64,000 bases of DNA from Hydrogenophaga sp. RAC07. GTDB lineage: Bacteria > Pseudomonadota > Gammaproteobacteria > Burkholderiales > Burkholderiaceae_C. Numbering within the stretch: position 1 is the first letter of the stretch; each line of letters begins with the position of its first letter. Shown in pieces: positions 1-64,000 of this stretch. A program made the position numbers and the translations under genes. The stretch spans positions 3,949,501 to 4,013,500 of the forward strand of contig NZ_CP016449.1 of the NCBI RefSeq assembly GCF_001713375.1. Reading direction: 5' to 3'. A model generated the notes under the pieces. The model did not search any database. It was not told the DNA's origin and was given only the letters and a program-made list of their open reading frames with translations.

Positions 1-734
1 TCGCCCTGGCCCTGCCCCAGGCCGACGAAGCCTGGCTCGCCGCGTTCGCACGCGGGCTGTTTGCGCTGGCCGATGCCCACGCCTGCCCGCTGGTGGGCGG
101 GGACACCACGCGCGGCCCGCTCAACATCTGCATCACCGTGATGGGCGAGGTGCGCCCCGGCTTGGCCATGCAGCGCAGCCAGGCGCAGGTGGGCGATGAC
201 CTCTACCTCACCGGGCGCACCGGCGAAGCGCGGCTGGCGCTGGAGTTGATGCAGGGCACCGACTGGGCCACCCAGGCCTGCGGGGCCCAGGCGCTGACCC
301 AGCACCCCGAATTGCGTCGGCGGCTGGAGCGCCCCACGCCGCGGCTGGAACTGGCGACCTTGCTCGCCGTGCTGGGCAACGCGGTGCACGCGGCCATCGA
401 TGTGAGCGACGGCCTGGCCGGCGACCTGGGCCACATCCTGGCGGCCAGTGGCGTGGGCGCCGAAGTCGCGCTCGGCCAGTTGCCCACCGCTCCCGCGCTG
501 GCCCTGCTGCCCGAAGCCCGGCGCATCGACTGCCTTCTCAACGGCGGCGACGACTACGAGCTTCTGTTCACCGTTGCGCCCATCGCCCGCGCCGCCGTGG
601 AAGCCGCGGCCCAGGCCAGCCACACGCCCTTGCAGCGCATCGGCCGCATCAGCGCCGCGCCCGGCTTGCGCGTGCTGGACGCCTCGGGCCACGCGGTGGC
701 GGTGTCAGCGCGCGGCTTCGACCACTTCGCCTGA
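1..734 (+). CDS. thiL: Thiamine-monophosphate kinase, 3' part
   Basis: ThiL phosphorylates thiamine monophosphate to the diphosphate cofactor in the cytoplasm. The reading frame is open from base 3, so the gene begins upstream of the window and about 243 residues are present. Visible family signatures are LVGGDTTRG near the left edge, AIDVSDGLAGDL in the middle and NGGDDYELLFT in the C-terminal part, all typical of ThiL and other AIR-synthase-fold enzymes. pgpA and pncC lie on the same strand about 1.6 kb on, a neighbourhood usual for betaproteobacteria, but here an antisense membrane-protein gene separates them from thiL. The last 30 bases overlap the 3' end of that convergent gene. Confidence 0.93.
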   Translation, partial: ALALPQADEAWLAAFARGLFALADAHACPLVGGDTTRGPLNICITVMGEVRPGLAMQRSQAQVGDDLYLTGRTGEARLALELMQGTDWATQACGAQALTQHPELRRRLERPTPRLELATLLAVLGNAVHAAIDVSDGLAGDLGHILAASGVGAEVALGQLPTAPALALLPEARRIDCLLNGGDDYELLFTVAPIARAAVEAAAQASHTPLQRIGRISAAPGLRVLDASGHAVAVSARGFDHFA

Positions 735-2297
735 CACCGGTTCTTTGCCGGCGCCGAGCAGCGCGCCCACGATCTGCGCCACGCGCTTCTGCTCCAGCCG
801 CCCGGCCTCCACCCACACCACACGCCCCGCCGGCGCCAAGGCCAGATCGGCCAGCGCGGTGCCACGGTCGGTGCTCGCGTCGAACAAGAGCACCACACGC
901 TGCAGGTGCGCCGCGGTGGCGAGCACGCCGAGTTCGTGGCGGCAGCCCTGGTTGCGCGCCTGAAAGCCGCGCAGGTCCATCAGCACCACGTCGGCCTGCG
1001 CCACCAGCGCGGCCAGGGCCTGCTGCCAGGTGCTGTCGAAGCAATAACACTCGTTGACGCGGTAGCGGCCGTCGGGGTCGGGCGCGAGGTCGAAGTCGCG
1101 CAGGCGCTCGGCCACCTGCGCCTCGTTGGCCACAAACCGGTCGGCCAGGCGCCCGTTGAGGAAGGTGAACACGTCGTCCGGGTCGATGGTGCGGCTGAGC
1201 AGGTCGGTGCCGGCGATCAGCACCGTGTTGCCCGAGTGGCGCCAGCGCTCCACCACCCGGTCGAACAAGGTCTGCACACCCGCGTCCTGCTGGAACACGC
1301 GCAGCACCAGCAGCGTGGGCGGTGCGCCGCGCGGCGCCAGCCAGCCGCGCAGGCCCCAGGCCGCCAGCGGAATCCACAACCAGGGGAGGAACTGGGTGAG
1401 CGCGATCCAGCCCACGCCCTGCAGCGCCGGCAAGGCCGAGGCAGCCAGCACCACCAGCCAGTAGGCTGCGAGCAGGTACCAGAGGTCGGAGAAACGCTTG
1501 GCCCGGTAGGCGCGAGCCAGCGCACGGGCGATGGCCCAGGCCGGCCAGGCGAGCAGCACCCACGGAGACAGCGCCATCAGCACGATGGCGGGCCAGGCCC
1601 CCACGGCACCCACCAACCAGATCACCCACGCGGGCGGGTCCTGCACGCCGCTCACCATCACCTGCAGCGCAAGCACCGACGAGGCCGCCAGCAGCATGAA
1701 GATGGGCAACAGGTACGGCGCCACCGCACGGATGCGGCCGCTGGCACCGATCACCAGCGTGACCACCACCGGCAACAGCACCAGCCCCCCCAGCCAGCCC
1801 AACGAGGTGGCCAAAGGCTGCGGCGACACGGAGCGCCACAGCGTGAGCGCCAGCATGGCCAGCAAATAGAGCCCGATGGCGCCCAGCGTGCGCAGCCACG
1901 ACCAGCGCCGCACCAGCCCCCAGGTCAGCGCCATGGGCCAGGCGTAGACCACGCCCAGCGTGAGCGCGCGGCCCACGCTGAGCAGTTCGGCGCCGTAGAC
2001 AAAGAGCAGCGCCAGCACCGACTGGGTGATGCCGATCAACAGGCTCAGCGCGCTCACGGCGAACAGATAGCGCCCGCTGGCGCGCCGGTTGGCGGCGGGG
2101 TCCAGCGGGGCGGCGGGCCTGGCCTGCGCGGGCACCCGGTTGCCGGCGACGGCCTGCGCCGGATCGGGCGGTGGTGACCGTTTCATGAGGGCCAGCATGC
2201 GGCGCCGGTACAGGCCGGAGACCACCCACGAGGCCGCCCCCGTGAGCAGCACGCCCAGCACCATGGCGGTGAGGATGGCACCCGAGTTCATCTCCAT
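705..2297 (-). CDS. Polytopic membrane protein with C-terminal TIR-like domain
   Basis: I do not recognise a named family. The N-terminal ~330 residues contain about nine or ten hydrophobic segments, starting with AILTAMVLGVLL. A soluble tail of ~190 residues follows. The tail has alternating hydrophobic strands (TLLVLRVF, NTVLIAG, ADVVLMDLRGF, QRVVLLFD) and the string ARNQGCRHELGVL, in which Cys452 and Glu455 sit where TIR domains carry their WCxxEL motif and catalytic glutamate. The Rossmann-like pattern is visible; the TIR assignment is inference. The ATG at 2297 (MEMNSG) is preferred to an upstream ATG at 2351, whose extra residues do not look like protein. The gene lies antisense between thiL and pgpA and is divergent from pgpA. 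Confidence 0.72.
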   Translation of the reverse strand: MEMNSGAILTAMVLGVLLTGAASWVVSGLYRRRMLALMKRSPPPDPAQAVAGNRVPAQARPAAPLDPAANRRASGRYLFAVSALSLLIGITQSVLALLFVYGAELLSVGRALTLGVVYAWPMALTWGLVRRWSWLRTLGAIGLYLLAMLALTLWRSVSPQPLATSLGWLGGLVLLPVVVTLVIGASGRIRAVAPYLLPIFMLLAASSVLALQVMVSGVQDPPAWVIWLVGAVGAWPAIVLMALSPWVLLAWPAWAIARALARAYRAKRFSDLWYLLAAYWLVVLAASALPALQGVGWIALTQFLPWLWIPLAAWGLRGWLAPRGAPPTLLVLRVFQQDAGVQTLFDRVVERWRHSGNTVLIAGTDLLSRTIDPDDVFTFLNGRLADRFVANEAQVAERLRDFDLAPDPDGRYRVNECYCFDSTWQQALAALVAQADVVLMDLRGFQARNQGCRHELGVLATAAHLQRVVLLFDASTDRGTALADLALAPAGRVVWVEAGRLEQKRVAQIVGALLGAGKEPVSGEVVEAAR

Positions 2298-2374
2298 GCG
2301 GCCCCCTTGTTTGGTCCGCGCCAGTATCTCGCCGGCGTCACGGCCCAGCAAGTGCGCACACCCATAATTCGTCC

Positions 2375-2890
2375 ATGTTGTCGACCGCCCCCGCCCCCCT
2401 GGCCCGCCCGACCTGGGCCTTCCTGCTGTCCCACCCGGCCCACTTCATTGCGCTCGGCGCAGGCGCGGGCCTGAGCCGTTTTGCGCCCGGCACCGTGGGC
2501 ACCCTGTGGGCCTGGGCTGCGTTCCTGCTGCTGCAGCCACTGATGTCGGCGCCCGCCTGGGGGCTGCTGATCCTGACCACCACGCTGGTCGGCTGGTGGG
2601 CCTGCACCGTGACCGCACAACACATGCGCGTGGCCGACTCGGGCCACATCGTGTGGGACGAGGTGGTGGCCTTCTGGCTGGTGCTGTGGTTGATCGCGCC
2701 AGCGGGCATCGGGGCGCAGCTGGCGGCGTTTGTGCTGTTCCGGTTTTTCGACGCGGTGAAGTTCGGCCCCATGGCCTGGGCCGACAAGACCTTCAAAGGT
2801 TTCGGGCCGCGCGGCGGCTTCGGCATCCTGCTCGACGATTTCGCCGCCGCGCTCTGCACATTGCTGGTGATCGCACTCTGGAGGTTTTGA
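2375..2890 (+). CDS. pgpA: Phosphatidylglycerophosphatase A
   Basis: PgpA removes the phosphate from phosphatidylglycerophosphate, the last step of phosphatidylglycerol synthesis, at the inner membrane. The 171-residue product is of normal family size. It shows the family N-terminus (GLSRFAPGTVGTLWAW), the DEVVAFWLVL segment and the RFFDAVKFGPMAW region, with several membrane helices. The ATG at 2375 gives a normal N-terminus. The stop codon overlaps the pncC start by one base (TGATG), so the two are co-transcribed and probably translationally coupled. Confidence 0.93.
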   Translation: MLSTAPAPLARPTWAFLLSHPAHFIALGAGAGLSRFAPGTVGTLWAWAAFLLLQPLMSAPAWGLLILTTTLVGWWACTVTAQHMRVADSGHIVWDEVVAFWLVLWLIAPAGIGAQLAAFVLFRFFDAVKFGPMAWADKTFKGFGPRGGFGILLDDFAAALCTLLVIALWRF

Positions 2891-3366
2891 TGAACACGCC
2901 CGAACTGGTGCTTGAGCTTGCGCGCGAGCTCAAGGCTCGAGGACTCATGATGGCGACGGCCGAGAGCTGCACCGGTGGGCTGATCGCGGGCGCGTGCACC
3001 GATGTGAGCGGGTCCAGCGACTGGTTCGAACGCGGTTTCGTCACCTACTCCAACGCCGCCAAAACCGAGCTGCTGAAAGTGCCCGCCGACCTGATCCGCC
3101 AGCACGGTGCGGTGAGCGAACCGGTGGCGCGCGCGATGGCCTCGGGCGCACTCGCCCACTCGCCCGCGCAACTCGCGGTGGCCGTGACCGGCGTGGCAGG
3201 CCCCACCGGCGGCAGTGTGGACAAACCGGTGGGCACGGTGTGGTTCGGCTGGGCCACACCGGCGGGCAGCTTCACCGAACACCAGCGCTTCGACGGCGAC
3301 CGCGCCGCCGTGCGTGCCGCCACCGTGCGGCACGCACTGGCCGGGCTGCTGCAACGCCTGCCCTGA
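2890..3366 (+). CDS. pncC: Nicotinamide-nucleotide amidase (CinA C-terminal domain)
   Basis: PncC hydrolyses nicotinamide mononucleotide to nicotinate mononucleotide and ammonia, recycling the pyridine ring for NAD synthesis. This is the stand-alone CinA C-terminal domain, 158 residues. TAESCTGG near residue 26 carries the catalytic serine, and VTGVAGPTGG is the second conserved loop. Both are intact. The ATG at 2890 shares its A with the pgpA stop, which fixes the start. The AlkD-like gene begins 9 bases after the stop, so pgpA, pncC and that gene look like one operon. Confidence 0.93.
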   Translation: MNTPELVLELARELKARGLMMATAESCTGGLIAGACTDVSGSSDWFERGFVTYSNAAKTELLKVPADLIRQHGAVSEPVARAMASGALAHSPAQLAVAVTGVAGPTGGSVDKPVGTVWFGWATPAGSFTEHQRFDGDRAAVRAATVRHALAGLLQRLP

Positions 3367-3375
3367 GAGCACGCG

Positions 3376-4518
3376 ATGGAACCGTTCAAGAACCTGATCA
3401 ACGCCACCACCGTGTCCAGCGCAGGCCAGCACCTGCAACGCGCCTGGAGCGACTTCGACCGCCCGCGCTTTGAAGCGCTCGCCAACCACGGCCTGGACGC
3501 GCTCGAACTCAAGGCGCGCATGCTGCAACTGGCGGACGCGATGCGCGCCACGCTGCCCGGCGATTTCAACGCCGCCTGCAGCGTGCTGGAAGCCAGCCTG
3601 GCGCCACCGCTGCCGCTGGACGCGCGGGGCGAGCCCGAGGGCCTCACCTCCGCACAGGCCAGCACCGGGCTGGCCGGCTGGGTGATCTGGTCCATGGGCG
3701 AGTTTGTGGCGCGCCACGGCCAGCACGACGTGCCGCGCTCACTGGTCTGCCTGCACGCGCTCACGCAACGCTCCACCGCCGAGTTCGCGATCCGCCCATT
3801 CATCCAGCAGCAGCCGCAGGCCGTGTGGCCCGTGCTCGCGCGCTGGGCCAACGACCCGAGCGCGCACGTGCGCCGCCTGGTCAGCGAAGGCAGCCGCCCC
3901 CGCCTGCCCTGGGGCCTGCGTCTGCAGGCCCTGGTGGCCGACCCCACCCCCGCGCTGCCGCTGCTGCGCGCCTTGCAGGACGACACCAGCAGCTATGTGC
4001 GGCGCAGCGTGGCCAACCACCTCAACGACATTGCCAAAGACCACCCGGATCTGGTGGCCGACTGGGTGAAGGACCACCTCATCCAGGCCACGCCCGAGCG
4101 CAGCACGCTCTTGCGCCACGCGAGCCGCAGCCTCATCAAACAGGGCCATGCGCCCACGCTCGCGGCCTGGGGTCTGGCCAGCGGATTGACGGGGCGGGCC
4201 ACGCTCAGCCTCTCGGCGGCACAGGCGGCGGTGGGCGACGCCATCGGTTTGCGCGTGACGCTGCAATCCACCGCGCGCCAGCCCCAGCCGCTGGAGATCG
4301 ACTACGCGGTGCAGCACGTGCGCGCCAACGGCAGCAGCTCACCCAAGGTGTTCAAGGGATGGAAGCTCTCGCTGGCAGCCGGCGAAGAACGCGCGCTGGA
4401 CAAACGCCACAGCCTCAAACCCGTGACCACGCGCACGCTCTACCCGGGAATGCACCGCATCGAGTTGCTGGTGAACGGGCTGGCGCTGGCCGAAGCCACG
4501 TTCGACCTCAAGCCTTGA
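3376..4518 (+). CDS. DNA alkylation repair protein (AlkD-like HEAT-repeat family)
   Basis: The 380-residue product belongs by appearance to the DNA alkylation repair family related to AlkC/AlkD glycosylases, which remove bulky or cationic alkylated bases. Helical repeats are evident, for example AHVRRLVSEGSRPRLPWG and SSYVRRSVANHLNDIAKDHPDLV, the latter being the most typical stretch of this family. The C-terminal ~80 residues are strand-rich (YAVQHVRANGSSSPKVFKGW), as in the larger AlkC-like members. It follows pncC closely and overlaps the convergent nitroreductase gene by 11 bases. The substrate cannot be told from sequence. Confidence 0.82.
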   Translation: MEPFKNLINATTVSSAGQHLQRAWSDFDRPRFEALANHGLDALELKARMLQLADAMRATLPGDFNAACSVLEASLAPPLPLDARGEPEGLTSAQASTGLAGWVIWSMGEFVARHGQHDVPRSLVCLHALTQRSTAEFAIRPFIQQQPQAVWPVLARWANDPSAHVRRLVSEGSRPRLPWGLRLQALVADPTPALPLLRALQDDTSSYVRRSVANHLNDIAKDHPDLVADWVKDHLIQATPERSTLLRHASRSLIKQGHAPTLAAWGLASGLTGRATLSLSAAQAAVGDAIGLRVTLQSTARQPQPLEIDYAVQHVRANGSSSPKVFKGWKLSLAAGEERALDKRHSLKPVTTRTLYPGMHRIELLVNGLALAEATFDLKP

Positions 4519-5668
4519 GGATGTGCGCATCGAGCCCACGCCGCGGCGAGGGCCCGATGGCCGGCGCGTAGCCCAGCCGCGCCCACATCTGCACCGTGAA
4601 TCGCGGCGCGGGTGCCTCCACCAACTGGTGGATCGCCGCATAGGTGCCGGCCTGTTCGGGGTACTCCTGCAAGGCCTGCGACAGCGGCTGCATGGACAGC
4701 CCCGCCGCCGTGGCCGCGAGTTGGGCACGCACGTAGGCGCGGCCCGACTGCACCTGGGTGACGCGGTCGTTGCCCTCGGTCACCAGCCAGAAGAACGCGG
4801 GCGTGGCGGCAATGTTGGCGTTGAAGTCCTTGATCTGCATGGTCGTCGATGCATCGTCGGGGGCGGGTGCCTTGCTGCGGTCGAACAAACCCACCGCCGC
4901 CAAGGCGCGCACCATCGGGTCGTTGAGCGAAATGCCGTCGCGGTGCTGCGCGATTTCGGCCGGGCCCACGCGCAACACCTGGATGGACTCCATCACCGTG
5001 CGCGGCGTCACCAGCTCGATGCGCCAGGCCTCCATGGCGATGCGGCGGTGCTGCTGCATCAGGTCGGCCTGGGCGGTCCCCACAAAACCCGCACGCACCG
5101 CGTGCGGCTGCACGCTGGCCCCGATGGCCTGCAAGGCCGACGCGTCGGGCTCGCGGGCTTCATAGGCTTCGCGGTGGGTGCGACGGCGAAACACCTGGGC
5201 AAACAAGGGATCGGGCTGCACCGACGCGTCCGGCACCAGGCGGATGCGCGCCGTGGGCCGCGCGTCCACCGTGGTCGGCGGGAACACACCTTGCGGGAAC
5301 AATGAGATCTCGGCGCGCAGACCCTTCTGCTTCGCGGCGAGGTCGAGCAGCTCCAGGAACGTGCCCTGGCTCATCATCATCTGGCGCGAGAACGGGTCGG
5401 TCTCGGGCAGCAGGCGGCTGCGGTCGAGGAAGAGCGTGATCTCCTCGGGCACGCTCAGGTCCACCAGCCACGACTGCAGGTTGTGCGAGTGCGGTGCGAG
5501 GATGGCGTGGGCCAGGATCCAGCGGCGCGCATCGGGCTCGTTGCCCGGGCCGTTCCAGGCGGCGATGGCTTCGGGAGGCAGCGCGCTGCTGCAGCCCGCC
5601 ACGGTGGTGGCGGTGGCGGCGGCAATGACGCCACCACCCACGGTGCGAAGGAAAATTCGGCGGTCCAT
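4508..5668 (-). CDS. Nitroreductase-fold Tat-exported protein
   Basis: This is a 386-residue flavin reductase-like protein of the nitroreductase superfamily, predicted to act outside the cytoplasm. The N-terminus DRRIFLRTVGGG is a twin-arginine signal, and TVAGC near residue 26 could serve as a lipobox. The body has the nitroreductase opening HAILAPHSHNLQSW and a C-terminal ARLGYAP segment. The Tat signal fits export of a pre-folded flavoprotein. The gene starts 23 bases after the NAD-epimerase gene stop, so the two probably share a transcript starting upstream of 6738. Substrate unknown. Confidence 0.8.
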   Translation of the reverse strand: MDRRIFLRTVGGGVIAAATATTVAGCSSALPPEAIAAWNGPGNEPDARRWILAHAILAPHSHNLQSWLVDLSVPEEITLFLDRSRLLPETDPFSRQMMMSQGTFLELLDLAAKQKGLRAEISLFPQGVFPPTTVDARPTARIRLVPDASVQPDPLFAQVFRRRTHREAYEAREPDASALQAIGASVQPHAVRAGFVGTAQADLMQQHRRIAMEAWRIELVTPRTVMESIQVLRVGPAEIAQHRDGISLNDPMVRALAAVGLFDRSKAPAPDDASTTMQIKDFNANIAATPAFFWLVTEGNDRVTQVQSGRAYVRAQLAATAAGLSMQPLSQALQEYPEQAGTYAAIHQLVEAPAPRFTVQMWARLGYAPAIGPSPRRGLDAHILKA

Positions 5669-5691
5669 GTGATGGCTCCTGTTTCAGTCGT

Positions 5692-6738
5692 TCAAGCGGT
5701 TGCGCGCAGCGCCGGGGACGTCGGCACCGACAGCAGGTGCAGGTCGCTCAAGGTGGCCTGCAGCGCGGTGGGCCACGGGGTGTGGGGCTCGGTGCCGATC
5801 AGCGAACGCAGGCGGCGGTTGTCCAGCTGGTGGGGCTGCGTCCACAGGTAGCGCAGGGCCGACAGCGCGCCCCAGCCGGGCATCACCGTGCCCAGCGCAT
5901 GAATCAGCGGCCAGGGCAGACCGCCCACCCGCAGCGGCCGATCGGCCTGCAGCCAGCCCTGTTGCCGCGCCAGCGGCTCCAGCGCACGCACCCAGTCGGC
6001 GCCGGTGAGGGTGTGGCCGCTGAAATGCAACGACTCGAACGCGGGCATCGAATGCCGGACCTGGGCCAGCGCCACAAAGGTGCGCGCCAGATCGGGCAGG
6101 TAGGCCCAGGGCGTGGCCACGTCCATCGGACCCGGAAACACCAGCTTGCCGCGGTGGATGCCGGTGAGCATCGCGCGGTCCAGCCAGGTGCCCGATCCCT
6201 GGCCATAGAAGTTGCCGGCGCGCACCACCACTGCGCGCAGTTCGCCGCGCTGGGTGGCCGCTTCCAGCCGCGCTTCCATGGCGGCGCGGATGCGGCCCAT
6301 CGCCATGCTGGGTCGCTCGGGCGCGCCTTCGAGCAACACCGCCGGCATGCTCTGGCCGAAGTTGTAGACGTTGCCCGGCAGCATCAGCGTGGCCCCCAGG
6401 GCTTGGGCCACCCGCATGCCGGCTTGCAGCAATGGCCAGGCCTCGCGCTCCCAGGCCGGGCGGGTGTACTGCTTCGGGTTGAGGGCGTGGACGACCACCG
6501 TGGCACCTCCCGCCTGACGCACCTGGTCCACCAGCGTCTGAACAGCGCCGGGTGTGTCCAGCGGCAGGGGCAACCACTGCACTCCCGTCACCTGCGGTGC
6601 CTGCGCACCGGGGCGCATCTGGGCCAGCACGCGCCAGCCGCCGCGCGCAAAGGCCTGCACCGCAGCCAGACCGAACCGGCCCCGGCCCCCCAGGACCAGC
6701 ACGGTGCCCGAGGGAAGAAGAGAAGGAGATGTGTTCAT
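5692..6738 (-). CDS. NAD-dependent epimerase/dehydratase family protein
   Basis: The 348-residue protein has an extended-SDR Rossmann start (VLVLGGRGRFGLAAVQAFA). A longer open frame runs upstream to 7653, but that part is the shadow of the LysR gene. The ATG at 6738 is chosen because it is preceded by AGGAG with good spacing and gives the nucleotide-binding motif at the usual place. LPGNVYNFGQS and RAGNFYGQGSGTW look like the active-site region of sugar epimerase or NmrA-like reductases. It heads a two-gene unit with the nitroreductase and is divergent from the LysR regulator, which probably controls it. Substrate unknown. Confidence 0.83.
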   Translation of the reverse strand: MNTSPSLLPSGTVLVLGGRGRFGLAAVQAFARGGWRVLAQMRPGAQAPQVTGVQWLPLPLDTPGAVQTLVDQVRQAGGATVVVHALNPKQYTRPAWEREAWPLLQAGMRVAQALGATLMLPGNVYNFGQSMPAVLLEGAPERPSMAMGRIRAAMEARLEAATQRGELRAVVVRAGNFYGQGSGTWLDRAMLTGIHRGKLVFPGPMDVATPWAYLPDLARTFVALAQVRHSMPAFESLHFSGHTLTGADWVRALEPLARQQGWLQADRPLRVGGLPWPLIHALGTVMPGWGALSALRYLWTQPHQLDNRRLRSLIGTEPHTPWPTALQATLSDLHLLSVPTSPALRATA

Positions 6739-6780
6739 GAAGAACTCCTGTGGGCACCGACCACCGGCACCATGGAACGC

Positions 6781-6810
6781 ATTGTGGAAATGTCTCGCCC
6801 CATACACAAT
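6781..6810. promoter_or_regulatory. Inverted repeat between epimerase and lysR genes
   Basis: ATTGTG (6781-6786) and CACAAT (6805-6810) form a perfect 6-bp inverted repeat with an 18-base spacer. It lies in the 102-base gap between the divergent epimerase and LysR-type genes. Position and symmetry suit a LysR-type operator controlling both directions, but the arms are short. Confidence 0.35.
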
Positions 6811-6840
6811 TGCCTGAAACCAAACACCAGCCATGCACAA

Positions 6841-7731
6841 ATGCATACCGGCCACTTCAACTGGGCATTGATTCCCTCGTTCCTCGCGGCGCTGGACCGG
6901 GGGAGCCTCATGGCCGCCGCCCGCGCGCTCGACACCAGCCAGCCCACCGTGGGCCGGCACATCGGCGAACTGGAAGCGCAGCTTGGGGTGGTGCTGTTCG
7001 AACGCACTGGCCGCGGCCTGGTGCCCACCGCGCACGCCCACCGCCTGGCCGAAGCGGCGCGCAGCATGTCGGGCGCGGCCGACCAGCTGGCGCGCCAGGC
7101 CTCGGGAGCGCAGGCCGACACACGCGGCACGGTGCGCATCAGCGCAAGCCAACCGGTCACCTGCGTGCTGTTGCCTCCGCTCCTGCAACAGATGCGCGTG
7201 CTGCACCCCGACATCCAGATCGAGCTGGTGTCCAGCAACGCGGTGAGCAACCTGCTGCAGCGCGAAGCCGACATCGCGCTGCGCATGGTGCGGCCCGACC
7301 AGAGTTCGCTGGTGGCCAAACGCGTGGGGCAGGTGGTGATCGGCACCTTTGCGCACCGCGACTACCTGCGCCGGCGCGGCACGCCGCGCGTGCCCACCGA
7401 CCTGCTGGCCCACGACCTGGTGGGCAACGACCGCAACACCGACATCCTGCGCGGCTTCGCTGCCATGGGCTTCCCTTTGCAGCGCGAGGATTTCGCCGTG
7501 CGCACCGACGACCTCAACGCCTACCAGGCCGCTGTGAACGCGGGACTGGGCGTGGGTTTTCTCGCGCGCTATGTGGCGCGACACAACCCCGAGCTGGTGC
7601 CGCTGCTGCCCATGCTGGACATTCCACCGCTGCCCATGTGGCTGGCGGTGCACCGGGAAATTCGCAGCAACCCCCGCATCCGCCGGGTCTGGGACTTTCT
7701 GGCGACCGCGATGCCGCAGGCACTGGCCTGA
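6841..7731 (+). CDS. LysR-family transcriptional regulator
   Basis: A 296-residue LysR-type regulator. The winged HTH is in the first 60 residues (FLAALDRGSLMAAARALDTSQPTVGRHIGELEAQLG), followed by a periplasmic-binding-protein-like effector domain (GTVRISAS, then PDIQIELVSSNAVSNLLQREADIALRM). The ATG at 6841 places the HTH at the usual distance. In-frame ATGs at 6772 and 6790 would add residues lying over the presumed operator. It is divergent from the epimerase-nitroreductase pair and also directly precedes the dehalogenase-type hydrolase, so either set could be its target. Confidence 0.88.
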   Translation: MHTGHFNWALIPSFLAALDRGSLMAAARALDTSQPTVGRHIGELEAQLGVVLFERTGRGLVPTAHAHRLAEAARSMSGAADQLARQASGAQADTRGTVRISASQPVTCVLLPPLLQQMRVLHPDIQIELVSSNAVSNLLQREADIALRMVRPDQSSLVAKRVGQVVIGTFAHRDYLRRRGTPRVPTDLLAHDLVGNDRNTDILRGFAAMGFPLQREDFAVRTDDLNAYQAAVNAGLGVGFLARYVARHNPELVPLLPMLDIPPLPMWLAVHREIRSNPRIRRVWDFLATAMPQALA

Positions 7732-7775
7732 ACACGCACGCGCCGCACCTACACTCGACGACCAGGAGACACCAC

Positions 7776-8696
7776 ATGAGCGCTGACTGGTTCAACGGTT
7801 TCGAGTTTCAACAGATCCCGACCCAGGGCGCCCACGCCGCCGTGCGCGTGGGCGGCCGGCTCGACGGACCTGCGCTGGTGCTGCTGCACGGTTTTCCGCA
7901 AACCCACGTGATGTGGCATCGCGTGGCGCGCGAGCTGGCGCCCCACTTCAAACTGGTGCTGCCCGACCTGCGCGGCTATGGCGATTCGTCGCACGCGCCT
8001 GGCGAGAACGACCACAGCACATACAGCAAACGCGCGATGGCGCAGGACGTGGTCGACGTGGTGGATGCGCTGGGCATCTCCACCTTCTTTCTGTGCGGCC
8101 ACGACCGCGGTGGCCGCGTGGCGCACCGGCTCGCGGTGGACCACCCGGCACGCGTGCGCAAGCTCTGCGTGATCGACATTGCCCCCACGCTGGACATGTA
8201 CGCGCGCACCGACATGGCGTTTGCCCGCGCCTACTACCACTGGTTCCACCTGATCCAGCCCGCGCCCTTGCCCGAACTCATGATCGGCGGCAATGCGCTG
8301 GCCTATCTGCACGCCAAGCTCGGCGGGTGGGGCTCGGCACAGGGCACCACGCGCCTGCCGCACATCGAACCGCAGGCGTTGGCCGAGTACGAGCGCTGCT
8401 TCTGCCGCACCGAGGCGATTCGCAGCGCCTGCGAGGACTACCGCGCCAGCGCCGGCATCGACCTCGATCACGACCGCGAGAGCCGCGAGCGCGGACAACG
8501 CATCGCCTGCGACACGCAGGTGCTGTGGGGGGCGCGCGGCGTGGTGCAGAAGTTCTTCGATCCCCTCGCGCTCTGGCAAGCCCAGTGCGCAGGCACCGTG
8601 AGCGGCGAGGCCATGGCGGCCGGCCATTTCATTCCCGAGGAACTGCCCGGGGCCACCGCCGCAGCACTGCGCAGCTTCATGACCACCACCGCCTAA
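7776..8696 (+). CDS. Fluoroacetate/haloacetate dehalogenase-type alpha/beta hydrolase
   Basis: A 306-residue alpha/beta hydrolase that closely follows the fluoroacetate dehalogenase pattern. The nucleophile is Asp110 in GHDRGGR, with Arg111 and Arg114 placed to bind the carboxylate. Asp134 and His284 (AGHFIP) complete the triad, and His155-Trp156 (YYHWF) form part of the halide pocket. These match the characterised Rhodopseudomonas enzyme as I recall it. That enzyme's third pocket residue, Tyr219, falls at a Cys here by simple numbering, with Tyr222 close by. Defluorination is therefore plausible but not certain, and epoxide or ester hydrolysis is possible. Preceded by CAGGAGA; the GST gene follows after 9 bases. 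Confidence 0.82.
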   Translation: MSADWFNGFEFQQIPTQGAHAAVRVGGRLDGPALVLLHGFPQTHVMWHRVARELAPHFKLVLPDLRGYGDSSHAPGENDHSTYSKRAMAQDVVDVVDALGISTFFLCGHDRGGRVAHRLAVDHPARVRKLCVIDIAPTLDMYARTDMAFARAYYHWFHLIQPAPLPELMIGGNALAYLHAKLGGWGSAQGTTRLPHIEPQALAEYERCFCRTEAIRSACEDYRASAGIDLDHDRESRERGQRIACDTQVLWGARGVVQKFFDPLALWQAQCAGTVSGEAMAAGHFIPEELPGATAAALRSFMTTTA

Positions 8697-8705
8697 AGGA
8701 CCCCC

Positions 8706-9368
8706 ATGCTCACCGTCCACCACCTCAACAACTCGCGCTCGCAGCGCGTGCTCTGGCTGCTCGAAGAGTTGGGCGTGCCCTACCAGATCGAGCGCTACGA
8801 ACGCGACCGCAAGACCATGCTGGCGCCGCCCGCACTCAAGAAGGTCCACCCGCTGGGCAAGTCGCCGGTGGTCACCGACGGGCAGACCACGCTGGCCGAG
8901 TCGGGCGCGATCATCGAGTACCTGGTGGAGCGTTACGGCGAGGGCAAGTTTTCACCCGAACCCGGCACGCCGTCGTTTCTGCGCTACCGCTACTGGCTGC
9001 ACTACGCCGAAGGCTCGCTGATGCCGCCGCTGCTGATGAAGCTGGTGTTCGACGAGGTGGAGAAAGCCCCGCTGCTGGTGCGCCCGATCGCCAAGGCGAT
9101 CTCGGCCACGGTGCACAAGCGCTTCATCACCCCCAACCTCACGCAGCATCTGGATTTTCTGGAAGGCGAACTCGCCACGTCGAACTGGTTCGCCGGCCGC
9201 TCGTTCAGCGCGGCCGATGTGCAGATGAGTTTTCCGGTGGAAGCCGCTGTGGCCCGCGCGGGGCTGGACGAGAGCCGCCCCAAGCTCATGGACTGGCTGC
9301 GCCGCATCCACGCCCGGCCTGCTTACCAGCGTGCGCTGGTGCAGGGTGGGCCGTTTGAATTGAAGTGA
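8706..9368 (+). CDS. Glutathione S-transferase
   Basis: A 220-residue cytosolic glutathione S-transferase. The thioredoxin-like N-terminal domain has HHLNNSRSQRVLWLLEELG, the KSPVVTDG cis-proline loop and the ESGAIIEYL glutathione-binding motif. A helical C-terminal domain follows, ending with FSAADVQMSFPVE and the usual RIHARPAYQRAL. Nine bases separate it from the dehalogenase-type gene, so the pair probably forms an operon, and a joint role in detoxifying electrophilic or halogenated compounds is a reasonable inference. Confidence 0.9.
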   Translation: MLTVHHLNNSRSQRVLWLLEELGVPYQIERYERDRKTMLAPPALKKVHPLGKSPVVTDGQTTLAESGAIIEYLVERYGEGKFSPEPGTPSFLRYRYWLHYAEGSLMPPLLMKLVFDEVEKAPLLVRPIAKAISATVHKRFITPNLTQHLDFLEGELATSNWFAGRSFSAADVQMSFPVEAAVARAGLDESRPKLMDWLRRIHARPAYQRALVQGGPFELK

Positions 9369-9383
9369 CTTCGTTGTGCCAGT

Positions 9384-10196
9384 TCAGGCACCGTGGCACT
9401 TCTTGTATTTTTTTCCGCTGCCACACGGGCACGGATCGTTGCGCCCCGGTGTCTCCGCCTTGCGGATCGGCTCCACGCGCGGCCCCAGGCTGCGCCCGAT
9501 CTGGGCCAGGTCGTACACCGCCCAGATCGCCGCGCCGAACGCGTTGAGGCGCTCGTCGCTCACGCTCGGCGGGCCGTCTTCGGCGTGCATGTTCACCGTG
9601 GGTTGGCCGGTGTCGTCCTTGGTCAGGGCCACCAGGTGGTCCAGCGCTTCGTCGATCCAGGTGGCGGTGTCCTTGTCGCGCGGCGGCTCCCAGTCTTCGG
9701 GCCAGTTTTCCACCACGAACATGAAGCCCAGCGCCCACACCTGCGCGTAGGCCGGCAGCTCCTGGTCCTTGAACTCGGCGCGTTCGGCCTCGGGCAAGGC
9801 GGCCACCGCGCCGCGCACGTCCATCAACTCGGGGTGGTAACTGCGCTCGTCTTCCAGCGTGTCCACCGGCGCGGCCAATGAAGCGGACACCTCGGCGCTG
9901 CGCCGCGCCCACAGCGCCATGAATTGTTCGTACTGCGCGGTGTTGGCGAAGTGTGTGCCATCTTCCTGCGGAGCGGTGGGCAGCGCACCGGTGCCCAGCA
10001 GCATGGGCAACCACTCGGCCGGCTCCACCGGGCGGCGCGTGCACAGCAGCGCAGCCATGGCGCCTTCGCAGAACTCCCACTGGGGCACGTCTTCACCGCG
10101 CGTGCGCAGGTCGTCCAGGATGGCGTCGAGGGCGTCGTAGTCTTCGTTGTCCAGCGCGCCGGCGGGGTCGGGCGACGTGTTCAGGGGGGTGTTCAT
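9384..10196 (-). CDS. UPF0149/YecA family protein with SEC-C zinc motif
   Basis: A 270-residue protein of the UPF0149 (YecA/YgfB) family. The N-terminal part ([13 protein letters not shown]) is the family core. The C-terminus [19 protein letters not shown] is a textbook SEC-C metal-binding motif with CxC and C(x8)CH ligands, as at the end of SecA. The motif suggests binding of zinc and possibly a SecA or ribosome partner, but the job of this family is not established. It is convergent with the GST gene. Confidence 0.88.
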
Positions 10197-10273
10197 GGAG
10201 GTCTTGGGGCCTGCAGAGGCCCGGGTTTTATGATGGGTTGAAGTGTATTCCGCACCCTCTGACGAAAGCCCGC

Positions 10274-11893
10274 ATGCTCGAACGCCTCAACGCCCTCTAT
10301 CCCGTGCGCTACACCGCGCTGGGCCTGTGTGTGGTGCTGGCGTTGCTGAGTCTGTTCACGCTGATCGCTTTCGGCATCGGCGGCTTCTGGTTCCTGGTGT
10401 TCACCGGTCTGTCGGTGCTCGGTGTGTACGACCTGCGGCAGACCAAAAGTTCGGTGCTGCGCAACTACCCCGTCATCGGCCACCTGCGCTTCATGCTGGA
10501 GAAAATCCGCCCCGAGATCCGCCAGTACTTTCTGGAGAGCGACAACGAGGCCACACCCTTCTCGCGCAGCCAGCGCAGTCTGGCCTACGCGCGCGCCAAG
10601 GGCGAGACCGACAAGCGCCCCTTCGGCACGCAGGTGGACCAGAACGCCACCGGTCACGAATGGCTCAACCACTCGATGGCGCCCAGCCTGCTCGCCTCGC
10701 ACGATTTCCGTCTCACCATCGGTGGGCCGGGTTGCACGCAGCCCTATGAGGCCAGCGTCTTCAACATCTCGGCCATGAGCTTCGGCGCACTCTCGGCCAA
10801 CGCGATCCAGGCGCTGAATGCCGGCGCCAAACGCGGCGGCTTTGCGCACGACACCGGCGAAGGCTCGATCTCCGCTTACCACCGGCTGCACGGCGGCGAC
10901 CTGATCTGGGAGATCGGTTCGGGCTACTTCGGTTGCCGCGACGAGAACGGCCACTTCAGCCCCGAGCGCTTCCAGGCCAACGCCATGGACCCGCAGGTGA
11001 AGATGGTCGAGATCAAGCTCAGCCAGGGCGCCAAACCCGGGCACGGCGGTGTGTTGCCGGGGCCCAAGGTCACGCCCGAGATTGCGGCCGCGCGCGGCGT
11101 GATCGTGGGCCAGGACTGCGTCTCACCCGCCGCGCACAGCGCGTTCGCCACGCCCATCGAACTGATGCATTTCATCGTGCGCCTGCGCGAACTCTCCGGC
11201 GGCAAACCGGTGGGCTTCAAGCTGTGCATCGGCCATCCGTGGGAGTGGTTCGCCATCGTCAAGGCCATGCTGGAAACCGGCATCACACCCGACTTCATCG
11301 TGGTCGACGGCGCCGAGGGCGGCACGGGCGCGGCACCGCTGGAGTTCACCGACCACGTGGGCGCACCGCTGCAGGAAGGCCTGCGCCTGGTGCATAACAC
11401 GCTGGTGGGCGTGAACCTGCGCGACCGCATCAAGATCGGTTGTGCCGGCAAGGTGATCAGCGCGTTCGACATCGTGCGGGCCATGGCCATCGGCGCCGAC
11501 TGGTGCAACAGCGCGCGCGGCTTCATGTTTGCGCTGGGCTGCATCCAGGCCCAGAGCTGTCACACCGGCCAATGCCCCACCGGCGTGACCACGCAGGACC
11601 CGGTGCGCCAGCAGGCGCTGGTGGTGCCCGACAAGGCCGAGCGCGTGTTCCAGTTCCACCAGCGCACGCTCATGGCCCTGCAGGAACTCATCCAGGCCGC
11701 CGGCCTGCAACACCCGGCCGAGATCACCGCCCACCACCTGGTGCGCCGCGTGAACCAGAACGAAGTGCGCCTGCTCGCCAACCTGCTGCCCGAGACCCTG
11801 CCTGGCGCCCTGTTGCACGACCTCACCGGTCAGCACGCGGTGTTCACCACGTATTGGCCGCAGGCGCATGCTGACCGGTTCGGGTTGGCTTGA
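10274..11893 (+). CDS. FMN-binding glutamate synthase family protein
   Basis: A 539-residue membrane-anchored protein related to the FMN-containing synthase domain of glutamate synthase. Two hydrophobic segments fill residues ~15-60. The catalytic barrel follows with [55 protein letters not shown] and [16 protein letters not shown], whose clustered cysteines resemble the iron-sulfur site of GltB. No glutaminase domain is present, so it is not a complete glutamate synthase and its substrate is unknown. The ATG at 10274 is used although the frame stays open further upstream over the UPF0149 gene. Confidence 0.88.
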
Positions 11894-11896
11894 GCG

Positions 11897-12184
11897 TCAG
11901 GTGGGTCGACTGAGCAACCGGATCACGACGGCGAACAACAGCCACCACACCAACAGCCAGAACAGGGAGAGCAATGCCCAGCCCAGGAGGGAAGGCCCAG
12001 GCCAGCCGCCCGACTCTGCGGCTCCAAACACCGGCAAACCGAGACCTTGAAGCAGCATGAGCGGCACGTAAATCGACACCGCGATGGCAGGGGCAAGCGC
12101 TTGCGGTAACCGATCGCCCAGCGCTATGTAGCCGGCGTGCGCAAGGGCTGGTGCGAGAAAGGCCACTGAGCGCCAAGTGAACAT
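11897..12184 (-). CDS. Small hydrophobic membrane protein
   Basis: A 95-residue protein with about three hydrophobic stretches (AFLAPALAHAGYIALG, AIAVSIYVPLMLLQGLG and ALLSLFWLLVWWLLFAVVIRLL). No family recognised. It is convergent with the glutamate-synthase-like gene, separated by three bases, and lies after the YwqK-like gene on the same strand. Hydrophobicity and the tight fit between neighbours support a real gene. Confidence 0.6.
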   Translation of the reverse strand: MFTWRSVAFLAPALAHAGYIALGDRLPQALAPAIAVSIYVPLMLLQGLGLPVFGAAESGGWPGPSLLGWALLSLFWLLVWWLLFAVVIRLLSRPT

Positions 12185-12208
12185 GCGGTTTTTCGTCCAA
12201 ATCCCGCT

Positions 12209-13333
12209 TCAAACGCGTGAACCGTCTTCCAGAAACCGCTCTTCGCGCACGAACACACCCTGCGCATCAAAGTGCTTGCGGCGCAGCAGCACGCCGCGCT
12301 CGCCGTGTTCGTCTTCCACCGCCAGCACGCCCGATTCGGTGAAGTATTTCTGCCAACCCCGCAGGCGGCCGTTGCGCTCCACGTTCACTGCGGCGGGCAG
12401 GCCGCTGTCCCAGAAGCTCTCGGTGGTGCGTTCCTGGTTGCGGCCATCGCGGCGGATCTGCTGGCGGACTTTCTGTTTGCCGTTCAGGTACCACTGCTGG
12501 ATGCGCTGCTCGTAGCCGTCGGCCCACGTGGTTGCCTGCGTGAGTTGGCCGCTCTCGGCCCACTCGCGCGACACGCCTTCACGGCCTTCGCGGCTGTTGG
12601 GATCGCGCTCGATGAAATCGGCCTCCGAGCGCTGCTGACCTGAGGGGTAGAACACGCGCTTGATGCGCCTACCGTCCTTGAGTTCTTCATTGCGCACCAG
12701 CCGGCCTTCGCGGTCGAGCACGGTCTGGCGCCGCATCTGGCCCTGCAGGTAGCTCACCGTACCGGCGACCTGACTGTCTGCGCGGTGGAGCGTGACCTCG
12801 CTGGCGCGGCCCGCGTGGCCACACACTTCGCGGTCTTGCGGCACCAGCGTCACGGCAGCGCAGCGCAGCTCGGTCAGGCGGCCGTCGGCAAGATAGCCGA
12901 TGGTGAGCACGGTGCGCCGGCCGGCGGCGAAGTGCAGTTCCTGCAAATGACCGGCTTCGGCAAAGTGTTTCTGCACGCCCACGGCGCTGCCGTCTTCGAA
13001 GTTTTCCTCTTTGCGCAGCGTGCCTTTGCCATCGAAGGTGCGCGCCACGCCGTCGCGGTTGCCGCGTTCGTTGACGCTGTACTCGCGCCGCTCGCCGTCG
13101 GCCAGCACCATGAGCACCGGACCCACGTATTTGCCGCCGCGCAACGTCTGGTCGAGCCGGCGCACCTGGCCACTGTCGTCGGTGCAGCGCATCACGCCGC
13201 TCTTGCCGGCGGTGGTGTGGCCGTTGGCGCGGCTCACGCTTTCGCCGTTGAGTTCGCAACTCTGCACCGCCCAGGCGTTCGCACAGAACACCGCACCCAG
13301 GGCCAACAAGGGCCAGCGCATTTCAATCCACAT
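12209..13333 (-). CDS. Exported MORN/YwqK-type repeat protein
   Basis: A 374-residue protein made of repeats in the style of YwqK antitoxin/MORN proteins: short hairpins with a G-x-x-x-E-x-F-x-D-G pattern, such as GKGTLRKEENFEDGSAVG and GQLTQATTWADGYEQ. A signal sequence is present (MRWPLLALGAVFCANAWA). The ATG at 13333 has a GGAG upstream, whereas the internal ATG at 13321 fits the signal peptide better but has no clear ribosome site. The start overlaps the PIN gene stop, so the two are probably co-transcribed. Function unknown; the signal peptide argues against a cytoplasmic antitoxin. Confidence 0.75.
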   Translation of the reverse strand: MWIEMRWPLLALGAVFCANAWAVQSCELNGESVSRANGHTTAGKSGVMRCTDDSGQVRRLDQTLRGGKYVGPVLMVLADGERREYSVNERGNRDGVARTFDGKGTLRKEENFEDGSAVGVQKHFAEAGHLQELHFAAGRRTVLTIGYLADGRLTELRCAAVTLVPQDREVCGHAGRASEVTLHRADSQVAGTVSYLQGQMRRQTVLDREGRLVRNEELKDGRRIKRVFYPSGQQRSEADFIERDPNSREGREGVSREWAESGQLTQATTWADGYEQRIQQWYLNGKQKVRQQIRRDGRNQERTTESFWDSGLPAAVNVERNGRLRGWQKYFTESGVLAVEDEHGERGVLLRRKHFDAQGVFVREERFLEDGSRV

Positions 13334-13760
13334 GGCTCGGACTCCACTCGCGACACACATGCACTCCGACGCGCGCCAGCCGCTTGGCCATGCAGAGCAC
13401 CGCGTCGTCCTTGCTCACCAGTGTGGCGCGGTGGGCCGCCGCGAGATCAATGAACTTCTGGTCGTCGGGGTCTTTGCAGGTGTAGGCCGCCTTGGGCGCT
13501 TCGGCCACGAGGCGGGTGCAGCGGTCGAAGGCGTCGAGCACCGCCTGCGCTGGGCGGGTCTGTGCGGTCAGGCGGCGTGCGATCTGCGGGTAGGCCAGCA
13601 CACGCACGAGTTCTTCGCGCATGGCGGTGGTGGCGATCCATTGGCCCCCGGCCAGGGCCGCGCGCAGCGACTCGGTGGCCGGGTCTTCAAAGACGAAGAG
13701 GTCGAGCGCGATGTTGGTGTCGAGCACCAGCGCTTCGGTGGTGTCCGGCACCTCGGCCAC
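13323..13760 (-). CDS. PIN-domain protein (putative ribonuclease)
   Basis: A 145-residue PIN-domain protein. The acidic active-site pattern is visible in LVLDTNIALDLF near the N-terminus, EELVRVL in the middle and KDPDDQKFIDLA plus LVSKDDAVL in the C-terminal half, giving the acidic metal-binding cluster of VapC-like nucleases. No small antitoxin gene lies directly upstream. The neighbour there is the THUMP methyltransferase, whose stop codon is two bases from the PIN start. It may be a housekeeping or orphan PIN nuclease of the group annotated as PIN-family TA toxin. Confidence 0.82.
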   Translation of the reverse strand: MAEVPDTTEALVLDTNIALDLFVFEDPATESLRAALAGGQWIATTAMREELVRVLAYPQIARRLTAQTRPAQAVLDAFDRCTRLVAEAPKAAYTCKDPDDQKFIDLAAAHRATLVSKDDAVLCMAKRLARVGVHVCREWSPSHVD

Positions 13761-13762
13761 GT

Positions 13763-15109
13763 TCAGTCCTCGGCGTCGGGCTCGGGCCGCGGCCTGCGTG
13801 CGGTCAAGTCAAAGCGGAACAGGCGGCATTCGATCGGGCCGTTCCACAGCGGCACGCGGCGCGACTCCTTGAAGCGCATCTTGCCGGGCAGCTTGAGGTC
13901 GGGTGTGAGCAGCCAGGCGGTCCAGCCGGCGTAGTGGCTTTTCCAGTGGGCGGCGAGCTGGTTGAAGAAGTCGCTGCCGTCGCCACCGTCGGGCATCTGC
14001 GCACTCTCGCGCCCCAGGCCGGGCGCGGGCGGAGCCGCCTTGCCGACCGTGAAGGTGCGCGGCTCGCGCGGCGCCGCGCGCTGGGCTCGTGCGCTGGCGC
14101 GGTCTTCCGAGCTCTGGCCCGCCACACCGGCGGCGGCGATGCGCTCGCCGTAGGGCGGGTTGAGCAGCATCACGCCGGGCTTGTCGCTCGGCGGCATGCG
14201 CTGCAGGGCGTCACCGCCGCGCAGCTCGATGGCGTGCGCCACGCCCGCGCGTTCGGCGTTGCGCTGCGCGAAGTCGACCATGCGGAAGGACACGTCGCTG
14301 CCGAAGACGATGGGCGGATGGCCTTCGGGCCAGTCGCGTTGCTGGCGCTCGGCCTCATCCAGGATGGGTTGCCACACGTGCGGCTGGAAGGGCAGCAGTT
14401 TCTCGAACGCGAAGCGGCGCAAGTAGCCAGGCGGGATGTTGAGCGCGATCTGCGCGGCCTCGATCACCACGGTGCCGCTGCCGCAGCAGGGGTCGTACAG
14501 CGGCACGATCTCGTCCAGCGGCTGGTCGGCGCAGGCGTCCCAGCCGGTGGCCGCGATCATGGCCGCGGCCAGGGTTTCCTTCAGCGGCGCGTCGCCCTTG
14601 TCCTCGCGCCAGCCGCGCTTGAACAGCGGTTCGCCCGAGGTGTCGATGTACAGGCTCACCGTCTCGGTCGTCAGGTGCACGTAGATGCGCACGTCGGGCC
14701 AGGTGGTGTTCACGCTGGGGCGCTCGCCGCGCTTTTCGCGGAAGCGGTCGCAGATCGCGTCCTTCACCTTGAGCGCGGCGAAGTTCAGAGACGTCAGCGG
14801 GCTGTGCTGCGCCGTGATCTCGACCTTGATGGTCTGCGCCGGTGTGAACCAGATCTCCCACGCCACCTCGCTGGCCGCGTGGTAAAGGTCTTGTTCGCTG
14901 CGGTAGCCGCCGTGCCAGAGCTGCACCAGCACGCGCTGCGTGAGGCGGCTGTGCAGGTTCAGCCGCATGGTGTCGCGCCATGACGCATTCAGTGCCACGC
15001 CGCCACGCGCCTTGTGCGGCGCGTCCACACCGGTGATGCGCTTGACCTCGGTGGCGAGCATGTCCTCCACGCCGGCGGCGCAGGGCAGGAAAACTTGAAG
15101 TTGATTCAT
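13763..15109 (-). CDS. rlmL: THUMP-domain RNA guanine-N2 methyltransferase (RlmL-like)
   Basis: A 448-residue class I SAM-dependent RNA methyltransferase like the RlmL half of E. coli RlmKL, which methylates guanine 2445 of 23S rRNA. The N-terminal THUMP region runs to about residue 160, followed by DPCCGSGTVVIEAA (SAM binding) and LNPPYGER (the NPPY catalytic motif). A ~50-residue Ala/Arg/Pro-rich insertion lies between NPPYGER and the final strands. The ATG at 15109 (MNQLQVF) is chosen because the frame upstream to 15370 reads through an intergenic repeat. The RlmK half is missing. Confidence 0.86.
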   Translation of the reverse strand: MNQLQVFLPCAAGVEDMLATEVKRITGVDAPHKARGGVALNASWRDTMRLNLHSRLTQRVLVQLWHGGYRSEQDLYHAASEVAWEIWFTPAQTIKVEITAQHSPLTSLNFAALKVKDAICDRFREKRGERPSVNTTWPDVRIYVHLTTETVSLYIDTSGEPLFKRGWREDKGDAPLKETLAAAMIAATGWDACADQPLDEIVPLYDPCCGSGTVVIEAAQIALNIPPGYLRRFAFEKLLPFQPHVWQPILDEAERQQRDWPEGHPPIVFGSDVSFRMVDFAQRNAERAGVAHAIELRGGDALQRMPPSDKPGVMLLNPPYGERIAAAGVAGQSSEDRASARAQRAAPREPRTFTVGKAAPPAPGLGRESAQMPDGGDGSDFFNQLAAHWKSHYAGWTAWLLTPDLKLPGKMRFKESRRVPLWNGPIECRLFRFDLTARRPRPEPDAED

Positions 15110-15117
15110 AGAAGGGC

Positions 15118-15198
15118 GTTTCGCCGCCGGGCCGCCCCAAGGCGAAACAGCCCCCTCGGGGGGCAGCGACCCGCGAAGCGGCGGAGCGTGGGGGCCAT
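15118..15198. repeat. Comamonadaceae-type palindromic intergenic repeat
   Basis: The rlmL-rpoN gap is filled by a GC-rich block containing GCCCCCTCGGGGGGC, a self-complementary hairpin, and ending GCGGAGCGTGGGGGCC. Elements with this core recur between genes in Comamonadaceae genomes, from general knowledge. Only this copy was noticed in the window. It may act as a transcript-end hairpin or a REP-like sequence. Confidence 0.6.
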
Positions 15199-15200
15199 GT

Positions 15201-16841
15201 TCAAAGCGATTTTCTAAGGTTCGCGGGGGCGATCCGCAAGGCTTCGCGGTACTTGGCCACCGTGCGGCGCGCGCACTCGATGCCCTGCTCGCGCAGCAGG
15301 TCGGAGAGCTGGTTGTCCGACAGAGGCTTGGCCGCTTCTTCGGCGGCGATGAACTGTTTGAGCAGCGCACGCACGGCCGTGCTCGACGCGTTGCCGCCCG
15401 TTTCGGTGCCCAGCGACGAGCCGAAGAAGTACTTCAGTTCGTAGGTGCCGAACGGCGTGGACATGTATTTGGCGGTGGTCACGCGGCTGATGGTGGACTC
15501 GTGCAGGCCGAGTTCGTCGGCGATCTCGCGCAGCACCAGCGGGCGCATGGCGAGTTCGCCGTGCATGAAGAAATTGCGCTGGCGCTCCACGATGGCGCTG
15601 GAGACGCGCAGGATGGTGTCGAAGCGCTGCTGGATGTTCTTGATGAACCAGCGCGCCTCCTGCAGGCGCTGCTGCATGGCGGCGTGGCCGGCCTCACCGC
15701 CGTTGTCGCGACCGCCACGGTTCTGGCGCATGGCGCTGGCGTAGGCATCGTGCACGCGCAGGCGCGGCATGACCTCGGGGTTGAGCAGGACCTTGAAGCC
15801 CCGACCGGCACGCGTCACCAAGACATCGGGCACGACCACGTTGCGCTCCACGTCGACGAAGCGGCGGCCCGGCTTGGGCTCCAGCCGCGCGATGAGGCCG
15901 AGCGCGCCGCGCACGGTTTCGTCGTCCAGGCCGCACAGGTTGCACAGTCGCTTCACATCACGCTTGGCCACCAGCTCCATGGACTGGCCACAAATGGCCA
16001 GGGCCGCGCGGGCTTCGGGCGTGTTGCGCATCTCCAGGATCTGCAGCCGCAGGCATTCGGCGAGGTTGCGCGCGCCCACGCCGGCGGGCTCCATGTGCTG
16101 CAGCAGTTGCAGGGCCATGGCCAGGCGCTGCTCCAGCGCCTCGCGTTCTTCCAGACCCTCGTTGGGGTCGTCGGTGGCCATCCGGCCCGACAGTGCCTGC
16201 CAGGCCGCGGCCAGTTCGGCCAGGCTGTCTTCGATGTAACCGTCGTCGCTGAGCGACTCGATCAGGAAATACAGCGCGGCGCGGTCCTCTTCCGACAGGC
16301 GCAGGCAGCGCGCCTGGTCGTGCAGAAAGTCCTGCAGGCTGATGTGGGCGCGGGCCAGGTCGGCCGCACTCGCCGTGTCGTCGTCGCCCGACGCATTGTT
16401 GTTGCGCGCGGGGGCATCGCCGCCCCACTCGCTGTCGTCGGGCGCCATCTCCACCGTGCCGTCGCCCTCCCAGCTTTCTTCCACCGGCGTGGCGCCGTCG
16501 AGCTTGCCTTCGATGGCATCACTTTCGCCGGTGTCGCTGCTCGTGCTGCTGCTGGATTCGGTGCCGGAGAGCATGGGGCCGGGCGCCTCGGGCATGTCGG
16601 GCGCGATCGCCGCTTCGGCGATCTGCTCGCCCGCGCTGACCGGCACATCGGTCTGCTCCAGCCCGAAAGTTTCGCGGTCGGCGGCGTCTTCGGAGCGCTC
16701 CAGGAACGGGTTCTCGTCGAGCATCTGCTCGACCTCCTGCGCCATCTCCAGCGTGGAGAGTTGCAGCAGGCGGATGGATTGCTGCAACTGGGGCGTGAGC
16801 GCCAGGTGCTGCGAAACCCTGAGTGACAGGCCTTGTTTCAC
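15201..16841 (-). CDS. rpoN: RNA polymerase sigma-54 factor
   Basis: RpoN directs RNA polymerase to -24/-12 promoters and needs AAA+ activators. The 546-residue product shows all regions: a glutamine-rich region I (LTPQLQQSIRLLQLSTLEM), a long acidic region II (residues ~55-160, rich in D/E/S), the core-binding domain, the HTH (LGLHESTISRVTTAKYM) and the RpoN box ARRTVAKYRE near the C-terminus. It follows lptB by five bases, the usual arrangement. The hpf and ptsN genes that often come next are absent; rlmL follows beyond the intergenic repeat. Confidence 0.97.
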   Translation of the reverse strand: MKQGLSLRVSQHLALTPQLQQSIRLLQLSTLEMAQEVEQMLDENPFLERSEDAADRETFGLEQTDVPVSAGEQIAEAAIAPDMPEAPGPMLSGTESSSSTSSDTGESDAIEGKLDGATPVEESWEGDGTVEMAPDDSEWGGDAPARNNNASGDDDTASAADLARAHISLQDFLHDQARCLRLSEEDRAALYFLIESLSDDGYIEDSLAELAAAWQALSGRMATDDPNEGLEEREALEQRLAMALQLLQHMEPAGVGARNLAECLRLQILEMRNTPEARAALAICGQSMELVAKRDVKRLCNLCGLDDETVRGALGLIARLEPKPGRRFVDVERNVVVPDVLVTRAGRGFKVLLNPEVMPRLRVHDAYASAMRQNRGGRDNGGEAGHAAMQQRLQEARWFIKNIQQRFDTILRVSSAIVERQRNFFMHGELAMRPLVLREIADELGLHESTISRVTTAKYMSTPFGTYELKYFFGSSLGTETGGNASSTAVRALLKQFIAAEEAAKPLSDNQLSDLLREQGIECARRTVAKYREALRIAPANLRKSL

Positions 16842-16846
16842 AGGCC

Positions 16847-17650
16847 CTACATCCTGAAGTGTTCGCCGAGATAAACGCGGCGCACGTCGGCGTTTTCCAC
16901 GATCTCGGCCGGCGTGCCGCTGGTGAGCACATGACCGTCGTTGATGATGTACGCACGGTCACAGATGCCCAGGGTCTCGCGCACGTTGTGGTCGGTGATG
17001 AGCACGCCGATGCCGCGCGACTTGAGGAAGCCGATGATGCGCTGGATCTCGATCACCGCGATCGGGTCGATGCCGGCGAAGGGTTCGTCGAGCAGGATGA
17101 AACGCGGGTTGGTGGCCAGCGCCCGGGCAATCTCGACCCGGCGGCGCTCACCGCCGGACAAGGCCGGCGCGGGCGACTCGCGCAGGTGGTCCACATGCAG
17201 GTCTTTGAGCAGTTCGTCGAGCCGGGCCTCGATGGCGGCCTTGCTCAGGGTTTTGCCGGCTTCGTCTTCCTGCAGTTCCAGCACGGCGCGCACGTTGTCG
17301 GCTACGTTGAGCTTTCGGAAGATCGACGCCTCCTGCGGCAGATACCCCAGGCCCAGGCGCGCGCGGCGGTGGATGGGCAGGTCCTGGATGGCCTGGCCGT
17401 CGAGCAGGATCTGCCCCGCGTCCGAGCGCAGCAGGCCGACCAACATATAGAAAGAGGTGGTCTTGCCCGCGCCGTTGGGGCCGAGCAGGCCGACGACTTC
17501 ACCTTTGAAGACCGCGAGCGACACGTCCTTGACGACCTTGCGGCTGCCGTAGGCCTTCTGCAGGCCCTGGGCCTCCAGGCGGCTGATCTCGGGCACCGGC
17601 GCGGCGCGCTTGTCCGGGCCCAGGGCCTTGGCCGATGGCATCGCTGTCAC
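16847..17650 (-). CDS. lptB: LPS export ABC transporter ATPase
   Basis: LptB is the ATPase of the LptB2FGC complex that extracts lipopolysaccharide from the inner membrane. The protein has Walker [10 protein letters not shown], signature [16 protein letters not shown], Walker [14 protein letters not shown] and the H-loop histidine in ITDHNVRET. The GTG at 17650 overlaps the lptA stop in a GTGA junction, giving 267 residues; the ATG at 17641 is an alternative three codons in. The ~25-residue tail before the ABC core is longer than in E. coli. Confidence 0.96.
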
Positions 17651-18261
17651 TTCTGGCCCTCACCGAGCTGGTTGCTGGGGCGCAGGTTGGCCGGTGGCGC
17701 CGGCGTGGGGGCGGGCGCGCCCTCTTTGGGCACGGGCGTGAGCATGGCGCGCACGCGGCCCGTGGGGTTGCTGGCGGTGCGGTTGGCCACACCACCGTCC
17801 ACCGTGAACACGTCGGTCGTGTTGTTGTAGACGATCACGTTGCCCGTGGTTTCGTCGTTGAGCTGGGTGCCCTTGAAGCGTTTGAGCACGGCCTCGCCCA
17901 CAAAACGCACGGTGTCGGCCTGGCTGTCGTATTCGATGCGCTGGGCCGTTCCTTCGATGAACTCGTCCACCCCGTCGCGCTTCTGGCGGAAGAAGCCGGG
18001 GCTGCCGTTGACGATGCCGAACTGGTTGCCCTGCGCGTCCTGGCGCACCTCGACCTTGGCACCACGGATGACGATGGTGCCCTTGGTGATGATCACGTTG
18101 CCGGTGAAGATGCTGGTCTGGCGCGCATCGTCGTAACGCAGCGCGTCGGCTTCGGCGTTCAGCGGCAGGTTGCGGTCGGCCTTTTCGGCCTGCGCCGTTG
18201 CGGCAAACAACAGGCCCGCCACAAGGCAGCCGGTCAGAAGCAAGGGATGGCGAAGGCGCAT
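17647..18261 (-). CDS. lptA: LPS transport periplasmic protein
   Basis: LptA forms the periplasmic bridge carrying lipopolysaccharide from LptC to LptD. The mature part shows the OstA-like fold ([31 protein letters not shown]), and the tail is Pro/Ala-rich. The ATG at 18261 is chosen since it starts a clean signal peptide ([25 protein letters not shown]); an upstream ATG at 18309 is possible and neither has a good ribosome site. lptB follows by GTGA overlap. lptC and kdsC, normally just upstream, are not here; dsbA is. Confidence 0.92.
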
Positions 18262-18420
18262 GGAGGTGGTGACAGCAGGAGGATTTGAGGGCACGAAACT
18301 TGCATTCATTGTAACGACGTGATGCCGGCCGAACGGGTGGCGCGACGCCTTTACCGGTTCTTTTCTCACATCGATTCAAGAAGTTGCGGCGAGCCGCCTG
18401 CGCCCCGGTCCCAGCCTCAA

Positions 18421-18449
18421 AGAGAAAGCCCGCAGAGCGGGCTTTCTCT
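18421..18449 (-). terminator. Rho-independent terminator after dsbA
   Basis: A perfect 12-bp stem (AGAGAAAGCCCG, 18421-18432, with CGGGCTTTCTCT, 18438-18449) closes a 5-base loop. Read on the minus strand it lies 19 bases past the dsbA stop and is followed by a short mixed T run. It should separate dsbA from the lptA-lptB-rpoN unit. Confidence 0.8.
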
Positions 18450-18467
18450 TGATGAATGAAGCGCTCC

Positions 18468-19115
18468 TCAGCCTTTGCGGGCCTCGGCGATCAGCGCATC
18501 GGCCACCACCAGCGTGCGGGGGCCCTGACCGTTGACGTAGTAACGGCCGGCCACGCCCAGCGACGGCGTGCCTTCCACCTTGTAGGCCTCCTGCAGCTGG
18601 GTGGCCTTGGTGGCCAGACCGGCGGCGGCGCCGTTGTAGAAGGCGTTGAAGCGGGCCATGTCCACGCCGCCCTGCTTTTCGATCCAGGCGGTGATGGCCG
18701 GCGTGTTGGTGAGCTGCTGGCGGTCCACATGGATCGCCTGGAACACCTTGCTGTGCAGGCGATCCACCAGCTTCATGTTTTCCAGGGTGAAGTACAGGCG
18801 CTGCATCGGCACAAATGCCGGGCTGAAGGCCACCGGCATGCGGCGCACGTTCACGCTGGCCGGCTGCTTCTTCATCCACTCGTCGAACATCGGCTCGAAA
18901 TTGAAGCAGTGGATGCAGCTGTAGGCAAAGAACTCGACCACCTCGATCTGGCTGGCCGGGCTTTCCACCGGCGCCGTGGGGCTCACGCGCACGAAGTCGG
19001 TGCCCTCCTTGGGCCCGACGCGCTGGGCGAAGGCGGGGGTGATGAGGCCACCGGTGGCGGCCAGGGCGGTGGTGCCAGCGGCCAGCAGGGACCGGGAAAA
19101 ATCGCGACGTTGCAT
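18468..19115 (-). CDS. dsbA: Thiol:disulfide interchange protein DsbA
   Basis: DsbA oxidises cysteine pairs in proteins entering the periplasm. The 215-residue precursor has an export signal (MQRRDFSRSLLAAGTTALA, Tat-like, ending ...PAFAQ), the active site FFAYSCIHCFNFEP with a CIHC redox pair, and the cis-proline loop EGTPSLGVAG. The CIHC dipeptide differs from CPHC of E. coli and may tune the redox potential. The gene ends at a strong terminator. The SPOR-protein gene upstream on the same strand is 77 bases away, so dsbA may belong to the argS-SPOR transcript. Confidence 0.93.
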   Translation of the reverse strand: MQRRDFSRSLLAAGTTALAATGGLITPAFAQRVGPKEGTDFVRVSPTAPVESPASQIEVVEFFAYSCIHCFNFEPMFDEWMKKQPASVNVRRMPVAFSPAFVPMQRLYFTLENMKLVDRLHSKVFQAIHVDRQQLTNTPAITAWIEKQGGVDMARFNAFYNGAAAGLATKATQLQEAYKVEGTPSLGVAGRYYVNGQGPRTLVVADALIAEARKG

Positions 19116-19192
19116 GGAATCAGACTCCTTGTATGGACTGGATTGGGGCAGGCGCAGCGGGGATAAGTTCCCGGCGCGCCCCCGGCCCGGGA

Positions 19193-19876
19193 TCAGCGCT
19201 GGATGCGCACCAGCGCGGCTTCAACGCCGTTGACTTCGAGTTGCTCCTGCGTGAGGTCGGCCAGGGCCTTCTGGTTGAACGGCCCCACGCGCACGCGGTA
19301 CACGGTCCTGCCGGATTGTTCGCGCTCACTCACATCGGCATTGATGCCCAACATGGCCAGCTTGGCGCGCTGGGCCTCGGCGTCCTGGGGGGTGCGGAAG
19401 GCACCGGCCTGCACAAAGTAGATGAACGGATCTGCACCGGGGGCGGGTGGCGTGGCGGCGGACCCGGCAGCGGCTGGCGCCTGGCCCAGCTTGGATTGCG
19501 CGAGGTCGCCCAGCGGATCGGCCACCGGCCGGCTGGCCGCGGCCGGCGCCGGGGGCAGGCCCTTGCCGTCGGCCGGCGGCACCACGATGGCGCCGGCAGC
19601 TTCCGGCGGCACGGCGGGCGCGGGTGCGGCGGCATCGCCATTCAAGGCCTTGTTGGGATTCCAGCCCTTGTTGCGCTCGGCCTCCAGGGCGTCCTGGCCG
19701 GCGTTGCGCGAGACGTTGCGGTCGACAAAGGGAATCGGCACGCGGGTGACATAGACCGCCACGGCCAGTGCCACGCCCAGTCCCACCAGCAGGCCCACCA
19801 CGAAGCCGATCAGGGTGCCGCCGAGTGAGCTCGAGGTCTTGGCAGGTTTCTTTTTCATCGCTTGTTTCACCATCAC
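19193..19876 (-). CDS. SPOR-domain membrane protein (FtsN-like)
   Basis: A 227-residue bitopic protein: a basic cytoplasmic start ([11 protein letters not shown]), one transmembrane helix ([24 protein letters not shown]), a long Ala/Pro-rich periplasmic linker, and a C-terminal SPOR domain ([23 protein letters not shown] ending [10 protein letters not shown]). SPOR domains bind denuded septal peptidoglycan, so a role in cell division like FtsN is likely. The GTG at 19876 overlaps the argS stop (GTGA); ATGs at 19873 and 19858 are alternatives, the last giving the most typical N-terminus. Coupling to argS is usual in Burkholderiales. Confidence 0.87.
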
Positions 19877-21546
19877 ATTTTTTGCGGGGCACTGACGCCC
19901 AGCACAGCCAAACCATTGTGCAACACCTGTGCGGTGGCGGCGACCAGCGCCAGGCGCGCCGTCTTCACCACGGCGTCGTCGACCAGGATGCGCTCGGCGT
20001 CGTAGTAGCTGTGGTAACTCGCGGCCAGCTCGCGCAGGTAGAAGGTCACGTCGTGCGGTGCGAGGTCGCGCGCGGCGTCGCTCAGCATCGCGGGGTACTT
20101 GGCCAGCAGCAGCATCAGGGCCTGGGCCGGTGCGCTGTCGAGCGCGGACAGGTCGGCGCCTTTCAAGGTGGCGGTGTCACCGCCCCAGCTGGCCAGCACC
20201 GAGCAGATCCGCGCGTGCGCGTACTGCACGTAGTACACCGGGTTGTCGTTGTTCTTCTGCACCGCCAGGTCCACGTCGAAGGTGTATTCGGTGTCGGGCT
20301 TGCGGCTGAGCAGGAAGAAGCGCACCGCGTCCTTGCTGGTCCATTCGATCAGGTCGCGCAGCGTCACATAACTGCCGGCGCGTTTGCTGATCTTGACCTC
20401 TTCACCGCCCTTGACCACACGCACCATGGTGTGCAGCACGTAGTCGGGGTAGCCCGCCGGGATGCCGACGTTGGCCGCCTGCAGGCCGGCGCGCACGCGG
20501 GCGATCGTGCCGTGGTGGTCGGTGCCCTGGATGTTGATGACCTTGGTGAAACCGCGCTCCCACTTGCTGATGTGGTACGCCACGTCGGGCACGAAGTAGG
20601 TGAACGAGCCGTCGGACTTGCGCATCACGCGGTCCTTATCGTCGCCGTAGTCGGTGCTCCTGAGCCACAGCGCGCCGTCCTGTTCGTAGGTCTTGCCGGC
20701 GTCGATGAGTTTTTGCACCGTGGCTTCGACGCGCCCGCTGGTGTACAGGCTGGACTCCAGGTAGTAGTGGTCGAACTTCACCGCGAAGGCCTGCAGGTCC
20801 AGGTCCTGTTCGTGGCGCAGGTAGGCCACCGCAAATTGGCGCATGCCGTCCAGGTCGTTGATGTCGCCACTCGCGGTGAATGCGCGGTCGTCGGCCGTCA
20901 CGGTTTTCTTCGCCAGGAAGTCGGTCGCGATGTCGGCGATGTAGGCGCCGTTGTAGGCGTTCTCGGGCCACTGAGGGTCACCCGGCTTGAATCCCTGCGC
21001 GCGCAGGTGGGTGGAAGTGCCCAGCGTGGCGATCTGCACACCCGCGTCGTTGTAATAGAACTCGCGGTGCACGCTCCAGCCCTGGGTCTGGAACAGGCTG
21101 CAAATCGCATCGCCCAGCGCGGCCTGGCGGCCGTGGCCCACGTGCAGCGGGCCGGTGGGATTGGCCGAGACGAACTCGACCATCAGTTTCTGGCCATTGG
21201 GCTCGGCAATGCCGAAGCGCGCACCCGAGGCCAGCACCTCGCGCACGATCTGCTGCTTGGCCGCCGGCTTGAGGCGGATGTTGATGAAGCCGGGGCCGGC
21301 GATGTCGACGTCGGACACCCACTGCGCGTACTCGGGGCGGGCCAGGAGCGCGGTGCGCAGGGTCTCGGCGAGCTGGCGCGGGTTGAGCTTGAGCGGTTTG
21401 GCCAGCTGCATGGCCGCGGTGCTGGCGAAATCGCCGTGCGCCGCCACCTTGGGCGACTCGAAGGCCGCGCGCGCGGCAGCGCCGGGCAAAAGTGTGTCGA
21501 GCTCGGCGGCGAGGCCGTCGAGCAATTCCTGTTTGATCTTGAGCAT
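19873..21546 (-). CDS. argS: Arginyl-tRNA synthetase
   Basis: ArgS charges tRNA-Arg. The 557-residue class I synthetase has the HIGH-type motif [12 protein letters not shown], the KMSKS-type loop VKISKRAG, an N-terminal Add-1 domain (residues ~1-110) and the DALR anticodon-binding end ([14 protein letters not shown]). All are intact. It starts with ATG at 21546 just after a short gap from the ArgP-like regulator and overlaps the SPOR gene. Confidence 0.97.
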
Positions 21547-21576
21547 GGGCTGAATTTTAGGCGTCGGGCTCCGGCC

Positions 21577-22485
21577 TCACGGCGGCACGGGCCGCAGGTG
21601 CTTGTGCGCAGCTTCCTTCACCGCCGCCGTGAGCCGCTGCGCCGAGAGCGACTCGTGCGCCCAGTGCTGCCAGTACAGCACCACGTCCACCGTGGCGTCG
21701 GGCAGGATTTCCTGCAGGCCGGGGCGGGCCGCCAGGTGCTGCTCGGGCACCATGCCCCAGCCCAGGCCGAGCTCGATCGCGGTCTCGAACGCCTCCACCG
21801 CGGGCGCGAAATGGCGCGGGTAGTTGGGCTGGCGCAGGCCGAAGTGCTGCAGCAGAAACGTGTCCTGCAGCGCGTCCTTGCGGTTGAAGATCACCGCCGG
21901 CTGCGCCAGCAGCTTGTGCACCGACACCGCGCCGCGCGGCGTGCGGCAGCGCTGCGCCACCGCCGGCGAGGCCACGCAGCGGTAGCGCATGACGCCCAGC
22001 GGCTCGGCCACGCAGCCGCGCATGGCGGTGGTGAGCGTGGTCACGCAGCCGGTCACGTCACCGCTTTTCAAGGCGTCGTGGGTGTGGTCCTGGTCGTCGA
22101 TCAGGATCTCCAGCAGCAGCTGATGCCGCTGCAGCAAAGCGGCCACGCCGGGCAGGAACCAGCTCGCCACCGAGTCGGCGTTGATGGCCACGCCCAGGTG
22201 TTGCCAGCGCACGCCACTCCTGGGTTTGGCGCCACCCTGCAAACCGTCGAGCAGGTCGGCCTCCATCAACCGCACCTGCTTCACATGGCCCAGCAGCGCC
22301 TGCCCGGCCGGCGTGGCGCGCACCTGTTTGCCGCGCACCAGCAGGCGCTGGCCCAGCGTGTCCTCCAACGACTTGATGCGCAGCGAGACAGCGGCGAGCG
22401 TGATGGACAGGGACTTGGCGGCGGGGCCGAAGCCGCCGTGTTCGATCACGGCGTTGAGGGCTTCGAGTTGGCGGGCGTCGAGCAT
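21577..22485 (-). CDS. argP: ArgP/IciA-like LysR-family regulator
   Basis: A 302-residue LysR-type regulator whose N-terminus (MLDARQLEALNAVIEHGGFGPAAKSLSITLAAVSLRIKSLE) is characteristic of ArgP/LysG, which activate arginine and lysine export and biosynthetic genes and sense both amino acids. It sits upstream of argS on the same strand. ArgP-type regulators often adjoin a LysE/ArgO exporter gene. Here the only LysE homologue in the window is 7.5 kb away at 29941, in front of the lysine-degradation genes. Regulation of that exporter is an inference. Confidence 0.8.
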   Translation of the reverse strand: MLDARQLEALNAVIEHGGFGPAAKSLSITLAAVSLRIKSLEDTLGQRLLVRGKQVRATPAGQALLGHVKQVRLMEADLLDGLQGGAKPRSGVRWQHLGVAINADSVASWFLPGVAALLQRHQLLLEILIDDQDHTHDALKSGDVTGCVTTLTTAMRGCVAEPLGVMRYRCVASPAVAQRCRTPRGAVSVHKLLAQPAVIFNRKDALQDTFLLQHFGLRQPNYPRHFAPAVEAFETAIELGLGWGMVPEQHLAARPGLQEILPDATVDVVLYWQHWAHESLSAQRLTAAVKEAAHKHLRPVPP

Positions 22486-22566
22486 GGCGCTTGAGAAAAA
22501 CTCAACCCGATGGGGTTTGGTCAGGCGCAGTTTAAGTCCTGCGCCTCTCGGCGGGGACCTGTCGCA

Positions 22567-23364
22567 TCAGTCCAGCCGGGGGGTCTGCGAGCCCGCTGGC
22601 AAGCCGGTGAGTGGCAGGCCGCTGTGGTCCTTGAGCCCCACGCCGCTGAGCCCCAGGCGGCGGCTCTCGCCGAGCAGCCAGACCAGGCGGCGCGCGGCGG
22701 TGTCCAGGTCCTGTCCCGCCGGGCGCACGTTGGAAATGCAGTTGCGCTGCGCGTCGCTGCAGCCCACGCGCGGCGCGTGCGTGAGGTAGATGCCCACGCT
22801 GTCGGGTGAGCTCAGGCCCGGGCGTTCGCCCACCACCATGGCCACCGCCGCAGCGCCCAGGCGTTCGCCCACCTCGTCGGCCACGGCCACGCGCGCCTCG
22901 CGCACCACCACCAGCGGGCCCAGGCGCAGTGCCGGGTCAAACGCCGATGACAGTGCGCGGCGGATCGCGCCCAGCAGCGCCGCGCCGTGCAGCTGGATGC
23001 CCAGCGCCGACAGGCCGTCGCCCAGCACCAGCACGAGGTCGGGGCTGTCGCGTTCAACGGCGTCGAGCCGCTCCGCGCTGGCCGGGTCCAGCCGCCGCCC
23101 GAGGTCGGGGCGCAGCAGGTATTCGTGGCGGTCGCGCGCCTGGCTGTGCAGCAGCAGCGGCGCAGGCCAACCCTGCGGTTGCAGGTCGGCGCTCAGGCTG
23201 TCGGTGTCCAGCGGCAGGTGGATGGCGTCGCGCGCTTGCGCGTGGGCCAGTGCGAAATCGAGCAACTCGCGCGTGGGCAGGCTCACGCCGGTGCGCCCCA
23301 GCGCGATGCGCGCCGAGGTGTGCTGGCGCAGGTGGGCCCAGGGGTCGCGTGCGGGGGTGGTCAT
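22567..23364 (-). CDS. eutC: Ethanolamine ammonia-lyase small subunit
   Basis: EutC is the light chain of adenosylcobalamin-dependent ethanolamine ammonia-lyase, which converts ethanolamine to acetaldehyde and ammonia. Visible family features in the 265 residues are HTSARIALGRTG at the N-terminus and GERPGLSSPDSVGIYLTHAP near the C-terminus, a very conserved stretch that helps hold the cobalamin. The ATG overlaps the eutB stop (ATGA), as is usual for subunits made in equal amounts. No carboxysome-type shell gene is nearby. Confidence 0.94.
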   Translation of the reverse strand: MTTPARDPWAHLRQHTSARIALGRTGVSLPTRELLDFALAHAQARDAIHLPLDTDSLSADLQPQGWPAPLLLHSQARDRHEYLLRPDLGRRLDPASAERLDAVERDSPDLVLVLGDGLSALGIQLHGAALLGAIRRALSSAFDPALRLGPLVVVREARVAVADEVGERLGAAAVAMVVGERPGLSSPDSVGIYLTHAPRVGCSDAQRNCISNVRPAGQDLDTAARRLVWLLGESRRLGLSGVGLKDHSGLPLTGLPAGSQTPRLD

Positions 23365-24752
23365 GCGGCGGGCGATGTCCAGAGCAGCTGCGGCAGCGCG
23401 GGCTGGCTCGGTGCGGGCAACAACTGGCCCTGCGCGCCGGTGACACCCACGCGCTGCAGCCAGGCCTCGAATTCGGGCGCGCGTTTGAGGCCCAGCATGT
23501 CGCGCAGCACCAGCGCGTCGTGGAACGAGGTGCTCTGGTAGTTCAGCATGATGTCGTCGGCGCCGGGCACACCGATCAAAAAGTTCAGCCCCGCGGTGGC
23601 GAGCAGCACCATGAGGTTGTCCATGTCGTCGCTGTCGGCTTCGGCGTGGTTGGTGTAGCAGATGTCGCAGCCCATGGGCAGGCCGAGCAGCTTGCCGCAG
23701 AAGTGGTCCTCGAGCCCCGCGCGGGTGATCTGCTTGCCGTCAAACAAGTACTCGGGTCCGATGAAGCCGACCACGGTGTTGACCAGCAGCGGCCGGTAGC
23801 GCCGCGCCACCGCGTAGGCGCGCGCCTCGCAGGTTTGCTGGTCCACCCCGTGGTGGGCGTTGGCCGAGAGCGCGCTGCCTTGCCCGGTCTCGAAGTACAT
23901 GACGTTGTTGCCCACCGTGCCGCGTCCCAGCGCCTGCGCCATGGCGTGGGCTTCGTCGAGCAGGGCCAGGTCGATGCCGAACGAGGTGTTGGCCGCCTGT
24001 GTGCCGGCGATGGACTGGAACACCAGGTCCACCGGGGCGCCGTGCGACATGGCCTGCATGCTGTTGGTCACATGGGTGAGCACGCAGCTCTGCGTGGGGA
24101 TCTCGCCGCGCGCCAGCACGTCGGCCAGCACATGGTTCAGGCGCACCAGGTCGGGCACGCTGTCGGACACCGGGTTGATGCCCACCACCGCGTCGCCCGC
24201 GCCGTGCATCAGGCCGTCGATCATGCTGGCCACGATGCCCGAAGGGTCGTCGGTCGGGTGGTTGGGCTGCAGCCGCACCGAGAGGTGGCCGCGCAGGCCC
24301 TGCGTGTTGCGAAAGCGCGTGACCACCTCGCAGCGCTTGGCCACCAGCATCAGGTCCTGGTTGCGCATGAGCTTGCTCACTGCGGCCACCATCTCGGGCG
24401 TGAGGCCGGGCGCCAGCGCGCGCAGCACCTCGGGTGTGGCCTGGGTCGAAAGCAGCCAGTCGCGAAACCCACCCACGGTGAGCGATGCCACGGGCGCGAA
24501 GGCTGGCGCGTCGTGGCTGTCGATGATGAGCCGCGTGACCTCGTCGTCTTCGTAAGGAATGAGCGCTTCGCTGAGGAAGGCAGCCAGCGGCACGTCGGCC
24601 AGCACCCAGCGTGCGGCCACGCGCTCCTGCTCGGTGGCGGCGGCCACGCCGGCCAGGCAGTCGCCCGAGCGCAGCGGCGTGGCCTTGGCCATCACCTCGC
24701 GCAGGCTGGCGAACCGGTGGCTGCGTCCTCCCAGCGTGGCGCTCAGGTTCAT
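23361..24752 (-). CDS. eutB: Ethanolamine ammonia-lyase large subunit
   Basis: EutB is the catalytic heavy chain, a TIM barrel that binds ethanolamine and places it over the cobalamin. The 463 residues have normal length, with conserved segments such as FLSEALIPYEDDEVTRLI, GDAVVGINPVSDS and PGADDIMLNYQSTSFHDAL. The ATG at 24752 overlaps the permease stop (ATGA), which fixes the start; the frame is open upstream only because it overlaps the permease. The reactivase EutA is not in the window. Confidence 0.95.
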   Translation of the reverse strand: MNLSATLGGRSHRFASLREVMAKATPLRSGDCLAGVAAATEQERVAARWVLADVPLAAFLSEALIPYEDDEVTRLIIDSHDAPAFAPVASLTVGGFRDWLLSTQATPEVLRALAPGLTPEMVAAVSKLMRNQDLMLVAKRCEVVTRFRNTQGLRGHLSVRLQPNHPTDDPSGIVASMIDGLMHGAGDAVVGINPVSDSVPDLVRLNHVLADVLARGEIPTQSCVLTHVTNSMQAMSHGAPVDLVFQSIAGTQAANTSFGIDLALLDEAHAMAQALGRGTVGNNVMYFETGQGSALSANAHHGVDQQTCEARAYAVARRYRPLLVNTVVGFIGPEYLFDGKQITRAGLEDHFCGKLLGLPMGCDICYTNHAEADSDDMDNLMVLLATAGLNFLIGVPGADDIMLNYQSTSFHDALVLRDMLGLKRAPEFEAWLQRVGVTGAQGQLLPAPSQPALPQLLWTSPAA

Positions 24753-26140
24753 TCCACAGTGCCGAGCATGGCGTCCAGCGGTGCTGCGTCCCGCTGTCCG
24801 CTGGTGAGGAAGAAGTACAGGTAGGCCAGCGCCATGAGCCCCAGGAACAGGGCCGTAACCATGGCGTTGAAGTACACCACCGCCGCCAGGCAGACCACGC
24901 CGCAGACCAGCGCGATGGCCGGGAACAGCGGGTAGAAGGGCGCGCGGTAGGGGCGATCGAGTTGGGGCTCGCTCATGCGCAGCTTGAACAGCGAGGCCAT
25001 GGACACGATGTACATCACCAGCGCGCCGAGCACGGCCATGGTGACGATGTTGGCGGTGAGCGGCAGGCCGCCGAAGGTGACCCACTGGTCGCTGAACACC
25101 GCGATCACGCCCACCACGCCGCCGCCGATGAGCGCGCGCACCGGCGTCTTGAAACGCGGATGAACCACAGCAAAGTAAGCCGGCAGATACCCGGCACGGG
25201 CCAGCGCAAACATCTGGCGAGAGTAGCCCAGAATGATCCCGTGGAAGGAGGCGACCAACCCGAACAAGCCGATCCAGATCAGCATGTGCAGCCAGCCGCT
25301 GGACTCGCCCACCACCATCTTCATGGCCTGGGGCAGCGGGTCGTTGATGTTGGAGAGCTTGCTCCAGTCGCCCACGCCTCCGGCCATGATCATCACCAGG
25401 AAGGCCAGTGCCACCAGCGTGAGGATGCCGGTGATGTAGGCAATGGGAATGGTGCGGCGCGGGTCCTTGGCCTCTTCGGCCGCCATGGCTGCGCCTTCGA
25501 TGGCGAGAAAGAACCAGATGGCGAACGGGATGGACGCGAAGATGCCGGCCCAGGTGCCCATGGTGAAGGTGTCGGACCCGGCCCAGCCGTTGGCGGTGAA
25601 GTTGGCCAGCGACCAGCCCGGCGCGACCACGCCGGCGAACACCAGCAGCTCACCCACCGCCAGCAGCGTGACCACCAGTTCGAACATGGCGGCAATGCCC
25701 ACGCCAAGCGCGTTGAGGGTGATGAAGATCACGTAGGCGCCCAGCGCCGCCATCTTGGGGTCGAGCGACGGGAACTGCAGCCCGAGGTAGGCACCGATGG
25801 CCAGCGAGATGGCCGGTGGGGCAAAGACGAATTCCACCAGCGTGGCGTAGCCCGCGATGAAACCGCCGGTGGGACCGAAGGCACGCCGCGCGTAGGCGAA
25901 CGGGCCGCCCGCGTGGGGAATGGAGGTGGAGAGCTCGGTGAAGCTGAAGATGAAGGTGGTGTACATCAGCGCCACGAAACTGGTGGCCACCAGAAAGCCC
26001 AGCGTGCCGGCACTGGCCCAGCCGTAGCTCCAGCCGAAGTACTCGCCCGAAATCACCAGGCCCACGGCAATGCCCCACAGGGAAAAAGCGCCCAGCACGG
26101 GTTTGAGGTCCCGCGATACCAGCTTGGGTGTTGTTGACAT
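24749..26140 (-). CDS. eat: Ethanolamine permease
   Basis: A 463-residue APC-superfamily transporter with about twelve membrane helices. It starts with the amino-acid-permease motif (LKPVLGAFSLWGIAVGLVISGEYFGWSYGW) and has the ELSTSIPHAGGPFAYARRAFG loop seen in ethanolamine permeases. It is the first gene of the eat-eutB-eutC operon, and its overlap with eutB supports ethanolamine as substrate. The ATG at 26140 begins the normal N-terminus; a longer frame to 26437 runs over the divergent promoter region. Transcription should start in the 220-base gap shared with eutR. Confidence 0.92.
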   Translation of the reverse strand: MSTTPKLVSRDLKPVLGAFSLWGIAVGLVISGEYFGWSYGWASAGTLGFLVATSFVALMYTTFIFSFTELSTSIPHAGGPFAYARRAFGPTGGFIAGYATLVEFVFAPPAISLAIGAYLGLQFPSLDPKMAALGAYVIFITLNALGVGIAAMFELVVTLLAVGELLVFAGVVAPGWSLANFTANGWAGSDTFTMGTWAGIFASIPFAIWFFLAIEGAAMAAEEAKDPRRTIPIAYITGILTLVALAFLVMIMAGGVGDWSKLSNINDPLPQAMKMVVGESSGWLHMLIWIGLFGLVASFHGIILGYSRQMFALARAGYLPAYFAVVHPRFKTPVRALIGGGVVGVIAVFSDQWVTFGGLPLTANIVTMAVLGALVMYIVSMASLFKLRMSEPQLDRPYRAPFYPLFPAIALVCGVVCLAAVVYFNAMVTALFLGLMALAYLYFFLTSGQRDAAPLDAMLGTVE

Positions 26141-26360
26141 GTTGTTGCTCGCATCAAGAGTGGATGACGCCCGAAACGGCTCGGGCAGCCCGGCCCGCAT
26201 CTTGTGCAAGGCGCCGCCCGCGGCGGTATCCCGATTGGGCAAGCGGTGGCGCGCTGGCCGCGTTTTTTCCGATTCGGGATAGCGCACCGAACCGGGGCGG
26301 ACGGTGGCATGAAACTTGATGCATGCAACCGGTTGGGAAACCGCCGGGAAGGAGCGTGCC

Positions 26361-27335
26361 ATGTTGGTGCAGCCAGACGCTGCCACTGCCTGCTTTCGCG
26401 TCAAACGCGCGCAGGACGTGGACATCCACGCCCGCAACCTGGCGTCGTGGGAACAACACTACGAACAGACTTCGCCCGGCACCTTCAGCGGCGAGGTGCG
26501 CGAACTGGTCGACCACGGCCTGCAGGTGTTTGAAGAGGTGGCCACCTGCGCCACCAGCCAGCGCTGCCGCCCCTGGCCAGGCGGTGTGTGGGTGGGCCTG
26601 GCCGTGCCCGAAGCCGACCAGGGCCTGCGCTTCATGGGCCGCCCTTCGCACGGGCTGCAGCTCATGCTCGCCGCGGGTGAAGAGCCGTTTGACCTGCAGG
26701 TGCCCGCCGGCCACGGCCTCTACGGCATGGTGATCGACACGGAACAGCTCGCGCGCCACGTGCAGGCCGTGCACCAGCAGCCCTGGCCCGAGCACTGGGC
26801 CGGCGCCCCGCGTGTGCAGGCCCTCACCGCGCTGCAGCGCTACCGCCTCGCCGGCATGGTGCGCGAGGTGCTGCGCTGCCTGCAGGAGCAGCCCGAGGCC
26901 CTGCACCACGAAGCCAGCCGGCGAACGCTGCGCGAGGCCTTGCTCAGCGTGCTCTGCGACGTGGTGATGCCGCAAACCCTGAGCGAGGCCGTGAACCCGC
27001 GCCAGCTGCGCCGCCAGGAGCTGGTGCGCAAGGTGCGCGAACTGGTGTTCGAGCACCCGGAGCAGCCGCTGAGCGTGGCCGAGCTGTGCACCCGCCTGCA
27101 CGTGACGCGCCGCACCCTGCAGAACGGTTTTCAGGACACCCTGGGCACCAGCCCCGCCACCTACCTGCGCACCATGCGGCTCAACGCCGTGCGTCGCGCG
27201 CTGCGCGAGCAGTCGTCCACCACCACGATCGCCGACACGGCAGCCCGCTGGGGCTTCTGGCACATGGGCCACTTCTCGCAGGACTACAAGGCGCTGTTCG
27301 GCGAGACACCTTCGCGCACGCGGCAGCTGGCCTGA
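26361..27335 (+). CDS. eutR: AraC-family regulator of ethanolamine use
   Basis: A 324-residue AraC-type activator. The C-terminal ~100 residues hold the two HTH units (PLSVAELCTRLHVTRRTLQNGFQDTLG and TIADTAARWGFWHMGHFSQDYKALFG, close to the family consensus). The N-terminal half is a large sensor domain of the EutR/FeaR kind. It is divergent from the eat-eutB-eutC operon, and EutR in other bacteria responds to ethanolamine plus adenosylcobalamin. The ATG at 26361, preceded by GGGAAGGAG, is preferred to one at 26316. Confidence 0.85.
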   Translation: MLVQPDAATACFRVKRAQDVDIHARNLASWEQHYEQTSPGTFSGEVRELVDHGLQVFEEVATCATSQRCRPWPGGVWVGLAVPEADQGLRFMGRPSHGLQLMLAAGEEPFDLQVPAGHGLYGMVIDTEQLARHVQAVHQQPWPEHWAGAPRVQALTALQRYRLAGMVREVLRCLQEQPEALHHEASRRTLREALLSVLCDVVMPQTLSEAVNPRQLRRQELVRKVRELVFEHPEQPLSVAELCTRLHVTRRTLQNGFQDTLGTSPATYLRTMRLNAVRRALREQSSTTTIADTAARWGFWHMGHFSQDYKALFGETPSRTRQLA

Positions 27336-27367
27336 TGGAGCACGCTGCCGCCAACGCCCTCCGGTTC

Positions 27368-29668
27368 TCAGCCACCGGCCGCCGTGCGGGAGCGGTTGCG
27401 CAGCGGCACCATGACCTCGTCGGCCAGGGATTCCAGCAGCTTCGCATCGCGCAAGCTCATGGTGCGCGGCTGGGTGTCCAGCAGGCACAGCGTGCCCAGG
27501 ATGTGTCCTTCAGCATCCCGAAGCGGCGCCCCCGCGTAGAAGCGGATCGCGTTTTCGATCAGCGCCGGGTTGGCGGCAAAACGCGGGTCCCGCTGCACGT
27601 CGGGCACGACCAGCGCAGCGCCGCCAGCAACAACGTGTCCGCACATCGAAGCGCTGCGCTGCGGCCCGCGCTCCGGCTCTCCGACACCCAGGCGCCCGGC
27701 CTTTGCAGAGTCGCCGTGCGTGTACTGCCACTGTTCGTCGATCAGCGTGATCATGGCCATGGGCACGTCGAAGATGTCGGCGGCGCGGCGTGCCGCACTG
27801 TCGAACGTGCCGCGCAGCGAAGCGTCCAGCACCCCGCTGTCTCGCAGCGCTTGCACCCGCTGTGCGTCGTCCTCGCCGTATTGCGCCGGCGTCCAGCCCA
27901 CCGTTCCTTCGCGTTCCAGCCGGGCGCAGACTTCGGTGACCAGGGCGTTGATCGAGCCGACTGCCGCATCCACCCCCCAGTCGGCAATCGGCAGCGCCGC
28001 CAGCTCGGCACCCTCCACATTCCACAAGGCCAGGATCACCTTCGAGTCGGGCCAGCGCCGCTTGAGCCGGCGTGAGAAGTACTGCGCGTGCTCCTGAGGT
28101 TGCGGGCTGAAGTACGACAGCACAAACACTTTCGCGCCCTCGGAGCCCAGCGACGCGATGAGCTCCGCCGTGACCGCGCCCGCCGCCGTCGGCGCTGCCG
28201 CCGCGGCCACACCATCCAGCGCCAGCGCATGGGCGGCCATGCCGGCGCCCAGGGTGTCCACCGTCCAGCGGCTGCCAATGCACAGGGCTTCCAGTGGGCC
28301 TTGTGGCCGCTCGGCGGCGTGGCGCACCCGCAGTTCGTCAATCACCGCCGACATGCCGCTGACGATGCGGTGCCGGTGTTCCGCCGAAGCCTCCTGCAAG
28401 CGGTGATCCACGGTGGCCATGCGCAGCACGGGAATGCCGACGTCTTCGTAAAACTGGCGCGGGCTCGACCCGGCCACCGATTCTTCGGCCAGCTCGATGG
28501 CGTCGGCGCTGTTGCCGGCCAGCAGCCTCTGGTACATGCGGCTGGGGAGTTCCAGGGCGGGCCGACTGCCCAGCATCACGTCCAGGAAAGCCAGCTGCGG
28601 CAGGTGCCTTCCGATCACGAGCATGCACACCGTCAGCGGCGTCGACAGCACCAGTCCGATCGGACCCCACAGCGCCGTCCAGAAGGTGGCTGCAACGATC
28701 AACGACATGGCCGACAGGCCCGTGCTCGACCCATAGAGCCAGGGTTCCACGATGTTGTTGCTGATCAGCTCCAGCACCACGATCAGGGCCAGCGCCCAGG
28801 CCACCATCGTCCAGCCCGGGTCGACCGCAAAGGCCAGCATCAGCGGAAACGCCGCCCCCACCAGCGAACCGACGTAGGGGATGAAGCGCAGCACCGCAGA
28901 CAGCAGCCCCCACAGCAGCGCCCCGGGGACGCCGATCAACCACAGCCCGGCCGCCATGGGCACGGCGTAACAAAGGTTGACCACCAGCTGCATCGTCAGA
29001 TAGCGGCTCACGCGCTGGCCAGCGTCGTTGAGCGCATCGGTGGTACGGTGCACGCTGCCACCGAGCAGGCTGACCAGCCGATCGCGCAGGTCCCCGGGGT
29101 TCAGCAGCACCAGGAACAGATAGATCAGCGTGGTGCCGAAGAGCGCGGCGGGCGGGCCGATGCGTTCCAGCCAGCGGCCCACCGCCTCAAAGGCCCCGGG
29201 TGCCGTCGGGACCAGCTCGACGCGGGCGGGGCGCCGGGTGCCGGGTGCCGGCTTGTCGTCGAACTCCCCCTGTGTCTGTTCGATCTCGGATTCGACCGCG
29301 TCGATCACCCGGCTGGCCTCGCTAAAGACACCGGGCGTGCGCAACTGCGCTCGAAACCGGTCGAACTTCGCCGCGATGTTGCTTTGGTAGGTGGGCAGTT
29401 CCTTGCCCAGCACGCGGACCTGCCCGGCCATGAACATGCTGAGTCCGATCAAGGCGCCCAGCGTGATCGCGACCACCACCGTCACCGTTACCGCACGGGG
29501 GATGCCCAGGCGCCGTATGCGGTCGGTCAAGGGCGCCAGCACGAACGCCAGCAAGGTCGCCAATGCCAGGGGGATCAGCAGGTCGCGCCCGAAGTACAGC
29601 GCCGTCACGACGACCGCTACCGCCAGCAAGCGCTGGGGAAGCGGCAACGATGTTTCTGGCTCTTGCAA
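27368..29668 (-). CDS. AI-2E-type transporter fused to sensory and GAF domains
   Basis: A 766-residue fusion. Residues ~10-360 form an AI-2E/PerM-type permease: hydrophobic pairs at the start, then LSAVLRFIPYVGSLVGAAFPLML and SNNIVEPWLYGSSTGLS, which are diagnostic. A middle region (~430-580) has a Rossmann-like pattern (LEALCIGSRWTVDTLGAGMAAHAL, AKVFVLSYFSP, SKVILALWN), loosely like B12-binding folds but without the cobalamin histidine motif. Residues ~610-760 form a GAF domain (FDVPMAMITLIDEQWQYTHG, GHILGTLCLLDTQPR). The start is TTG at 29668, seven bases after a GGAGG; the only upstream ATG (29806) adds protein-unlike residues. Substrate unknown. Confidence 0.82.
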   Translation of the reverse strand: MQEPETSLPLPQRLLAVAVVVTALYFGRDLLIPLALATLLAFVLAPLTDRIRRLGIPRAVTVTVVVAITLGALIGLSMFMAGQVRVLGKELPTYQSNIAAKFDRFRAQLRTPGVFSEASRVIDAVESEIEQTQGEFDDKPAPGTRRPARVELVPTAPGAFEAVGRWLERIGPPAALFGTTLIYLFLVLLNPGDLRDRLVSLLGGSVHRTTDALNDAGQRVSRYLTMQLVVNLCYAVPMAAGLWLIGVPGALLWGLLSAVLRFIPYVGSLVGAAFPLMLAFAVDPGWTMVAWALALIVVLELISNNIVEPWLYGSSTGLSAMSLIVAATFWTALWGPIGLVLSTPLTVCMLVIGRHLPQLAFLDVMLGSRPALELPSRMYQRLLAGNSADAIELAEESVAGSSPRQFYEDVGIPVLRMATVDHRLQEASAEHRHRIVSGMSAVIDELRVRHAAERPQGPLEALCIGSRWTVDTLGAGMAAHALALDGVAAAAAPTAAGAVTAELIASLGSEGAKVFVLSYFSPQPQEHAQYFSRRLKRRWPDSKVILALWNVEGAELAALPIADWGVDAAVGSINALVTEVCARLEREGTVGWTPAQYGEDDAQRVQALRDSGVLDASLRGTFDSAARRAADIFDVPMAMITLIDEQWQYTHGDSAKAGRLGVGEPERGPQRSASMCGHVVAGGAALVVPDVQRDPRFAANPALIENAIRFYAGAPLRDAEGHILGTLCLLDTQPRTMSLRDAKLLESLADEVMVPLRNRSRTAAGG

Positions 29669-29829
29669 GCTGTACCTCCGGATAGGGAGCAAAAAATGGA
29701 ACGAATGTGGCGGGCTGCGCCCGTGCAACGCCCCCTCGGTGGCCTGATTCTCGAAGAATACCCGGTGCGCTGTTGGTTGCTCAGCGCACAGTCTGGCGAT
29801 CGACACCGCGCCAACTCAACAATTACTTG

Positions 29830-29851
29830 ATCAACCCAAGTTTGGATTGAT
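29830..29851. promoter_or_regulatory. 22-bp near-perfect palindrome upstream of lysE-davB operon
   Basis: ATCAACCCAAGTTTGGATTGAT has matching arms ATCAA-N-CCAA and TTGG-N-TTGAT around a two-base centre, with a mismatch only at the N position of each arm. It lies 90 bases before the LysE start codon in an AT-rich patch of the 272-base divergent gap with the AI-2E fusion gene. The symmetry suggests an operator for a dimeric regulator. Confidence 0.5.
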
Positions 29852-29940
29852 TCGGTTTAAATCATGCCAGCCCGCAGGCACACTCCCCCCATTCACCCGC
29901 CACCCCCAGCGGGCACCCTTGGTTTCCGGAGCCGTTCGCC

Positions 29941-30570
29941 ATGACCCTCGCCTTCCCCACCTTCACCGCCGGCATGGTGCTGAGCATTTCCTTGATCATG
30001 GCCATCGGCCCACAAAACGCCCACGTCTTGCGCATGGGTCTGCAGCGCCAGCACCTGTGGCTCACGGTGGCGGTGTGCGCGGTGGCCGACATTGCGCTGA
30101 TCTCGCTCGGCGTGCTCGGTCTGGCGCAGCTTGGCGGCCTGTCGGACAAGCTGATGGGCGCCATGATCGGCGCCGGTGTGCTTTTCCTCTCGGTGTACGG
30201 CTGGCAGGCTTTCCAGCGCTTTCTGAACCCGCGCACCATCGCCATCGAGGGCGACAGCACCGTGGTGGCCGAGCCGGTCTCGCGCCGGCAGGCGGTGTTG
30301 TCGGCGCTGGCCTTTTCGTGGCTGAACCCGCACGCCTGGCTCGACACCGCGGTGCTCATCGGTACCGCCTCGCTGGCCTACGGCCAGGGCAGCCGGGTCT
30401 TCGGCCTGGGTGCGGCGGCGGGTTCGGTGGTGTGGTTCCTCGCGCTGGGCGTGGCCGCCTTCTGGCTGGGCCGCCGGCTCAATTCGCTGCACGTGTGGCG
30501 TGCGCTGGACGGCCTGGTTGCGCTCATGATGTGGGGCACGGCGCTCTGGCTCTTGAGCAGCCTGGCCTGA
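29941..30570 (+). CDS. LysE/ArgO-family amino acid exporter
   Basis: A 209-residue inner-membrane exporter of basic amino acids. It has the LysE/ArgO start (GMVLSISLIMAIGPQNAHVLRMG) and the second half motif (ALAFSWLNPHAWLDTAVLIG), with about six helices. Being the first gene before davB suggests that it exports surplus lysine (or arginine), so the operon would combine a safety valve with breakdown. The start ATG at 29941 is preceded by CCGGAGCCGTTCGCC. Confidence 0.92.
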   Translation: MTLAFPTFTAGMVLSISLIMAIGPQNAHVLRMGLQRQHLWLTVAVCAVADIALISLGVLGLAQLGGLSDKLMGAMIGAGVLFLSVYGWQAFQRFLNPRTIAIEGDSTVVAEPVSRRQAVLSALAFSWLNPHAWLDTAVLIGTASLAYGQGSRVFGLGAAAGSVVWFLALGVAAFWLGRRLNSLHVWRALDGLVALMMWGTALWLLSSLA

Positions 30571-30595
30571 AGTCCGTTCACACCGGGAGGCTCCC

Positions 30596-32266
30596 ATGTC
30601 CCTGCGCAGCGCCGAGGCGCCCGTCACCGTTTTCGGCCCCGACTTTCCCTTTGCTTTCGACGACTGGATCGCCCACCCGCAAGGCCTGGGCGAGTTGCCG
30701 AGCGAGCGCCTGGGTCAGGAGGTGGCCATCGTCGGCGCCGGCATGGCGGGCATGGTGGCGGCCTACGAGCTGATGAAGCTGGGCCTCAAACCCGTGCTTT
30801 ACGAGGCTTCGCGCATGGGCGGGCGGCTGCGCTCGCAGGCCTTCGAGGGCGGGCAAGGGGTGGTGGCCGAACTCGGCGGCATGCGCTTCCCGGCCTCGGG
30901 CACGGCCTTCTTTCACTACGTGAACCGGCTGGGTCTGAAGACGCGGCCGTTTCCCAACCCGCTCACGCCCGCCGCCGGTTGCACCGTGGTCGACCTCGAA
31001 GGCCAGACGCACTGGGCCCGCACGCTGGCCGACCTGCCGCCGCTGTTCAGCGAAGTGGCCGAGGCCTGGGCGCAAGCGCTCGAAGCCGGCGCGGGTTTCA
31101 CCGGCCTGCAGCAGGCGCTGCGCGAACGCGACATTGCGAGCCTCAAGGCCTTGTGGGACCGGCTTGTGCCGCTCTGGGACGACCGCACCTTCTACGACTT
31201 CGTGGCCACGTCCGACGCCTTTGCCAAGCTCTCTTTCCACCACCGTGAGGTGTTCGGCCAGGTCGGCTTCGGCACCGGTGGCTGGGACTCGGACTTCCCC
31301 AACTCCATGCTGGAGATCCTGCGCGTGGTGCTCACCGGCTGCGACGAGAACCAGCACCTCATCGTCGGCGGTGTGCAGCAGGTGCCGCTGGGCCTGTGGC
31401 AACACGCCCCCGCTGCCAGCGAGATGCGCCACTGGCCCGCCGGCACGACGCTGGCCGGCCTGCACTGTGGTGCGCCGCGCGCCGGCGTCACGGCCATCCG
31501 CCGCACGGCGGGCAACCAGCTCGCCGTCACCGACACCTGGGGCAACACCGGCGTCTACCCCGCCGTGCTCACCACCTGCCAGAGCTGGCTGCTGACCACG
31601 CAGATCGCGGTGGAGGAATCCCTCTTCTCGCAGAAGCACTGGATGGCGCTGGACCGCACGCGCTACATGCAGTCGTCCAAGACCTTCGTGATGGTGGACC
31701 GCCCGTTCTGGAACGACCTCAAAGCCAACGGCTGGCCGACCCTGGGCATGACGCTCACCGACCGGCTCACGCGCGGCACCTACCTGTTCGACAACGGCCC
31801 CGACCAACCCGGCGTGATCTGCCTGAGCTACGCCTGGATGGGCGACGCGCTCAAGATGCTGCCGCACGGCACGCAGAAACGTGTGCAGCTCGCGCTGTCG
31901 GCGCTGGCCAAGATCTACCCCGACGTGGACATTGCGAGCCACATCATCGGCGACCCGATCAGCGTGTCGTGGGAAGCCGACCCGCATTTCCTCGGCGCGT
32001 TCAAGGGCGCGCTGCCCGGCCACTACCGCTACAACCACCGCATGTACAGCCACTTCATGCAGGACGGATTTGCACCCGCCGAACGCGGCATCTTCATCGC
32101 GGGCGACGACGTGTCGTTCACGCCGGCGTGGGTCGAAGGCGCGGTGCAGACCTCGCTCAACGCCGTGTGGGGCATCGTGAAGCACCTGGGTGGCAAGACG
32201 TTTGATGCCAACCCCGGACCGGGCGATGTGTTCGCCGAACTGGGCCCCATGGCACTGCCGGACTGA
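30596..32266 (+). CDS. davB: L-lysine 2-monooxygenase-like flavoprotein
   Basis: DavB oxidatively decarboxylates L-lysine to 5-aminovaleramide using FAD and oxygen. The 556-residue length matches. Signatures are FGPDFPFAFDDW at the start, the FAD site VAIVGAGMAGMVAAYELMKLG, ELGGMRFP, FGTGGWDSDFPNSMLEI and GIFIAGDDVSFTPAWVEGAVQTSLNAVWG, which agree with Pseudomonas DavB as I know it. The related tryptophan 2-monooxygenase and arginine 2-monooxygenase remain possible, but the neighbouring exporter and DavA-like amidase point to lysine or arginine. It begins 25 bases after lysE. Confidence 0.88.
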   Translation: MSLRSAEAPVTVFGPDFPFAFDDWIAHPQGLGELPSERLGQEVAIVGAGMAGMVAAYELMKLGLKPVLYEASRMGGRLRSQAFEGGQGVVAELGGMRFPASGTAFFHYVNRLGLKTRPFPNPLTPAAGCTVVDLEGQTHWARTLADLPPLFSEVAEAWAQALEAGAGFTGLQQALRERDIASLKALWDRLVPLWDDRTFYDFVATSDAFAKLSFHHREVFGQVGFGTGGWDSDFPNSMLEILRVVLTGCDENQHLIVGGVQQVPLGLWQHAPAASEMRHWPAGTTLAGLHCGAPRAGVTAIRRTAGNQLAVTDTWGNTGVYPAVLTTCQSWLLTTQIAVEESLFSQKHWMALDRTRYMQSSKTFVMVDRPFWNDLKANGWPTLGMTLTDRLTRGTYLFDNGPDQPGVICLSYAWMGDALKMLPHGTQKRVQLALSALAKIYPDVDIASHIIGDPISVSWEADPHFLGAFKGALPGHYRYNHRMYSHFMQDGFAPAERGIFIAGDDVSFTPAWVEGAVQTSLNAVWGIVKHLGGKTFDANPGPGDVFAELGPMALPD

Positions 32267-32289
32267 GCCCCGCTACAGTCCTGCCCACG

Positions 32290-33168
32290 ATGCAACGACG
32301 CCACTTTTCAACCGCCACCGCGCTGGCCATCGCCAGCCCCTTCACCCTGTTGTCCGCGTGCGCCCACTCGGCGCCCGGATGGCAAGCCCGGCTGCAGCAG
32401 CTGGAGGCCACCGCCCAGGGCCGCCTGGGCGTGGCCATCCTCGACACCGCCACCGGCCAGGTCCACGGCCACCGCGCCGACGAGCGTTTCATGATGCTCA
32501 GCTCCTTCAAGCTGCTGGCCAGCGCGCTGGTGCTGGCGCGGGTGGACCGGGGCCAGGAATCGCTGGACCGTCGCATCACGTTCGCCAAGACCGATCTCGT
32601 CACGTATTCGCCCGTGACCGAACGATTCGCCGGCACCACCGAGGGCATGAGCCTGGCCGGCTTGTGCGAAGCCACCCTCACCACCAGCGACAACAGCGCG
32701 GCCAATTTCATTCTGGACAGCTTCGGCGGCCCGGCGGCGCTCACACGTTTTGCACGCGCGCTGGGCGACGACACCACCCGCCTGGACCGCCGGGAGACCG
32801 AACTCAACACCGGCACCGCCGCTGCGTTGCTCGACACCACGACGCCGCGCGCCATGGCGCTCACGATGCAGAAGCTGCTGCTCGGCAACGCGCTCTCCCC
32901 CGCATCGCGCCAGCTGCTGCAGCAATGGCTGGTGGGCAACACCACCGGCGACAAGCGCCTGCGCGCCGGCCTGCCTTCGGGTTGGCGTGTGGGCGACAAG
33001 ACCGGCACCAACAGGACCGACGCGAACGACATCGGCATCGCCTGGCCCGCCAACGGCCGCCCTCCCCTCATCATCACCTCCTACCTCGCGGAGAGTACGG
33101 CCAGCAGTGCGGTGAAAGAAGCCACGCTGGCGGGTGTGGCCCGGCTCGCTGCGGGTCTCGTGGCCTGA
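32290..33168 (+). CDS. Class A beta-lactamase
   Basis: A 292-residue serine beta-lactamase with every class A landmark: Ser71 and Lys74 in SSFK, the SDN loop (133-135), the omega-loop general base Glu169 in DRRETELN and the KTG triad (237-239). The N-terminus QRRHFSTATALA is Tat-like, and LLSAC at 20-24 could be a lipobox, so the mature enzyme may be an envelope lipoprotein. It lies between davB and the DavA-like gene with 23- and 5-base gaps, so it should be expressed with the lysine genes. Base composition matches its surroundings, which suggests a long-resident chromosomal enzyme. Confidence 0.94.
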   Translation: MQRRHFSTATALAIASPFTLLSACAHSAPGWQARLQQLEATAQGRLGVAILDTATGQVHGHRADERFMMLSSFKLLASALVLARVDRGQESLDRRITFAKTDLVTYSPVTERFAGTTEGMSLAGLCEATLTTSDNSAANFILDSFGGPAALTRFARALGDDTTRLDRRETELNTGTAAALLDTTTPRAMALTMQKLLLGNALSPASRQLLQQWLVGNTTGDKRLRAGLPSGWRVGDKTGTNRTDANDIGIAWPANGRPPLIITSYLAESTASSAVKEATLAGVARLAAGLVA

Positions 33169-33173
33169 GCAAC

Positions 33174-33980
33174 ATGGCCACCGACACGCTCACCCTCGCG
33201 CTCTGGCAGTGCCCCTACGCAGCCAGCATGGCCGAAGCCTTGGCGCGGCTCGACACCACCGCCGCCGAGGCCAGCGCGCTGGGGGCGGAACTGCTGGTGT
33301 GTCCCGAGATGTCGCTCACCGGTTACCAGATCGGCCCGGACGCTGTGGCCAGGCGGGCCGAGCCGGCCGACGGCGCATTGGCGCAAGCGGTGGCCGCCAT
33401 CGCGCAGCGCAACCGCATCGCCATCGTCTACGGCTACCCTGAACACAAGGCCCAGGGCCAGCCGTACAACGCCGCGCAGTTCATCGGCGCCGATGGCGGG
33501 CGCATCGCGAACCACCGCAAGACCCACCTCTTCGGCGGCATCGACCGCGCGCAGTTCAGCCCCGGGCCGCAATCGCCCGCGGTATTCGACTGGAACGGCT
33601 GGCGGCTGGGCCTGCTGATCTGCTACGACATCGAATTCCCCGAGCCCGCTCGCGGCCTCGCGCTGCAAGGGGCGGACGCGGTTCTGGTGCCCACGGCCAA
33701 CATGGTCGATTTCGACGAGGTCCAGCGTGTGCTGCTGCCCGCCCGCGCGCTGGAAAACCGCGTGTTTGTGGCCTACGCCAACGCCTGCGGGCAGGAGGGC
33801 AGCACCACCTACGGCGGGCTCAGCACCGTGTGCGCGCCGATGGGGGCGGTGCAGGCGCAAGCCGGGCGGGATGAACAGCTGCTGCTCACCACGCTGACGC
33901 GCGCCGCGTTGCACACCGCGCGGACCACCAGCCAACTGCCCGACCGGCGCACCGACCTCCAGCGCGGCGGCCCGGCCTGA
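33174..33980 (+). CDS. davA: 5-Aminovaleramidase-like nitrilase-family amidase
   Basis: A 268-residue carbon-nitrogen hydrolase. The Glu-Lys-Cys catalytic set is visible: LLVCPEMSLTGY (Glu), NHRKTHLFG (Lys) and GLLICYDIEFPEPAR (Cys). These strings and RIAIVYGYPE and VPTANM agree with Pseudomonas DavA, which hydrolyses 5-aminovaleramide, the DavB product, to 5-aminovalerate. The ATG at 33174 lies five bases after the beta-lactamase stop, making one operon lysE-davB-bla-davA. The next steps (DavT, DavD) are not in the window. A role in arginine breakdown (4-guanidinobutyramide) is the main alternative. Confidence 0.87.
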   Translation: MATDTLTLALWQCPYAASMAEALARLDTTAAEASALGAELLVCPEMSLTGYQIGPDAVARRAEPADGALAQAVAAIAQRNRIAIVYGYPEHKAQGQPYNAAQFIGADGGRIANHRKTHLFGGIDRAQFSPGPQSPAVFDWNGWRLGLLICYDIEFPEPARGLALQGADAVLVPTANMVDFDEVQRVLLPARALENRVFVAYANACGQEGSTTYGGLSTVCAPMGAVQAQAGRDEQLLLTTLTRAALHTARTTSQLPDRRTDLQRGGPA

Positions 33981-33984
33981 CCGC

Positions 33985-34809
33985 TCACAGGGCAGGCGCC
34001 CGCTCCCCCATGCCCAGCACAAACTCACCCGGCACCGCAAATCCGTCGGCACGCGCCCAGTGCTGCAGGGACTCGAGATACTCGGCGCGCACGGCCGCGC
34101 GGGTGGAAGCGTCGAAGCGGCCGTAGGCCAGCGCCACCGGCCCCCCTTCAAAAGCAGCGTCGCACGCGGTGGTGGCATCCGCGTAGTCGATGGTGGTGGC
34201 CACGCGCTCGGTGTGCACGCCCTGCAGGCCGGCGCCGCTCATCGCGGCGCGCAAGGTGTCGCCACCCCCGAGCCGGAAAAACATCGGACAGACCTCGGAC
34301 TGCACGCGCGCATCGACGATGGGGAACACGCCCGACCAGCCGCACGCCGAGCGTTCGCCCCAGACCGACACGACCAGCCGCCCGCCGGGCCGCAGGCAGC
34401 GCGCCATGGCGGCGAGACTGGCTTCGGGGTCGGGCATGTACATCAGGCCCAGACCGCACAGCACCACGTCGAAATGCCCGGGCGGCAACACCTCGCCCAC
34501 CGCTTGTGCATCGGTGCGCAGGAAGTGGCAACCGATGGATGCGGCCTGCGCCACGGCCACCATGCCCGCCGACACGTCGCAGCCCACGGCCTCGCCGCTC
34601 GGCCCGACGGCGGCCAGCGCGGCGCGCGTGAGCACGCCCGAGCCACAGGCCACGTCGAGCACACGCTCACCCGGTTGCAGCCGCGCCAGGCGCAACACGC
34701 CCCGGGTGGCCGGCGCCAGCACCTCGCGCCACAGGTATTCGTAGCGCGCCGAGGCGCGGTCCCACCCGTAGCGCTGCACGCGCAGCTGAAGCCGCCCGTC
34801 CACGATCAA
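33985..34809 (-). CDS. Class I SAM-dependent methyltransferase
   Basis: A ~274-residue methyltransferase of the UbiE/type-11 kind. The SAM-binding signature is GERVLDVACGSGVLTRAAL, with motif II at FDVVLCGLGLMYMPDP and motif III at LRPGGRLVVSVWGE. The start is unusual: TTG at 34809 overlaps the OsmC stop, and GTG at 34803 is the alternative; no ATG occurs before the SAM domain. It is last in a methyltransferase-osmC-methyltransferase row. The acceptor is unknown. Confidence 0.85.
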   Translation of the reverse strand: MIVDGRLQLRVQRYGWDRASARYEYLWREVLAPATRGVLRLARLQPGERVLDVACGSGVLTRAALAAVGPSGEAVGCDVSAGMVAVAQAASIGCHFLRTDAQAVGEVLPPGHFDVVLCGLGLMYMPDPEASLAAMARCLRPGGRLVVSVWGERSACGWSGVFPIVDARVQSEVCPMFFRLGGGDTLRAAMSGAGLQGVHTERVATTIDYADATTACDAAFEGGPVALAYGRFDASTRAAVRAEYLESLQHWARADGFAVPGEFVLGMGERAPAL

Positions 34810-35321
34810 CCCCGGGGTCCGTAGACCACGCTGCCCTGCAGCGGCTGCGGGTCGGCGAACACATGCAGGTAGGGGCTGCAGCGCTGCGCCTCGTCAATCA
34901 ACGGCGCGAGTTGCTCAGGCAAGGCGTCCGCGTCCAGGTAGAGCGAGTGGCGCACGCCCAGGTAACCGGGGTACACGCCGTCCATGCCGAGCAGGCCCCG
35001 GTTGTCGTAGTCCGCCGCCACCTCCACCTCGAGGCTTCGCACCACGATGCCGGCGCGCGCCAGGAAGATGCTGTAGCCGATGGCCAGGCAGCTCGCCAGC
35101 GCGGCGCGCCCGTGCACGCCGGGCGTTGGACCGGCGCCGGCGCCACCGCCTTCGACCGGCATGTCGATGCTGAAACGCCAGTCGCCCTCGCGGGCCTCGC
35201 AATGCAAACCGTCGACCACCCGGGCCCGCATCACGCTGGTGTCCCGCGCGGCCTCCGGCCTCTTGGCGAACACGTGTGCCATGCGGCCGAAGGCGTTGCG
35301 GATGTGCTCTTGTGCGTTCAT
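34806..35321 (-). CDS. OsmC-family protein
   Basis: A 171-residue OsmC/Ohr-fold protein. The first conserved cysteine sits in ALASCLAIGYSIFLARAG, followed by LEVEVAADYDNRGLLG, and the second in QRCSPYLHVF. Family members with both cysteines reduce organic peroxides. The ATG at 35321 has GGAG six bases upstream. The stop overlaps the start of the following methyltransferase gene, and a second methyltransferase gene precedes it. Confidence 0.87.
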   Translation of the reverse strand: MNAQEHIRNAFGRMAHVFAKRPEAARDTSVMRARVVDGLHCEAREGDWRFSIDMPVEGGGAGAGPTPGVHGRAALASCLAIGYSIFLARAGIVVRSLEVEVAADYDNRGLLGMDGVYPGYLGVRHSLYLDADALPEQLAPLIDEAQRCSPYLHVFADPQPLQGSVVYGPRG

Positions 35322-35339
35322 GGCGGATCTCCGGTGGTT

Positions 35340-36152
35340 TCAGCGGCGCGTGATGACGATCTCGAGGTATTCGCTCGGCACGACCAGCGAGTGCTCGCCG
35401 CCCTGGTTCAGGCGGTTGAGCAGCTCGATCAGATCGCGCTCCAGCAGCACCGCGGTTTCCGCCGGCAAGGCCGCAAACGCCTTGTGCACCGGGCCGTACC
35501 AGGCGCGGAACACCTCGACGAAGTGTGCTGCCGAACGGTAACGGAAGTTGAAGACCTTGGGGGTGGCGGCGATGGCCGAGGCGCGGTCGCCGAACAAGGT
35601 TTCCAGGTGCGACTTCACGCCCCAGAGCGATGGCGGCTTGACGCCCGCGGGCGGCGGCAGGTGGCGGCCCAGGGTCTTGAACAGCTGGCCGATGAAGCCC
35701 TCGGGGGTCCAGTTGGCCATGCCGATGCGCCCGCCCGAACGGCACACACGCGCCATCTCGTCGGCCGAGCGCTGCTGGTCGGGCGCGAACATCACGCCGA
35801 AGGTGGAGAGCACCACATCAAAACTGGCGTCCTTGAAAGGCAGCGCCTCCACGTCGGCCACCTGGGTGGTCATGGCCAGGTGCTCGGCGCGCGCACGCTC
35901 CGCGCCTCGCGCCAGCAAGCTGTCCACGTAGTCGGTGGAGGTGACGTCGCAGCCGCGGCGCGCGGCGGCCAGGCTGGCGTTGCCGTTGCCGGCGGCCACG
36001 TCCAGCACGGTTTCGTCCCAGCACAGGTCGCAGGCTTCGGCCAGCGATTCGCCCACGATCTGCAGCGTGGTGCCGATCACGGCATAGTCGCCACTGGCCC
36101 AGGCGGTTTGCTGGCGTTGTTTGAGCGCGGTGAAATCGGTCAGGGTGTCCAT
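35340..36152 (-). CDS. Class I SAM-dependent methyltransferase
   Basis: A 270-residue UbiE-like methyltransferase: ETVLDVAAGNGNASLAAARRG (SAM loop), DVEALPFKDASFDVVLSTFGVMF (motif II) and RSGGRIGMANWTPEGFIGQ, which resembles ubiquinone/menaquinone-type and small-molecule methyltransferases. The ATG at 36152 is chosen because the frame upstream runs into the divergent regulator. It is first in the row with osmC and the second methyltransferase, and the gap to the divergent CadC-like regulator carries a direct repeat. Confidence 0.85.
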   Translation of the reverse strand: MDTLTDFTALKQRQQTAWASGDYAVIGTTLQIVGESLAEACDLCWDETVLDVAAGNGNASLAAARRGCDVTSTDYVDSLLARGAERARAEHLAMTTQVADVEALPFKDASFDVVLSTFGVMFAPDQQRSADEMARVCRSGGRIGMANWTPEGFIGQLFKTLGRHLPPPAGVKPPSLWGVKSHLETLFGDRASAIAATPKVFNFRYRSAAHFVEVFRAWYGPVHKAFAALPAETAVLLERDLIELLNRLNQGGEHSLVVPSEYLEIVITRR

Positions 36153-36235
36153 GGGTCGTCCTTCGGGTTGGGTTGAACAAGGTGGGTGTCTGGAGACCCG
36201 ACTGTCCGCCCGAGGTGCCGAGAGCGTCTTTGGCT

Positions 36236-36265
36236 TTTTCTGAAGACTTCCTGTATTTTCTGAAG
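36236..36265. promoter_or_regulatory. Tandem TTTTCTGAAG repeats in a divergent promoter
   Basis: Two exact copies of TTTTCTGAAG begin at 36236 and 36256, spaced 20 bases, i.e. about two helical turns. They lie in the 135-base gap between the methyltransferase and the winged-helix regulator, 23 bases before the regulator's GTG. OmpR-type DNA-binding domains bind tandem direct repeats, so autoregulation and control of the methyltransferase row are plausible. Confidence 0.5.
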
Positions 36266-36287
36266 CCACTGTTCCACAGGAGCCCAC

Positions 36288-37805
36288 GTGCCCGCGTCCT
36301 ACCGCTTCGATCGCTTCGAGCTCCGGCCCGCCGAGCGTGTGCTGCTGGTCGACGGCGTGCCCGCCGCGCTGGGCTCGCGCGCCTTTGACCTGCTGCTGTG
36401 CCTGGTGACGCAGCGCGATCGCGTGCTGAGCAAGGGCGAGGTGCTGGAGCAGGTCTGGCCAGGTCAGGTGGTGGAGGAAAACAACCTCTCGGTGCACGTG
36501 TCCGCGCTGCGCAAGGTGCTGGGCGCGGGCGCCATCACCACCGTGTCGGGCCGGGGCTACCGCTTCACGCTCGACCTGCAGCCCAGGTCTCCCGTCGATC
36601 CGGCGCCGCTGGCCACCGAATCGCTGGACCGGCCCACCATCGCGGTCATGCCCTTGAGCGTGCTGTCGGACGACCCCCGCATCGGGTTTTTTGCGCAGGG
36701 TCTGGTGGAAGACGTCACCGCGCTGCTGGCCCGCGTGCCCGGCTTCATCCTCATCGCACACGCCTCGTCGCTGGTGTTTCGCGACCACCAGGCCCCGCTG
36801 CCGGACGTGGCGCGGCAACTCGGTGTGCGCTTCGTGGTGCAGGGCAGCGTGCGCCCCAAGGCCGATGCGCTGCGTGTTTCGCTGCAGCTCATCGAGGCCG
36901 CTTCCGCCCGTATCTTGTGGAGCGCGCAGTTCGACAGCCCGGCCGACGAGACCGTGGACGCGCAGGAGACCATCGCGCGCGGCATCATCAGCGAGCTCGA
37001 ACCCGAACTCACCCGCGCCGAGATCGCCCACATCCGCCGCCAGCGCCCGGAAAACCTGGACGCCTGGGCTCACTACCACGAGGCCGTGGGTGCCATGGCC
37101 GCGCAGGGCTGGAGCGCCGACGGCATGGCCACCGCGAGGGCTGAACTGCGGCGCAGCACCTTGCTCGACCCGAGCTTCGGCCTGAGCCATGGCCACTACG
37201 CGCTGCTGACCATCGTGGCGGCCAACATCGGTCTGGTCCCGGACACGCCCGACCTGCGCGCGGACGTGCTGACCTCCGCCGTTGATGCCATTGCGCTGGA
37301 TGACGGCAGCTCCGAAGTGCTGGGTTATGCAGGGTGCGCCCTGTGCGACCTGGGCCACTACAGGCACGGCATCGACACCCTGCAACGCGCGCTGGACCTC
37401 AACCCGAGCAACGCGCAGGCGCACGTGGCCATGGGTGCAGCGTTGGCCATGAACCGCAAGCTCGACGCCGGCATCGAGCGCATGCGTTACGGCATGAAGA
37501 TCAGCCCGCGCGACCGCCGCCTGGGCTTCTGGGGCTGGCTGCTCGGGCGTTTTCTGCTGCGCGCCGACCGCGTGGACGAAGCGCTGGTGGAGGCCCGGCT
37601 GTCGTGCCGCGCGGACCCGCGCTTCCATCTGCCGCACGTGCTGCAGGCCGCCAGCCTCGACCGCCTGGGCGCCACCAGCGATGCGGTCGCCGCGCTGAGC
37701 GCCGCGCGCCAACGCCGCAGCCAACTGTCGCTGGACGAGGTGACGCTGACGCACGGCCGGCGCATCGGTGAACGGATCGCGCTGATGTGGGAGCGGGCCG
37801 GGTGA
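36288..37805 (+). CDS. CadC-like winged-helix regulator with TPR repeats
   Basis: A 505-residue regulator. Residues 1-100 form an OmpR/CadC-type winged helix (RAFDLLLCLVTQRDRVLSKGEVLEQVWPG, NNLSVHVSALRKVLG, VSGRGYRF). Residues ~110-230 form a TolB-N-like/adenylate-cyclase-associated segment (PTIAVMPLSVLSDD, VRFVVQGSVRPKADALRVSLQLI). The rest is tetratricopeptide repeats (GIDTLQRALDLNPSNAQAHVAMGAAL). No receiver domain and no clear transmembrane helix are seen. The start is GTG at 36288 after ACAGGAG. It probably controls the divergent methyltransferase-osmC-methyltransferase genes. Confidence 0.84.
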   Translation: MPASYRFDRFELRPAERVLLVDGVPAALGSRAFDLLLCLVTQRDRVLSKGEVLEQVWPGQVVEENNLSVHVSALRKVLGAGAITTVSGRGYRFTLDLQPRSPVDPAPLATESLDRPTIAVMPLSVLSDDPRIGFFAQGLVEDVTALLARVPGFILIAHASSLVFRDHQAPLPDVARQLGVRFVVQGSVRPKADALRVSLQLIEAASARILWSAQFDSPADETVDAQETIARGIISELEPELTRAEIAHIRRQRPENLDAWAHYHEAVGAMAAQGWSADGMATARAELRRSTLLDPSFGLSHGHYALLTIVAANIGLVPDTPDLRADVLTSAVDAIALDDGSSEVLGYAGCALCDLGHYRHGIDTLQRALDLNPSNAQAHVAMGAALAMNRKLDAGIERMRYGMKISPRDRRLGFWGWLLGRFLLRADRVDEALVEARLSCRADPRFHLPHVLQAASLDRLGATSDAVAALSAARQRRSQLSLDEVTLTHGRRIGERIALMWERAG

Positions 37806-37820
37806 GACCCGACAAGACGC

Positions 37821-38501
37821 TCACCAGCGCGATCGACCGAGCGCCAACACGGCGACGGCCAACACCGTCACACCCAGCATCACCCAGCCTTGCGCAGACC
37901 CCATGGTGACCAAGGTGGCCGCGCTCACGGCACACCACAACAACGCCCCCGCGCGCAAGCTGCCCAGCAGAACACGTGTGGCGCGGGTGCCGGCATCGGC
38001 ACACACCAGCACGCCCAGCATGGCGATGGCGGTGGGGTCCGGCGCGAGTCCAGACACTTCGGCCTGCACCCATGGCCGGCCCAAGGCCAGGGCCAGCAGC
38101 GGATGCACCAGCACCGCCCAGAACAGCAGACCCAGGCCCACCCGGCGGCGCGCCCGCCCGGCCGCCAACACCAGCGACGCCCGCGTGGCCAGCACGAGCA
38201 AGCCGATCGCCTGCGCCCCGAAGGCCCACGCAAACCCGGTCGCCGCCCAATTGATCACCGCGTAGCTTTGCCAGAGAAACGTCCACGCCACGAAGGCGCA
38301 GCCGAGGGCCAGCACGCCGGTGGCGAACCGGAGCGCGGCAGGCCCGGAGCGCCACAGACCCACCAGGATGGCCAGCCCCGCCAACACGGCCAGCACATGC
38401 GCTGGCCACCACGCCTGGTTGTGCAACTCGAACAGCCGCCAGTAGGTGCGCGGCGCGAACATGAGGAAGTCCTCGGGCCGGTAGGTCCACCACTCGCTCA
38501 T
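37821..38501 (-). CDS. DUF6064-like polytopic membrane protein
   Basis: A 226-residue membrane protein with about seven hydrophobic segments. MSEWWTYRPEDFLMFAPRTYWRLFELHN is the typical start of the DUF6064 family, whose role is unknown. A longer frame reaches 38555, but the family start is at 38501. It ends 15 bases from the convergent regulator gene and follows the aldo/keto reductase gene on the same strand by 19 bases. Confidence 0.75.
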   Translation of the reverse strand: MSEWWTYRPEDFLMFAPRTYWRLFELHNQAWWPAHVLAVLAGLAILVGLWRSGPAALRFATGVLALGCAFVAWTFLWQSYAVINWAATGFAWAFGAQAIGLLVLATRASLVLAAGRARRRVGLGLLFWAVLVHPLLALALGRPWVQAEVSGLAPDPTAIAMLGVLVCADAGTRATRVLLGSLRAGALLWCAVSAATLVTMGSAQGWVMLGVTVLAVAVLALGRSRW

Positions 38502-38520
38502 GTTGAGGAGCCGGGGTTGA

Positions 38521-39456
38521 TCACAGCGCGGCGACGTCGCGCGCCATGCGCTCACGCAGCGCAGCGTCGGGCATGGGGCCCAGGGCTGCGCCCATGTTTT
38601 GCCGCAGGTGGGCCACCTGGCTGGTGGCCGGGATGGCGCAGGTCACGCCGGGGTGCGAGACCACAAACTTCAGCGCCACCTGCGCCCAGTTGCTGCAGCC
38701 GATCTCGCCCGCCCAGCCCGGCAGCGGGTGGCGCGCGAGCTGGTCCAGCAAACTGCCCTGGCGAAACGGCCGGTTCACCAGCACCGCAATGCCGCGCTCC
38801 TGCGCCAGCGGCAGCAGTCGCTGCTCGGCCTCGCGGTCGAGCAGGTTGTGGGTGAGCTGCACGAAGTCGATTTTTTGCGTGCGCATGATGCGCTCCAGCT
38901 CGGCGTGCCGCCGGCCTTCCGAGGTGCTGATGCCCACGTAGCGCAAGCGCCCGGCCGCTTTCATTGCCTGCAGGCGCGGCAGGTGTTCTTCCCACGACAA
39001 CAGGTTGTGCACCTGCATCAAATCAAACTGCGGCACGCCCCAGAAAGCGCGAGAGGCCTCCATCTGCGCTGCCCCACGCGACACATCACCCACCCACACC
39101 TTCTCGGCCGAGAACAGCGCGGTGGAGCGCCCGAGCTTCGCCAGCGCGTGGCCGATCACGGGCTGCGAAGAACCGTACATGGGCGAACTGTCGATGACCC
39201 GCCCGCCCGCTGCAAAAAAGGCGCGCACCACCTCCGTGCAGGCGTCGCGGGCCTTCGAGTCGTTGCCCACGTTGAAGGTGATCCAGCTGCCCAGCCCGAT
39301 CACGGGAACGGCTTCGCCGCTGGACGGAATGCGGCGCACCAACACCTCCGACGCAGCAGCCGGCTGCGCCAGCGCAGGCCAGGCGAGCGGCGCCAGCGAA
39401 GCGGTGGCGGTGCTCAGCCACTGGCGGCGGCTGAGCCCGGGCGGAAGAGTCGGCAT
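38521..39456 (-). CDS. Tat-exported aldo/keto reductase
   Basis: A 311-residue aldo/keto reductase with a twin-arginine signal (SRRQWLSTATASLAPLAWPALAQ), so it probably works in the periplasm. The barrel shows GRVIDSSPMYGSSQPVIG (catalytic Asp and Tyr), FDLMQVHNLL and IGCSNWAQVALKFVVSHP with the C-terminal NAD(P)H site. The YGSSE/K pattern is slightly altered. The ATG at 39456 precedes the signal; the frame runs open further upstream without a start of similar quality. A periplasmic NAD(P)H-dependent enzyme would need its cofactor bound before export. Confidence 0.86.
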   Translation of the reverse strand: MPTLPPGLSRRQWLSTATASLAPLAWPALAQPAAASEVLVRRIPSSGEAVPVIGLGSWITFNVGNDSKARDACTEVVRAFFAAGGRVIDSSPMYGSSQPVIGHALAKLGRSTALFSAEKVWVGDVSRGAAQMEASRAFWGVPQFDLMQVHNLLSWEEHLPRLQAMKAAGRLRYVGISTSEGRRHAELERIMRTQKIDFVQLTHNLLDREAEQRLLPLAQERGIAVLVNRPFRQGSLLDQLARHPLPGWAGEIGCSNWAQVALKFVVSHPGVTCAIPATSQVAHLRQNMGAALGPMPDAALRERMARDVAAL

Positions 39457-39541
39457 GGCGGGCCTCCAGACATGGCAAGGCCTGTGGGACGCCGTGCGGA
39501 CGCGGGAAGTTCCAACCCCGGCCGCCGGCCCTGAACCGCCC

Positions 39542-41257
39542 TCAGAAGCCGACCGAGTAGGTGGCCAGCAAGGAATTGGTGGCGGCGGACGAGAAGGCCT
39601 CCTTGCGGTAGACCCACTGCGCACTGAGCTGCTGGGTCTTGTTGATCTCGAAGATGCCGCCGATCGAGGCCACCGGTCGCGTCTTCTTCGGACTGCTGTT
39701 GAAGTCGAGCGGCAACAGCGCGGCGACACCGGTGGCGCTGTACTCGCTGGTCTTGCGCGACTGGTCGTGTTCCACGCCGGCGAAGCCGGTGAGCGTGAAA
39801 CGCGGCGCCAGCCGGGCCGCCACATGGCTGCCCAGCAGCAGGGTGACCGAACGCTCGGACAAGGCGCCGTAGCTCAGCGGCGCGGTGACGCTGGCCGAGG
39901 CCGCTTCGCTGTAGGCGCCGCGTTCGATCTCGATCGCCCGCACACCCACATAGGGGCTCACGCGCCAGGTGTCGTTCAGCCGCACGCCGTGGCTCAGCGT
40001 CAGCTGGGTGCCGCGTGATGTCAGGCCCGCGGTGCCGCTGCCGGGCTCGGAGCCGGCGACCACCGGGCGGGTGATGTCGACCTTCTTTTGTCCCTGGCGG
40101 TGCGCCACGCGCACCTGCGGACCGTCGCCGTCGGGGCGCTGGTTCCAGACCACGAACACGCCGAGATCCGGGTTGCCCTTGCGCACGCTCACCGACGGGT
40201 CGCCGGTCGAATCGATCGTCTGCTCCACATAGCCGCCCAGGCGAAGCGTGGGCTGCACACGCCAGGCCAGCGTGACCACGCCCGAGGTGGCACCCGCGTT
40301 GGAGCCCTGCACCGAGGTGTTGCGCCCGGTCGCCGCCACACACAGGCCCTGGCTGTCGAACAGCGCGCAGTCGTAGCTCAGGCCGGGGTTGAGGTAGGCG
40401 GTCTGCACGGCGAAGGCGCTGCGCAGGCCTTCAGCGGTGGACTGCATCGAGCTCAGGGTGTCCTGCGCCGTCGGGCCGGGCGGGACAGGTGCGGCGAACA
40501 CGAGGTCGTAGTTGGCGCCGTCGAACAGCAGGGACCATGAGAGGCCGTTGAACGCGCCTGCGGTGGTGGTCAGCCGGGAAGCGTCGAGGCCAGTGAGCAC
40601 GTCCTCGTAAGTACCGGGAGCCACCACCGAGGTGTTGTAGATGCCGAAGGTCAGGTTGCCCACGCTGGCGGGTGCCGACAGCTTGCCGTAGACGCTGGGA
40701 CTGTCGATGATGATGTTGTAGTTGGTCGGCACCAGGCTGTTGGTCATGACCAGCGGCGAGCTTCCTCCCTGGCGGTTGTTCAGCGTGATGATGGGCGCCG
40801 TGTTGTAGATCGACCGGAACTGGCCGGTGATCGACCCCAGGTTGGTGAGCGTGCCGATGGATCCCGACTGGTTGTAGAGGTGGTAACCCGGTCCAATCAC
40901 GCCGTTGTTGATGAAGGTGGTGATCGTTCCCTGGTTGAACAGCGTGGCGATGTCCGAGGAGATCGTGCCGTTGTTGATGAGGGTGATGTTGGTGGCCGAG
41001 GAATTGATCCGAACACCGTTGTTGCCCGTGTTGGACACCGTCGTGTTGGCCTGAATCGTGATCGTCTGGTTCGGGTTGTTGATCACCAGACCCGTGCAAC
41101 TGACGGTCACGCTGGCGTCGGGCGCACAAGGAGCCGCCAACACCTCGCCACGCGCCACCAACAAACAAGCCGCCAACGTGGACAAGGCAAACAGTCGCTG
41201 AACTGGGTTGCTCGAACACGGCAAGCAGGCCGGACCGCGGCCAACGGGGTGTTTCAT
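39542..41257 (-). CDS. Autotransporter (type V secretion) outer-membrane protein
   Basis: A 571-residue autotransporter. A signal peptide (LFALSTLAACLLVARGEVLAAP) is followed by a short passenger (~residues 45-250) rich in Asn, Thr and Ile repeats such as TNITLINNGTISS and ITTFINNGVIGPG, expected to fold as a beta-helix. The C-terminal ~280 residues form the beta-barrel, ending in a terminal phenylalanine (ATYSVGF) as required for outer-membrane insertion. The passenger is small, with no catalytic motif seen, so adhesion or surface display is the likely role. It is divergent from the pigment operon. Confidence 0.87.
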   Translation of the reverse strand: MKHPVGRGPACLPCSSNPVQRLFALSTLAACLLVARGEVLAAPCAPDASVTVSCTGLVINNPNQTITIQANTTVSNTGNNGVRINSSATNITLINNGTISSDIATLFNQGTITTFINNGVIGPGYHLYNQSGSIGTLTNLGSITGQFRSIYNTAPIITLNNRQGGSSPLVMTNSLVPTNYNIIIDSPSVYGKLSAPASVGNLTFGIYNTSVVAPGTYEDVLTGLDASRLTTTAGAFNGLSWSLLFDGANYDLVFAAPVPPGPTAQDTLSSMQSTAEGLRSAFAVQTAYLNPGLSYDCALFDSQGLCVAATGRNTSVQGSNAGATSGVVTLAWRVQPTLRLGGYVEQTIDSTGDPSVSVRKGNPDLGVFVVWNQRPDGDGPQVRVAHRQGQKKVDITRPVVAGSEPGSGTAGLTSRGTQLTLSHGVRLNDTWRVSPYVGVRAIEIERGAYSEAASASVTAPLSYGALSERSVTLLLGSHVAARLAPRFTLTGFAGVEHDQSRKTSEYSATGVAALLPLDFNSSPKKTRPVASIGGIFEINKTQQLSAQWVYRKEAFSSAATNSLLATYSVGF

Positions 41258-41532
41258 GGAAAGGTTCTCGGTGTGGCGGAGCGTGTCCGCCCAGGTGGTG
41301 GGGTGGTTTGCGCAGCAGAATGTGAGTCCCCACTGCGTCCATGGAAGTTACGCCGCCTGACCGACGGTCAAGCCCTGAACTGACCCCGGATCACCCCCCT
41401 CTTCCCGCGCCGCGCGGCCCCGAGGTGGCAGCGCATCCCAGGCCGCTTCACACGACCCCGCTACAATTTTCCACCGTCCACTGCCCCCACACCCCCTGTG
41501 CCTGCCTGAGCAGGCGCCGAAGGTGCACTCAC

Positions 41533-42870
41533 ATGAACAACGACAAACAGGGACCCGAACGTCTGGAGTGCGACGTTCTCGTGATCGGCGGAGGGCCCGC
41601 CGGCTCCACCGTTTCGCCACTGCTGGCCGAGAAGGGCCACCGCGTGGTGCTGCTGGAAAAGGCGCACCACCCGCGCTTTCACATCGGCGAGTCGCTGCTC
41701 CCGGCCAACCTGCCCTTGCTCGATCGCCTGGGCGTGGGCGAGGCGGTGCGCGCCATCGGGCAGTACAAACCGGGTGCCGAATTTGTCTCGCCGCACCACG
41801 ACCACACACAGACCTTCGAGTTCGCCGACGCCTGGGACAAGTCCATGCCGTTCGCCTACCAGGTCAAACGCGCCGAGTTCGACGAAATTCTCATCCGCAA
41901 CGCGCAGCGCAAGGGTGTGGATGTGCACGAGGGCTGCAAGGCGCGCTCGGTCGAGTTCCTGCCCGACGGCGGGGTGCGCGTGCATGCCGATCACGACGAT
42001 GGCCGCAGCACCGTGTGGGACGCGAAGTTTCTCGTGGACGCCTCTGGGCGCGACACCTTTCTGGCCTCGCGCTTCAAAATCAAGGAGCGCAACCCGCGCC
42101 ACAACAGCGCGGCGGTGTTCGGCCACTTTGCCAATGCGCGCCGCAACGACGGCGAGGCCGCGGGCAACATCACCATCTTCTGGTTTGACCACGGCTGGTT
42201 CTGGTTCATTCCGCTCAACGACGGCGCCACCAGCGTGGGCATGGTGACCTGGCCGTACCACATGAAAACGCGCGCGGGCCGCACGGTGGAGCAGTTCCTG
42301 ATGGACAACGTGGCCACCTGCGCCGGCCTGGCCGAGCGCCTGAAAGACGCGCACCTGGTCACACCGGTGGAAGCCACGGGCAACTTCTCCTACGCCGCGC
42401 AGCGCAACCACGGCCACAACTACCTGATGCTGGGCGACGCCTACACCTTCATCGACCCGGTGTTCTCCTCGGGCGTGTGGCTGGCCATGAGCGGTGGCGA
42501 GATCGGCGCGCAGACCATCGACACCTGCCTGCGCCACCCCGAGCAGGCGCGCGCCGCGCTCAAGCGTTTTGACCGCCAGAGCCGCCACGGGCCCAAGGCC
42601 TTTTCGTGGTTCATCTACCGCGTGACCAACCCCATCATGCGGGACTTCTTCATGGGGCCGCGCAACATCTTCCGCGTGAAAGAGGCGCTGCTCTCCACGC
42701 TGGCGGGCGACGTGTACGGCGGCGCGCCCATCGGGCGTTCGCTGCTCGCGTTCAAGGCCCTGTACTTCGCGGCCAACATCATGCAGCCCCGGCGCGCCTT
42801 CGCCGCCTGGCGCAACCGCCGCGCCAACATCCGGCCAGTGGACGACGCAGCCCTGGCCCAGACGCCGTGA
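41533..42870 (+). CDS. Flavin-dependent halogenase-like enzyme of the aryl-polyene cluster
   Basis: A 445-residue FAD enzyme. It has the FAD loop VIGGGPAGST, RFHIGESLLPANLP, Lys79 in QYKPGAEF, which matches the catalytic lysine of flavin halogenases, and WFWFIP at 222-227, the WxWxIP signature of halogenases. It thus carries both halogenase hallmarks, of the kind acting on carrier-bound phenolic or pyrrolic substrates. Xanthomonadins are brominated aryl polyenes, so ring halogenation is plausible; a hydroxylase role is the alternative. The ATG at 41533 gives the standard N-terminus. It overlaps the chorismatase start by GTGA. Confidence 0.85.
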   Translation: MNNDKQGPERLECDVLVIGGGPAGSTVSPLLAEKGHRVVLLEKAHHPRFHIGESLLPANLPLLDRLGVGEAVRAIGQYKPGAEFVSPHHDHTQTFEFADAWDKSMPFAYQVKRAEFDEILIRNAQRKGVDVHEGCKARSVEFLPDGGVRVHADHDDGRSTVWDAKFLVDASGRDTFLASRFKIKERNPRHNSAAVFGHFANARRNDGEAAGNITIFWFDHGWFWFIPLNDGATSVGMVTWPYHMKTRAGRTVEQFLMDNVATCAGLAERLKDAHLVTPVEATGNFSYAAQRNHGHNYLMLGDAYTFIDPVFSSGVWLAMSGGEIGAQTIDTCLRHPEQARAALKRFDRQSRHGPKAFSWFIYRVTNPIMRDFFMGPRNIFRVKEALLSTLAGDVYGGAPIGRSLLAFKALYFAANIMQPRRAFAAWRNRRANIRPVDDAALAQTP

Positions 42871-43868
42871 CGCTGCTGCACACGGCCTGGCCAACACCGG
42901 GCAACGCCGGCCAGGTGCTCGGCGGCGTGGTCATGGGAGATCTTTCCAGGGCGCCCGACGCAGACTGGCCGTTGCAACGCCTGCGCGTGCCCTTGCTGTC
43001 TGCCCGCGCGGCCTTTCTGCAGGAGGTCTGGCACACCGATGGTCCGGTGGCATCGGGCTGCAGCGACGGCATCCACTGGCGGCGCCACGCCGATGTTCTC
43101 TACGGCGTGGTGGAGTTGCCTGAAGACACCTGTGCTGCCACCGGCGGCACCACACCACTGCAAGCGGCGAGCCAGCTGGTTTACGAGCGCGTGTTCGGTC
43201 TGCTGCGCGCGCAAGGCCTGCCCCACCTGTGGCGGGTGTGGAACTACCTGGCCGACATCAACGGCGAATCGCATGGACTGGAGCGCTACCGCCAGTTCAA
43301 CCAGGGCCGATACAACGCCTTTGTGCAGGCGCAGCGCGACACCGGAGGCCAGGTGCCCGCGGCGTGCGCCATCGGCCTGGCGGCCGGCCCGCTCTCGGTG
43401 GCGTTTCTGGCGGGCACCTCGCCGCTGGTGCCGCTGGAGAACCCGCGCCAGGTGAGCGCCTGGAACTACCCGGCGCAATACGGGCCACGCGCACCCACGT
43501 TTTCGCGCGCGGCGCTGGCCTACCCACGCGGGAAAGAGGTGCTGTTCGTCTCGGGCACGGCCAGCATCGTGGGGCACGAGACGCTGCACGCAGGTGACGT
43601 GGCGGCGCAGTGCGTCGAGTCCGTGCGCAACATCGGGTGCATGGTGCAGGAGGCCAACCGCGTGGCGCGATCGGTCCGGCCGTTTTCGCTTGAAGGTTTG
43701 AGCCACCGTGTGTATGTGCGCCATGCGCAGGACGCCGACACCGTGCAGCACACGCTGGCGCCCTTGCTGCGCGGCGCAACCGTGGTCTGCGTGCAGGCCG
43801 ACATCTGCCGGGCCGATCTGCTGGTGGAGATCGAGTCGCAGGCGATCCACCCGATGCCTTGTCCATGA
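42867..43868 (+). CDS. xanB2: Chorismatase (3-hydroxybenzoate-forming, XanB2 type)
   Basis: A 333-residue chorismatase, the enzyme that hydrolyses chorismate to hydroxybenzoate plus pyruvate and supplies the aryl starter of xanthomonadin-type polyenes. Family strings are RVWNYLADINGESHGLERYRQFNQGR, SAWNYPAQYGPRAPTFSRA and FVSGTASIVGHETLHAGD, the last two bearing conserved active-site residues of the FkbO/Hyg5/XanB2 group. GTG at 42867 overlaps the preceding stop. Whether 3-hydroxybenzoate alone or also the 4-isomer is made cannot be read from sequence; the polyene context favours 3-hydroxybenzoate. Confidence 0.86.
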   Translation: MTLLHTAWPTPGNAGQVLGGVVMGDLSRAPDADWPLQRLRVPLLSARAAFLQEVWHTDGPVASGCSDGIHWRRHADVLYGVVELPEDTCAATGGTTPLQAASQLVYERVFGLLRAQGLPHLWRVWNYLADINGESHGLERYRQFNQGRYNAFVQAQRDTGGQVPAACAIGLAAGPLSVAFLAGTSPLVPLENPRQVSAWNYPAQYGPRAPTFSRAALAYPRGKEVLFVSGTASIVGHETLHAGDVAAQCVESVRNIGCMVQEANRVARSVRPFSLEGLSHRVYVRHAQDADTVQHTLAPLLRGATVVCVQADICRADLLVEIESQAIHPMPCP

Positions 43869-44638
43869 ACACCGAGGCCCGCCCCCGTTCGCTGCTGTGG
43901 GGCCTGTACGAACACCTCGCCATGGTCGTGGGCCTGAGCGCGCTGGCGGTTGTTTGCCTGAGCTGGTTGCCGCTGGCGCTGGTGTTGTACCGGGTGCTGC
44001 CCGGGCCGCTCGGCCGCTGGCTGGGGCGCCAGGCCATCATGCGGGGCTTTCGCCTCTACGTGGGTGTGTTGCGCACACTGTGCACCTGCCGCTTCGACCT
44101 CGGCGCGCTCGACACGCTGCGCGACCAGGGGCCCATGGTCATCGCGGCCAACCACCCTTCGCTGCTCGACGCGGTGCTCATCACCTCGCGTCTGCCCAAC
44201 GCGTTCTGCCTCATGAAGTCCAGCCTGATGGACAACCCGCTTTTTGGAGCTGGTGCGCGCATGGCGCGATACGTGCGCAACGACAACCTGCTCAGCGCCG
44301 TGCTGAGCTGCCGGCGCGAACTGCAACAAGGCGCGCAGCTCGTGATCTTTCCCGAAGGCACGCGCACGCTGGGCTATCCGACCAACCCGCTCAACCCGCT
44401 GTCGCGCTCCACCGCGCTGATCGCCACCCGCGCCGGCGTGCCGGTGCAGACCGTGATCATCGAATTCTCCAGCCCCTACGTGGGCAAGGGCTGGCCGCTG
44501 TGGCGCAAGCCCTCGCTGCCACTGACCTGCCGCGTGCGCCTGGGCCGGCGGTTCGACGCGCCACACGATGCGCGCGCCTTCACCACCGAGCTCGAAGCGT
44601 ACTTTCGCGCCGAACTCGCCTCACCGCCTGCCCCATGA
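43865..44638 (+). CDS. Lysophospholipid acyltransferase-family protein
   Basis: A 257-residue membrane acyltransferase of the PlsC kind. One or two N-terminal helices (VVGLSALAVVCLSWLPLALVLY) precede ANHPSLLDAV (the HX4D motif in NHPSLLD form) and IFPEGTRT. Aryl-polyene clusters carry such an enzyme, thought to attach the finished polyene to a lipid. ATG at 43865 overlaps the chorismatase stop (ATGA); a TTG six bases earlier is less likely. It overlaps the glycosyltransferase start in the same way. Confidence 0.87.
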   Translation: MNTEARPRSLLWGLYEHLAMVVGLSALAVVCLSWLPLALVLYRVLPGPLGRWLGRQAIMRGFRLYVGVLRTLCTCRFDLGALDTLRDQGPMVIAANHPSLLDAVLITSRLPNAFCLMKSSLMDNPLFGAGARMARYVRNDNLLSAVLSCRRELQQGAQLVIFPEGTRTLGYPTNPLNPLSRSTALIATRAGVPVQTVIIEFSSPYVGKGWPLWRKPSLPLTCRVRLGRRFDAPHDARAFTTELEAYFRAELASPPAP

Positions 44639-45393
44639 CCGCAACCAGCACCACCCATCTGGTCCTCATCCCCAGCTACAACCCCGGCCGCAAGGTGCTG
44701 GCCACGGTGCGCGCCGCGCGCGCGCGGTGGACACCGGTGTGGGTGGTGGTGGACGGCAGCAACGACGGCTCGGCCGACTGGCTGCAAGCCGAGGCCGCAC
44801 AAGACCCAGGCCTGCGGGTGATCGTGTTGCCACAGAACCAGGGCAAGGGCTCGGCCGTGCTGCACGGCATCACGCTGGCGGCGCAGGCCGGCTTCACGCA
44901 CGCGCTGACCATGGACTCCGACGGCCAGCACCCCGAGACGCTGATCCCCGACTTCATGGCGGCCTCTCAAGGCACACCTGCGGCCATGGTGCTGGGCAAA
45001 CCGGTGTTCGGCCCCGAAGCGCCCGCGCTGCGCGTGAACGGCCGCAAGGTCTCCAACGCCTGGGCCAACCTGGAAACGCTGGGCATGGGCATCGGTGATT
45101 CGCTCTACGGATTTCGCGTGTACCCGATCGCGCCGCTCATGCGCGTGATGCACGGCACCCGCTTCATGCGCCGCTTCGACTTCGACCCCGAGGCCGTGGT
45201 GCGCCTGTGCTGGGCCGGCGTGCGGCCCATCAACATCGACGCGCCGGTGCGCTACTTCTCGGCGCAGGAAGGCGGCGTGTCGCACTTCAAATACCTGCGC
45301 GACAACGTGTTGCTGACCTGGATGCACACGCGCCTGTTCATCGGGTTTGTGCTGCGCCTGCCACTGCTGCTGTGGCGGCGCCTGACGAACTGA
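44635..45393 (+). CDS. Family 2 glycosyltransferase of the aryl-polyene cluster
   Basis: A 252-residue GT-A glycosyltransferase: VLIPSYNPG at the start, VVVDGSNDGSADWL, NQGKGSAVLHG and the DSDGQHP metal-binding motif, with a hydrophobic C-terminus (LFIGFVLRLPLLLW) for membrane association. Homologues in aryl-polyene clusters probably link the polyene to a sugar-containing lipid anchor. ATG at 44635 overlaps the acyltransferase stop. It is the last gene of the left half of the pigment locus; unrelated DNA begins right after its stop. Confidence 0.87.
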   Translation: MTATSTTHLVLIPSYNPGRKVLATVRAARARWTPVWVVVDGSNDGSADWLQAEAAQDPGLRVIVLPQNQGKGSAVLHGITLAAQAGFTHALTMDSDGQHPETLIPDFMAASQGTPAAMVLGKPVFGPEAPALRVNGRKVSNAWANLETLGMGIGDSLYGFRVYPIAPLMRVMHGTRFMRRFDFDPEAVVRLCWAGVRPINIDAPVRYFSAQEGGVSHFKYLRDNVLLTWMHTRLFIGFVLRLPLLLWRRLTN

Positions 45394-45749
45394 GCAGGGG
45401 CAATGGCTCTTGGCCGCAAAGGTCGGGTGAATACTGAATGGAGTCGTTCAGACGCATCGCCTCGAAAGGCTGCCGCCTCCGTCAACGGTCATTCAGCCGA
45501 CCCCGTACGAAGGGCGGTTGAATCACCAAGACCGGGTACTCAACCGTTGGGTGCCAGGGTACTTGCTACGGCGCCTTTGCGAAAACAACGACTGCAGGAT
45601 CTGATGTCACATGACTTTCTGCGTGGAACCACAACACTTCATCTCGAAGACCAGGATGCGACTGCTGCACGAACCACATCACACGGGTGCCACGAAAACC
45701 CGGTTCGGCCTGCGCCGGTGAGCCAGTTGAGGGCGGTGATGAGACAGCC
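45394..45749. other. Gene-free left border of the inserted region
   Basis: No coding frame here is convincing on either strand. Base composition drops noticeably compared with the pigment genes. I see no tRNA, integrase remnant or clear attachment repeat. It marks the change from the pigment operon to accessory DNA. Confidence 0.5.
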
Positions 45750-47144
45750 TCATTGCAGCAGCTTGACCAGATTTCCCGCTGCTGCAGCTCCGTATTGTTT
45801 AAGGTCGGCTGAAGTCTGTGCCACCAGTGGGTGGTCGCGGTGCGCCCCCAGACCCGAGATGGGGTTGAGCCGAGTGCTCTTCGACCAGGCGACCACGGCG
45901 GGGTGAGACGCGCACGCGCGGTCGTGCGCCATCCGCGCGAGGTAGGTCGACAGGTAGTCGCGCGGCTCGTCCCAGTACCGGATCGGCGGGCACATGCGGT
46001 TCTTCTCGGCGGTATCTGCGATGGTGGCTTCGATCACGCCCAGCAGGGCGGCCGGGTAGCAGGCGAAGCTCCAGAACAGGGGTTGGATGGTCACCCGATC
46101 GGCTTCGAACACCGGCCGCAGCGCCGGGCGCGCCAGGCCGGCGGCAGCGCAGTGAACATGCAGCGTCCCGGGCCCGGTGGGCACAGAGCCACCGTCGAAC
46201 ACGATGCGGTCTCGCTCAATCCGGCGCACATGCCCCAGTCGGACCACGTCGTCGATCTGGCGCAACAAGGCCAACTCGGCTTCGCTGATCATGGCTCCGC
46301 GGCTCATGGTGGGCACGACCTTGGTGTCCACGCGCAGGAAGAGGCCCTCGGCCTCATGTCGGGCGAACACGTCATCCACGGACGTGCCCTGCGCCATGGC
46401 CTTGAGCTGCAAGCCGACCCCAGCATAGAAGTCGGGCAAACTTTCCCCCGGCTGGTAAAAGCGCCGGTTCAGCCACCAGCCTTCGCGCGGCCTGACCCAC
46501 TGGATGGCGCTCGCCGAAACGCCCTGCGAAAGCAGCCAAACGCAGGTGTCCAACGCAGTCTTGCCGGTACCGATGACCACGTAGCGCTCGGGCCGCTCTG
46601 TCAAACGAGCAATATCGCCCGCAGGCACGCAGCGCACGCCCTCGGCCACTTCAAAGGGCGGCGGGCTTGTCGCGGGTATGCGTCCTTCGAGATAGCCGGT
46701 GTCGACCAGCTTTCGCCGCACACGCACCTCTTGCACCGCACCGGTCAGGCGCGAGGTGATGAAGTGACGGCCATCAAGGCCGATGGTGTGATCGCTGCAG
46801 GGATGGTGGTGTACGCGCCCGGTCGGCAGGAAGTGCTGGTCCATCACCTGTGCGTAGTACGCGCGCAGTTCGTCCGCACTTGCCATCTCGTGAAATCCGA
46901 CATTGAGGCCGGATTGATTGACCGTATCGCGCCCCAAGGGCACGGACGACACACCGTAAAAAGCGGACGGCTGGTGCAGGCGCACGAAAGGATAGGCGTC
47001 GATCCAGTGTCCACCCGGCGCGTGGCGCCGGTCCACCAAAGTGACAGTCGCATCAGAGTGGCTGAGCAGGGCATCGGTGAACGCCATGCCGGCCGCTCCC
47101 GTACCAACCACGAGGTAATCAGTCTCGAGAGGTTCACGCCTCAT
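45750..47144 (-). CDS. FMO-like FAD/NAD(P)-binding oxidoreductase
   Basis: A 464-residue flavoprotein with two nucleotide-binding sites: TDYLVVGTGAAGMAFTDALL at the N-terminus for FAD and YVVIGTGKTALDTCVWLL near residue 190 for NAD(P)H. This is the two-Rossmann layout of flavin monooxygenases. GGHWIDAYPFVRLHQPS between them resembles the FMO/Baeyer-Villiger region, but the exact FMO fingerprint is not seen. The gene is 123 bases from the DUF4242 gene upstream on the same strand, and both are divergent from a LysR regulator. Substrate unknown. Confidence 0.78.
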   Translation of the reverse strand: MRREPLETDYLVVGTGAAGMAFTDALLSHSDATVTLVDRRHAPGGHWIDAYPFVRLHQPSAFYGVSSVPLGRDTVNQSGLNVGFHEMASADELRAYYAQVMDQHFLPTGRVHHHPCSDHTIGLDGRHFITSRLTGAVQEVRVRRKLVDTGYLEGRIPATSPPPFEVAEGVRCVPAGDIARLTERPERYVVIGTGKTALDTCVWLLSQGVSASAIQWVRPREGWWLNRRFYQPGESLPDFYAGVGLQLKAMAQGTSVDDVFARHEAEGLFLRVDTKVVPTMSRGAMISEAELALLRQIDDVVRLGHVRRIERDRIVFDGGSVPTGPGTLHVHCAAAGLARPALRPVFEADRVTIQPLFWSFACYPAALLGVIEATIADTAEKNRMCPPIRYWDEPRDYLSTYLARMAHDRACASHPAVVAWSKSTRLNPISGLGAHRDHPLVAQTSADLKQYGAAAAGNLVKLLQ

Positions 47145-47267
47145 CGCTCCTGAATTGGCATGTCCTCATGCGAAGTCGCACACGAGGCATTGAGAAATAG
47201 ATACAGCTCGGCAAAGCCTGCCAGGGGTCACCCTATCGGGCTTCTGGTTGCGAACAGCGATCGCTGT

Positions 47268-47552
47268 TCAGTTGTTCGCCGTTGTCGGATCAATGATCTG
47301 TGAAACCTCGGTGATCTTGGCCACCGGGATGCCGCTGAGCTCTGCATGCTGGCGGATGGTTGCCTCGCTGTCCGCGAGGTAGATACAGAAGGTGCTGTCG
47401 CCAGCAACGTAGCTGTGTTGCCACTGGATCGTCGCGCCAATCTTCGCGATGGCCTGGTTCGACGCCCGCGCGGCGCCGCACAGTTCGACGATCGACATGC
47501 CGCCGACCCCCGGGATATGCCGCTCGATCAGGAATCGTTTCAGTTGAGTCAT
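47268..47552 (-). CDS. DUF4242-like small protein
   Basis: A 94-residue protein resembling the DUF4242 family, small ferredoxin-like-fold domains sometimes described as nickel-binding. Visible features are KRFLIERHIPGVGG, QWQHSYVAGDSTFCIYLADSEATIRQHAELSGIP and ITEVSQIIDP. It is first on its strand after the divergent LysR promoter and precedes the flavin oxidoreductase, so the two may be co-regulated. The biochemical role is not known. Confidence 0.75.
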   Translation of the reverse strand: MTQLKRFLIERHIPGVGGMSIVELCGAARASNQAIAKIGATIQWQHSYVAGDSTFCIYLADSEATIRQHAELSGIPVAKITEVSQIIDPTTANN

Positions 47553-47614
47553 TGGTCTTCTCCTCGGTGGTTGATGTGGGATGGATCATCCGCACCAATA
47601 CACCACGGGGCAAG

Positions 47615-47650
47615 CTAAATAATCTTGATGCAACTAAAGAAAAGATTTAG
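47615..47650. promoter_or_regulatory. AT-rich inverted repeat in a divergent LysR promoter
   Basis: CTAAATAATCTT (47615-47626) is an imperfect inverse of AAAGATTTAG (47641-47650), in an AT-rich patch just before the LysR ATG at 47660 and 63 bases before the DUF4242 gene. The location suggests the binding site of the adjacent LysR regulator. Confidence 0.38.
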
Positions 47651-47659
47651 CCTTGGTCG

Positions 47660-48601
47660 ATGGACCAACCCAGCCATCTGCGTTCGCTGCAGGCACTTGA
47701 ACTCGCCCTGCGGACGGGTTCGTTGAAGGGCGCTGCCTCAAAGCTCGCAATCACACCGGCGGCGGTCGGGCAGCGCGTGAAGGCACTCGAGGACTACTTG
47801 GGTTTCGACCTCGTGGTGCGAGGTCGATCGGGCTTGCAACCCACGCTTGAACTGAGCGGGGCATTGCCGCACTTGCACGCCGCGTTCCGCGAACTGTCGC
47901 TGGCTGCGGATCAGCTCGAATTGCAGCAGCGGCAGCAGATACGCATAGCTGCGGCCAGCGACATCGTTGACTTGTGGTTGGCGCCAAGGTTGTTCGCATT
48001 TCAGGCCAAACATCCCAACGTCGAGCTCGAGATCAACGGCGAAGGTGATCTGCCGCGGCGCATGCGTGCCGCCGATTGCGAGATCTTCTTCGGCCCCGTC
48101 GGTGACGCCCGTTCGCAGGATGACCGTCTCGGGGAACTGCTGTTTCATGACCATGTGTTGCCAGTGACGTCGCCCGAGAACGAACGCCGTGTCGCTGCAC
48201 TCGGCGGCTCTGCGCGCCTGGAGGGCTTTCCGCTTCTGCACGTGGACTTTTATCGCAATGACCCGCAGGCACCCAAGTGGCCGGAATGGCTCATGTCTCA
48301 GGGATTGACGCGCACGGCTCCCGAACGCGGGATTCGCTTCCAGCGCATCACACCAGCGATGGACGCCGTGATCGCCAACGCAGGCTTTGCCATGTGCGGC
48401 ATTGCCCTGCTGCGCGAGGTTATTGAGGCAGCGCGGCTCTCTCTGCCGTTCCCGATGTCGGCCGGCCGACGCACGTCGCATGCGTTCCAGGTGCGTTTCT
48501 GCGCCGAGTCGCTGCATCGGCCGCAGCTGCGGCACTTTCGTCAGTGGTTGCTCGCCGAGGGGGCCGAGACTCGACGTTGGCTGGAGCCACACGCTGGATA
48601 G
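47660..48601 (+). CDS. LysR-family transcriptional regulator
   Basis: A 313-residue LysR-type regulator of the GcvA-like group: HTH SLQALELALRTGSLKGAASKLAITPAAVGQRVKALEDYLG in the first 60 residues, then the effector domain (PNVELEINGEGDLPRRMRAADCEIFFG). It is divergent from the DUF4242/flavin-oxidoreductase pair and is probably their regulator. Base composition is lower in GC than the pigment genes on either side. The ATG at 47660 gives the usual N-terminus. Confidence 0.87.
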   Translation: MDQPSHLRSLQALELALRTGSLKGAASKLAITPAAVGQRVKALEDYLGFDLVVRGRSGLQPTLELSGALPHLHAAFRELSLAADQLELQQRQQIRIAAASDIVDLWLAPRLFAFQAKHPNVELEINGEGDLPRRMRAADCEIFFGPVGDARSQDDRLGELLFHDHVLPVTSPENERRVAALGGSARLEGFPLLHVDFYRNDPQAPKWPEWLMSQGLTRTAPERGIRFQRITPAMDAVIANAGFAMCGIALLREVIEAARLSLPFPMSAGRRTSHAFQVRFCAESLHRPQLRHFRQWLLAEGAETRRWLEPHAG

Positions 48602-48925
48602 TCGACGGGAAGCGTTAGAACGATGGCTGACACTTTCGTAGAAGACCTCTCCCCAGGCTCAGATCGCTTCTGACGGGTCTCGTATGTTCGTCCATGCCAT
48701 GGACCAGGTAAACCGTTCGGGAGACTGGGGGAAGCCCAGTGTGGCGACCCAAAAACGCCGGCTGCAGGCATCGGAACGAAGCACTGAAGCGGAAAACCCC
48801 GACCAACTCAATCCCCGCCGCCCTGTGGCCCTGCGGCTCAAAATGCTTCGGCCTCGACCGAAGCTTCTTGCGTGTCATTTGGTAGACAGTTGCGCTCCCA
48901 TCCACTCCAACTGCGAGCGCACACG
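48602..48925. other. Gene-free stretch with a small hairpin
   Basis: No credible gene. A hairpin GCTTCGG (48845-48851) / CCGAAGC (48858-48864) with a six-base loop lies 62 bases before the NIPSNAP start. It has no T run, so it may be a leader structure or operator rather than a terminator. Confidence 0.45.
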
Positions 48926-49264
48926 ATGTCTATCACCTGCTTCATCCACTACCAGATTGACCCCTTCCAGCGCAGCGCCTTCAAGTGCTACGCCGAAGCC
49001 TGGGGTCGTGTCATTCCGCGCTGCGGCGGCGAACTCATCGGCTATTTCCTGCCACACGAAGGCAGCAACGATGTTGCATGGGGCCTGATCGGTTTCGACG
49101 ACATGGCAGCTTACGAACGCTACCGGGCGGCGCTCAAGAACGACGCCGAGGGACGTGCCAACTTCGAGCGTGCGCAGTCGGAGCGCTTCATTCTTCGCGA
49201 GGAGCGGACTTGGCTTGAGGATGTGCATTCGACACGCAATGTCGCGCGCCAGGTGACGCCATGA
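48926..49264 (+). CDS. NIPSNAP-family protein
   Basis: A 112-residue ferredoxin-like (dimeric alpha-beta barrel) protein of the NIPSNAP family: [22 protein letters not shown] and [19 protein letters not shown] are typical. Family members have no agreed function but often sit with small monooxygenases. The ATG at 48926 is preferred to an upstream ATG at 48872, whose extra residues do not fit the family. Its stop overlaps the next start by four bases (ATGA). Confidence 0.85.
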
Positions 49265-49605
49265 TTGCGGTCATCTTTGAAGTGGATCCGCGCCCCGGCG
49301 CAGCGCCGCGCTATTTCGAACTGGCAGCTGCGCTAAAGGCTGACCTCGAGTCCATCGATGGCTTCATCTCTGTGGAGCGGTTCGAGAGCCTTGCACAACC
49401 AGGACGGTATTTGTCGCTCAGTTTCTGGCGCGATGAAGCTGCAGTGCGCAACTGGCGTTGCCACGGAATGCATCGCCACGCCCAGCAAGAAGGCCGCGGC
49501 GATGTGCTTGCAGACTACCGATTGCGGGTTGCCGCGGTGGTGCGCGACTACGGAATGCTGGTGCGTGACCAGGCACCTTCGGACTCCCAGAGTGCGCTAA
49601 TCTGA
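49261..49605 (+). CDS. Antibiotic biosynthesis monooxygenase (ABM) domain protein
   Basis: A 114-residue ABM-fold protein: [23 protein letters not shown] and [32 protein letters not shown] are the classic halves, and the [12 protein letters not shown] segment follows. ABM proteins act as cofactor-free oxygenases or haem/quinone-handling enzymes. It overlaps the NIPSNAP gene and is followed within six bases by an ArsR regulator, making a three-gene operon. Confidence 0.88.
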
Positions 49606-49610
49606 CATCC

Positions 49611-50300
49611 ATGAACAAGCCCCACGAACCTCGCCTGGCCCGAGTGGCTGCCATCGTGGCCGACCCGGCGCGCTCTCGGATGCTGGCCTACCTGTTGTCC
49701 GGCGAATACGCCAGCGCCAGCGAACTGGCAAAGACCGCATCGGTGACGCCAGCAACTGCAAGTGGGCATCTAGCCAAGCTCCTGGATGCTGGATTCGTTG
49801 TCTGCGAGCCCAGGGGCCGTCACCGGTACTACCGCCTGGCTGATGTCGACGTGGCGCATGCTCTGGAAGCCTTGGCGCTGGTTGCAGAGCGCGATGAACA
49901 CGACCGCGCGTGGGGCCACCCTGAGCGCAAACGCCTACGCTTTGCGAGATGCTGCTACGGGCACTTGGCGGGGCAACTCGCGGTCACGGTGTTCGATGCG
50001 CTGCAGCGAAATGAACGCCTGAAATCGGCGACCGACGGGTACGAACTGACCGAAGCGGGAAGAGAGTGGCTCCAAGAATTGGGGATGATTCCGGGTTCGC
50101 CGAGTGGACGACGCCGATTCGCTTACCGCTGCCTGGATTGGTCCGAACGCCGCGATCACTTGGCGGGCCAGCTGGCAGACGAGATCTACCAACACTTCAC
50201 CAAGGCGGGATGGCTGCGCCGTGCTGCAGGTCGTTCCGTGGAACTGACCATCAGCGGCCAGCAGGAATTGCTCCCTCGCCTGAGCGCCGATACCCCCTGA
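49611..50300 (+). CDS. ArsR-family regulator with C-terminal extension
   Basis: A 229-residue ArsR-type regulator. The winged helix lies at ~10-90 (RSRMLAYLLSGEYASASELAKTASVTPATASGHLAKLLDAGFV, HRYYRLAD). The additional ~130 residues carry a cysteine in RFARCCYGHLAGQLAVTVFDAL and a second repeat-like part (YRCLDWSERRDHLAGQLADEIY). This long form of ArsR with a conserved CCYGHLAG/CLDWSERR pattern is known next to NIPSNAP and ABM genes. It probably represses its own operon and senses a reactive compound through the cysteines. Confidence 0.85.
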   Translation: MNKPHEPRLARVAAIVADPARSRMLAYLLSGEYASASELAKTASVTPATASGHLAKLLDAGFVVCEPRGRHRYYRLADVDVAHALEALALVAERDEHDRAWGHPERKRLRFARCCYGHLAGQLAVTVFDALQRNERLKSATDGYELTEAGREWLQELGMIPGSPSGRRRFAYRCLDWSERRDHLAGQLADEIYQHFTKAGWLRRAAGRSVELTISGQQELLPRLSADTP

Positions 50301-50685
50301 TACCGCGACAGTCGCCTCGGGGTTTTGCCGATCCAAATGGTCGCCGTTGGCCACGGATCCGTCTCGCGCCTCTGCGGTTCGTTTTGTGGCGCCGAATCGA
50401 TCGTCGCTTCTTGGCCTGCTTTAGACGCCCGCATTGAGCGGTTGACAGGAAGCAATCGATGACAAGCAGCTCTCTGGTGGGCAGCTAAAGACTGAACTGA
50501 GTCTTTCGAGCCCGACGTCTCGAAACACAGCGGCGTTGACTACCAGCCAGTCAACGGCCAGCCTTCCTCTGACTGCTGCACCTCCAAGACCGGGCACCCA
50601 AAGGGTGGAGCCCGCCATGAGTGTCCAGTGGCAGGACATGACTGCGAACGCACTGCACGTGCGGTGTGTGCCCCTGACTGCATGC
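50301..50685. other. Gene-free stretch
   Basis: No supported gene on either strand. The longest frames (for example 50421-50816 on the minus strand) have no family features and overlap the small lipoprotein gene in a different frame. Confidence 0.45.
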
Positions 50686-50844
50686 TTAGCAGTTTCCCTT
50701 TTTGGCTTGTCCGGGCGGGCAGAACTTGCCGCCACCTGAGTCATGCCGACCAGCAGGGTCAATGACGACCGAGCCGGATGGCGTGTACACGGCACAGCCG
50801 GCGAAGGACGACGCAAGAAACATCGCCGCGATCAGTCTTTTCAT
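50686..50844 (-). CDS. Small lipoprotein (52 residues)
   Basis: A short gene. Read on the minus strand from ATG at 50844 it encodes MKRLIAAMFLASSFAGC and then a 35-residue tail ending KFCPPGQAKKGNC, stopping with TAA. The N-terminus is a lipoprotein signal with lipobox SFAGC (lipidated Cys17). The C-terminal FCPPGQAKKGNC, with two cysteines, recurs in small secreted proteins of proteobacteria as I recall. AAAGG stands seven bases before the ATG. The IS21 element begins 73 bases upstream, so its promoter may have been changed. Function unknown. Confidence 0.75.
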   Translation of the reverse strand: MKRLIAAMFLASSFAGCAVYTPSGSVVIDPAGRHDSGGGKFCPPGQAKKGNC

Positions 50845-50917
50845 ATGTAGCCTTTGTTGATGCAATCACACCCAGTTTAAACAGGTGCGGTTTGCCTGCA
50901 GAGGAGGTGGTTGAAAG

Positions 50918-50928
50918 TGTTGATTCAT
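50918..50928 (+). repeat. Left terminal inverted repeat of the IS21 element
   Basis: TGTTGATTCAT, an exact inverse of the right end at 53429-53439. The left flank shows no copy of the sequence following the right end. Confidence 0.88.
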
Positions 50929-51023
50929 TTCCAAAGCTGGGCCATTTCGGGACGCATTCACGTTGAAATTTGAGCCACGTTGCCGCTCTATCCTGCTGAA
51001 TTTTTCAGCACGGGGGAGCAGGA

Positions 51024-52559
51024 GTGATCAACGTGAGCACATTGAGCAAGTTACGCCGCCTCGTGCTGAGGCAGGACGTGTCGGTGCGCGAGGCCAGCCG
51101 GCGCCTGGGCATCTCGCGCAACACAGCCACCAAGTGGCTCAGGGACGGTCAGATGGCCGAACCCCGATACCCGCAGCGCGAGTCGGGCCCCAGCATCCTG
51201 GATCCGTACAAGGAGCAGTTGAGCCAGTGGCTCAAGGCCGATAGCCACCGCAGCAAACGCGATCGGCGCGGAATCAAGGCGATGTTTGAAGCGCTGCGTG
51301 CGCAGGGCTACAGCGGCAGCCGAGGGCCGGTCTACGCATTTGCCCAGCGCTGGCAGCAAGAGCAAGGCAACGCTGCGCGTGGTGCGGGGTTTGTACCACT
51401 GAGCTTCGAGTTGGGCGAGGCCTTCCAGTTCGACTGGAGCTGCGAGTACCTGTTCATCGGCGTGCTGCGCCGCCGCCTGGAGGTGGCACACACCAAGCTG
51501 GCGTCCAGTCGCGCCTTCTGCCTGGTGGCGTACTACAGCCAGGCGCACGAGATGCTGTTCGATGCGCACACGCGGGCGTTCGCCCTCTTCGGTGGCGTGC
51601 CCCGGCGGGGCATCTACGACAACATGAAGACCGCTGTGGACAAGGTCGGCCAGGGCAAGCAGCGCAGCGTCAATGCACGCTTCGAGGCGATGACCGGGCA
51701 CTACCTGTTCGAGCCGGAGTTCTGCAACCGGGCCGCTGGCTGGGAGAAGGGAGTCGTCGAGAAGAACGTTCAGGACCGGCGCAAGGACATCTGGCGCGAG
51801 GCCAGTGAGCGACGCTGGAGTTCGCTGAATGAGCTCAACGATTGGTTGCAGCAGGCCTGCGTGAAGGCCTGGGCTGAGATGAGTCACCCGGAATGGACAC
51901 AGCTCACGGTGGCCGATGTCTGGCAGGACGAACGTGCTCGTCTCATGCCCAACCCCCGTGCATTTGATGGCTATGTGGAGCAGCCGGTGCGGGTCTCTGC
52001 CACCTCACTCATTCACTTCCAGCGCAACCGCTACAGCGTGCCGTGTGAATGGATCCACGCGGTGGTCAGTCTGCGGGCCTACGCGGATGGCCTGCTGGTG
52101 GTCGGGCCCGAGGGGCGACAGGTGCGCCTGGCGCGCAGCTTCGAACGTGATCAGACGCTCTACGACTGGATGCATTACATCGCGCTCATCGAGCGCAAGC
52201 CCGGCGCGCTGCGCAACGGCGCACCCTTCAAGACCATGCCCGAACCCTTGCAGGAACTGCAGCGCCAGTTGCTGCGCCACAGCGGTGGCGACAGGGTGAT
52301 GGCGCAGCTGCTCATGGGGGTGAGCCTGCACGGGCTGGAAGCCGTGCTGGTGGCGGTGGAGCTGGCCCTGCAGAGCGGGCGGGTAAGTGCGGAGCATGTG
52401 CTCAACGTGCTCTCGCGCCTGAAGGAACAGCGCTTGCCCGAGTCGCCGGTGGCCACGATGCTCAAGCTCAACACGCCGCCACTGGCCAACCTGCAGCGCT
52501 ACGACGCACTGCGCAACGTCCAGCCTCATGAGGCGTCACCGGAGTCCGACCATGCATGA
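51024..52559 (+). CDS. istA: IS21-family transposase IstA
   Basis: A 511-residue DDE transposase. An N-terminal HTH ([22 protein letters not shown]) precedes the catalytic core with FDWSCEY (first Asp), IYDNMKTAV (second Asp) and GVVEKNV (Glu). A C-terminal beta-barrel-type domain follows ([18 protein letters not shown]). The start is GTG at 51024, with AGGAG-like sequence upstream; a GTG at 51033 is an alternative. IstA cuts and joins the IS ends with help of IstB. The stop overlaps the istB start by eight bases. Confidence 0.95.
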
Positions 52560-53367
52560 CGTCATTGATGCTTTCAAAGCACTGGGCCTGCACGGCATGG
52601 CCAGTGCCTGGCCGGAGGTACTGGGCACCGCCCGCATGAAATCGCTCGATCATGAGGCCGTGCTGCACCAGCTCATCAAGGCCGAGACCGCTCAGCGTGA
52701 GGTGCGTTCCATGGCTTACCAGATGCGCGTGGCGCGCTTCCCTTCGCACCGTGACCTCGCCGGCTTTGACTTCGCCCACGCGCAGCTCGACGAAGCACTG
52801 GTGCGCCAGTTGCACACCCTTCGCTTCGTGGAGTCGGCGCACAACGTGGTGCTGGTTGGTGGCCCCGGCACGGGTAAAACCCACCTGGCCACGAGCCTGG
52901 GGATCGAGGCCATTCGCATGCATGGCAAGCGGGTGCGCTTCTTCTCAACGGTGGAGCTGGTCAACGCCCTGGAGCTGGAGAAGGCGCAGAACAAGGCCGG
53001 GCAAATGGCGCACCGCCTGATGTACGTCGATCTGGTGATCCTGGATGAACTGGGCTACCTGCCATTCACGCAGTCGGGCGGCGCGATGCTGTTCCACCTG
53101 CTCTCCAAGCTTTACGAGCGAACGAGCGTGGTTATCACCACCAACCTCACCTTCTCGGAATGGAGCAGCGTCTTTGGCGACGCCAAGATGACCACCGCCT
53201 TGCTCGACCGCCTCACGCACCACTGCCACATCGTGGAGACGGGCAATGAGAGCTGGCGATTCAAGCATTCCAGTGCCGCTGGCGCGGCACCGCCAAAGCA
53301 ACGCAGCAAAGCTCAGAAAGGAGATCGAAAAACAGCAGACCCGATAGACTTATCCACAACCGAGTAG
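52552..53367 (+). CDS. istB: IS21-family helper ATPase IstB
   Basis: A 271-residue DnaA/DnaC-like AAA+ protein that loads onto target DNA and stimulates IstA. Walker A is GGPGTGKTH, Walker [12 protein letters not shown] and sensor residues lie in [16 protein letters not shown]. The C-terminal tail is Lys/Ser-rich. The start is taken as ATG at 52552 (MHDVIDAF), overlapping istA; a longer in-frame start would run further into istA. Intact. Confidence 0.95.
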
Positions 53368-53428
53368 CCAAAGAATCCATCAACCCAGTGGCTCAATCTT
53401 CGACGTGATCACTGGCTCAGTTGTGCTG

Positions 53429-53439
53429 ATGAATCAACA
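53429..53439 (-). repeat. Right terminal inverted repeat of the IS21 element
   Basis: ATGAATCAACA, the inverse of the left end. It abuts the cut CHASE-domain gene, and its first bases supply the last codons and stop of that truncated frame. Confidence 0.88.
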
Positions 53440-53749
53440 GCCCCACCGCAGTGATTGCACCGCGAGCTCCTCGAAGGCCGAATTCATAACCGATGATGCG
53501 GCGCCTGACATCTTCAACAGTCTGCTCAACCTGCGCATTGAACTGCCGTTCGATCAATTCTTGGTTTCGCACTGCCTGAGCCATGACCAGGAAGTAGGTC
53601 GTTGCACCACCGATGGCCAGCACCACCAAAGGCAAGAGAAGACTCTTGATCGAAATCCTCGGCGGGTGTATTGGCAATTTGATTCCGTGTTTGCAATGGT
53701 GCTCATTGCTCCTATCGACACGACAGGGCTGTCGCTTGAATCCATTCAA
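53440..53749 (-). pseudogene. 5' remnant of a CHASE-domain sensor gene cut by IS21
   Basis: The minus-strand frame encodes a signal/transmembrane helix (KSLLLPLVVLAIGGATTYFLV) followed by ...RNQELIERQFNAQVEQTVEDVRRRIIGYEFGLRGARGAI, the N-terminal part of a CHASE domain as found before diguanylate cyclase or kinase modules. At 53440 the frame runs into the IS and stops at 53417 after seven foreign residues. The rest of the gene is not on the other side of the IS (left of 50918), so it has been lost, not merely interrupted. The original start is uncertain. Confidence 0.72.
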
Positions 53750-54144
53750 CGGCTCGCTCGCTCACCAGTGAATGCTCGAACGGTCAAGAAGATGCTAGGC
53801 GCGGCATGGAGGGTTGCGCGAAATCTCCTTGCAACGGCTGTGGGCGTTCAAAATGAAAGGCAGCAACCGCCCGATGAACGGATGGCGCCGCCGCATCGGA
53901 TTTGCGGTCCATGACACCGATCGCCAGTCGCTCCCTGCTGGCATCCCATTCTCAGGACCTTCCGCAGATGCTCGCAATGCTCACATGATCATCCGATCCG
54001 CAAAGCAGGGGCTGCCGGGACCCGGGTGTTCTGCAATGCAGATTGCGTCTGACCCGGACAATTGACTGGTTTTATGGCCCTTCAATCACAGATCGGGATG
54101 CTTCACCGTCGAGCAAAATCATAAAAAATCTGGTGGAGATGGAT
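53750..54144. other. Divergent intergenic region
   Basis: No gene supported. It lies between the CHASE remnant and the binding-protein gene and should hold the promoter of the binding-protein/kinase operon; the AT-rich run at about 54115-54128 precedes the GGTGGAG ribosome site. Confidence 0.45.
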
Positions 54145-55119
54145 ATGGCATGTCGTCGTTGGGCTCACAGGTGGTTGCTACTGACGGCGCCACTCCTGCT
54201 CCTGTGCTGGGCCGCGCCAATCGGCGCCCAGCCGCTACGTATAGCGGTGGCTCAATTGCCCTATTTTTCGCCTGCCCTCGTTGCCAGTTGGCAGGGTTTC
54301 TTCGCCGCCGAAGGTCTGGCGGTGGAAATCGTCCCTTGTGTCAACGGACGGCGTTGCCTGAAACACCTGACCGACAAAGAGGTGGACGTCGCTACCGTGG
54401 CAGACACGCCCATCGTGACAGCGGTGCATGAGGGCCTGCCCTTCCATATCCTGGGCACGATGACCACGTCTCGCGACAACAGCTTTGTCGCGCGTGCAGA
54501 CCGGGGAATTGCATCGCCTGCCGACCTGCGAGGCAAGCGCATCGGCTTTGTGCGGGGCACCACCGGTCACTATTTCACCGACACCTTCCTCACCTTCCAT
54601 GGCATTGGCCTGAATCAGGTCACCCTGGTTGAACTGGATGCGGCCCGGGCGCCGCAGCAAGTGGCCTCTGGTGAGGTCGATGCTGCTGGTCTGTACCAGC
54701 CTCATGGCCCGGCGGCGATGCGGCTGCTGGGGGACAAGGGCCTGGTGTTGCCAGCACCGCGGCTGTACACGGTGACCATGAATCTCGTGGCCAAACCCGG
54801 TCTGAGCGATGCCGACGCCACCAAGCTGCTGCGTGCGTTGCAGCGCGCCACAACCTATATTCGCGCGGACTCGGCACGCGCGCAGGCGCAGGTGGCCAGC
54901 AAGCTCCAACTGGACCCCGAGGTGCTCAGCCAGGCCTGGGAGCTGCTGAGCTTTCGCCTGTCGCTGGGACAGTCGCTGCTGACCACGCTGGAGGCCGAGT
55001 CTCGCTGGATGCGCCGCACTGAGCAGGTGCAGGGCAACGGCACGCCCGATTTCCTGGCGCGCATGCGCCCGGGTCCACTGCGCGCACTGGACCCGACAGC
55101 CGTGACGCTGGTGGATTGA
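54145..55119 (+). CDS. NMT1/SsuA-type periplasmic substrate-binding protein
   Basis: A 324-residue exported binding protein: signal peptide (RWLLLTAPLLLLCWAAPIGAQP), then LRIAVAQLPYFSPALVASWQGFFAAEGLAVEIVPC, DVATVADTPIVTAVHEG, RGKRIGFVRGTTGHYFTDTFL and a type II lobe with LVELDAARAPQQVASGEVDAAG. This is the fold of nitrate/sulfonate/taurine binding proteins. No permease or ATPase genes are near. The kinase gene starts nine bases later, so the protein probably senses a ligand for that kinase. ATG at 54145 follows GGAG by six bases; one at 54139 is too close. Confidence 0.87.
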   Translation: MACRRWAHRWLLLTAPLLLLCWAAPIGAQPLRIAVAQLPYFSPALVASWQGFFAAEGLAVEIVPCVNGRRCLKHLTDKEVDVATVADTPIVTAVHEGLPFHILGTMTTSRDNSFVARADRGIASPADLRGKRIGFVRGTTGHYFTDTFLTFHGIGLNQVTLVELDAARAPQQVASGEVDAAGLYQPHGPAAMRLLGDKGLVLPAPRLYTVTMNLVAKPGLSDADATKLLRALQRATTYIRADSARAQAQVASKLQLDPEVLSQAWELLSFRLSLGQSLLTTLEAESRWMRRTEQVQGNGTPDFLARMRPGPLRALDPTAVTLVD

Positions 55120-55128
55120 AGGCTGCCC

Positions 55129-58100
55129 ATGCTGCGCTGGATGATCATCATCTACCTGGCCTTCACCATGGGCGTGGGTGCCCTGAAGTTGGTGCTGCAG
55201 ACCGGCAGCGCGGAGCGTGTGGCGCAGCTGGAAGTCCAGCAACAGGCTACGCGAAGGGCCACGCACGACGCCAATGCACTGCTGGTGCTGACCCACGAAT
55301 ACATGTTGCGCGGCACGGAGCGAGCGGCCAGCCAGTGGCAGATTGCGCACCGCGCACTGACCCAGGCCGTGGCCCAGGCCATACCGCTTGGGTCCAGCGA
55401 CGAAGATTTCGACGAGTTGCGAGACACCACGGCCAACCTGACAGCCATCTTCGGCAGCCTGCGTCGGGATGTGCCCGACCTGGCGCCGGAACTGGCTGGC
55501 GAGCGCCGCGCGATGCTGGTGGATCAGATCCTGTCCGAGACCCGGCTTGTCAGCGATCTGGCCTACCGGCGCGATGGCACCTTGTTCGAGCAAGTGCAGG
55601 CGGAAACCGCAAACCTGCGCCAACGTGACGGTCTGCTGAACTGGCTGTGGCTGGCTTCATCGCTTTTCCTGGCCTGGTTGCTGGTGGTGCGCGTGCTGCG
55701 CCCGGTGGCGATGTTGCAGGCTGCGGCGCAGTCGGTGCAGGCCGGCGACATGCAGGCCCGCTGCAACTACGAGAGCCGCGACGAGCTGGGTCAGGCGGCG
55801 GCCAGCTTCAACGCCATGACCGACACCCTGGCGCATGCCAATGAGCGCGTGGCGCTGGCTGTGGACAGTGCGGCCATGGGCGTGTGGGAGTACGACCTGC
55901 AAGCCGGCACCTTGCTCTGGGACGACCAGATGTTTGCTCTGTACGGACGGCGCCGCACCACTGATGCCGAGCCCTATTCACTGTGGAGCAGCAGCCTGCA
56001 TCCCGAAGACCGTGCACTCAGTGAACAAGCGTTGCGGGATGCCATCAAAGGCCAGAAACGGTTCGACACCCAGTTCCGCATTCTGCTGCCCGATGGCAGC
56101 GTGCGACACCTCAAGGCCGCCGCGCACGTGGTGCGTGATGCCACAGGCACTGCCCTGCGCATGATCGGCGTCAACACCGACATCACCGATCAGGTCACCA
56201 CCGCAGCCGCACTGCAGGAGCAGACGGCGTTGCTGCGGCGCGTCGGCCAATTGGCGTCAATTGGCGGGTGGCGCCTCGAGCTGAGCACGGGCAAGCTCTA
56301 TTGGGACGAGCAGACCAGGCGCATCCATGAGATGCCGACAGACTTTGTGCCAAACCTTGCCACTGCCATCAACTTCTACGTGCCCGAACACCGGGACATG
56401 ATCTCCAGCGCCGTGCAGCACGCTGTCGAAACCGGCGAGGGCTGGGATCTGGAGTTGCGCCTGGCAAACCCCACCGGCCGCGACATCTGGGTGCGCTCCT
56501 TGGGCGAAGTGGAATATGTCAACGGACAAGTCGCTTGCCTTGTCGGCGCCTTTCAGGACATCACCGAGCGGCAGCAGGCTGCGCAGGCGTTGCAGGATGC
56601 GAAAGCAGCGGCCGAGGCGGCCAGTGCGGCCAAGAGCGCATTCCTGGCCAACATGAGCCACGAGATCCGAACGCCATTGAATGCTGTGCTGGGCATGCAC
56701 AGGATGTTGCAGGACACCGATCTCAAGCCCAACCAGAGCGACCTGCTCGCCAAGGCCAACCATGCAGGACATGCGCTGATGGACATCATCAACGACGTGC
56801 TGGACCTGGCCAAGATCGAGGCGGGAGAACTGTCGATGCAAGCGCGGCCATTCCAGCCCAGGCAGTTGTTCGAAGAGCTGATGGACATTCATGGTGTCGT
56901 GGCACAGGCCAAGGGCTTGAAACTGAAGTTGCAAACTGCTGCAGATTTGCCCTTGTGGGTGGTCGGGGACCGCTTTCGCCTGCGACAGATACTCAGCAAC
57001 CTGTTGGGCAATGCGATCAAGTTCACGTCGAATGGCGCGGTGACCTTGTCGACGCGGGTGCGACGGGATGCCTCTCGACCATGGGTCGAGCTTGTGGTTC
57101 AGGACAGCGGTGTGGGCATTTCTCCGGAAGCGATGGTCCGCCTGTTCGCCCCCTTTGTGCAGGCCGATGAGAGCACCACAAGGCAGTTTGGAGGAACCGG
57201 GCTGGGGCTGTCCATCGTTCGCAACCTGGCGCGGATGATGGGCGGTGATGCCCAGGTCAGCAGCACGCTCGGGATGGGCAGCGAATTCCTGATTACCGTG
57301 CCGCTGGTCGAAGCGGACACACACATGGTCGCTCAGGTCACTCGGGCAAACCGACCGATCGAAGTGGCCTTGATGTGCGCAGACGAGGGCATCTGTCTCG
57401 ACCTGAGACAACGCCTCGCTGCACTGGGTTGGTCATGCTTCAGACCTGTGGAAGCAGAGACAGGTGAGCCGGATGTGCTTCTGATGGACGCTGCCCTGGG
57501 TGCCGAAGGAACTGTGAAGCTGCGCGAGATGGTGATTGCTTCGAACGCGCAGGGTCATGATCTGCCCGTCATCTTGCTCGGAGATTTGCAGGAACTGGAG
57601 GTGATGGAGACCTTGGCGCTGCCTCTGCACAGGGTGGTTCGAAAGCCGGCCGATATGTCCGGGATCTTCAATTCGGTGGTCGAGGTTCTGGCGCTGGGCG
57701 AAGATTCTCAGGACCGCATGATTGGAGCCACCCGCGCAATCGAGGGCGGTATCCGTTGGCTGCAGGGGGCGCACATCCTGGTGGTCGATGACAGCGAAAT
57801 CAACCTGGAGATTGCCGTGGCACTGCTCCGGCACCAAGGTGCCACATGCCACACCTGTGCCAACGGCCAGGAAGCGGCCGATTGGCTGATGCTTCATCCC
57901 GACGAAGTGGATGCCGTGCTCATGGACGTGCAGATGCCGGTGCTCGACGGTCTGGAAGCAGCCCGACTCATCAAATCGCATGCAGCACTCAAAAGCCTGC
58001 CGGTGATTGCCCTCACCGCAGGTGCACTCGACAGTGAACGGCTCAAGGCGAAAGCGGCCGGCATGGACGATTTCCTCACCAAGCCGTTGGCGCCTCTGGA

Positions 58101-58872
58101 GGTGGTGAAGCTGTTGCGCAGCAGGATCGGGCAGTACAGGGGCTCGGCACCACAAGTGGTACTGAGCCGGTCCGATGAAGGAGCCGTCGCTCTGGATCCA
58201 CCAGCGTCGCAACCCTGGCCTGAGATTCCGGGCATCGACACGAAGTTGGCCATGGCGTACTCGAGCAACAGTGTTGTGCTCTTCAACAGACTGCTCACGC
58301 TGGTGCAGAAGAACTACTCGGCCTGGGGGGTGACCTGGCTTGAACTGGCGCAACAGCAGGGCGCCGGTATCAAGGACGATCTGAGCGCCAGCCTGCACAA
58401 GTTGCGCGGCAGCGCAGGGACGTTGGGCGCTACCGAACTGGCTGCCGTGGCCAAGCATGCAGAAGGCGCCATTCTCGGTGGATCTGTCCCGCCCCTGGAC
58501 GTTGTACAGCAGGTGGCCAAGGTCCTTGACGACCTGTTGGCTCAGGTCGAAGTTCACATGGCCATGGCGATGCCGAAGGAGACGGCGGTGTTGGGTGCTG
58601 GTCCCTTGACCCAAGCTGGCCGGGACAAGCTCACCACGCTTGCCGAGCGCTTGTCCGAGGGTGACTTTGATGCCATTGATCTTGGCCTGTCGCTGCGGCT
58701 GGAGTTGGTCAGCCTGCTGGGACAGGAAGACGCCGAGGGACTTCTCCAACAAATTGATGACCTCGACTTCACTGCCGCCAACGCACTTCTCAGCAGCAGG
58801 CTGAAGCAACCTGACTTGGCTGCATCGCTGGATCAAACCAGCACAGGGAGTCCACATGTTGACCATGCATGA
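55129..58872 (+). CDS. Hybrid sensor histidine kinase with phosphorelay domains
   Basis: A 1,247-residue membrane kinase. Order: TM helix (~4-20); periplasmic sensor (~20-165); TM helix (~172-190); HAMP; two PAS domains (~245-485, [14 protein letters not shown] and [14 protein letters not shown]); kinase dimerisation with His511 in [11 protein letters not shown]; ATPase domain ([18 protein letters not shown]); a degenerate receiver (~742-860) lacking the acidic pair; a full receiver (Asp887/888, phospho-Asp933 in [11 protein letters not shown]); and an HPt domain with His1090 in [13 protein letters not shown] full internal relay is thus present, but no intact response regulator lies nearby. 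Co-transcribed with the binding protein. Confidence 0.93.
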
Positions 58873-58911
58873 CAACGTTGAGACATCCAGATTGACCGGT
58901 GCTGTGGTCGG

Positions 58912-59043
58912 TTGCTTCTGGTGAAGGACGACGATGTGCAGCTTGAGGGCGTGGCGCAATGGCGTCGCGATGATGGACTGATCGTGGATGAATGCTCGAA
59001 CGAGGAGCAAGCGGTGGCAACCGACGGCCTGCAACGCAGTTGA
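58912..59043 (+). pseudogene. Stub of an OmpR-type response regulator
   Basis: A 43-codon frame reading LLLVKDDDVQLEGVAQWRRD then DGLIVDECSNEEQAVATDG before TGA. It matches the first 40 residues of a QseB/OmpR-type receiver (LLVEDDxxLxxG...GxxVD...AxxxxATD), with the canonical Glu replaced by Lys and no downstream domain. It lies right after the hybrid kinase on the same strand, so it may be what is left of its partner regulator. The assignment rests on pattern only. Confidence 0.45.
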
Positions 59044-59252
59044 CGGCACCCCACTCGATAGCCGTCGTTGTTGCCTCAACGCTGCCGGTTGAGCAAATGA
59101 CGGCCTCGTGTCAGGGAGCGTGAACCCAGCTCGTGACCACGACCGACGGCTATCGCTGCACTGCAGCCCTCGAAGCGATCAACCTCCGATTTGGCGCACG
59201 CAGCGTTCGCGCTGGAACCACCGCAAGCCGAGACTGTGAAGCGCAAGCGTCT
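59044..59252. other. Gene-free right border of the inserted region
   Basis: No gene seen between the response-regulator stub and the fabG stop. It is the junction between accessory DNA and the right half of the pigment cluster. No attachment repeat matching the left border was found by eye. Confidence 0.45.
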
Positions 59253-59972
59253 TCAAGCCATTCCGCCGTTGATGGAGATGACCTGCCCACTCACATAAGC
59301 CGCCTTGTCCGACGCCAGAAACGCCACCAGCTCGGCCACCTCGTCCACCCGCCCCGCGCGCTGCATCGGCACCAGGCGTTTGATGGCCTCGGCGTCGAAG
59401 GCGCCTTCGATCATGTCGGTTTCGATGATGCCGGGCGCGACGGCATTGACGGTGATGCCGCGGCTGGCGAGTTCCAGGGCGAGGGATTTGCTGGCGGCGT
59501 GCAGCGCGCCCTTGGCGGCCGCGTAGTTCACCTGGCCGCGGTTGCCCATGACACCGGCGATGGACGAGATGGAGATGATGCGGCCCCAGCGTTTGCGGAT
59601 CATCGGCATGGTGAGCGGCTGCGTCACGTTGTAGAAGCCGTTGAGCGAGACGTCGACAACCCGGTCCCACTGCTCGCCGCTCATGCCGGGGAACACGGCG
59701 TCGTCGTGGATGCCTGCGTTGTTCACGAGGATCTGCACGGCACCCACCTCGGTCAACGCGGCGAGCGCGGCGGCGGTGGCGGCGCGGTCGGTCACGTCGA
59801 ACGCCACGGCTTCGGCGCTGCCGCCGGCTTCGCAGATGGCTTGTGCGGTGGCCTGGGCCTTGTCGATGGCGCGATGGGCGTGAACGATGACGTGGTGGCC
59901 GTCAGCGGCCAGGCGCTGGCAGATCGCCGCACCGATGCCGCCGCTGCCGCCGGTGACGAGGGCTCGTTTCAT
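59253..59972 (-). CDS. fabG: 3-Oxoacyl-ACP reductase (FabG-like) of the aryl-polyene cluster
   Basis: A 239-residue classical SDR: cofactor loop ALVTGGSGGIGAAICQ, LVNNAGI, ISISSIAG with the active-site Ser, and NYAAAKGALHAASKSLALELA with the Tyr-x3-Lys pair; it ends YVSGQVISINGGMA like FabG. It should reduce the 3-keto group during polyene chain growth. The ATG at 59972 follows AAGGACATCTC. It is the last gene of the minus-strand pigment operon, 13 bases after the dehydratase gene. Confidence 0.91.
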   Translation of the reverse strand: MKRALVTGGSGGIGAAICQRLAADGHHVIVHAHRAIDKAQATAQAICEAGGSAEAVAFDVTDRAATAAALAALTEVGAVQILVNNAGIHDDAVFPGMSGEQWDRVVDVSLNGFYNVTQPLTMPMIRKRWGRIISISSIAGVMGNRGQVNYAAAKGALHAASKSLALELASRGITVNAVAPGIIETDMIEGAFDAEAIKRLVPMQRAGRVDEVAELVAFLASDKAAYVSGQVISINGGMA

Positions 59973-59985
59973 GAGATGTCCTTGT

Positions 59986-60465
59986 TCAAAGCTGGTCGGC
60001 GTCGAGCACCACGGCCGCGCGCCCCTCGAGCAGGCAGCGTTCACCGTGGTGGAGCGTGAATCGGTAGAGCACGTGGTTCGCGTCGCCCGACAGGCGCTCG
60101 GCGCGCACGCTCAGCGGGCCGGGCAGGTCGTCCAGCCGCTCGGCGTGCAGGGTGACGCTGCGCACGCTGGTGAGGTAACCCTGGCGCGGTGCGGCGTCCG
60201 CGCCGGCCACCAGTGCGCCGTGCACCGCCATGGCCTGCGCCGCGTATTCGATGCCGTTGGATGCGCCCAGGCGCCCGGCGGCGCGCAGCGGGTGCGCCGG
60301 GTCGGTGTGGCTCAGCGCGTGGCAGACGATGTGATCGGCCGACCAGTCGGTGACCGCGTCGAGCAGGCACATACGGCCCTGGTGCGGAATGCGCGCGGCG
60401 ATCCAGGCGCAGTCCCGCTCGGCGTTCACTGGAGTCCCTTCGCCCTGCCCCTGTGCAGCGCTCAT
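59986..60465 (-). CDS. Hotdog-fold 3-hydroxyacyl-ACP dehydratase (ApeP-like)
   Basis: A 159-residue hotdog protein of the aryl-polyene dehydratase group: ARIPHQGRMCLLDAVTDWSADHIVCHA at the start, then ASNGIEYAAQAMAVHGAL, where His and Glu are the expected catalytic pair. It would remove water to form each trans double bond. ATG at 60465 overlaps the preceding gene stop (ATGA), which fixes the start; the longer open frame upstream is a shadow of the ketosynthase-like gene. Confidence 0.86.
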   Translation of the reverse strand: MSAAQGQGEGTPVNAERDCAWIAARIPHQGRMCLLDAVTDWSADHIVCHALSHTDPAHPLRAAGRLGASNGIEYAAQAMAVHGALVAGADAAPRQGYLTSVRSVTLHAERLDDLPGPLSVRAERLSGDANHVLYRFTLHHGERCLLEGRAAVVLDADQL

Positions 60466-61256
60466 GTGGGTTCGATCTGCACGTTCAACTGCAGCCCGGG
60501 CAAGTACTCCAGACACACCTCGCCGGCCCCACCCAGCGCCAGGCGCTCCAGCAGTGGCAACCCGCGCAACGCGGGGATGGCCGCGCGCAAGGCTTCCAGC
60601 GTGGGCTGCTGCAGCGGCCGCGCGGGTGCTGAGGTGGTCTGCACGGTGATGCGCGCGATGGCCTGCGGCGTGCGCACGGGCTCCAGCCGCAGCGCCACGC
60701 CGGCGCAGTCGGACATCGTGCGCTTGGCGAGCAGCGGCTCGGGGTATTCGCTGTCGTAGGCGAGCAGCAGGGTGGCTTGCTGGTCCAGCACCACCTGGCC
60801 CAGCGCGTCGATGAAGCCTGCACCGAAGCTGCCGTCGAACGCACACATGACCTGGCAGGGTGCCATCGATTTGGTGGCGATGCCCCAGTAACCGGCGGGC
60901 GCGTTGTGCACCGAGTTGTGAAAGCGCGTGGGCGAGACGTGGCGGTCGTCGGTGGCGAGCTGTTCGCACAGCGCGTGGCAGTTGTGGCCGTCGGCGCCGG
61001 ACGAGGTGAACACGGTGGCCAGGGTGGACACGTCGGCGCCGGCCGCGGCTTCCAGGCCAATGCCCAGCGTGAGTTTGATGACGCGGCTGGCGCGGCGGCG
61101 CTCGGCCGGCGGCAAGAGGGCGGGTGCGGGCAGCAACGAGGGCGCCGACACCCAGGGCTGTTCGCCACGCAGCACGGCGCGTGCGCCCGGCCAGTCGGGC
61201 AGGCCGGGGGCGATGAGGCCGATGCCGGTGATCCACGCGGTGAGCGGTGCGGTCAT
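60462..61256 (-). CDS. Beta-ketoacyl synthase-like chain-length factor
   Basis: A 264-residue truncated ketosynthase homologue. It keeps the start of the fold (WITGIGLIAPG, SRVIKLTLGIGLEAA, VFTSSGADGHNCHALCEQL) and HNAPAGYWGIATKSMAPCQVMCAFDGSFGAG, but lacks the TACSSS nucleophile motif and both catalytic histidine motifs. It matches the chain-length-factor proteins that pair with the true ketosynthase in aryl-polyene assembly. ATG at 61256 overlaps the ketosynthase stop, consistent with a heterodimer. Confidence 0.84.
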   Translation of the reverse strand: MTAPLTAWITGIGLIAPGLPDWPGARAVLRGEQPWVSAPSLLPAPALLPPAERRRASRVIKLTLGIGLEAAAGADVSTLATVFTSSGADGHNCHALCEQLATDDRHVSPTRFHNSVHNAPAGYWGIATKSMAPCQVMCAFDGSFGAGFIDALGQVVLDQQATLLLAYDSEYPEPLLAKRTMSDCAGVALRLEPVRTPQAIARITVQTTSAPARPLQQPTLEALRAAIPALRGLPLLERLALGGAGEVCLEYLPGLQLNVQIEPT

Positions 61257-62446
61257 GCGGTCAGCTTTCCGAACACCAGGCTGCAATTGCTGCCACCAAA
61301 ACCGAACGAGTTGGTGAGCGTGTGGCGCAGCGTGGCGGGTGCGCCGCGCAGTTGGTAGTTCATGCGCAGCGCGGGGTCGAGCGCGCGGGTGCCGGGGCTG
61401 CCGGGTGTGAGGCCGTCGACCAGCGCGATCGCGCACAACACGGCTTCCACCGCGCCAGCCGCGCCCAGCGTGTGGCCGGTAGCGCCCTTGGTGGACGAAC
61501 ACGGCACGCGCTCGCCGAACACGGCCATCACGGCCTTGCCTTCGGCGCTGTCGTTGGCGGGTGTGGCGGTGCCGTGCAGGTTGATGTAGTCGATGTCGCC
61601 TGCCGCCAGCGAGGCCGAACGCAGCGCGGCCTGCATGGCCATTTGCGCGCCCAGGCCCTCGGGGTGCGGGGCGGACATGTGGTACGCGTCGCTGGACTCG
61701 CCCGCGCCCAGCAGCCACACGGCGTCGGTGGGCGCATGCTCGGCGCGCTCCAGCAACGCATAGGCTGCGCCCTCGCCGATGGAGATGCCGTTGCGCCCCG
61801 CGTCACAAGGCCGGCAGGGGTCGCTGGAGGTGAGTTCGAGCGAGGCGAAGCCGTAAAGCGTGGTGAGGCAGAGCGAGTCGACTCCACCCACCAGGGCGGC
61901 GTCGATGGTGCCCAGTTCGAGCTGGCGCGCGGCAGCCGCGAACACCTTGGCGCTCGACGAGCACGCGGTGGAAATGGTGGCGGCCATGGCAGTGATGCCC
62001 AGGTGTTCGCGCAACAGTTCGGCCAGAGCGTAGGGGTTGTGGGTGGTGGCGTAGTTGAAGGCCTCGGGCAGCGCGCCGGTGGCCGCGTCGCGCTCGCGGT
62101 AGGCCAGCTCGGTCTGCAGGATGCCCGAGGTGCTGGTGCCCATGAACACGCCGACACGGTCCGCACCATGGCGCGCCACGGCGGCGCGCACGCGCTCCTC
62201 AAACCCGTCGGCCCGCAGCGCGAGCAGGGCCAGGCGGTGATTGCGGCACTCGAACGCGGCCAGCGCGGCGGGCAGCGGATGCGCGTCCACCCCGGGCACC
62301 TCGCCCACCCAGGTCGGCAGGTCCACGGTCTCGAAAGCGCAGGGCTGCAGGCCGCTGCGGTCTTCGCGCAGGGCCGTCCGGTGGGCGTCGAGCCCCACAC
62401 CCAGGCAGGTGGTGGCGGTGTAAGCGGAGAGCAGCAGGGGCTTCAC
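61253..62446 (-). CDS. Beta-ketoacyl-ACP synthase of the aryl-polyene cluster
   Basis: A 397-residue FabF/FabB-type condensing enzyme with the complete catalytic set: Cys162 in STACSSS, His291 in LHGTATPAND and His325 in GATGHTLGAAG. It should add malonyl units to the aryl starter. The start is GTG at 62446, overlapping the methyltransferase stop (GTGA); no better ATG is near. It is followed at once by the chain-length-factor-like partner. Confidence 0.92.
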   Translation of the reverse strand: MKPLLLSAYTATTCLGVGLDAHRTALREDRSGLQPCAFETVDLPTWVGEVPGVDAHPLPAALAAFECRNHRLALLALRADGFEERVRAAVARHGADRVGVFMGTSTSGILQTELAYRERDAATGALPEAFNYATTHNPYALAELLREHLGITAMAATISTACSSSAKVFAAAARQLELGTIDAALVGGVDSLCLTTLYGFASLELTSSDPCRPCDAGRNGISIGEGAAYALLERAEHAPTDAVWLLGAGESSDAYHMSAPHPEGLGAQMAMQAALRSASLAAGDIDYINLHGTATPANDSAEGKAVMAVFGERVPCSSTKGATGHTLGAAGAVEAVLCAIALVDGLTPGSPGTRALDPALRMNYQLRGAPATLRHTLTNSFGFGGSNCSLVFGKLTA

Positions 62447-63231
62447 GTCGGGGTGCTCAGAACAGGGTCGGGCATTGTCTCAAATGCTGCCACATCCCCT
62501 GACTTTTCACCGTGCGGCACCCGACACACCAGCATCACGTTGGCAAAGGGTTTGCGCCCGCTCATGGGCTCGGACTCCACCACAAAACCCAGGCGCTGCA
62601 GTTCGGACACCCAGTCGGCCAGCGTGCGGCAGTACAGGCGCGGCAGGCGGTGGCCACGCGTGTACGTCACGAGGCGGTCCACGCCGTTGCAGATGCGGTA
62701 GGTCAGGCCGGCGCCGGCGTCGCCCACGCGGGTGAGAAACACACCACCCGGGGGCAGGGCCTGGCGGATGCGCGCGAGCACGGCACGTTGTTGCTCGTGG
62801 CTGAAGTAGTGCAGCGCGTCCAGGATCAGGATGGCGTCGGGCTGGCCGAAGTCCACCATGTTCATGTCGCCCTGCTCCACCCGCACCACCGGGTGTTGTG
62901 GGCCGAAGGCGCGCGCGGCGCGCTCCACATCGCGCTGCATCAGCTCCACGCCACGCAGTTCCCGCGTCGGCGGTGGTGGCGCCCAGCCGGCGGGCCACTG
63001 GCCTTGCTCGTGCAGCCGGCGCGCGGCAAGCAGCCAGGAGAACAGGCTTCCCTGGCCACAGCCGAGGTCGAGGTAACGGCCGCCTTCGGGCAGCAGGCCA
63101 CGGCGCAGCACCTCGTGAAAGATGGTGTCATGGCCGAGCTTGCCGCGCGCGTAGTGGTAGGCAAAACGGCCGCTAGGCCTGAAGGTCTGGCTGGCCTCGT
63201 TGACCAGTTGGGCAAGGAATGGACGGCTCAT
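62443..63231 (-). CDS. SAM-dependent methyltransferase of the aryl-polyene cluster
   Basis: A 262-residue class I methyltransferase: GRYLDLGCGQGSLFSWLLAA (SAM site), VRVEQGDMNMVDFGQPDAILILDALHYFSHEQQ and LPPGGVFLTRVGD. In other aryl-polyene clusters a methyltransferase O-methylates the aryl ring, giving the methoxy head group; this is the likely role. ATG at 63231 overlaps the deacetylase stop (ATGA). Confidence 0.87.
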   Translation of the reverse strand: MSRPFLAQLVNEASQTFRPSGRFAYHYARGKLGHDTIFHEVLRRGLLPEGGRYLDLGCGQGSLFSWLLAARRLHEQGQWPAGWAPPPPTRELRGVELMQRDVERAARAFGPQHPVVRVEQGDMNMVDFGQPDAILILDALHYFSHEQQRAVLARIRQALPPGGVFLTRVGDAGAGLTYRICNGVDRLVTYTRGHRLPRLYCRTLADWVSELQRLGFVVESEPMSGRKPFANVMLVCRVPHGEKSGDVAAFETMPDPVLSTPT

Positions 63232-64000
63232 GAGGACAAGGCCTGGCTCAGGGTGACAGGCTGCAATTGGCGTTCGGCAACGGTCTGCAGCAGGCGCGGC
63301 AGCACCGCAAGAATCACGGGTTCACCGTTTCCTGTGCGCGCAGCGTGGCCATCGTGCATCAGCACGATGTCGCCCGCGCCGAGGCGGCGGGTGAGTCGCT
63401 GCAACACGCGCTCGGGGTCGCCGGTGCGGGTATCAAAGGCGCGGCGCGTCCAGGTGGCGAGCTGCAGGCCCAGACCGTGCAGCACCGGGTCGAGGAAGGG
63501 GTTGCGCAGGCCGGCGGTGGCGCGAAAGAAGCGCGGCGCTTCGCCGGTGATGTCGGCCAGCAGGGCCTGCGCGCGCGCAATGTCGCGCCGCATGGCGCCT
63601 GGGCCGAACAGCGAGAACGCGTTGCTGTGCGCAAAGCCGTGGTTCTCCACGCGGTGGCCGCGCTGCACGATGGCGCGGCACAAGGCGGGGTGCTGCTCTG
63701 CGATGCGGCCGATGCAGAAGAAGCTGGCCTTGACGTTGCATGCGTCGAGCACATCGAGCACACGCGGCGTGACCTCGGGGTCGGGCCCGTCGTCGATGGT
63801 GAGCGCGATCTCGCGCCGCTGCGCCGCGGCCGCGGGCAGGCGGGTGAGGTTGGGGCCGAGCAGGTGCGAACTGGGCCACAGGCCGGCACCGGCGAGCAGC
63901 GCGTGGTTGGCCACCAGGGCCCCGGCCGCCCACGGCCAGGCGGTGGGCACAGCGAGCGCGCCCAGCACAGCCGCGCCATGCAAGGCGGCGCTGGCGCTCA
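63228..64000 (-). CDS. Polysaccharide deacetylase-family protein, 5' end outside window
   Basis: A NodB-fold protein, at least 251 residues. Motifs seen are LTIDDGPDPEVTPRVLDVL (the catalytic and metal Asp pair), VENHGFAHSN (metal His), FFRATAGLRNPFLDP in place of the usual RxPYG loop, and GDIVLMHDGH. The frame remains open to the window edge; the first possible internal start is TTG at 63983, so the true start is probably beyond base 64000. A hydrophobic N-terminal part (WPWAAGALVANHALLAGAG) suggests a membrane anchor. It is co-transcribed with the polyene genes; its substrate is unknown. Confidence 0.85.
   Translation of the reverse strand, partial: SASAALHGAAVLGALAVPTAWPWAAGALVANHALLAGAGLWPSSHLLGPNLTRLPAAAAQRREIALTIDDGPDPEVTPRVLDVLDACNVKASFFCIGRIAEQHPALCRAIVQRGHRVENHGFAHSNAFSLFGPGAMRRDIARAQALLADITGEAPRFFRATAGLRNPFLDPVLHGLGLQLATWTRRAFDTRTGDPERVLQRLTRRLGAGDIVLMHDGHAARTGNGEPVILAVLPRLLQTVAERQLQPVTLSQALSS

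What the first reader, a model, noticed from the sequence alone, without database searches (positions are those of the whole stretch)
41533..64000. Aryl-polyene pigment cluster split into two convergent operons by ~14 kb of unrelated DNA
The left half (halogenase-like, chorismatase, acyltransferase, glycosyltransferase) and the right half (deacetylase, methyltransferase, ketosynthase, chain-length factor, dehydratase, FabG) together make most of a xanthomonadin/aryl-polyene pathway. Junctions inside each half are nearly all ATGA or GTGA overlaps. The region between (45394-59252) has unrelated function, lower GC, an IS and gene stubs. Either the two operons were once adjacent and convergent and the gap collected foreign DNA, or they were brought together.
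Basis: partly seen in the sequence, partly recalled or inferred. Interest (0 to 1): 0.75.

Follow-up and report, generated by a model that had tools for sequence, protein, structure and literature searches.

The report
Foreign DNA inside a pigment cluster
In this Hydrogenophaga genome a known type of yellow-pigment gene cluster, made of two operons that run towards each other, has about 14 kb of mixed unrelated DNA at the meeting point where its nearest relative carries one small transporter gene; this is a clear case of ordinary genome turnover, not a new system.

Summary
The left operon (41533-45393) and the right operon (59253 to beyond 64000) are convergent, 13,859 bp apart, and together hold most of the genes of the published arcuflavin/xanthomonadin-type cluster of Azoarcus BH72. 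Of 80 named loci fetched by the glycosyltransferase, 63 have fabG convergent downstream, 4-7,971 bp away (median 2,110); one more, Polaromonas A23, has an independent 14.6 kb gap. The window's sister by cluster genes (G031) has only an antiporter gene (arcG-like) between the two. So the operons were neighbours, the antiporter was lost (no match in this genome) and foreign DNA took its place. The insert is a mosaic: an oxidoreductase gene, a regulator/monooxygenase block, an IS21 element, a duplicated scrap of this genome and a truncated receptor-kinase operon. A control tempers the 'hotspot' idea: three other convergent junctions gain inserts about as often in congeners (3 of 25 over 1 kb, against 4 of 20 here; Fisher p = 0.68). 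Verdict: insertion reading supported, pathway known, biology ordinary.

The parts
41533..42870 (+). halogenase-like flavoenzyme (arcA-like), left operon
   Evidence: PF04820 and PF01494
42867..43868 (+). chorismatase (arcB-like); GTGA overlap with the gene before it
   Evidence: PF21168; PDB FkbO 4bps_A E 2.9e-47; TIGR04444 hit below its curated cut-off; junction
43865..44638 (+). acyltransferase (arcD-like); ATGA overlap
   Evidence: PF01553; junction
44635..45393 (+). GT2 glycosyltransferase (arcE-like); last gene of the left operon here
   Evidence: PF00535; 92% identity to G012
45394..59252 (.). the insert, 13,859 bp between the two stop codons; absent in sister G031, which has an antiporter gene here
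   Evidence: window-to-G031 DNA match stops at 45393 and resumes at 59253; G031 order
45727..47258 (-). insert piece 1: NAD(P)/FAD-binding oxidoreductase gene (45750-47144)
   Evidence: 89% to G032:C147; NAD_binding_8
47268..50300 (.). insert piece 2: SCO4226-like gene (-), LysR regulator, NIPSNAP, ABM monooxygenase, HTH_20 regulator (+); 48926-50221 is 72-73% like blocks in congeners
50918..53441 (+). IS21-family element with istA and istB; imperfect inverted ends
   Evidence: 79% to G018:C146
53442..53863 (.). insert piece: scrap 92% like another place in this genome (C1:4621695-4622116)
54003..59020 (+). insert piece: NMT1-type receptor gene (54043-55119), hybrid histidine kinase (55129-58872) and the start of a following gene; 83% like an own paralogous operon and one in G017
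58857..59020 (+). gene stub: start of the receiver/kinase gene that follows the kinase in the paralogous operon (L109 11577-12776); cut at about 59020
   Evidence: start inferred from the alignment
59253..59972 (-). FabG-type reductase (arcH-like); last gene of the right operon
   Evidence: PF00106; NF004200 above cut-off
59986..60465 (-). dehydratase (arcI-like)
   Evidence: 6qsr_B by profile
60462..61256 (-). chain-length-factor-like protein (arcJ-like)
   Evidence: PF13723; PDB 7f28_A and 6qsp_B
61253..62446 (-). ketosynthase (arcK-like)
   Evidence: PF00109/PF02801; NF006618 above cut-off
62443..63231 (-). methyltransferase (arcM-like)
   Evidence: PF13649
63228..64000 (-). polysaccharide deacetylase (arcN-like), cut by the window end; complete in L061 3229-4290
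   Evidence: PF01522

Best explanation
This is an arcuflavin/xanthomonadin-type aryl-polyene cluster made of two tail-to-tail operons, a layout widespread in Betaproteobacteria. In this Hydrogenophaga lineage the antiporter gene (arcG-like) that closed the left operon was lost, and 13.9 kb of unrelated DNA from several sources built up between the two outer stop codons, with an IS21 element in the middle. Insertion there breaks no reading frame and cuts neither operon, so it was tolerated. Shown: the genes, the order in relatives, the sister with an antiporter and no insert, the mosaic make-up, no antiporter match in this genome. Inferred: that both operons are still expressed and pigment is still made, that tolerance rather than a dedicated integration system explains the site, and the order of the events.
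For: 63 of 80 named loci have fabG convergent downstream of the glycosyltransferase, gap 4-7,971 bp. The window groups with G031 with support 0.983 in a tree of five cluster proteins; G031 has the antiporter 7 bp after the glycosyltransferase stop, its end overlapping fabG. Window-to-G031 homology breaks at 45393 and resumes at 59253. The G031 antiporter finds no match in the window's genome, while the three genomes known to have the gene (G031, G012, G003) match at 1e-214 or better. Insert pieces have different nearest relatives. Lower GC and GC3 in the insert.
Against: The tree is of cluster genes, not of species, and an inner branch has support 0.153. Two other members of the nine-member clade (G032, SURF_20) also lack the antiporter at this place, so how often it was lost is open. 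The DNA search of the insert scored only 5 candidates per genome and its list was cut, so nearer relatives of the pieces may exist. No expression or pigment data.
Confidence: 0.87

Rival explanations
1. The two operons were brought together in this lineage by rearrangement, each with some flanking DNA.
For: Arrangements do change elsewhere: in Azoarcus BH72 the pathway lies in two unlinked loci (PMC3949708); L131 and L137 have the right operon on the other side or turned round; L168, L179 and L182 have fabG on the other side of the glycosyltransferase.
Against: The convergent pair is the common order (63 of 80), including the sister and the rest of the nine-member clade.
Confidence: 0.04
2. 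The junction is a special integration hotspot, used more than other convergent junctions.
For: Cargo differs from species to species: restriction-modification-type genes in L113 and L125, isochorismatase plus RibD_C in L117, GntR/TctC/DHDPS genes in L121, kinases in L149 and L187; 14.6 kb in Polaromonas A23. 69 of 81 gap ORF families occur in one locus only (the ORF set includes shadow ORFs, so this is an upper figure).
Against: Three control convergent pairs in congeners: 3 of 25 gaps over 1 kb and 6 of 25 over 500 bp, against 4 of 20 and 6 of 20 here with the window left out; p = 0.68 and 0.74. No integration gene or RNA target found.
Confidence: 0.15
3. The whole 13.9 kb arrived in one step, for instance as one island or between IS copies, rather than piece by piece.
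For: One IS21 element lies in the middle, and two pieces (45727-47258, 50675-50912) match the same G032 contig.
Against: Those two pieces are not collinear with that contig; others match other genomes or other places in this genome. The repeats listed do not frame the whole (20 of 27 direct families shown).
Confidence: 0.25
4. Assembly artefact.
For: None beyond the mosaic look.
Against: Single-contig genome, completeness 100, contamination 0.49; the long matches to the pieces elsewhere are 72-92% alike, not identical repeats that mislead an assembler; both edges sit at stop codons.
Confidence: 0.02

Closest known systems
arc (arcuflavin) gene clusters of Azoarcus sp. BH72 (PMC3949708; section 18 with Table 1 read; passages)
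   Same: Halogenase, chorismatase, acyltransferase, glycosyltransferase on one side and reductase, dehydratase, CLF-like protein, ketosynthase, methyltransferase, deacetylase, exporter, AMP-ligase, ACP on the other. In the published table arcF and arcG (antiporter) stand between arcE (glycosyltransferase) and arcH (reductase), the same junction.
   Different: In BH72 the genes lie in two unlinked loci; here in one stretch. Here no antiporter and no MipA gene; 13.9 kb of other DNA at the junction. Gene strands were not given in the parts that I saw. LolA not identified here.
Xanthomonadin-like cluster of Lysobacter enzymogenes (PMC3691225; passages)
   Same: KS with an unusual CLF-like partner, reductase, two dehydratases, ACP, exporters; pigment depends on KS, CLF-like protein, ACP and reductase.
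   Different: Seventeen clustered ORFs without the halogenase gene (absent there by the paper's figure legend).
E. coli CFT073 ape cluster (PMC8253772; passages)
   Same: KS, CLF, dehydratases, reductase, ACPs, acyl-ACP synthetase, glycosyltransferase/acyltransferase, transporter, methyltransferase.
   Different: All genes in one orientation; no halogenase or chorismatase in its gene table.
Gap of the same cluster in sister G031 (locus L062)
   Same: Same two operons, convergent, 84-87% DNA identity on both sides.
   Different: Antiporter gene between them instead of the 13.9 kb insert.

Membership tests
arcuflavin/xanthomonadin-type aryl-polyene cluster | KS with CLF-like partner, FabG-type reductase and dehydratase | tested here: met
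arcuflavin/xanthomonadin-type aryl-polyene cluster | XanB2-type chorismatase that supplies hydroxybenzoate | tested here: met
   PF21168, FkbO structure; NCBIfam TIGR04444 scores 241 against a cut-off of 325, so the subtype and product are open
arcuflavin/xanthomonadin-type aryl-polyene cluster | halogenase-like flavoenzyme | tested here: met
   PF04820; no NCBIfam halogenase model above its cut-off; halogenation not testable
arcuflavin/xanthomonadin-type aryl-polyene cluster | AMP-ligase, ACPs and MMPL-type exporter in the cluster | tested here: met
   L061
arcuflavin/xanthomonadin-type aryl-polyene cluster | glycosyltransferase and acyltransferase | tested here: met
   second acyltransferase in L061
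arcuflavin/xanthomonadin-type aryl-polyene cluster | LolA-like carrier protein | tested here: inconclusive
   L061:7011-8066 and L061:8063-8440 gave no Pfam or NCBIfam hit
arcuflavin/xanthomonadin-type aryl-polyene cluster | arcG antiporter (accessory: on the glycosyltransferase strand in 34 of 63 convergent loci) | tested here: not met
   not treated as defining, since 21 of the 63 loci have no antiporter match in the gap
arcuflavin/xanthomonadin-type aryl-polyene cluster | yellow aryl-polyene pigment made | not testable with these tools
   needs culture and HPLC-MS
mobile integrating element (the insert as a whole) | own integrase or a tRNA/RNA target at an edge | tested here: not met
   only IS21 transposase genes among the insert ORFs scanned; no Rfam match in 41000-64000; ARAGORN's tRNA-Ser lies inside the kinase ORF
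IS21 family | istA and istB with terminal inverted repeats | tested here: met
   arms 50918-50944 and 53413-53439, 78% complementary. No direct repeat of the target is evident by eye in the flanks

The most novel reading that the evidence does not exclude
The meeting point of the two operons is a long-lived exchange slot in betaproteobacterial aryl-polyene clusters, where the arcG-type antiporter has repeatedly been swapped for unrelated cargo (restriction-modification genes, metabolic blocks, kinases) at a rate above that of other convergent junctions.
Probability: 0.2. Interest if true: 0.5.

Novelty: new member of a known kind. Interest (0 to 1): 0.28.

Why it matters
It is a well-polarised example of a biosynthetic cluster that keeps two operons intact while the DNA between them turns over, and it warns that a cluster split by 14 kb can still be one pathway. 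In two other species the same junction carries restriction-modification-type genes (L113, L125), so boundary software may take cargo for pathway genes. It also shows that an antiporter that follows the glycosyltransferase in 39 of 80 loci can be lost from a genome.

Tried and rejected
Looked for a remnant of the antiporter in the window and the fetched right flank: nothing above chance. Looked for repeats framing the insert: short pairs and the IS21 ends only. ARAGORN's tRNA-Ser at 55662-55754 lies inside the kinase ORF and has no Rfam support; rejected as an integration target. The promoter/terminator scan found 0 promoter-like sites (shuffles 1.9) and 9 terminator-like sites (shuffles 9.8). 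A hotspot above background was tested with convergent control pairs and not supported; pairs c4, c5 and c6 gave no usable case, and two rearranged cases of c2 (L208, L211) were left out. The control pairs were picked because they are tight in the window's genome, and test and control congeners overlap only in part. A plasmid search with the glycosyltransferase gave 72% identity at best.

Literature: 'aryl polyene' with 'Hydrogenophaga' gave no paper, but one Hydrogenophaga genome paper writes 'Arylpolyene' and reports such a region (PMC12993520, passages), so the empty search means little. Searches on convergent genes and insertion sites, on conserved order in Betaproteobacteria and on antiporters with these pigments were seen as listings; only PMC3949708 was on point. 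No claim is made that the insert or the slot is unreported.

Mistakes: one search read an alignment row as the window, so its queries from the window were wrong; replaced (only its antiporter, UbiE and glycosyltransferase rows are used). The CLF reference 60462-61257 is out of frame; the right one is 60462-61256. The scripts stopped on errors; one of the proteins meant for them was scanned, the rest were not pursued. fabG matches under 48% identity were dropped before counting.
Full report
WHERE IT IS. The window is base 3949501-4013500 of a single-contig genome of 4.67 Mb.

THE TWO OPERONS. The weakest, the dehydratase, is supported by a profile of 16 homologues that hits a solved FabA/FabZ-type dehydratase, 6qsr_B; the CLF hits 7f28_A and 6qsp_B. 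Seven of eight internal junctions are 4-base overlaps. To the right of the window the operon goes on with the rest of the deacetylase, a small hydrolase-like ORF, an MMPL exporter, an AMP-ligase, two ACPs and a second KS, with a lipid A-type acyltransferase and a FabA/ApeI-like dehydratase between exporter and ligase. No LolA-like gene was identified.

WHAT KIND OF CLUSTER. The best match in print that I found is the arcuflavin cluster of Azoarcus BH72 (PMC3949708; section 18 with Table 1 read; passages). One locus there lists halogenase, chorismatase, MipA, acyltransferase, glycosyltransferase, arcF, arcG (Na+/H+ antiporter), reductase, dehydratase, CLF-like protein and KS; the other, unlinked, lists methyltransferase, deacetylase, exporter, LolA, acyltransferase, dehydratase, AMP-ligase and ACP. 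The window and its right flank hold nearly all of these in one stretch. The parts of the paper that I saw do not give gene strands.

WHAT RELATIVES SHOW. The chorismatase matched 25 of 60 searched genomes and the methyltransferase 27 of 60, some of these weakly or in part. I fetched a choice of these regions and compared them. In 63 of 80 fabG lies convergent downstream within the fetched stretch; gap 4-7,971 bp, median 2,110, measured between tblastn match ends. Of the other 17, nine end within about 5.3 kb of the glycosyltransferase; L168, L179 and L182 have fabG on the other side; L131 has the right operon on the other side and L137 has it turned round; L190 has the next genes but no fabG match; L163 was not resolved; and L184 (Polaromonas A23), extended along its contig, is convergent with a gap of 14.6 kb. 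The genes in that gap were read as ORFs only. So the window's 13,859 bp is extreme but not unique.

WHAT NORMALLY LIES BETWEEN. In 34 of the 63 loci an antiporter gene (PF00999) follows on the glycosyltransferase strand; in 8 an antiporter-like gene lies on the fabG strand (seven at 28-30% identity, L148 at 75%; one of the distant ones, L176, checked by Pfam); 21 have none. Over all 80 loci 39 have the antiporter after the glycosyltransferase; in 32 of these it starts within 60 bp of the glycosyltransferase or of an intervening UbiE-like gene, so it looks like a member of the left operon. In L069 and L070 the two outer genes meet tail to tail with nothing between.

POLARITY. A FastTree of five concatenated cluster proteins (73 rows; duplicates, loci without the glycosyltransferase and loci with fewer than four of the five genes were dropped) puts the window with G031, support 0.983, inside a nine-member clade with support 1.0; an inner branch has only 0.153. 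G031 has the antiporter 7 bp after the glycosyltransferase stop, and its end overlaps fabG. Six of the nine carry the antiporter there; the window, G032 and SURF_20 do not. With the G031 antiporter as query, G031, G012 and G003 match at 1e-214 or better, G032 only a 30% relative elsewhere, and the window's genome and the SURF_20 genome not at all. The simplest account is loss of the antiporter and insertion after the split from G031; how many times the antiporter was lost in the clade is open.

WHAT THE INSERT IS MADE OF. Window-to-G031 homology stops at 45393 and resumes at 59253. The insert was searched as DNA in the window's own genome and 59 others (five candidates scored per genome, list cut). 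45727-47258 is 89% like G032:C147. 48926-50221 is 72-73% like blocks of congeners. 50675-50912 is 91% like another part of G032:C147. 50918-53441 is an IS21 element, 79% like one in G018. 53442-53863 is 92% like another place in the window's own genome. 54003-59020 is 83% like an own paralogous operon and one in G017, and ends inside the gene after the kinase. 59025-59173 resembles short stretches in several congeners (best 77%). Whether these came one by one is not shown; their different nearest relatives favour it. Against the 109 fetched cluster loci the insert gives only short matches, all within the kinase-coding part.

IS THE SITE SPECIAL? Within the cluster, in loci with the convergent pair, the codirectional junctions acylT-GT, fabG-dh, dh-clf, clf-ks and hal-chor never exceed 320 bp (38-63 loci each), while ks-mt (7 of 27) and mt-deac (2 of 26) sometimes exceed 500 bp, and chor-acylT does in 24 of 45, where a MipA gene often sits. 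The convergent junction exceeds 1 kb in 46 of 63, but much of that is the recurrent antiporter and UbiE genes. A fairer control: three other convergent pairs of the window, looked up in the 15 congeners found, gave 25 usable cases, 3 with over 1 kb and 6 with over 500 bp. At the pigment junction, loci of Hydrogenophaga and SURF_20 with over 1 kb of DNA not accounted for by four recurrent genes are 4 of 20 with the window left out, and 6 of 20 over 500 bp; Fisher p = 0.68 and 0.74; with the window included 5 of 21, p = 0.44. Numbers are small. The data fit the plain view that convergent ends tolerate insertion and do not show a special hotspot; they do not exclude one.

VERDICT. Observation right, insertion reading right, cluster type known. 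The additions are the polarised loss of the arcG-type antiporter, the mosaic make-up of the insert, the independent 14.6 kb case in Polaromonas, and a control that keeps the claim modest.

Noticed in passing
window 27390-29693, 45727-47258, 50675-50912: Three pieces, one of them outside the insert, are 89-91% like parts of one 11 kb stretch of a G032 contig (C147:28740-40143), not in the same order. They may share a source.
   Followed up: partly
window 27328-29813 and 33959-37816: Two further stretches of the window (2.5 and 3.9 kb) are missing from the G031 stretch that is otherwise collinear with it, so the region has more than one insertion or deletion between the sisters.
   Followed up: no
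window 59025-59173: About 150 bp at the right end of the insert with 73-77% matches at places in at least five congeners (G004, G005, G007, G024, G035); nature unknown.
   Followed up: no
L072, L073, L075, L077, L079, L080, L083: In seven congeners (G024, G015, G026, G034, G005, G007, G021) the chorismatase gene lies away from the other cluster genes; in L071, L074 and L078 a MipA-type gene sits between halogenase and acyltransferase instead.
   Followed up: partly
L113 11752-14143: The junction in Comamonadaceae SURF_20 holds a C-5 DNA methylase and a 'methylase-associated X1' gene, possibly a restriction-modification pair.
   Followed up: no
L125 12896-17178: The junction in Dechloromonas denitrificans ATCC BAA-841 holds HsdR-N-type, YhcG/DUF1016 and HsdM genes.
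   Followed up: no
L113, L117, L126, L118: The methyltransferase gene (arcM-like) is not matched between KS and deacetylase in these loci, though present in the window.
   Followed up: no
L124, L144, L148, L149, L187: Histidine-kinase genes or kinase-like matches lie in the same junction in these loci; the likeness to the window's kinase is limited to short DNA pieces.
   Followed up: no
window 55662-55754: ARAGORN calls a tRNA-Ser(gct) inside the kinase ORF; no Rfam match, probably spurious.
   Followed up: yes
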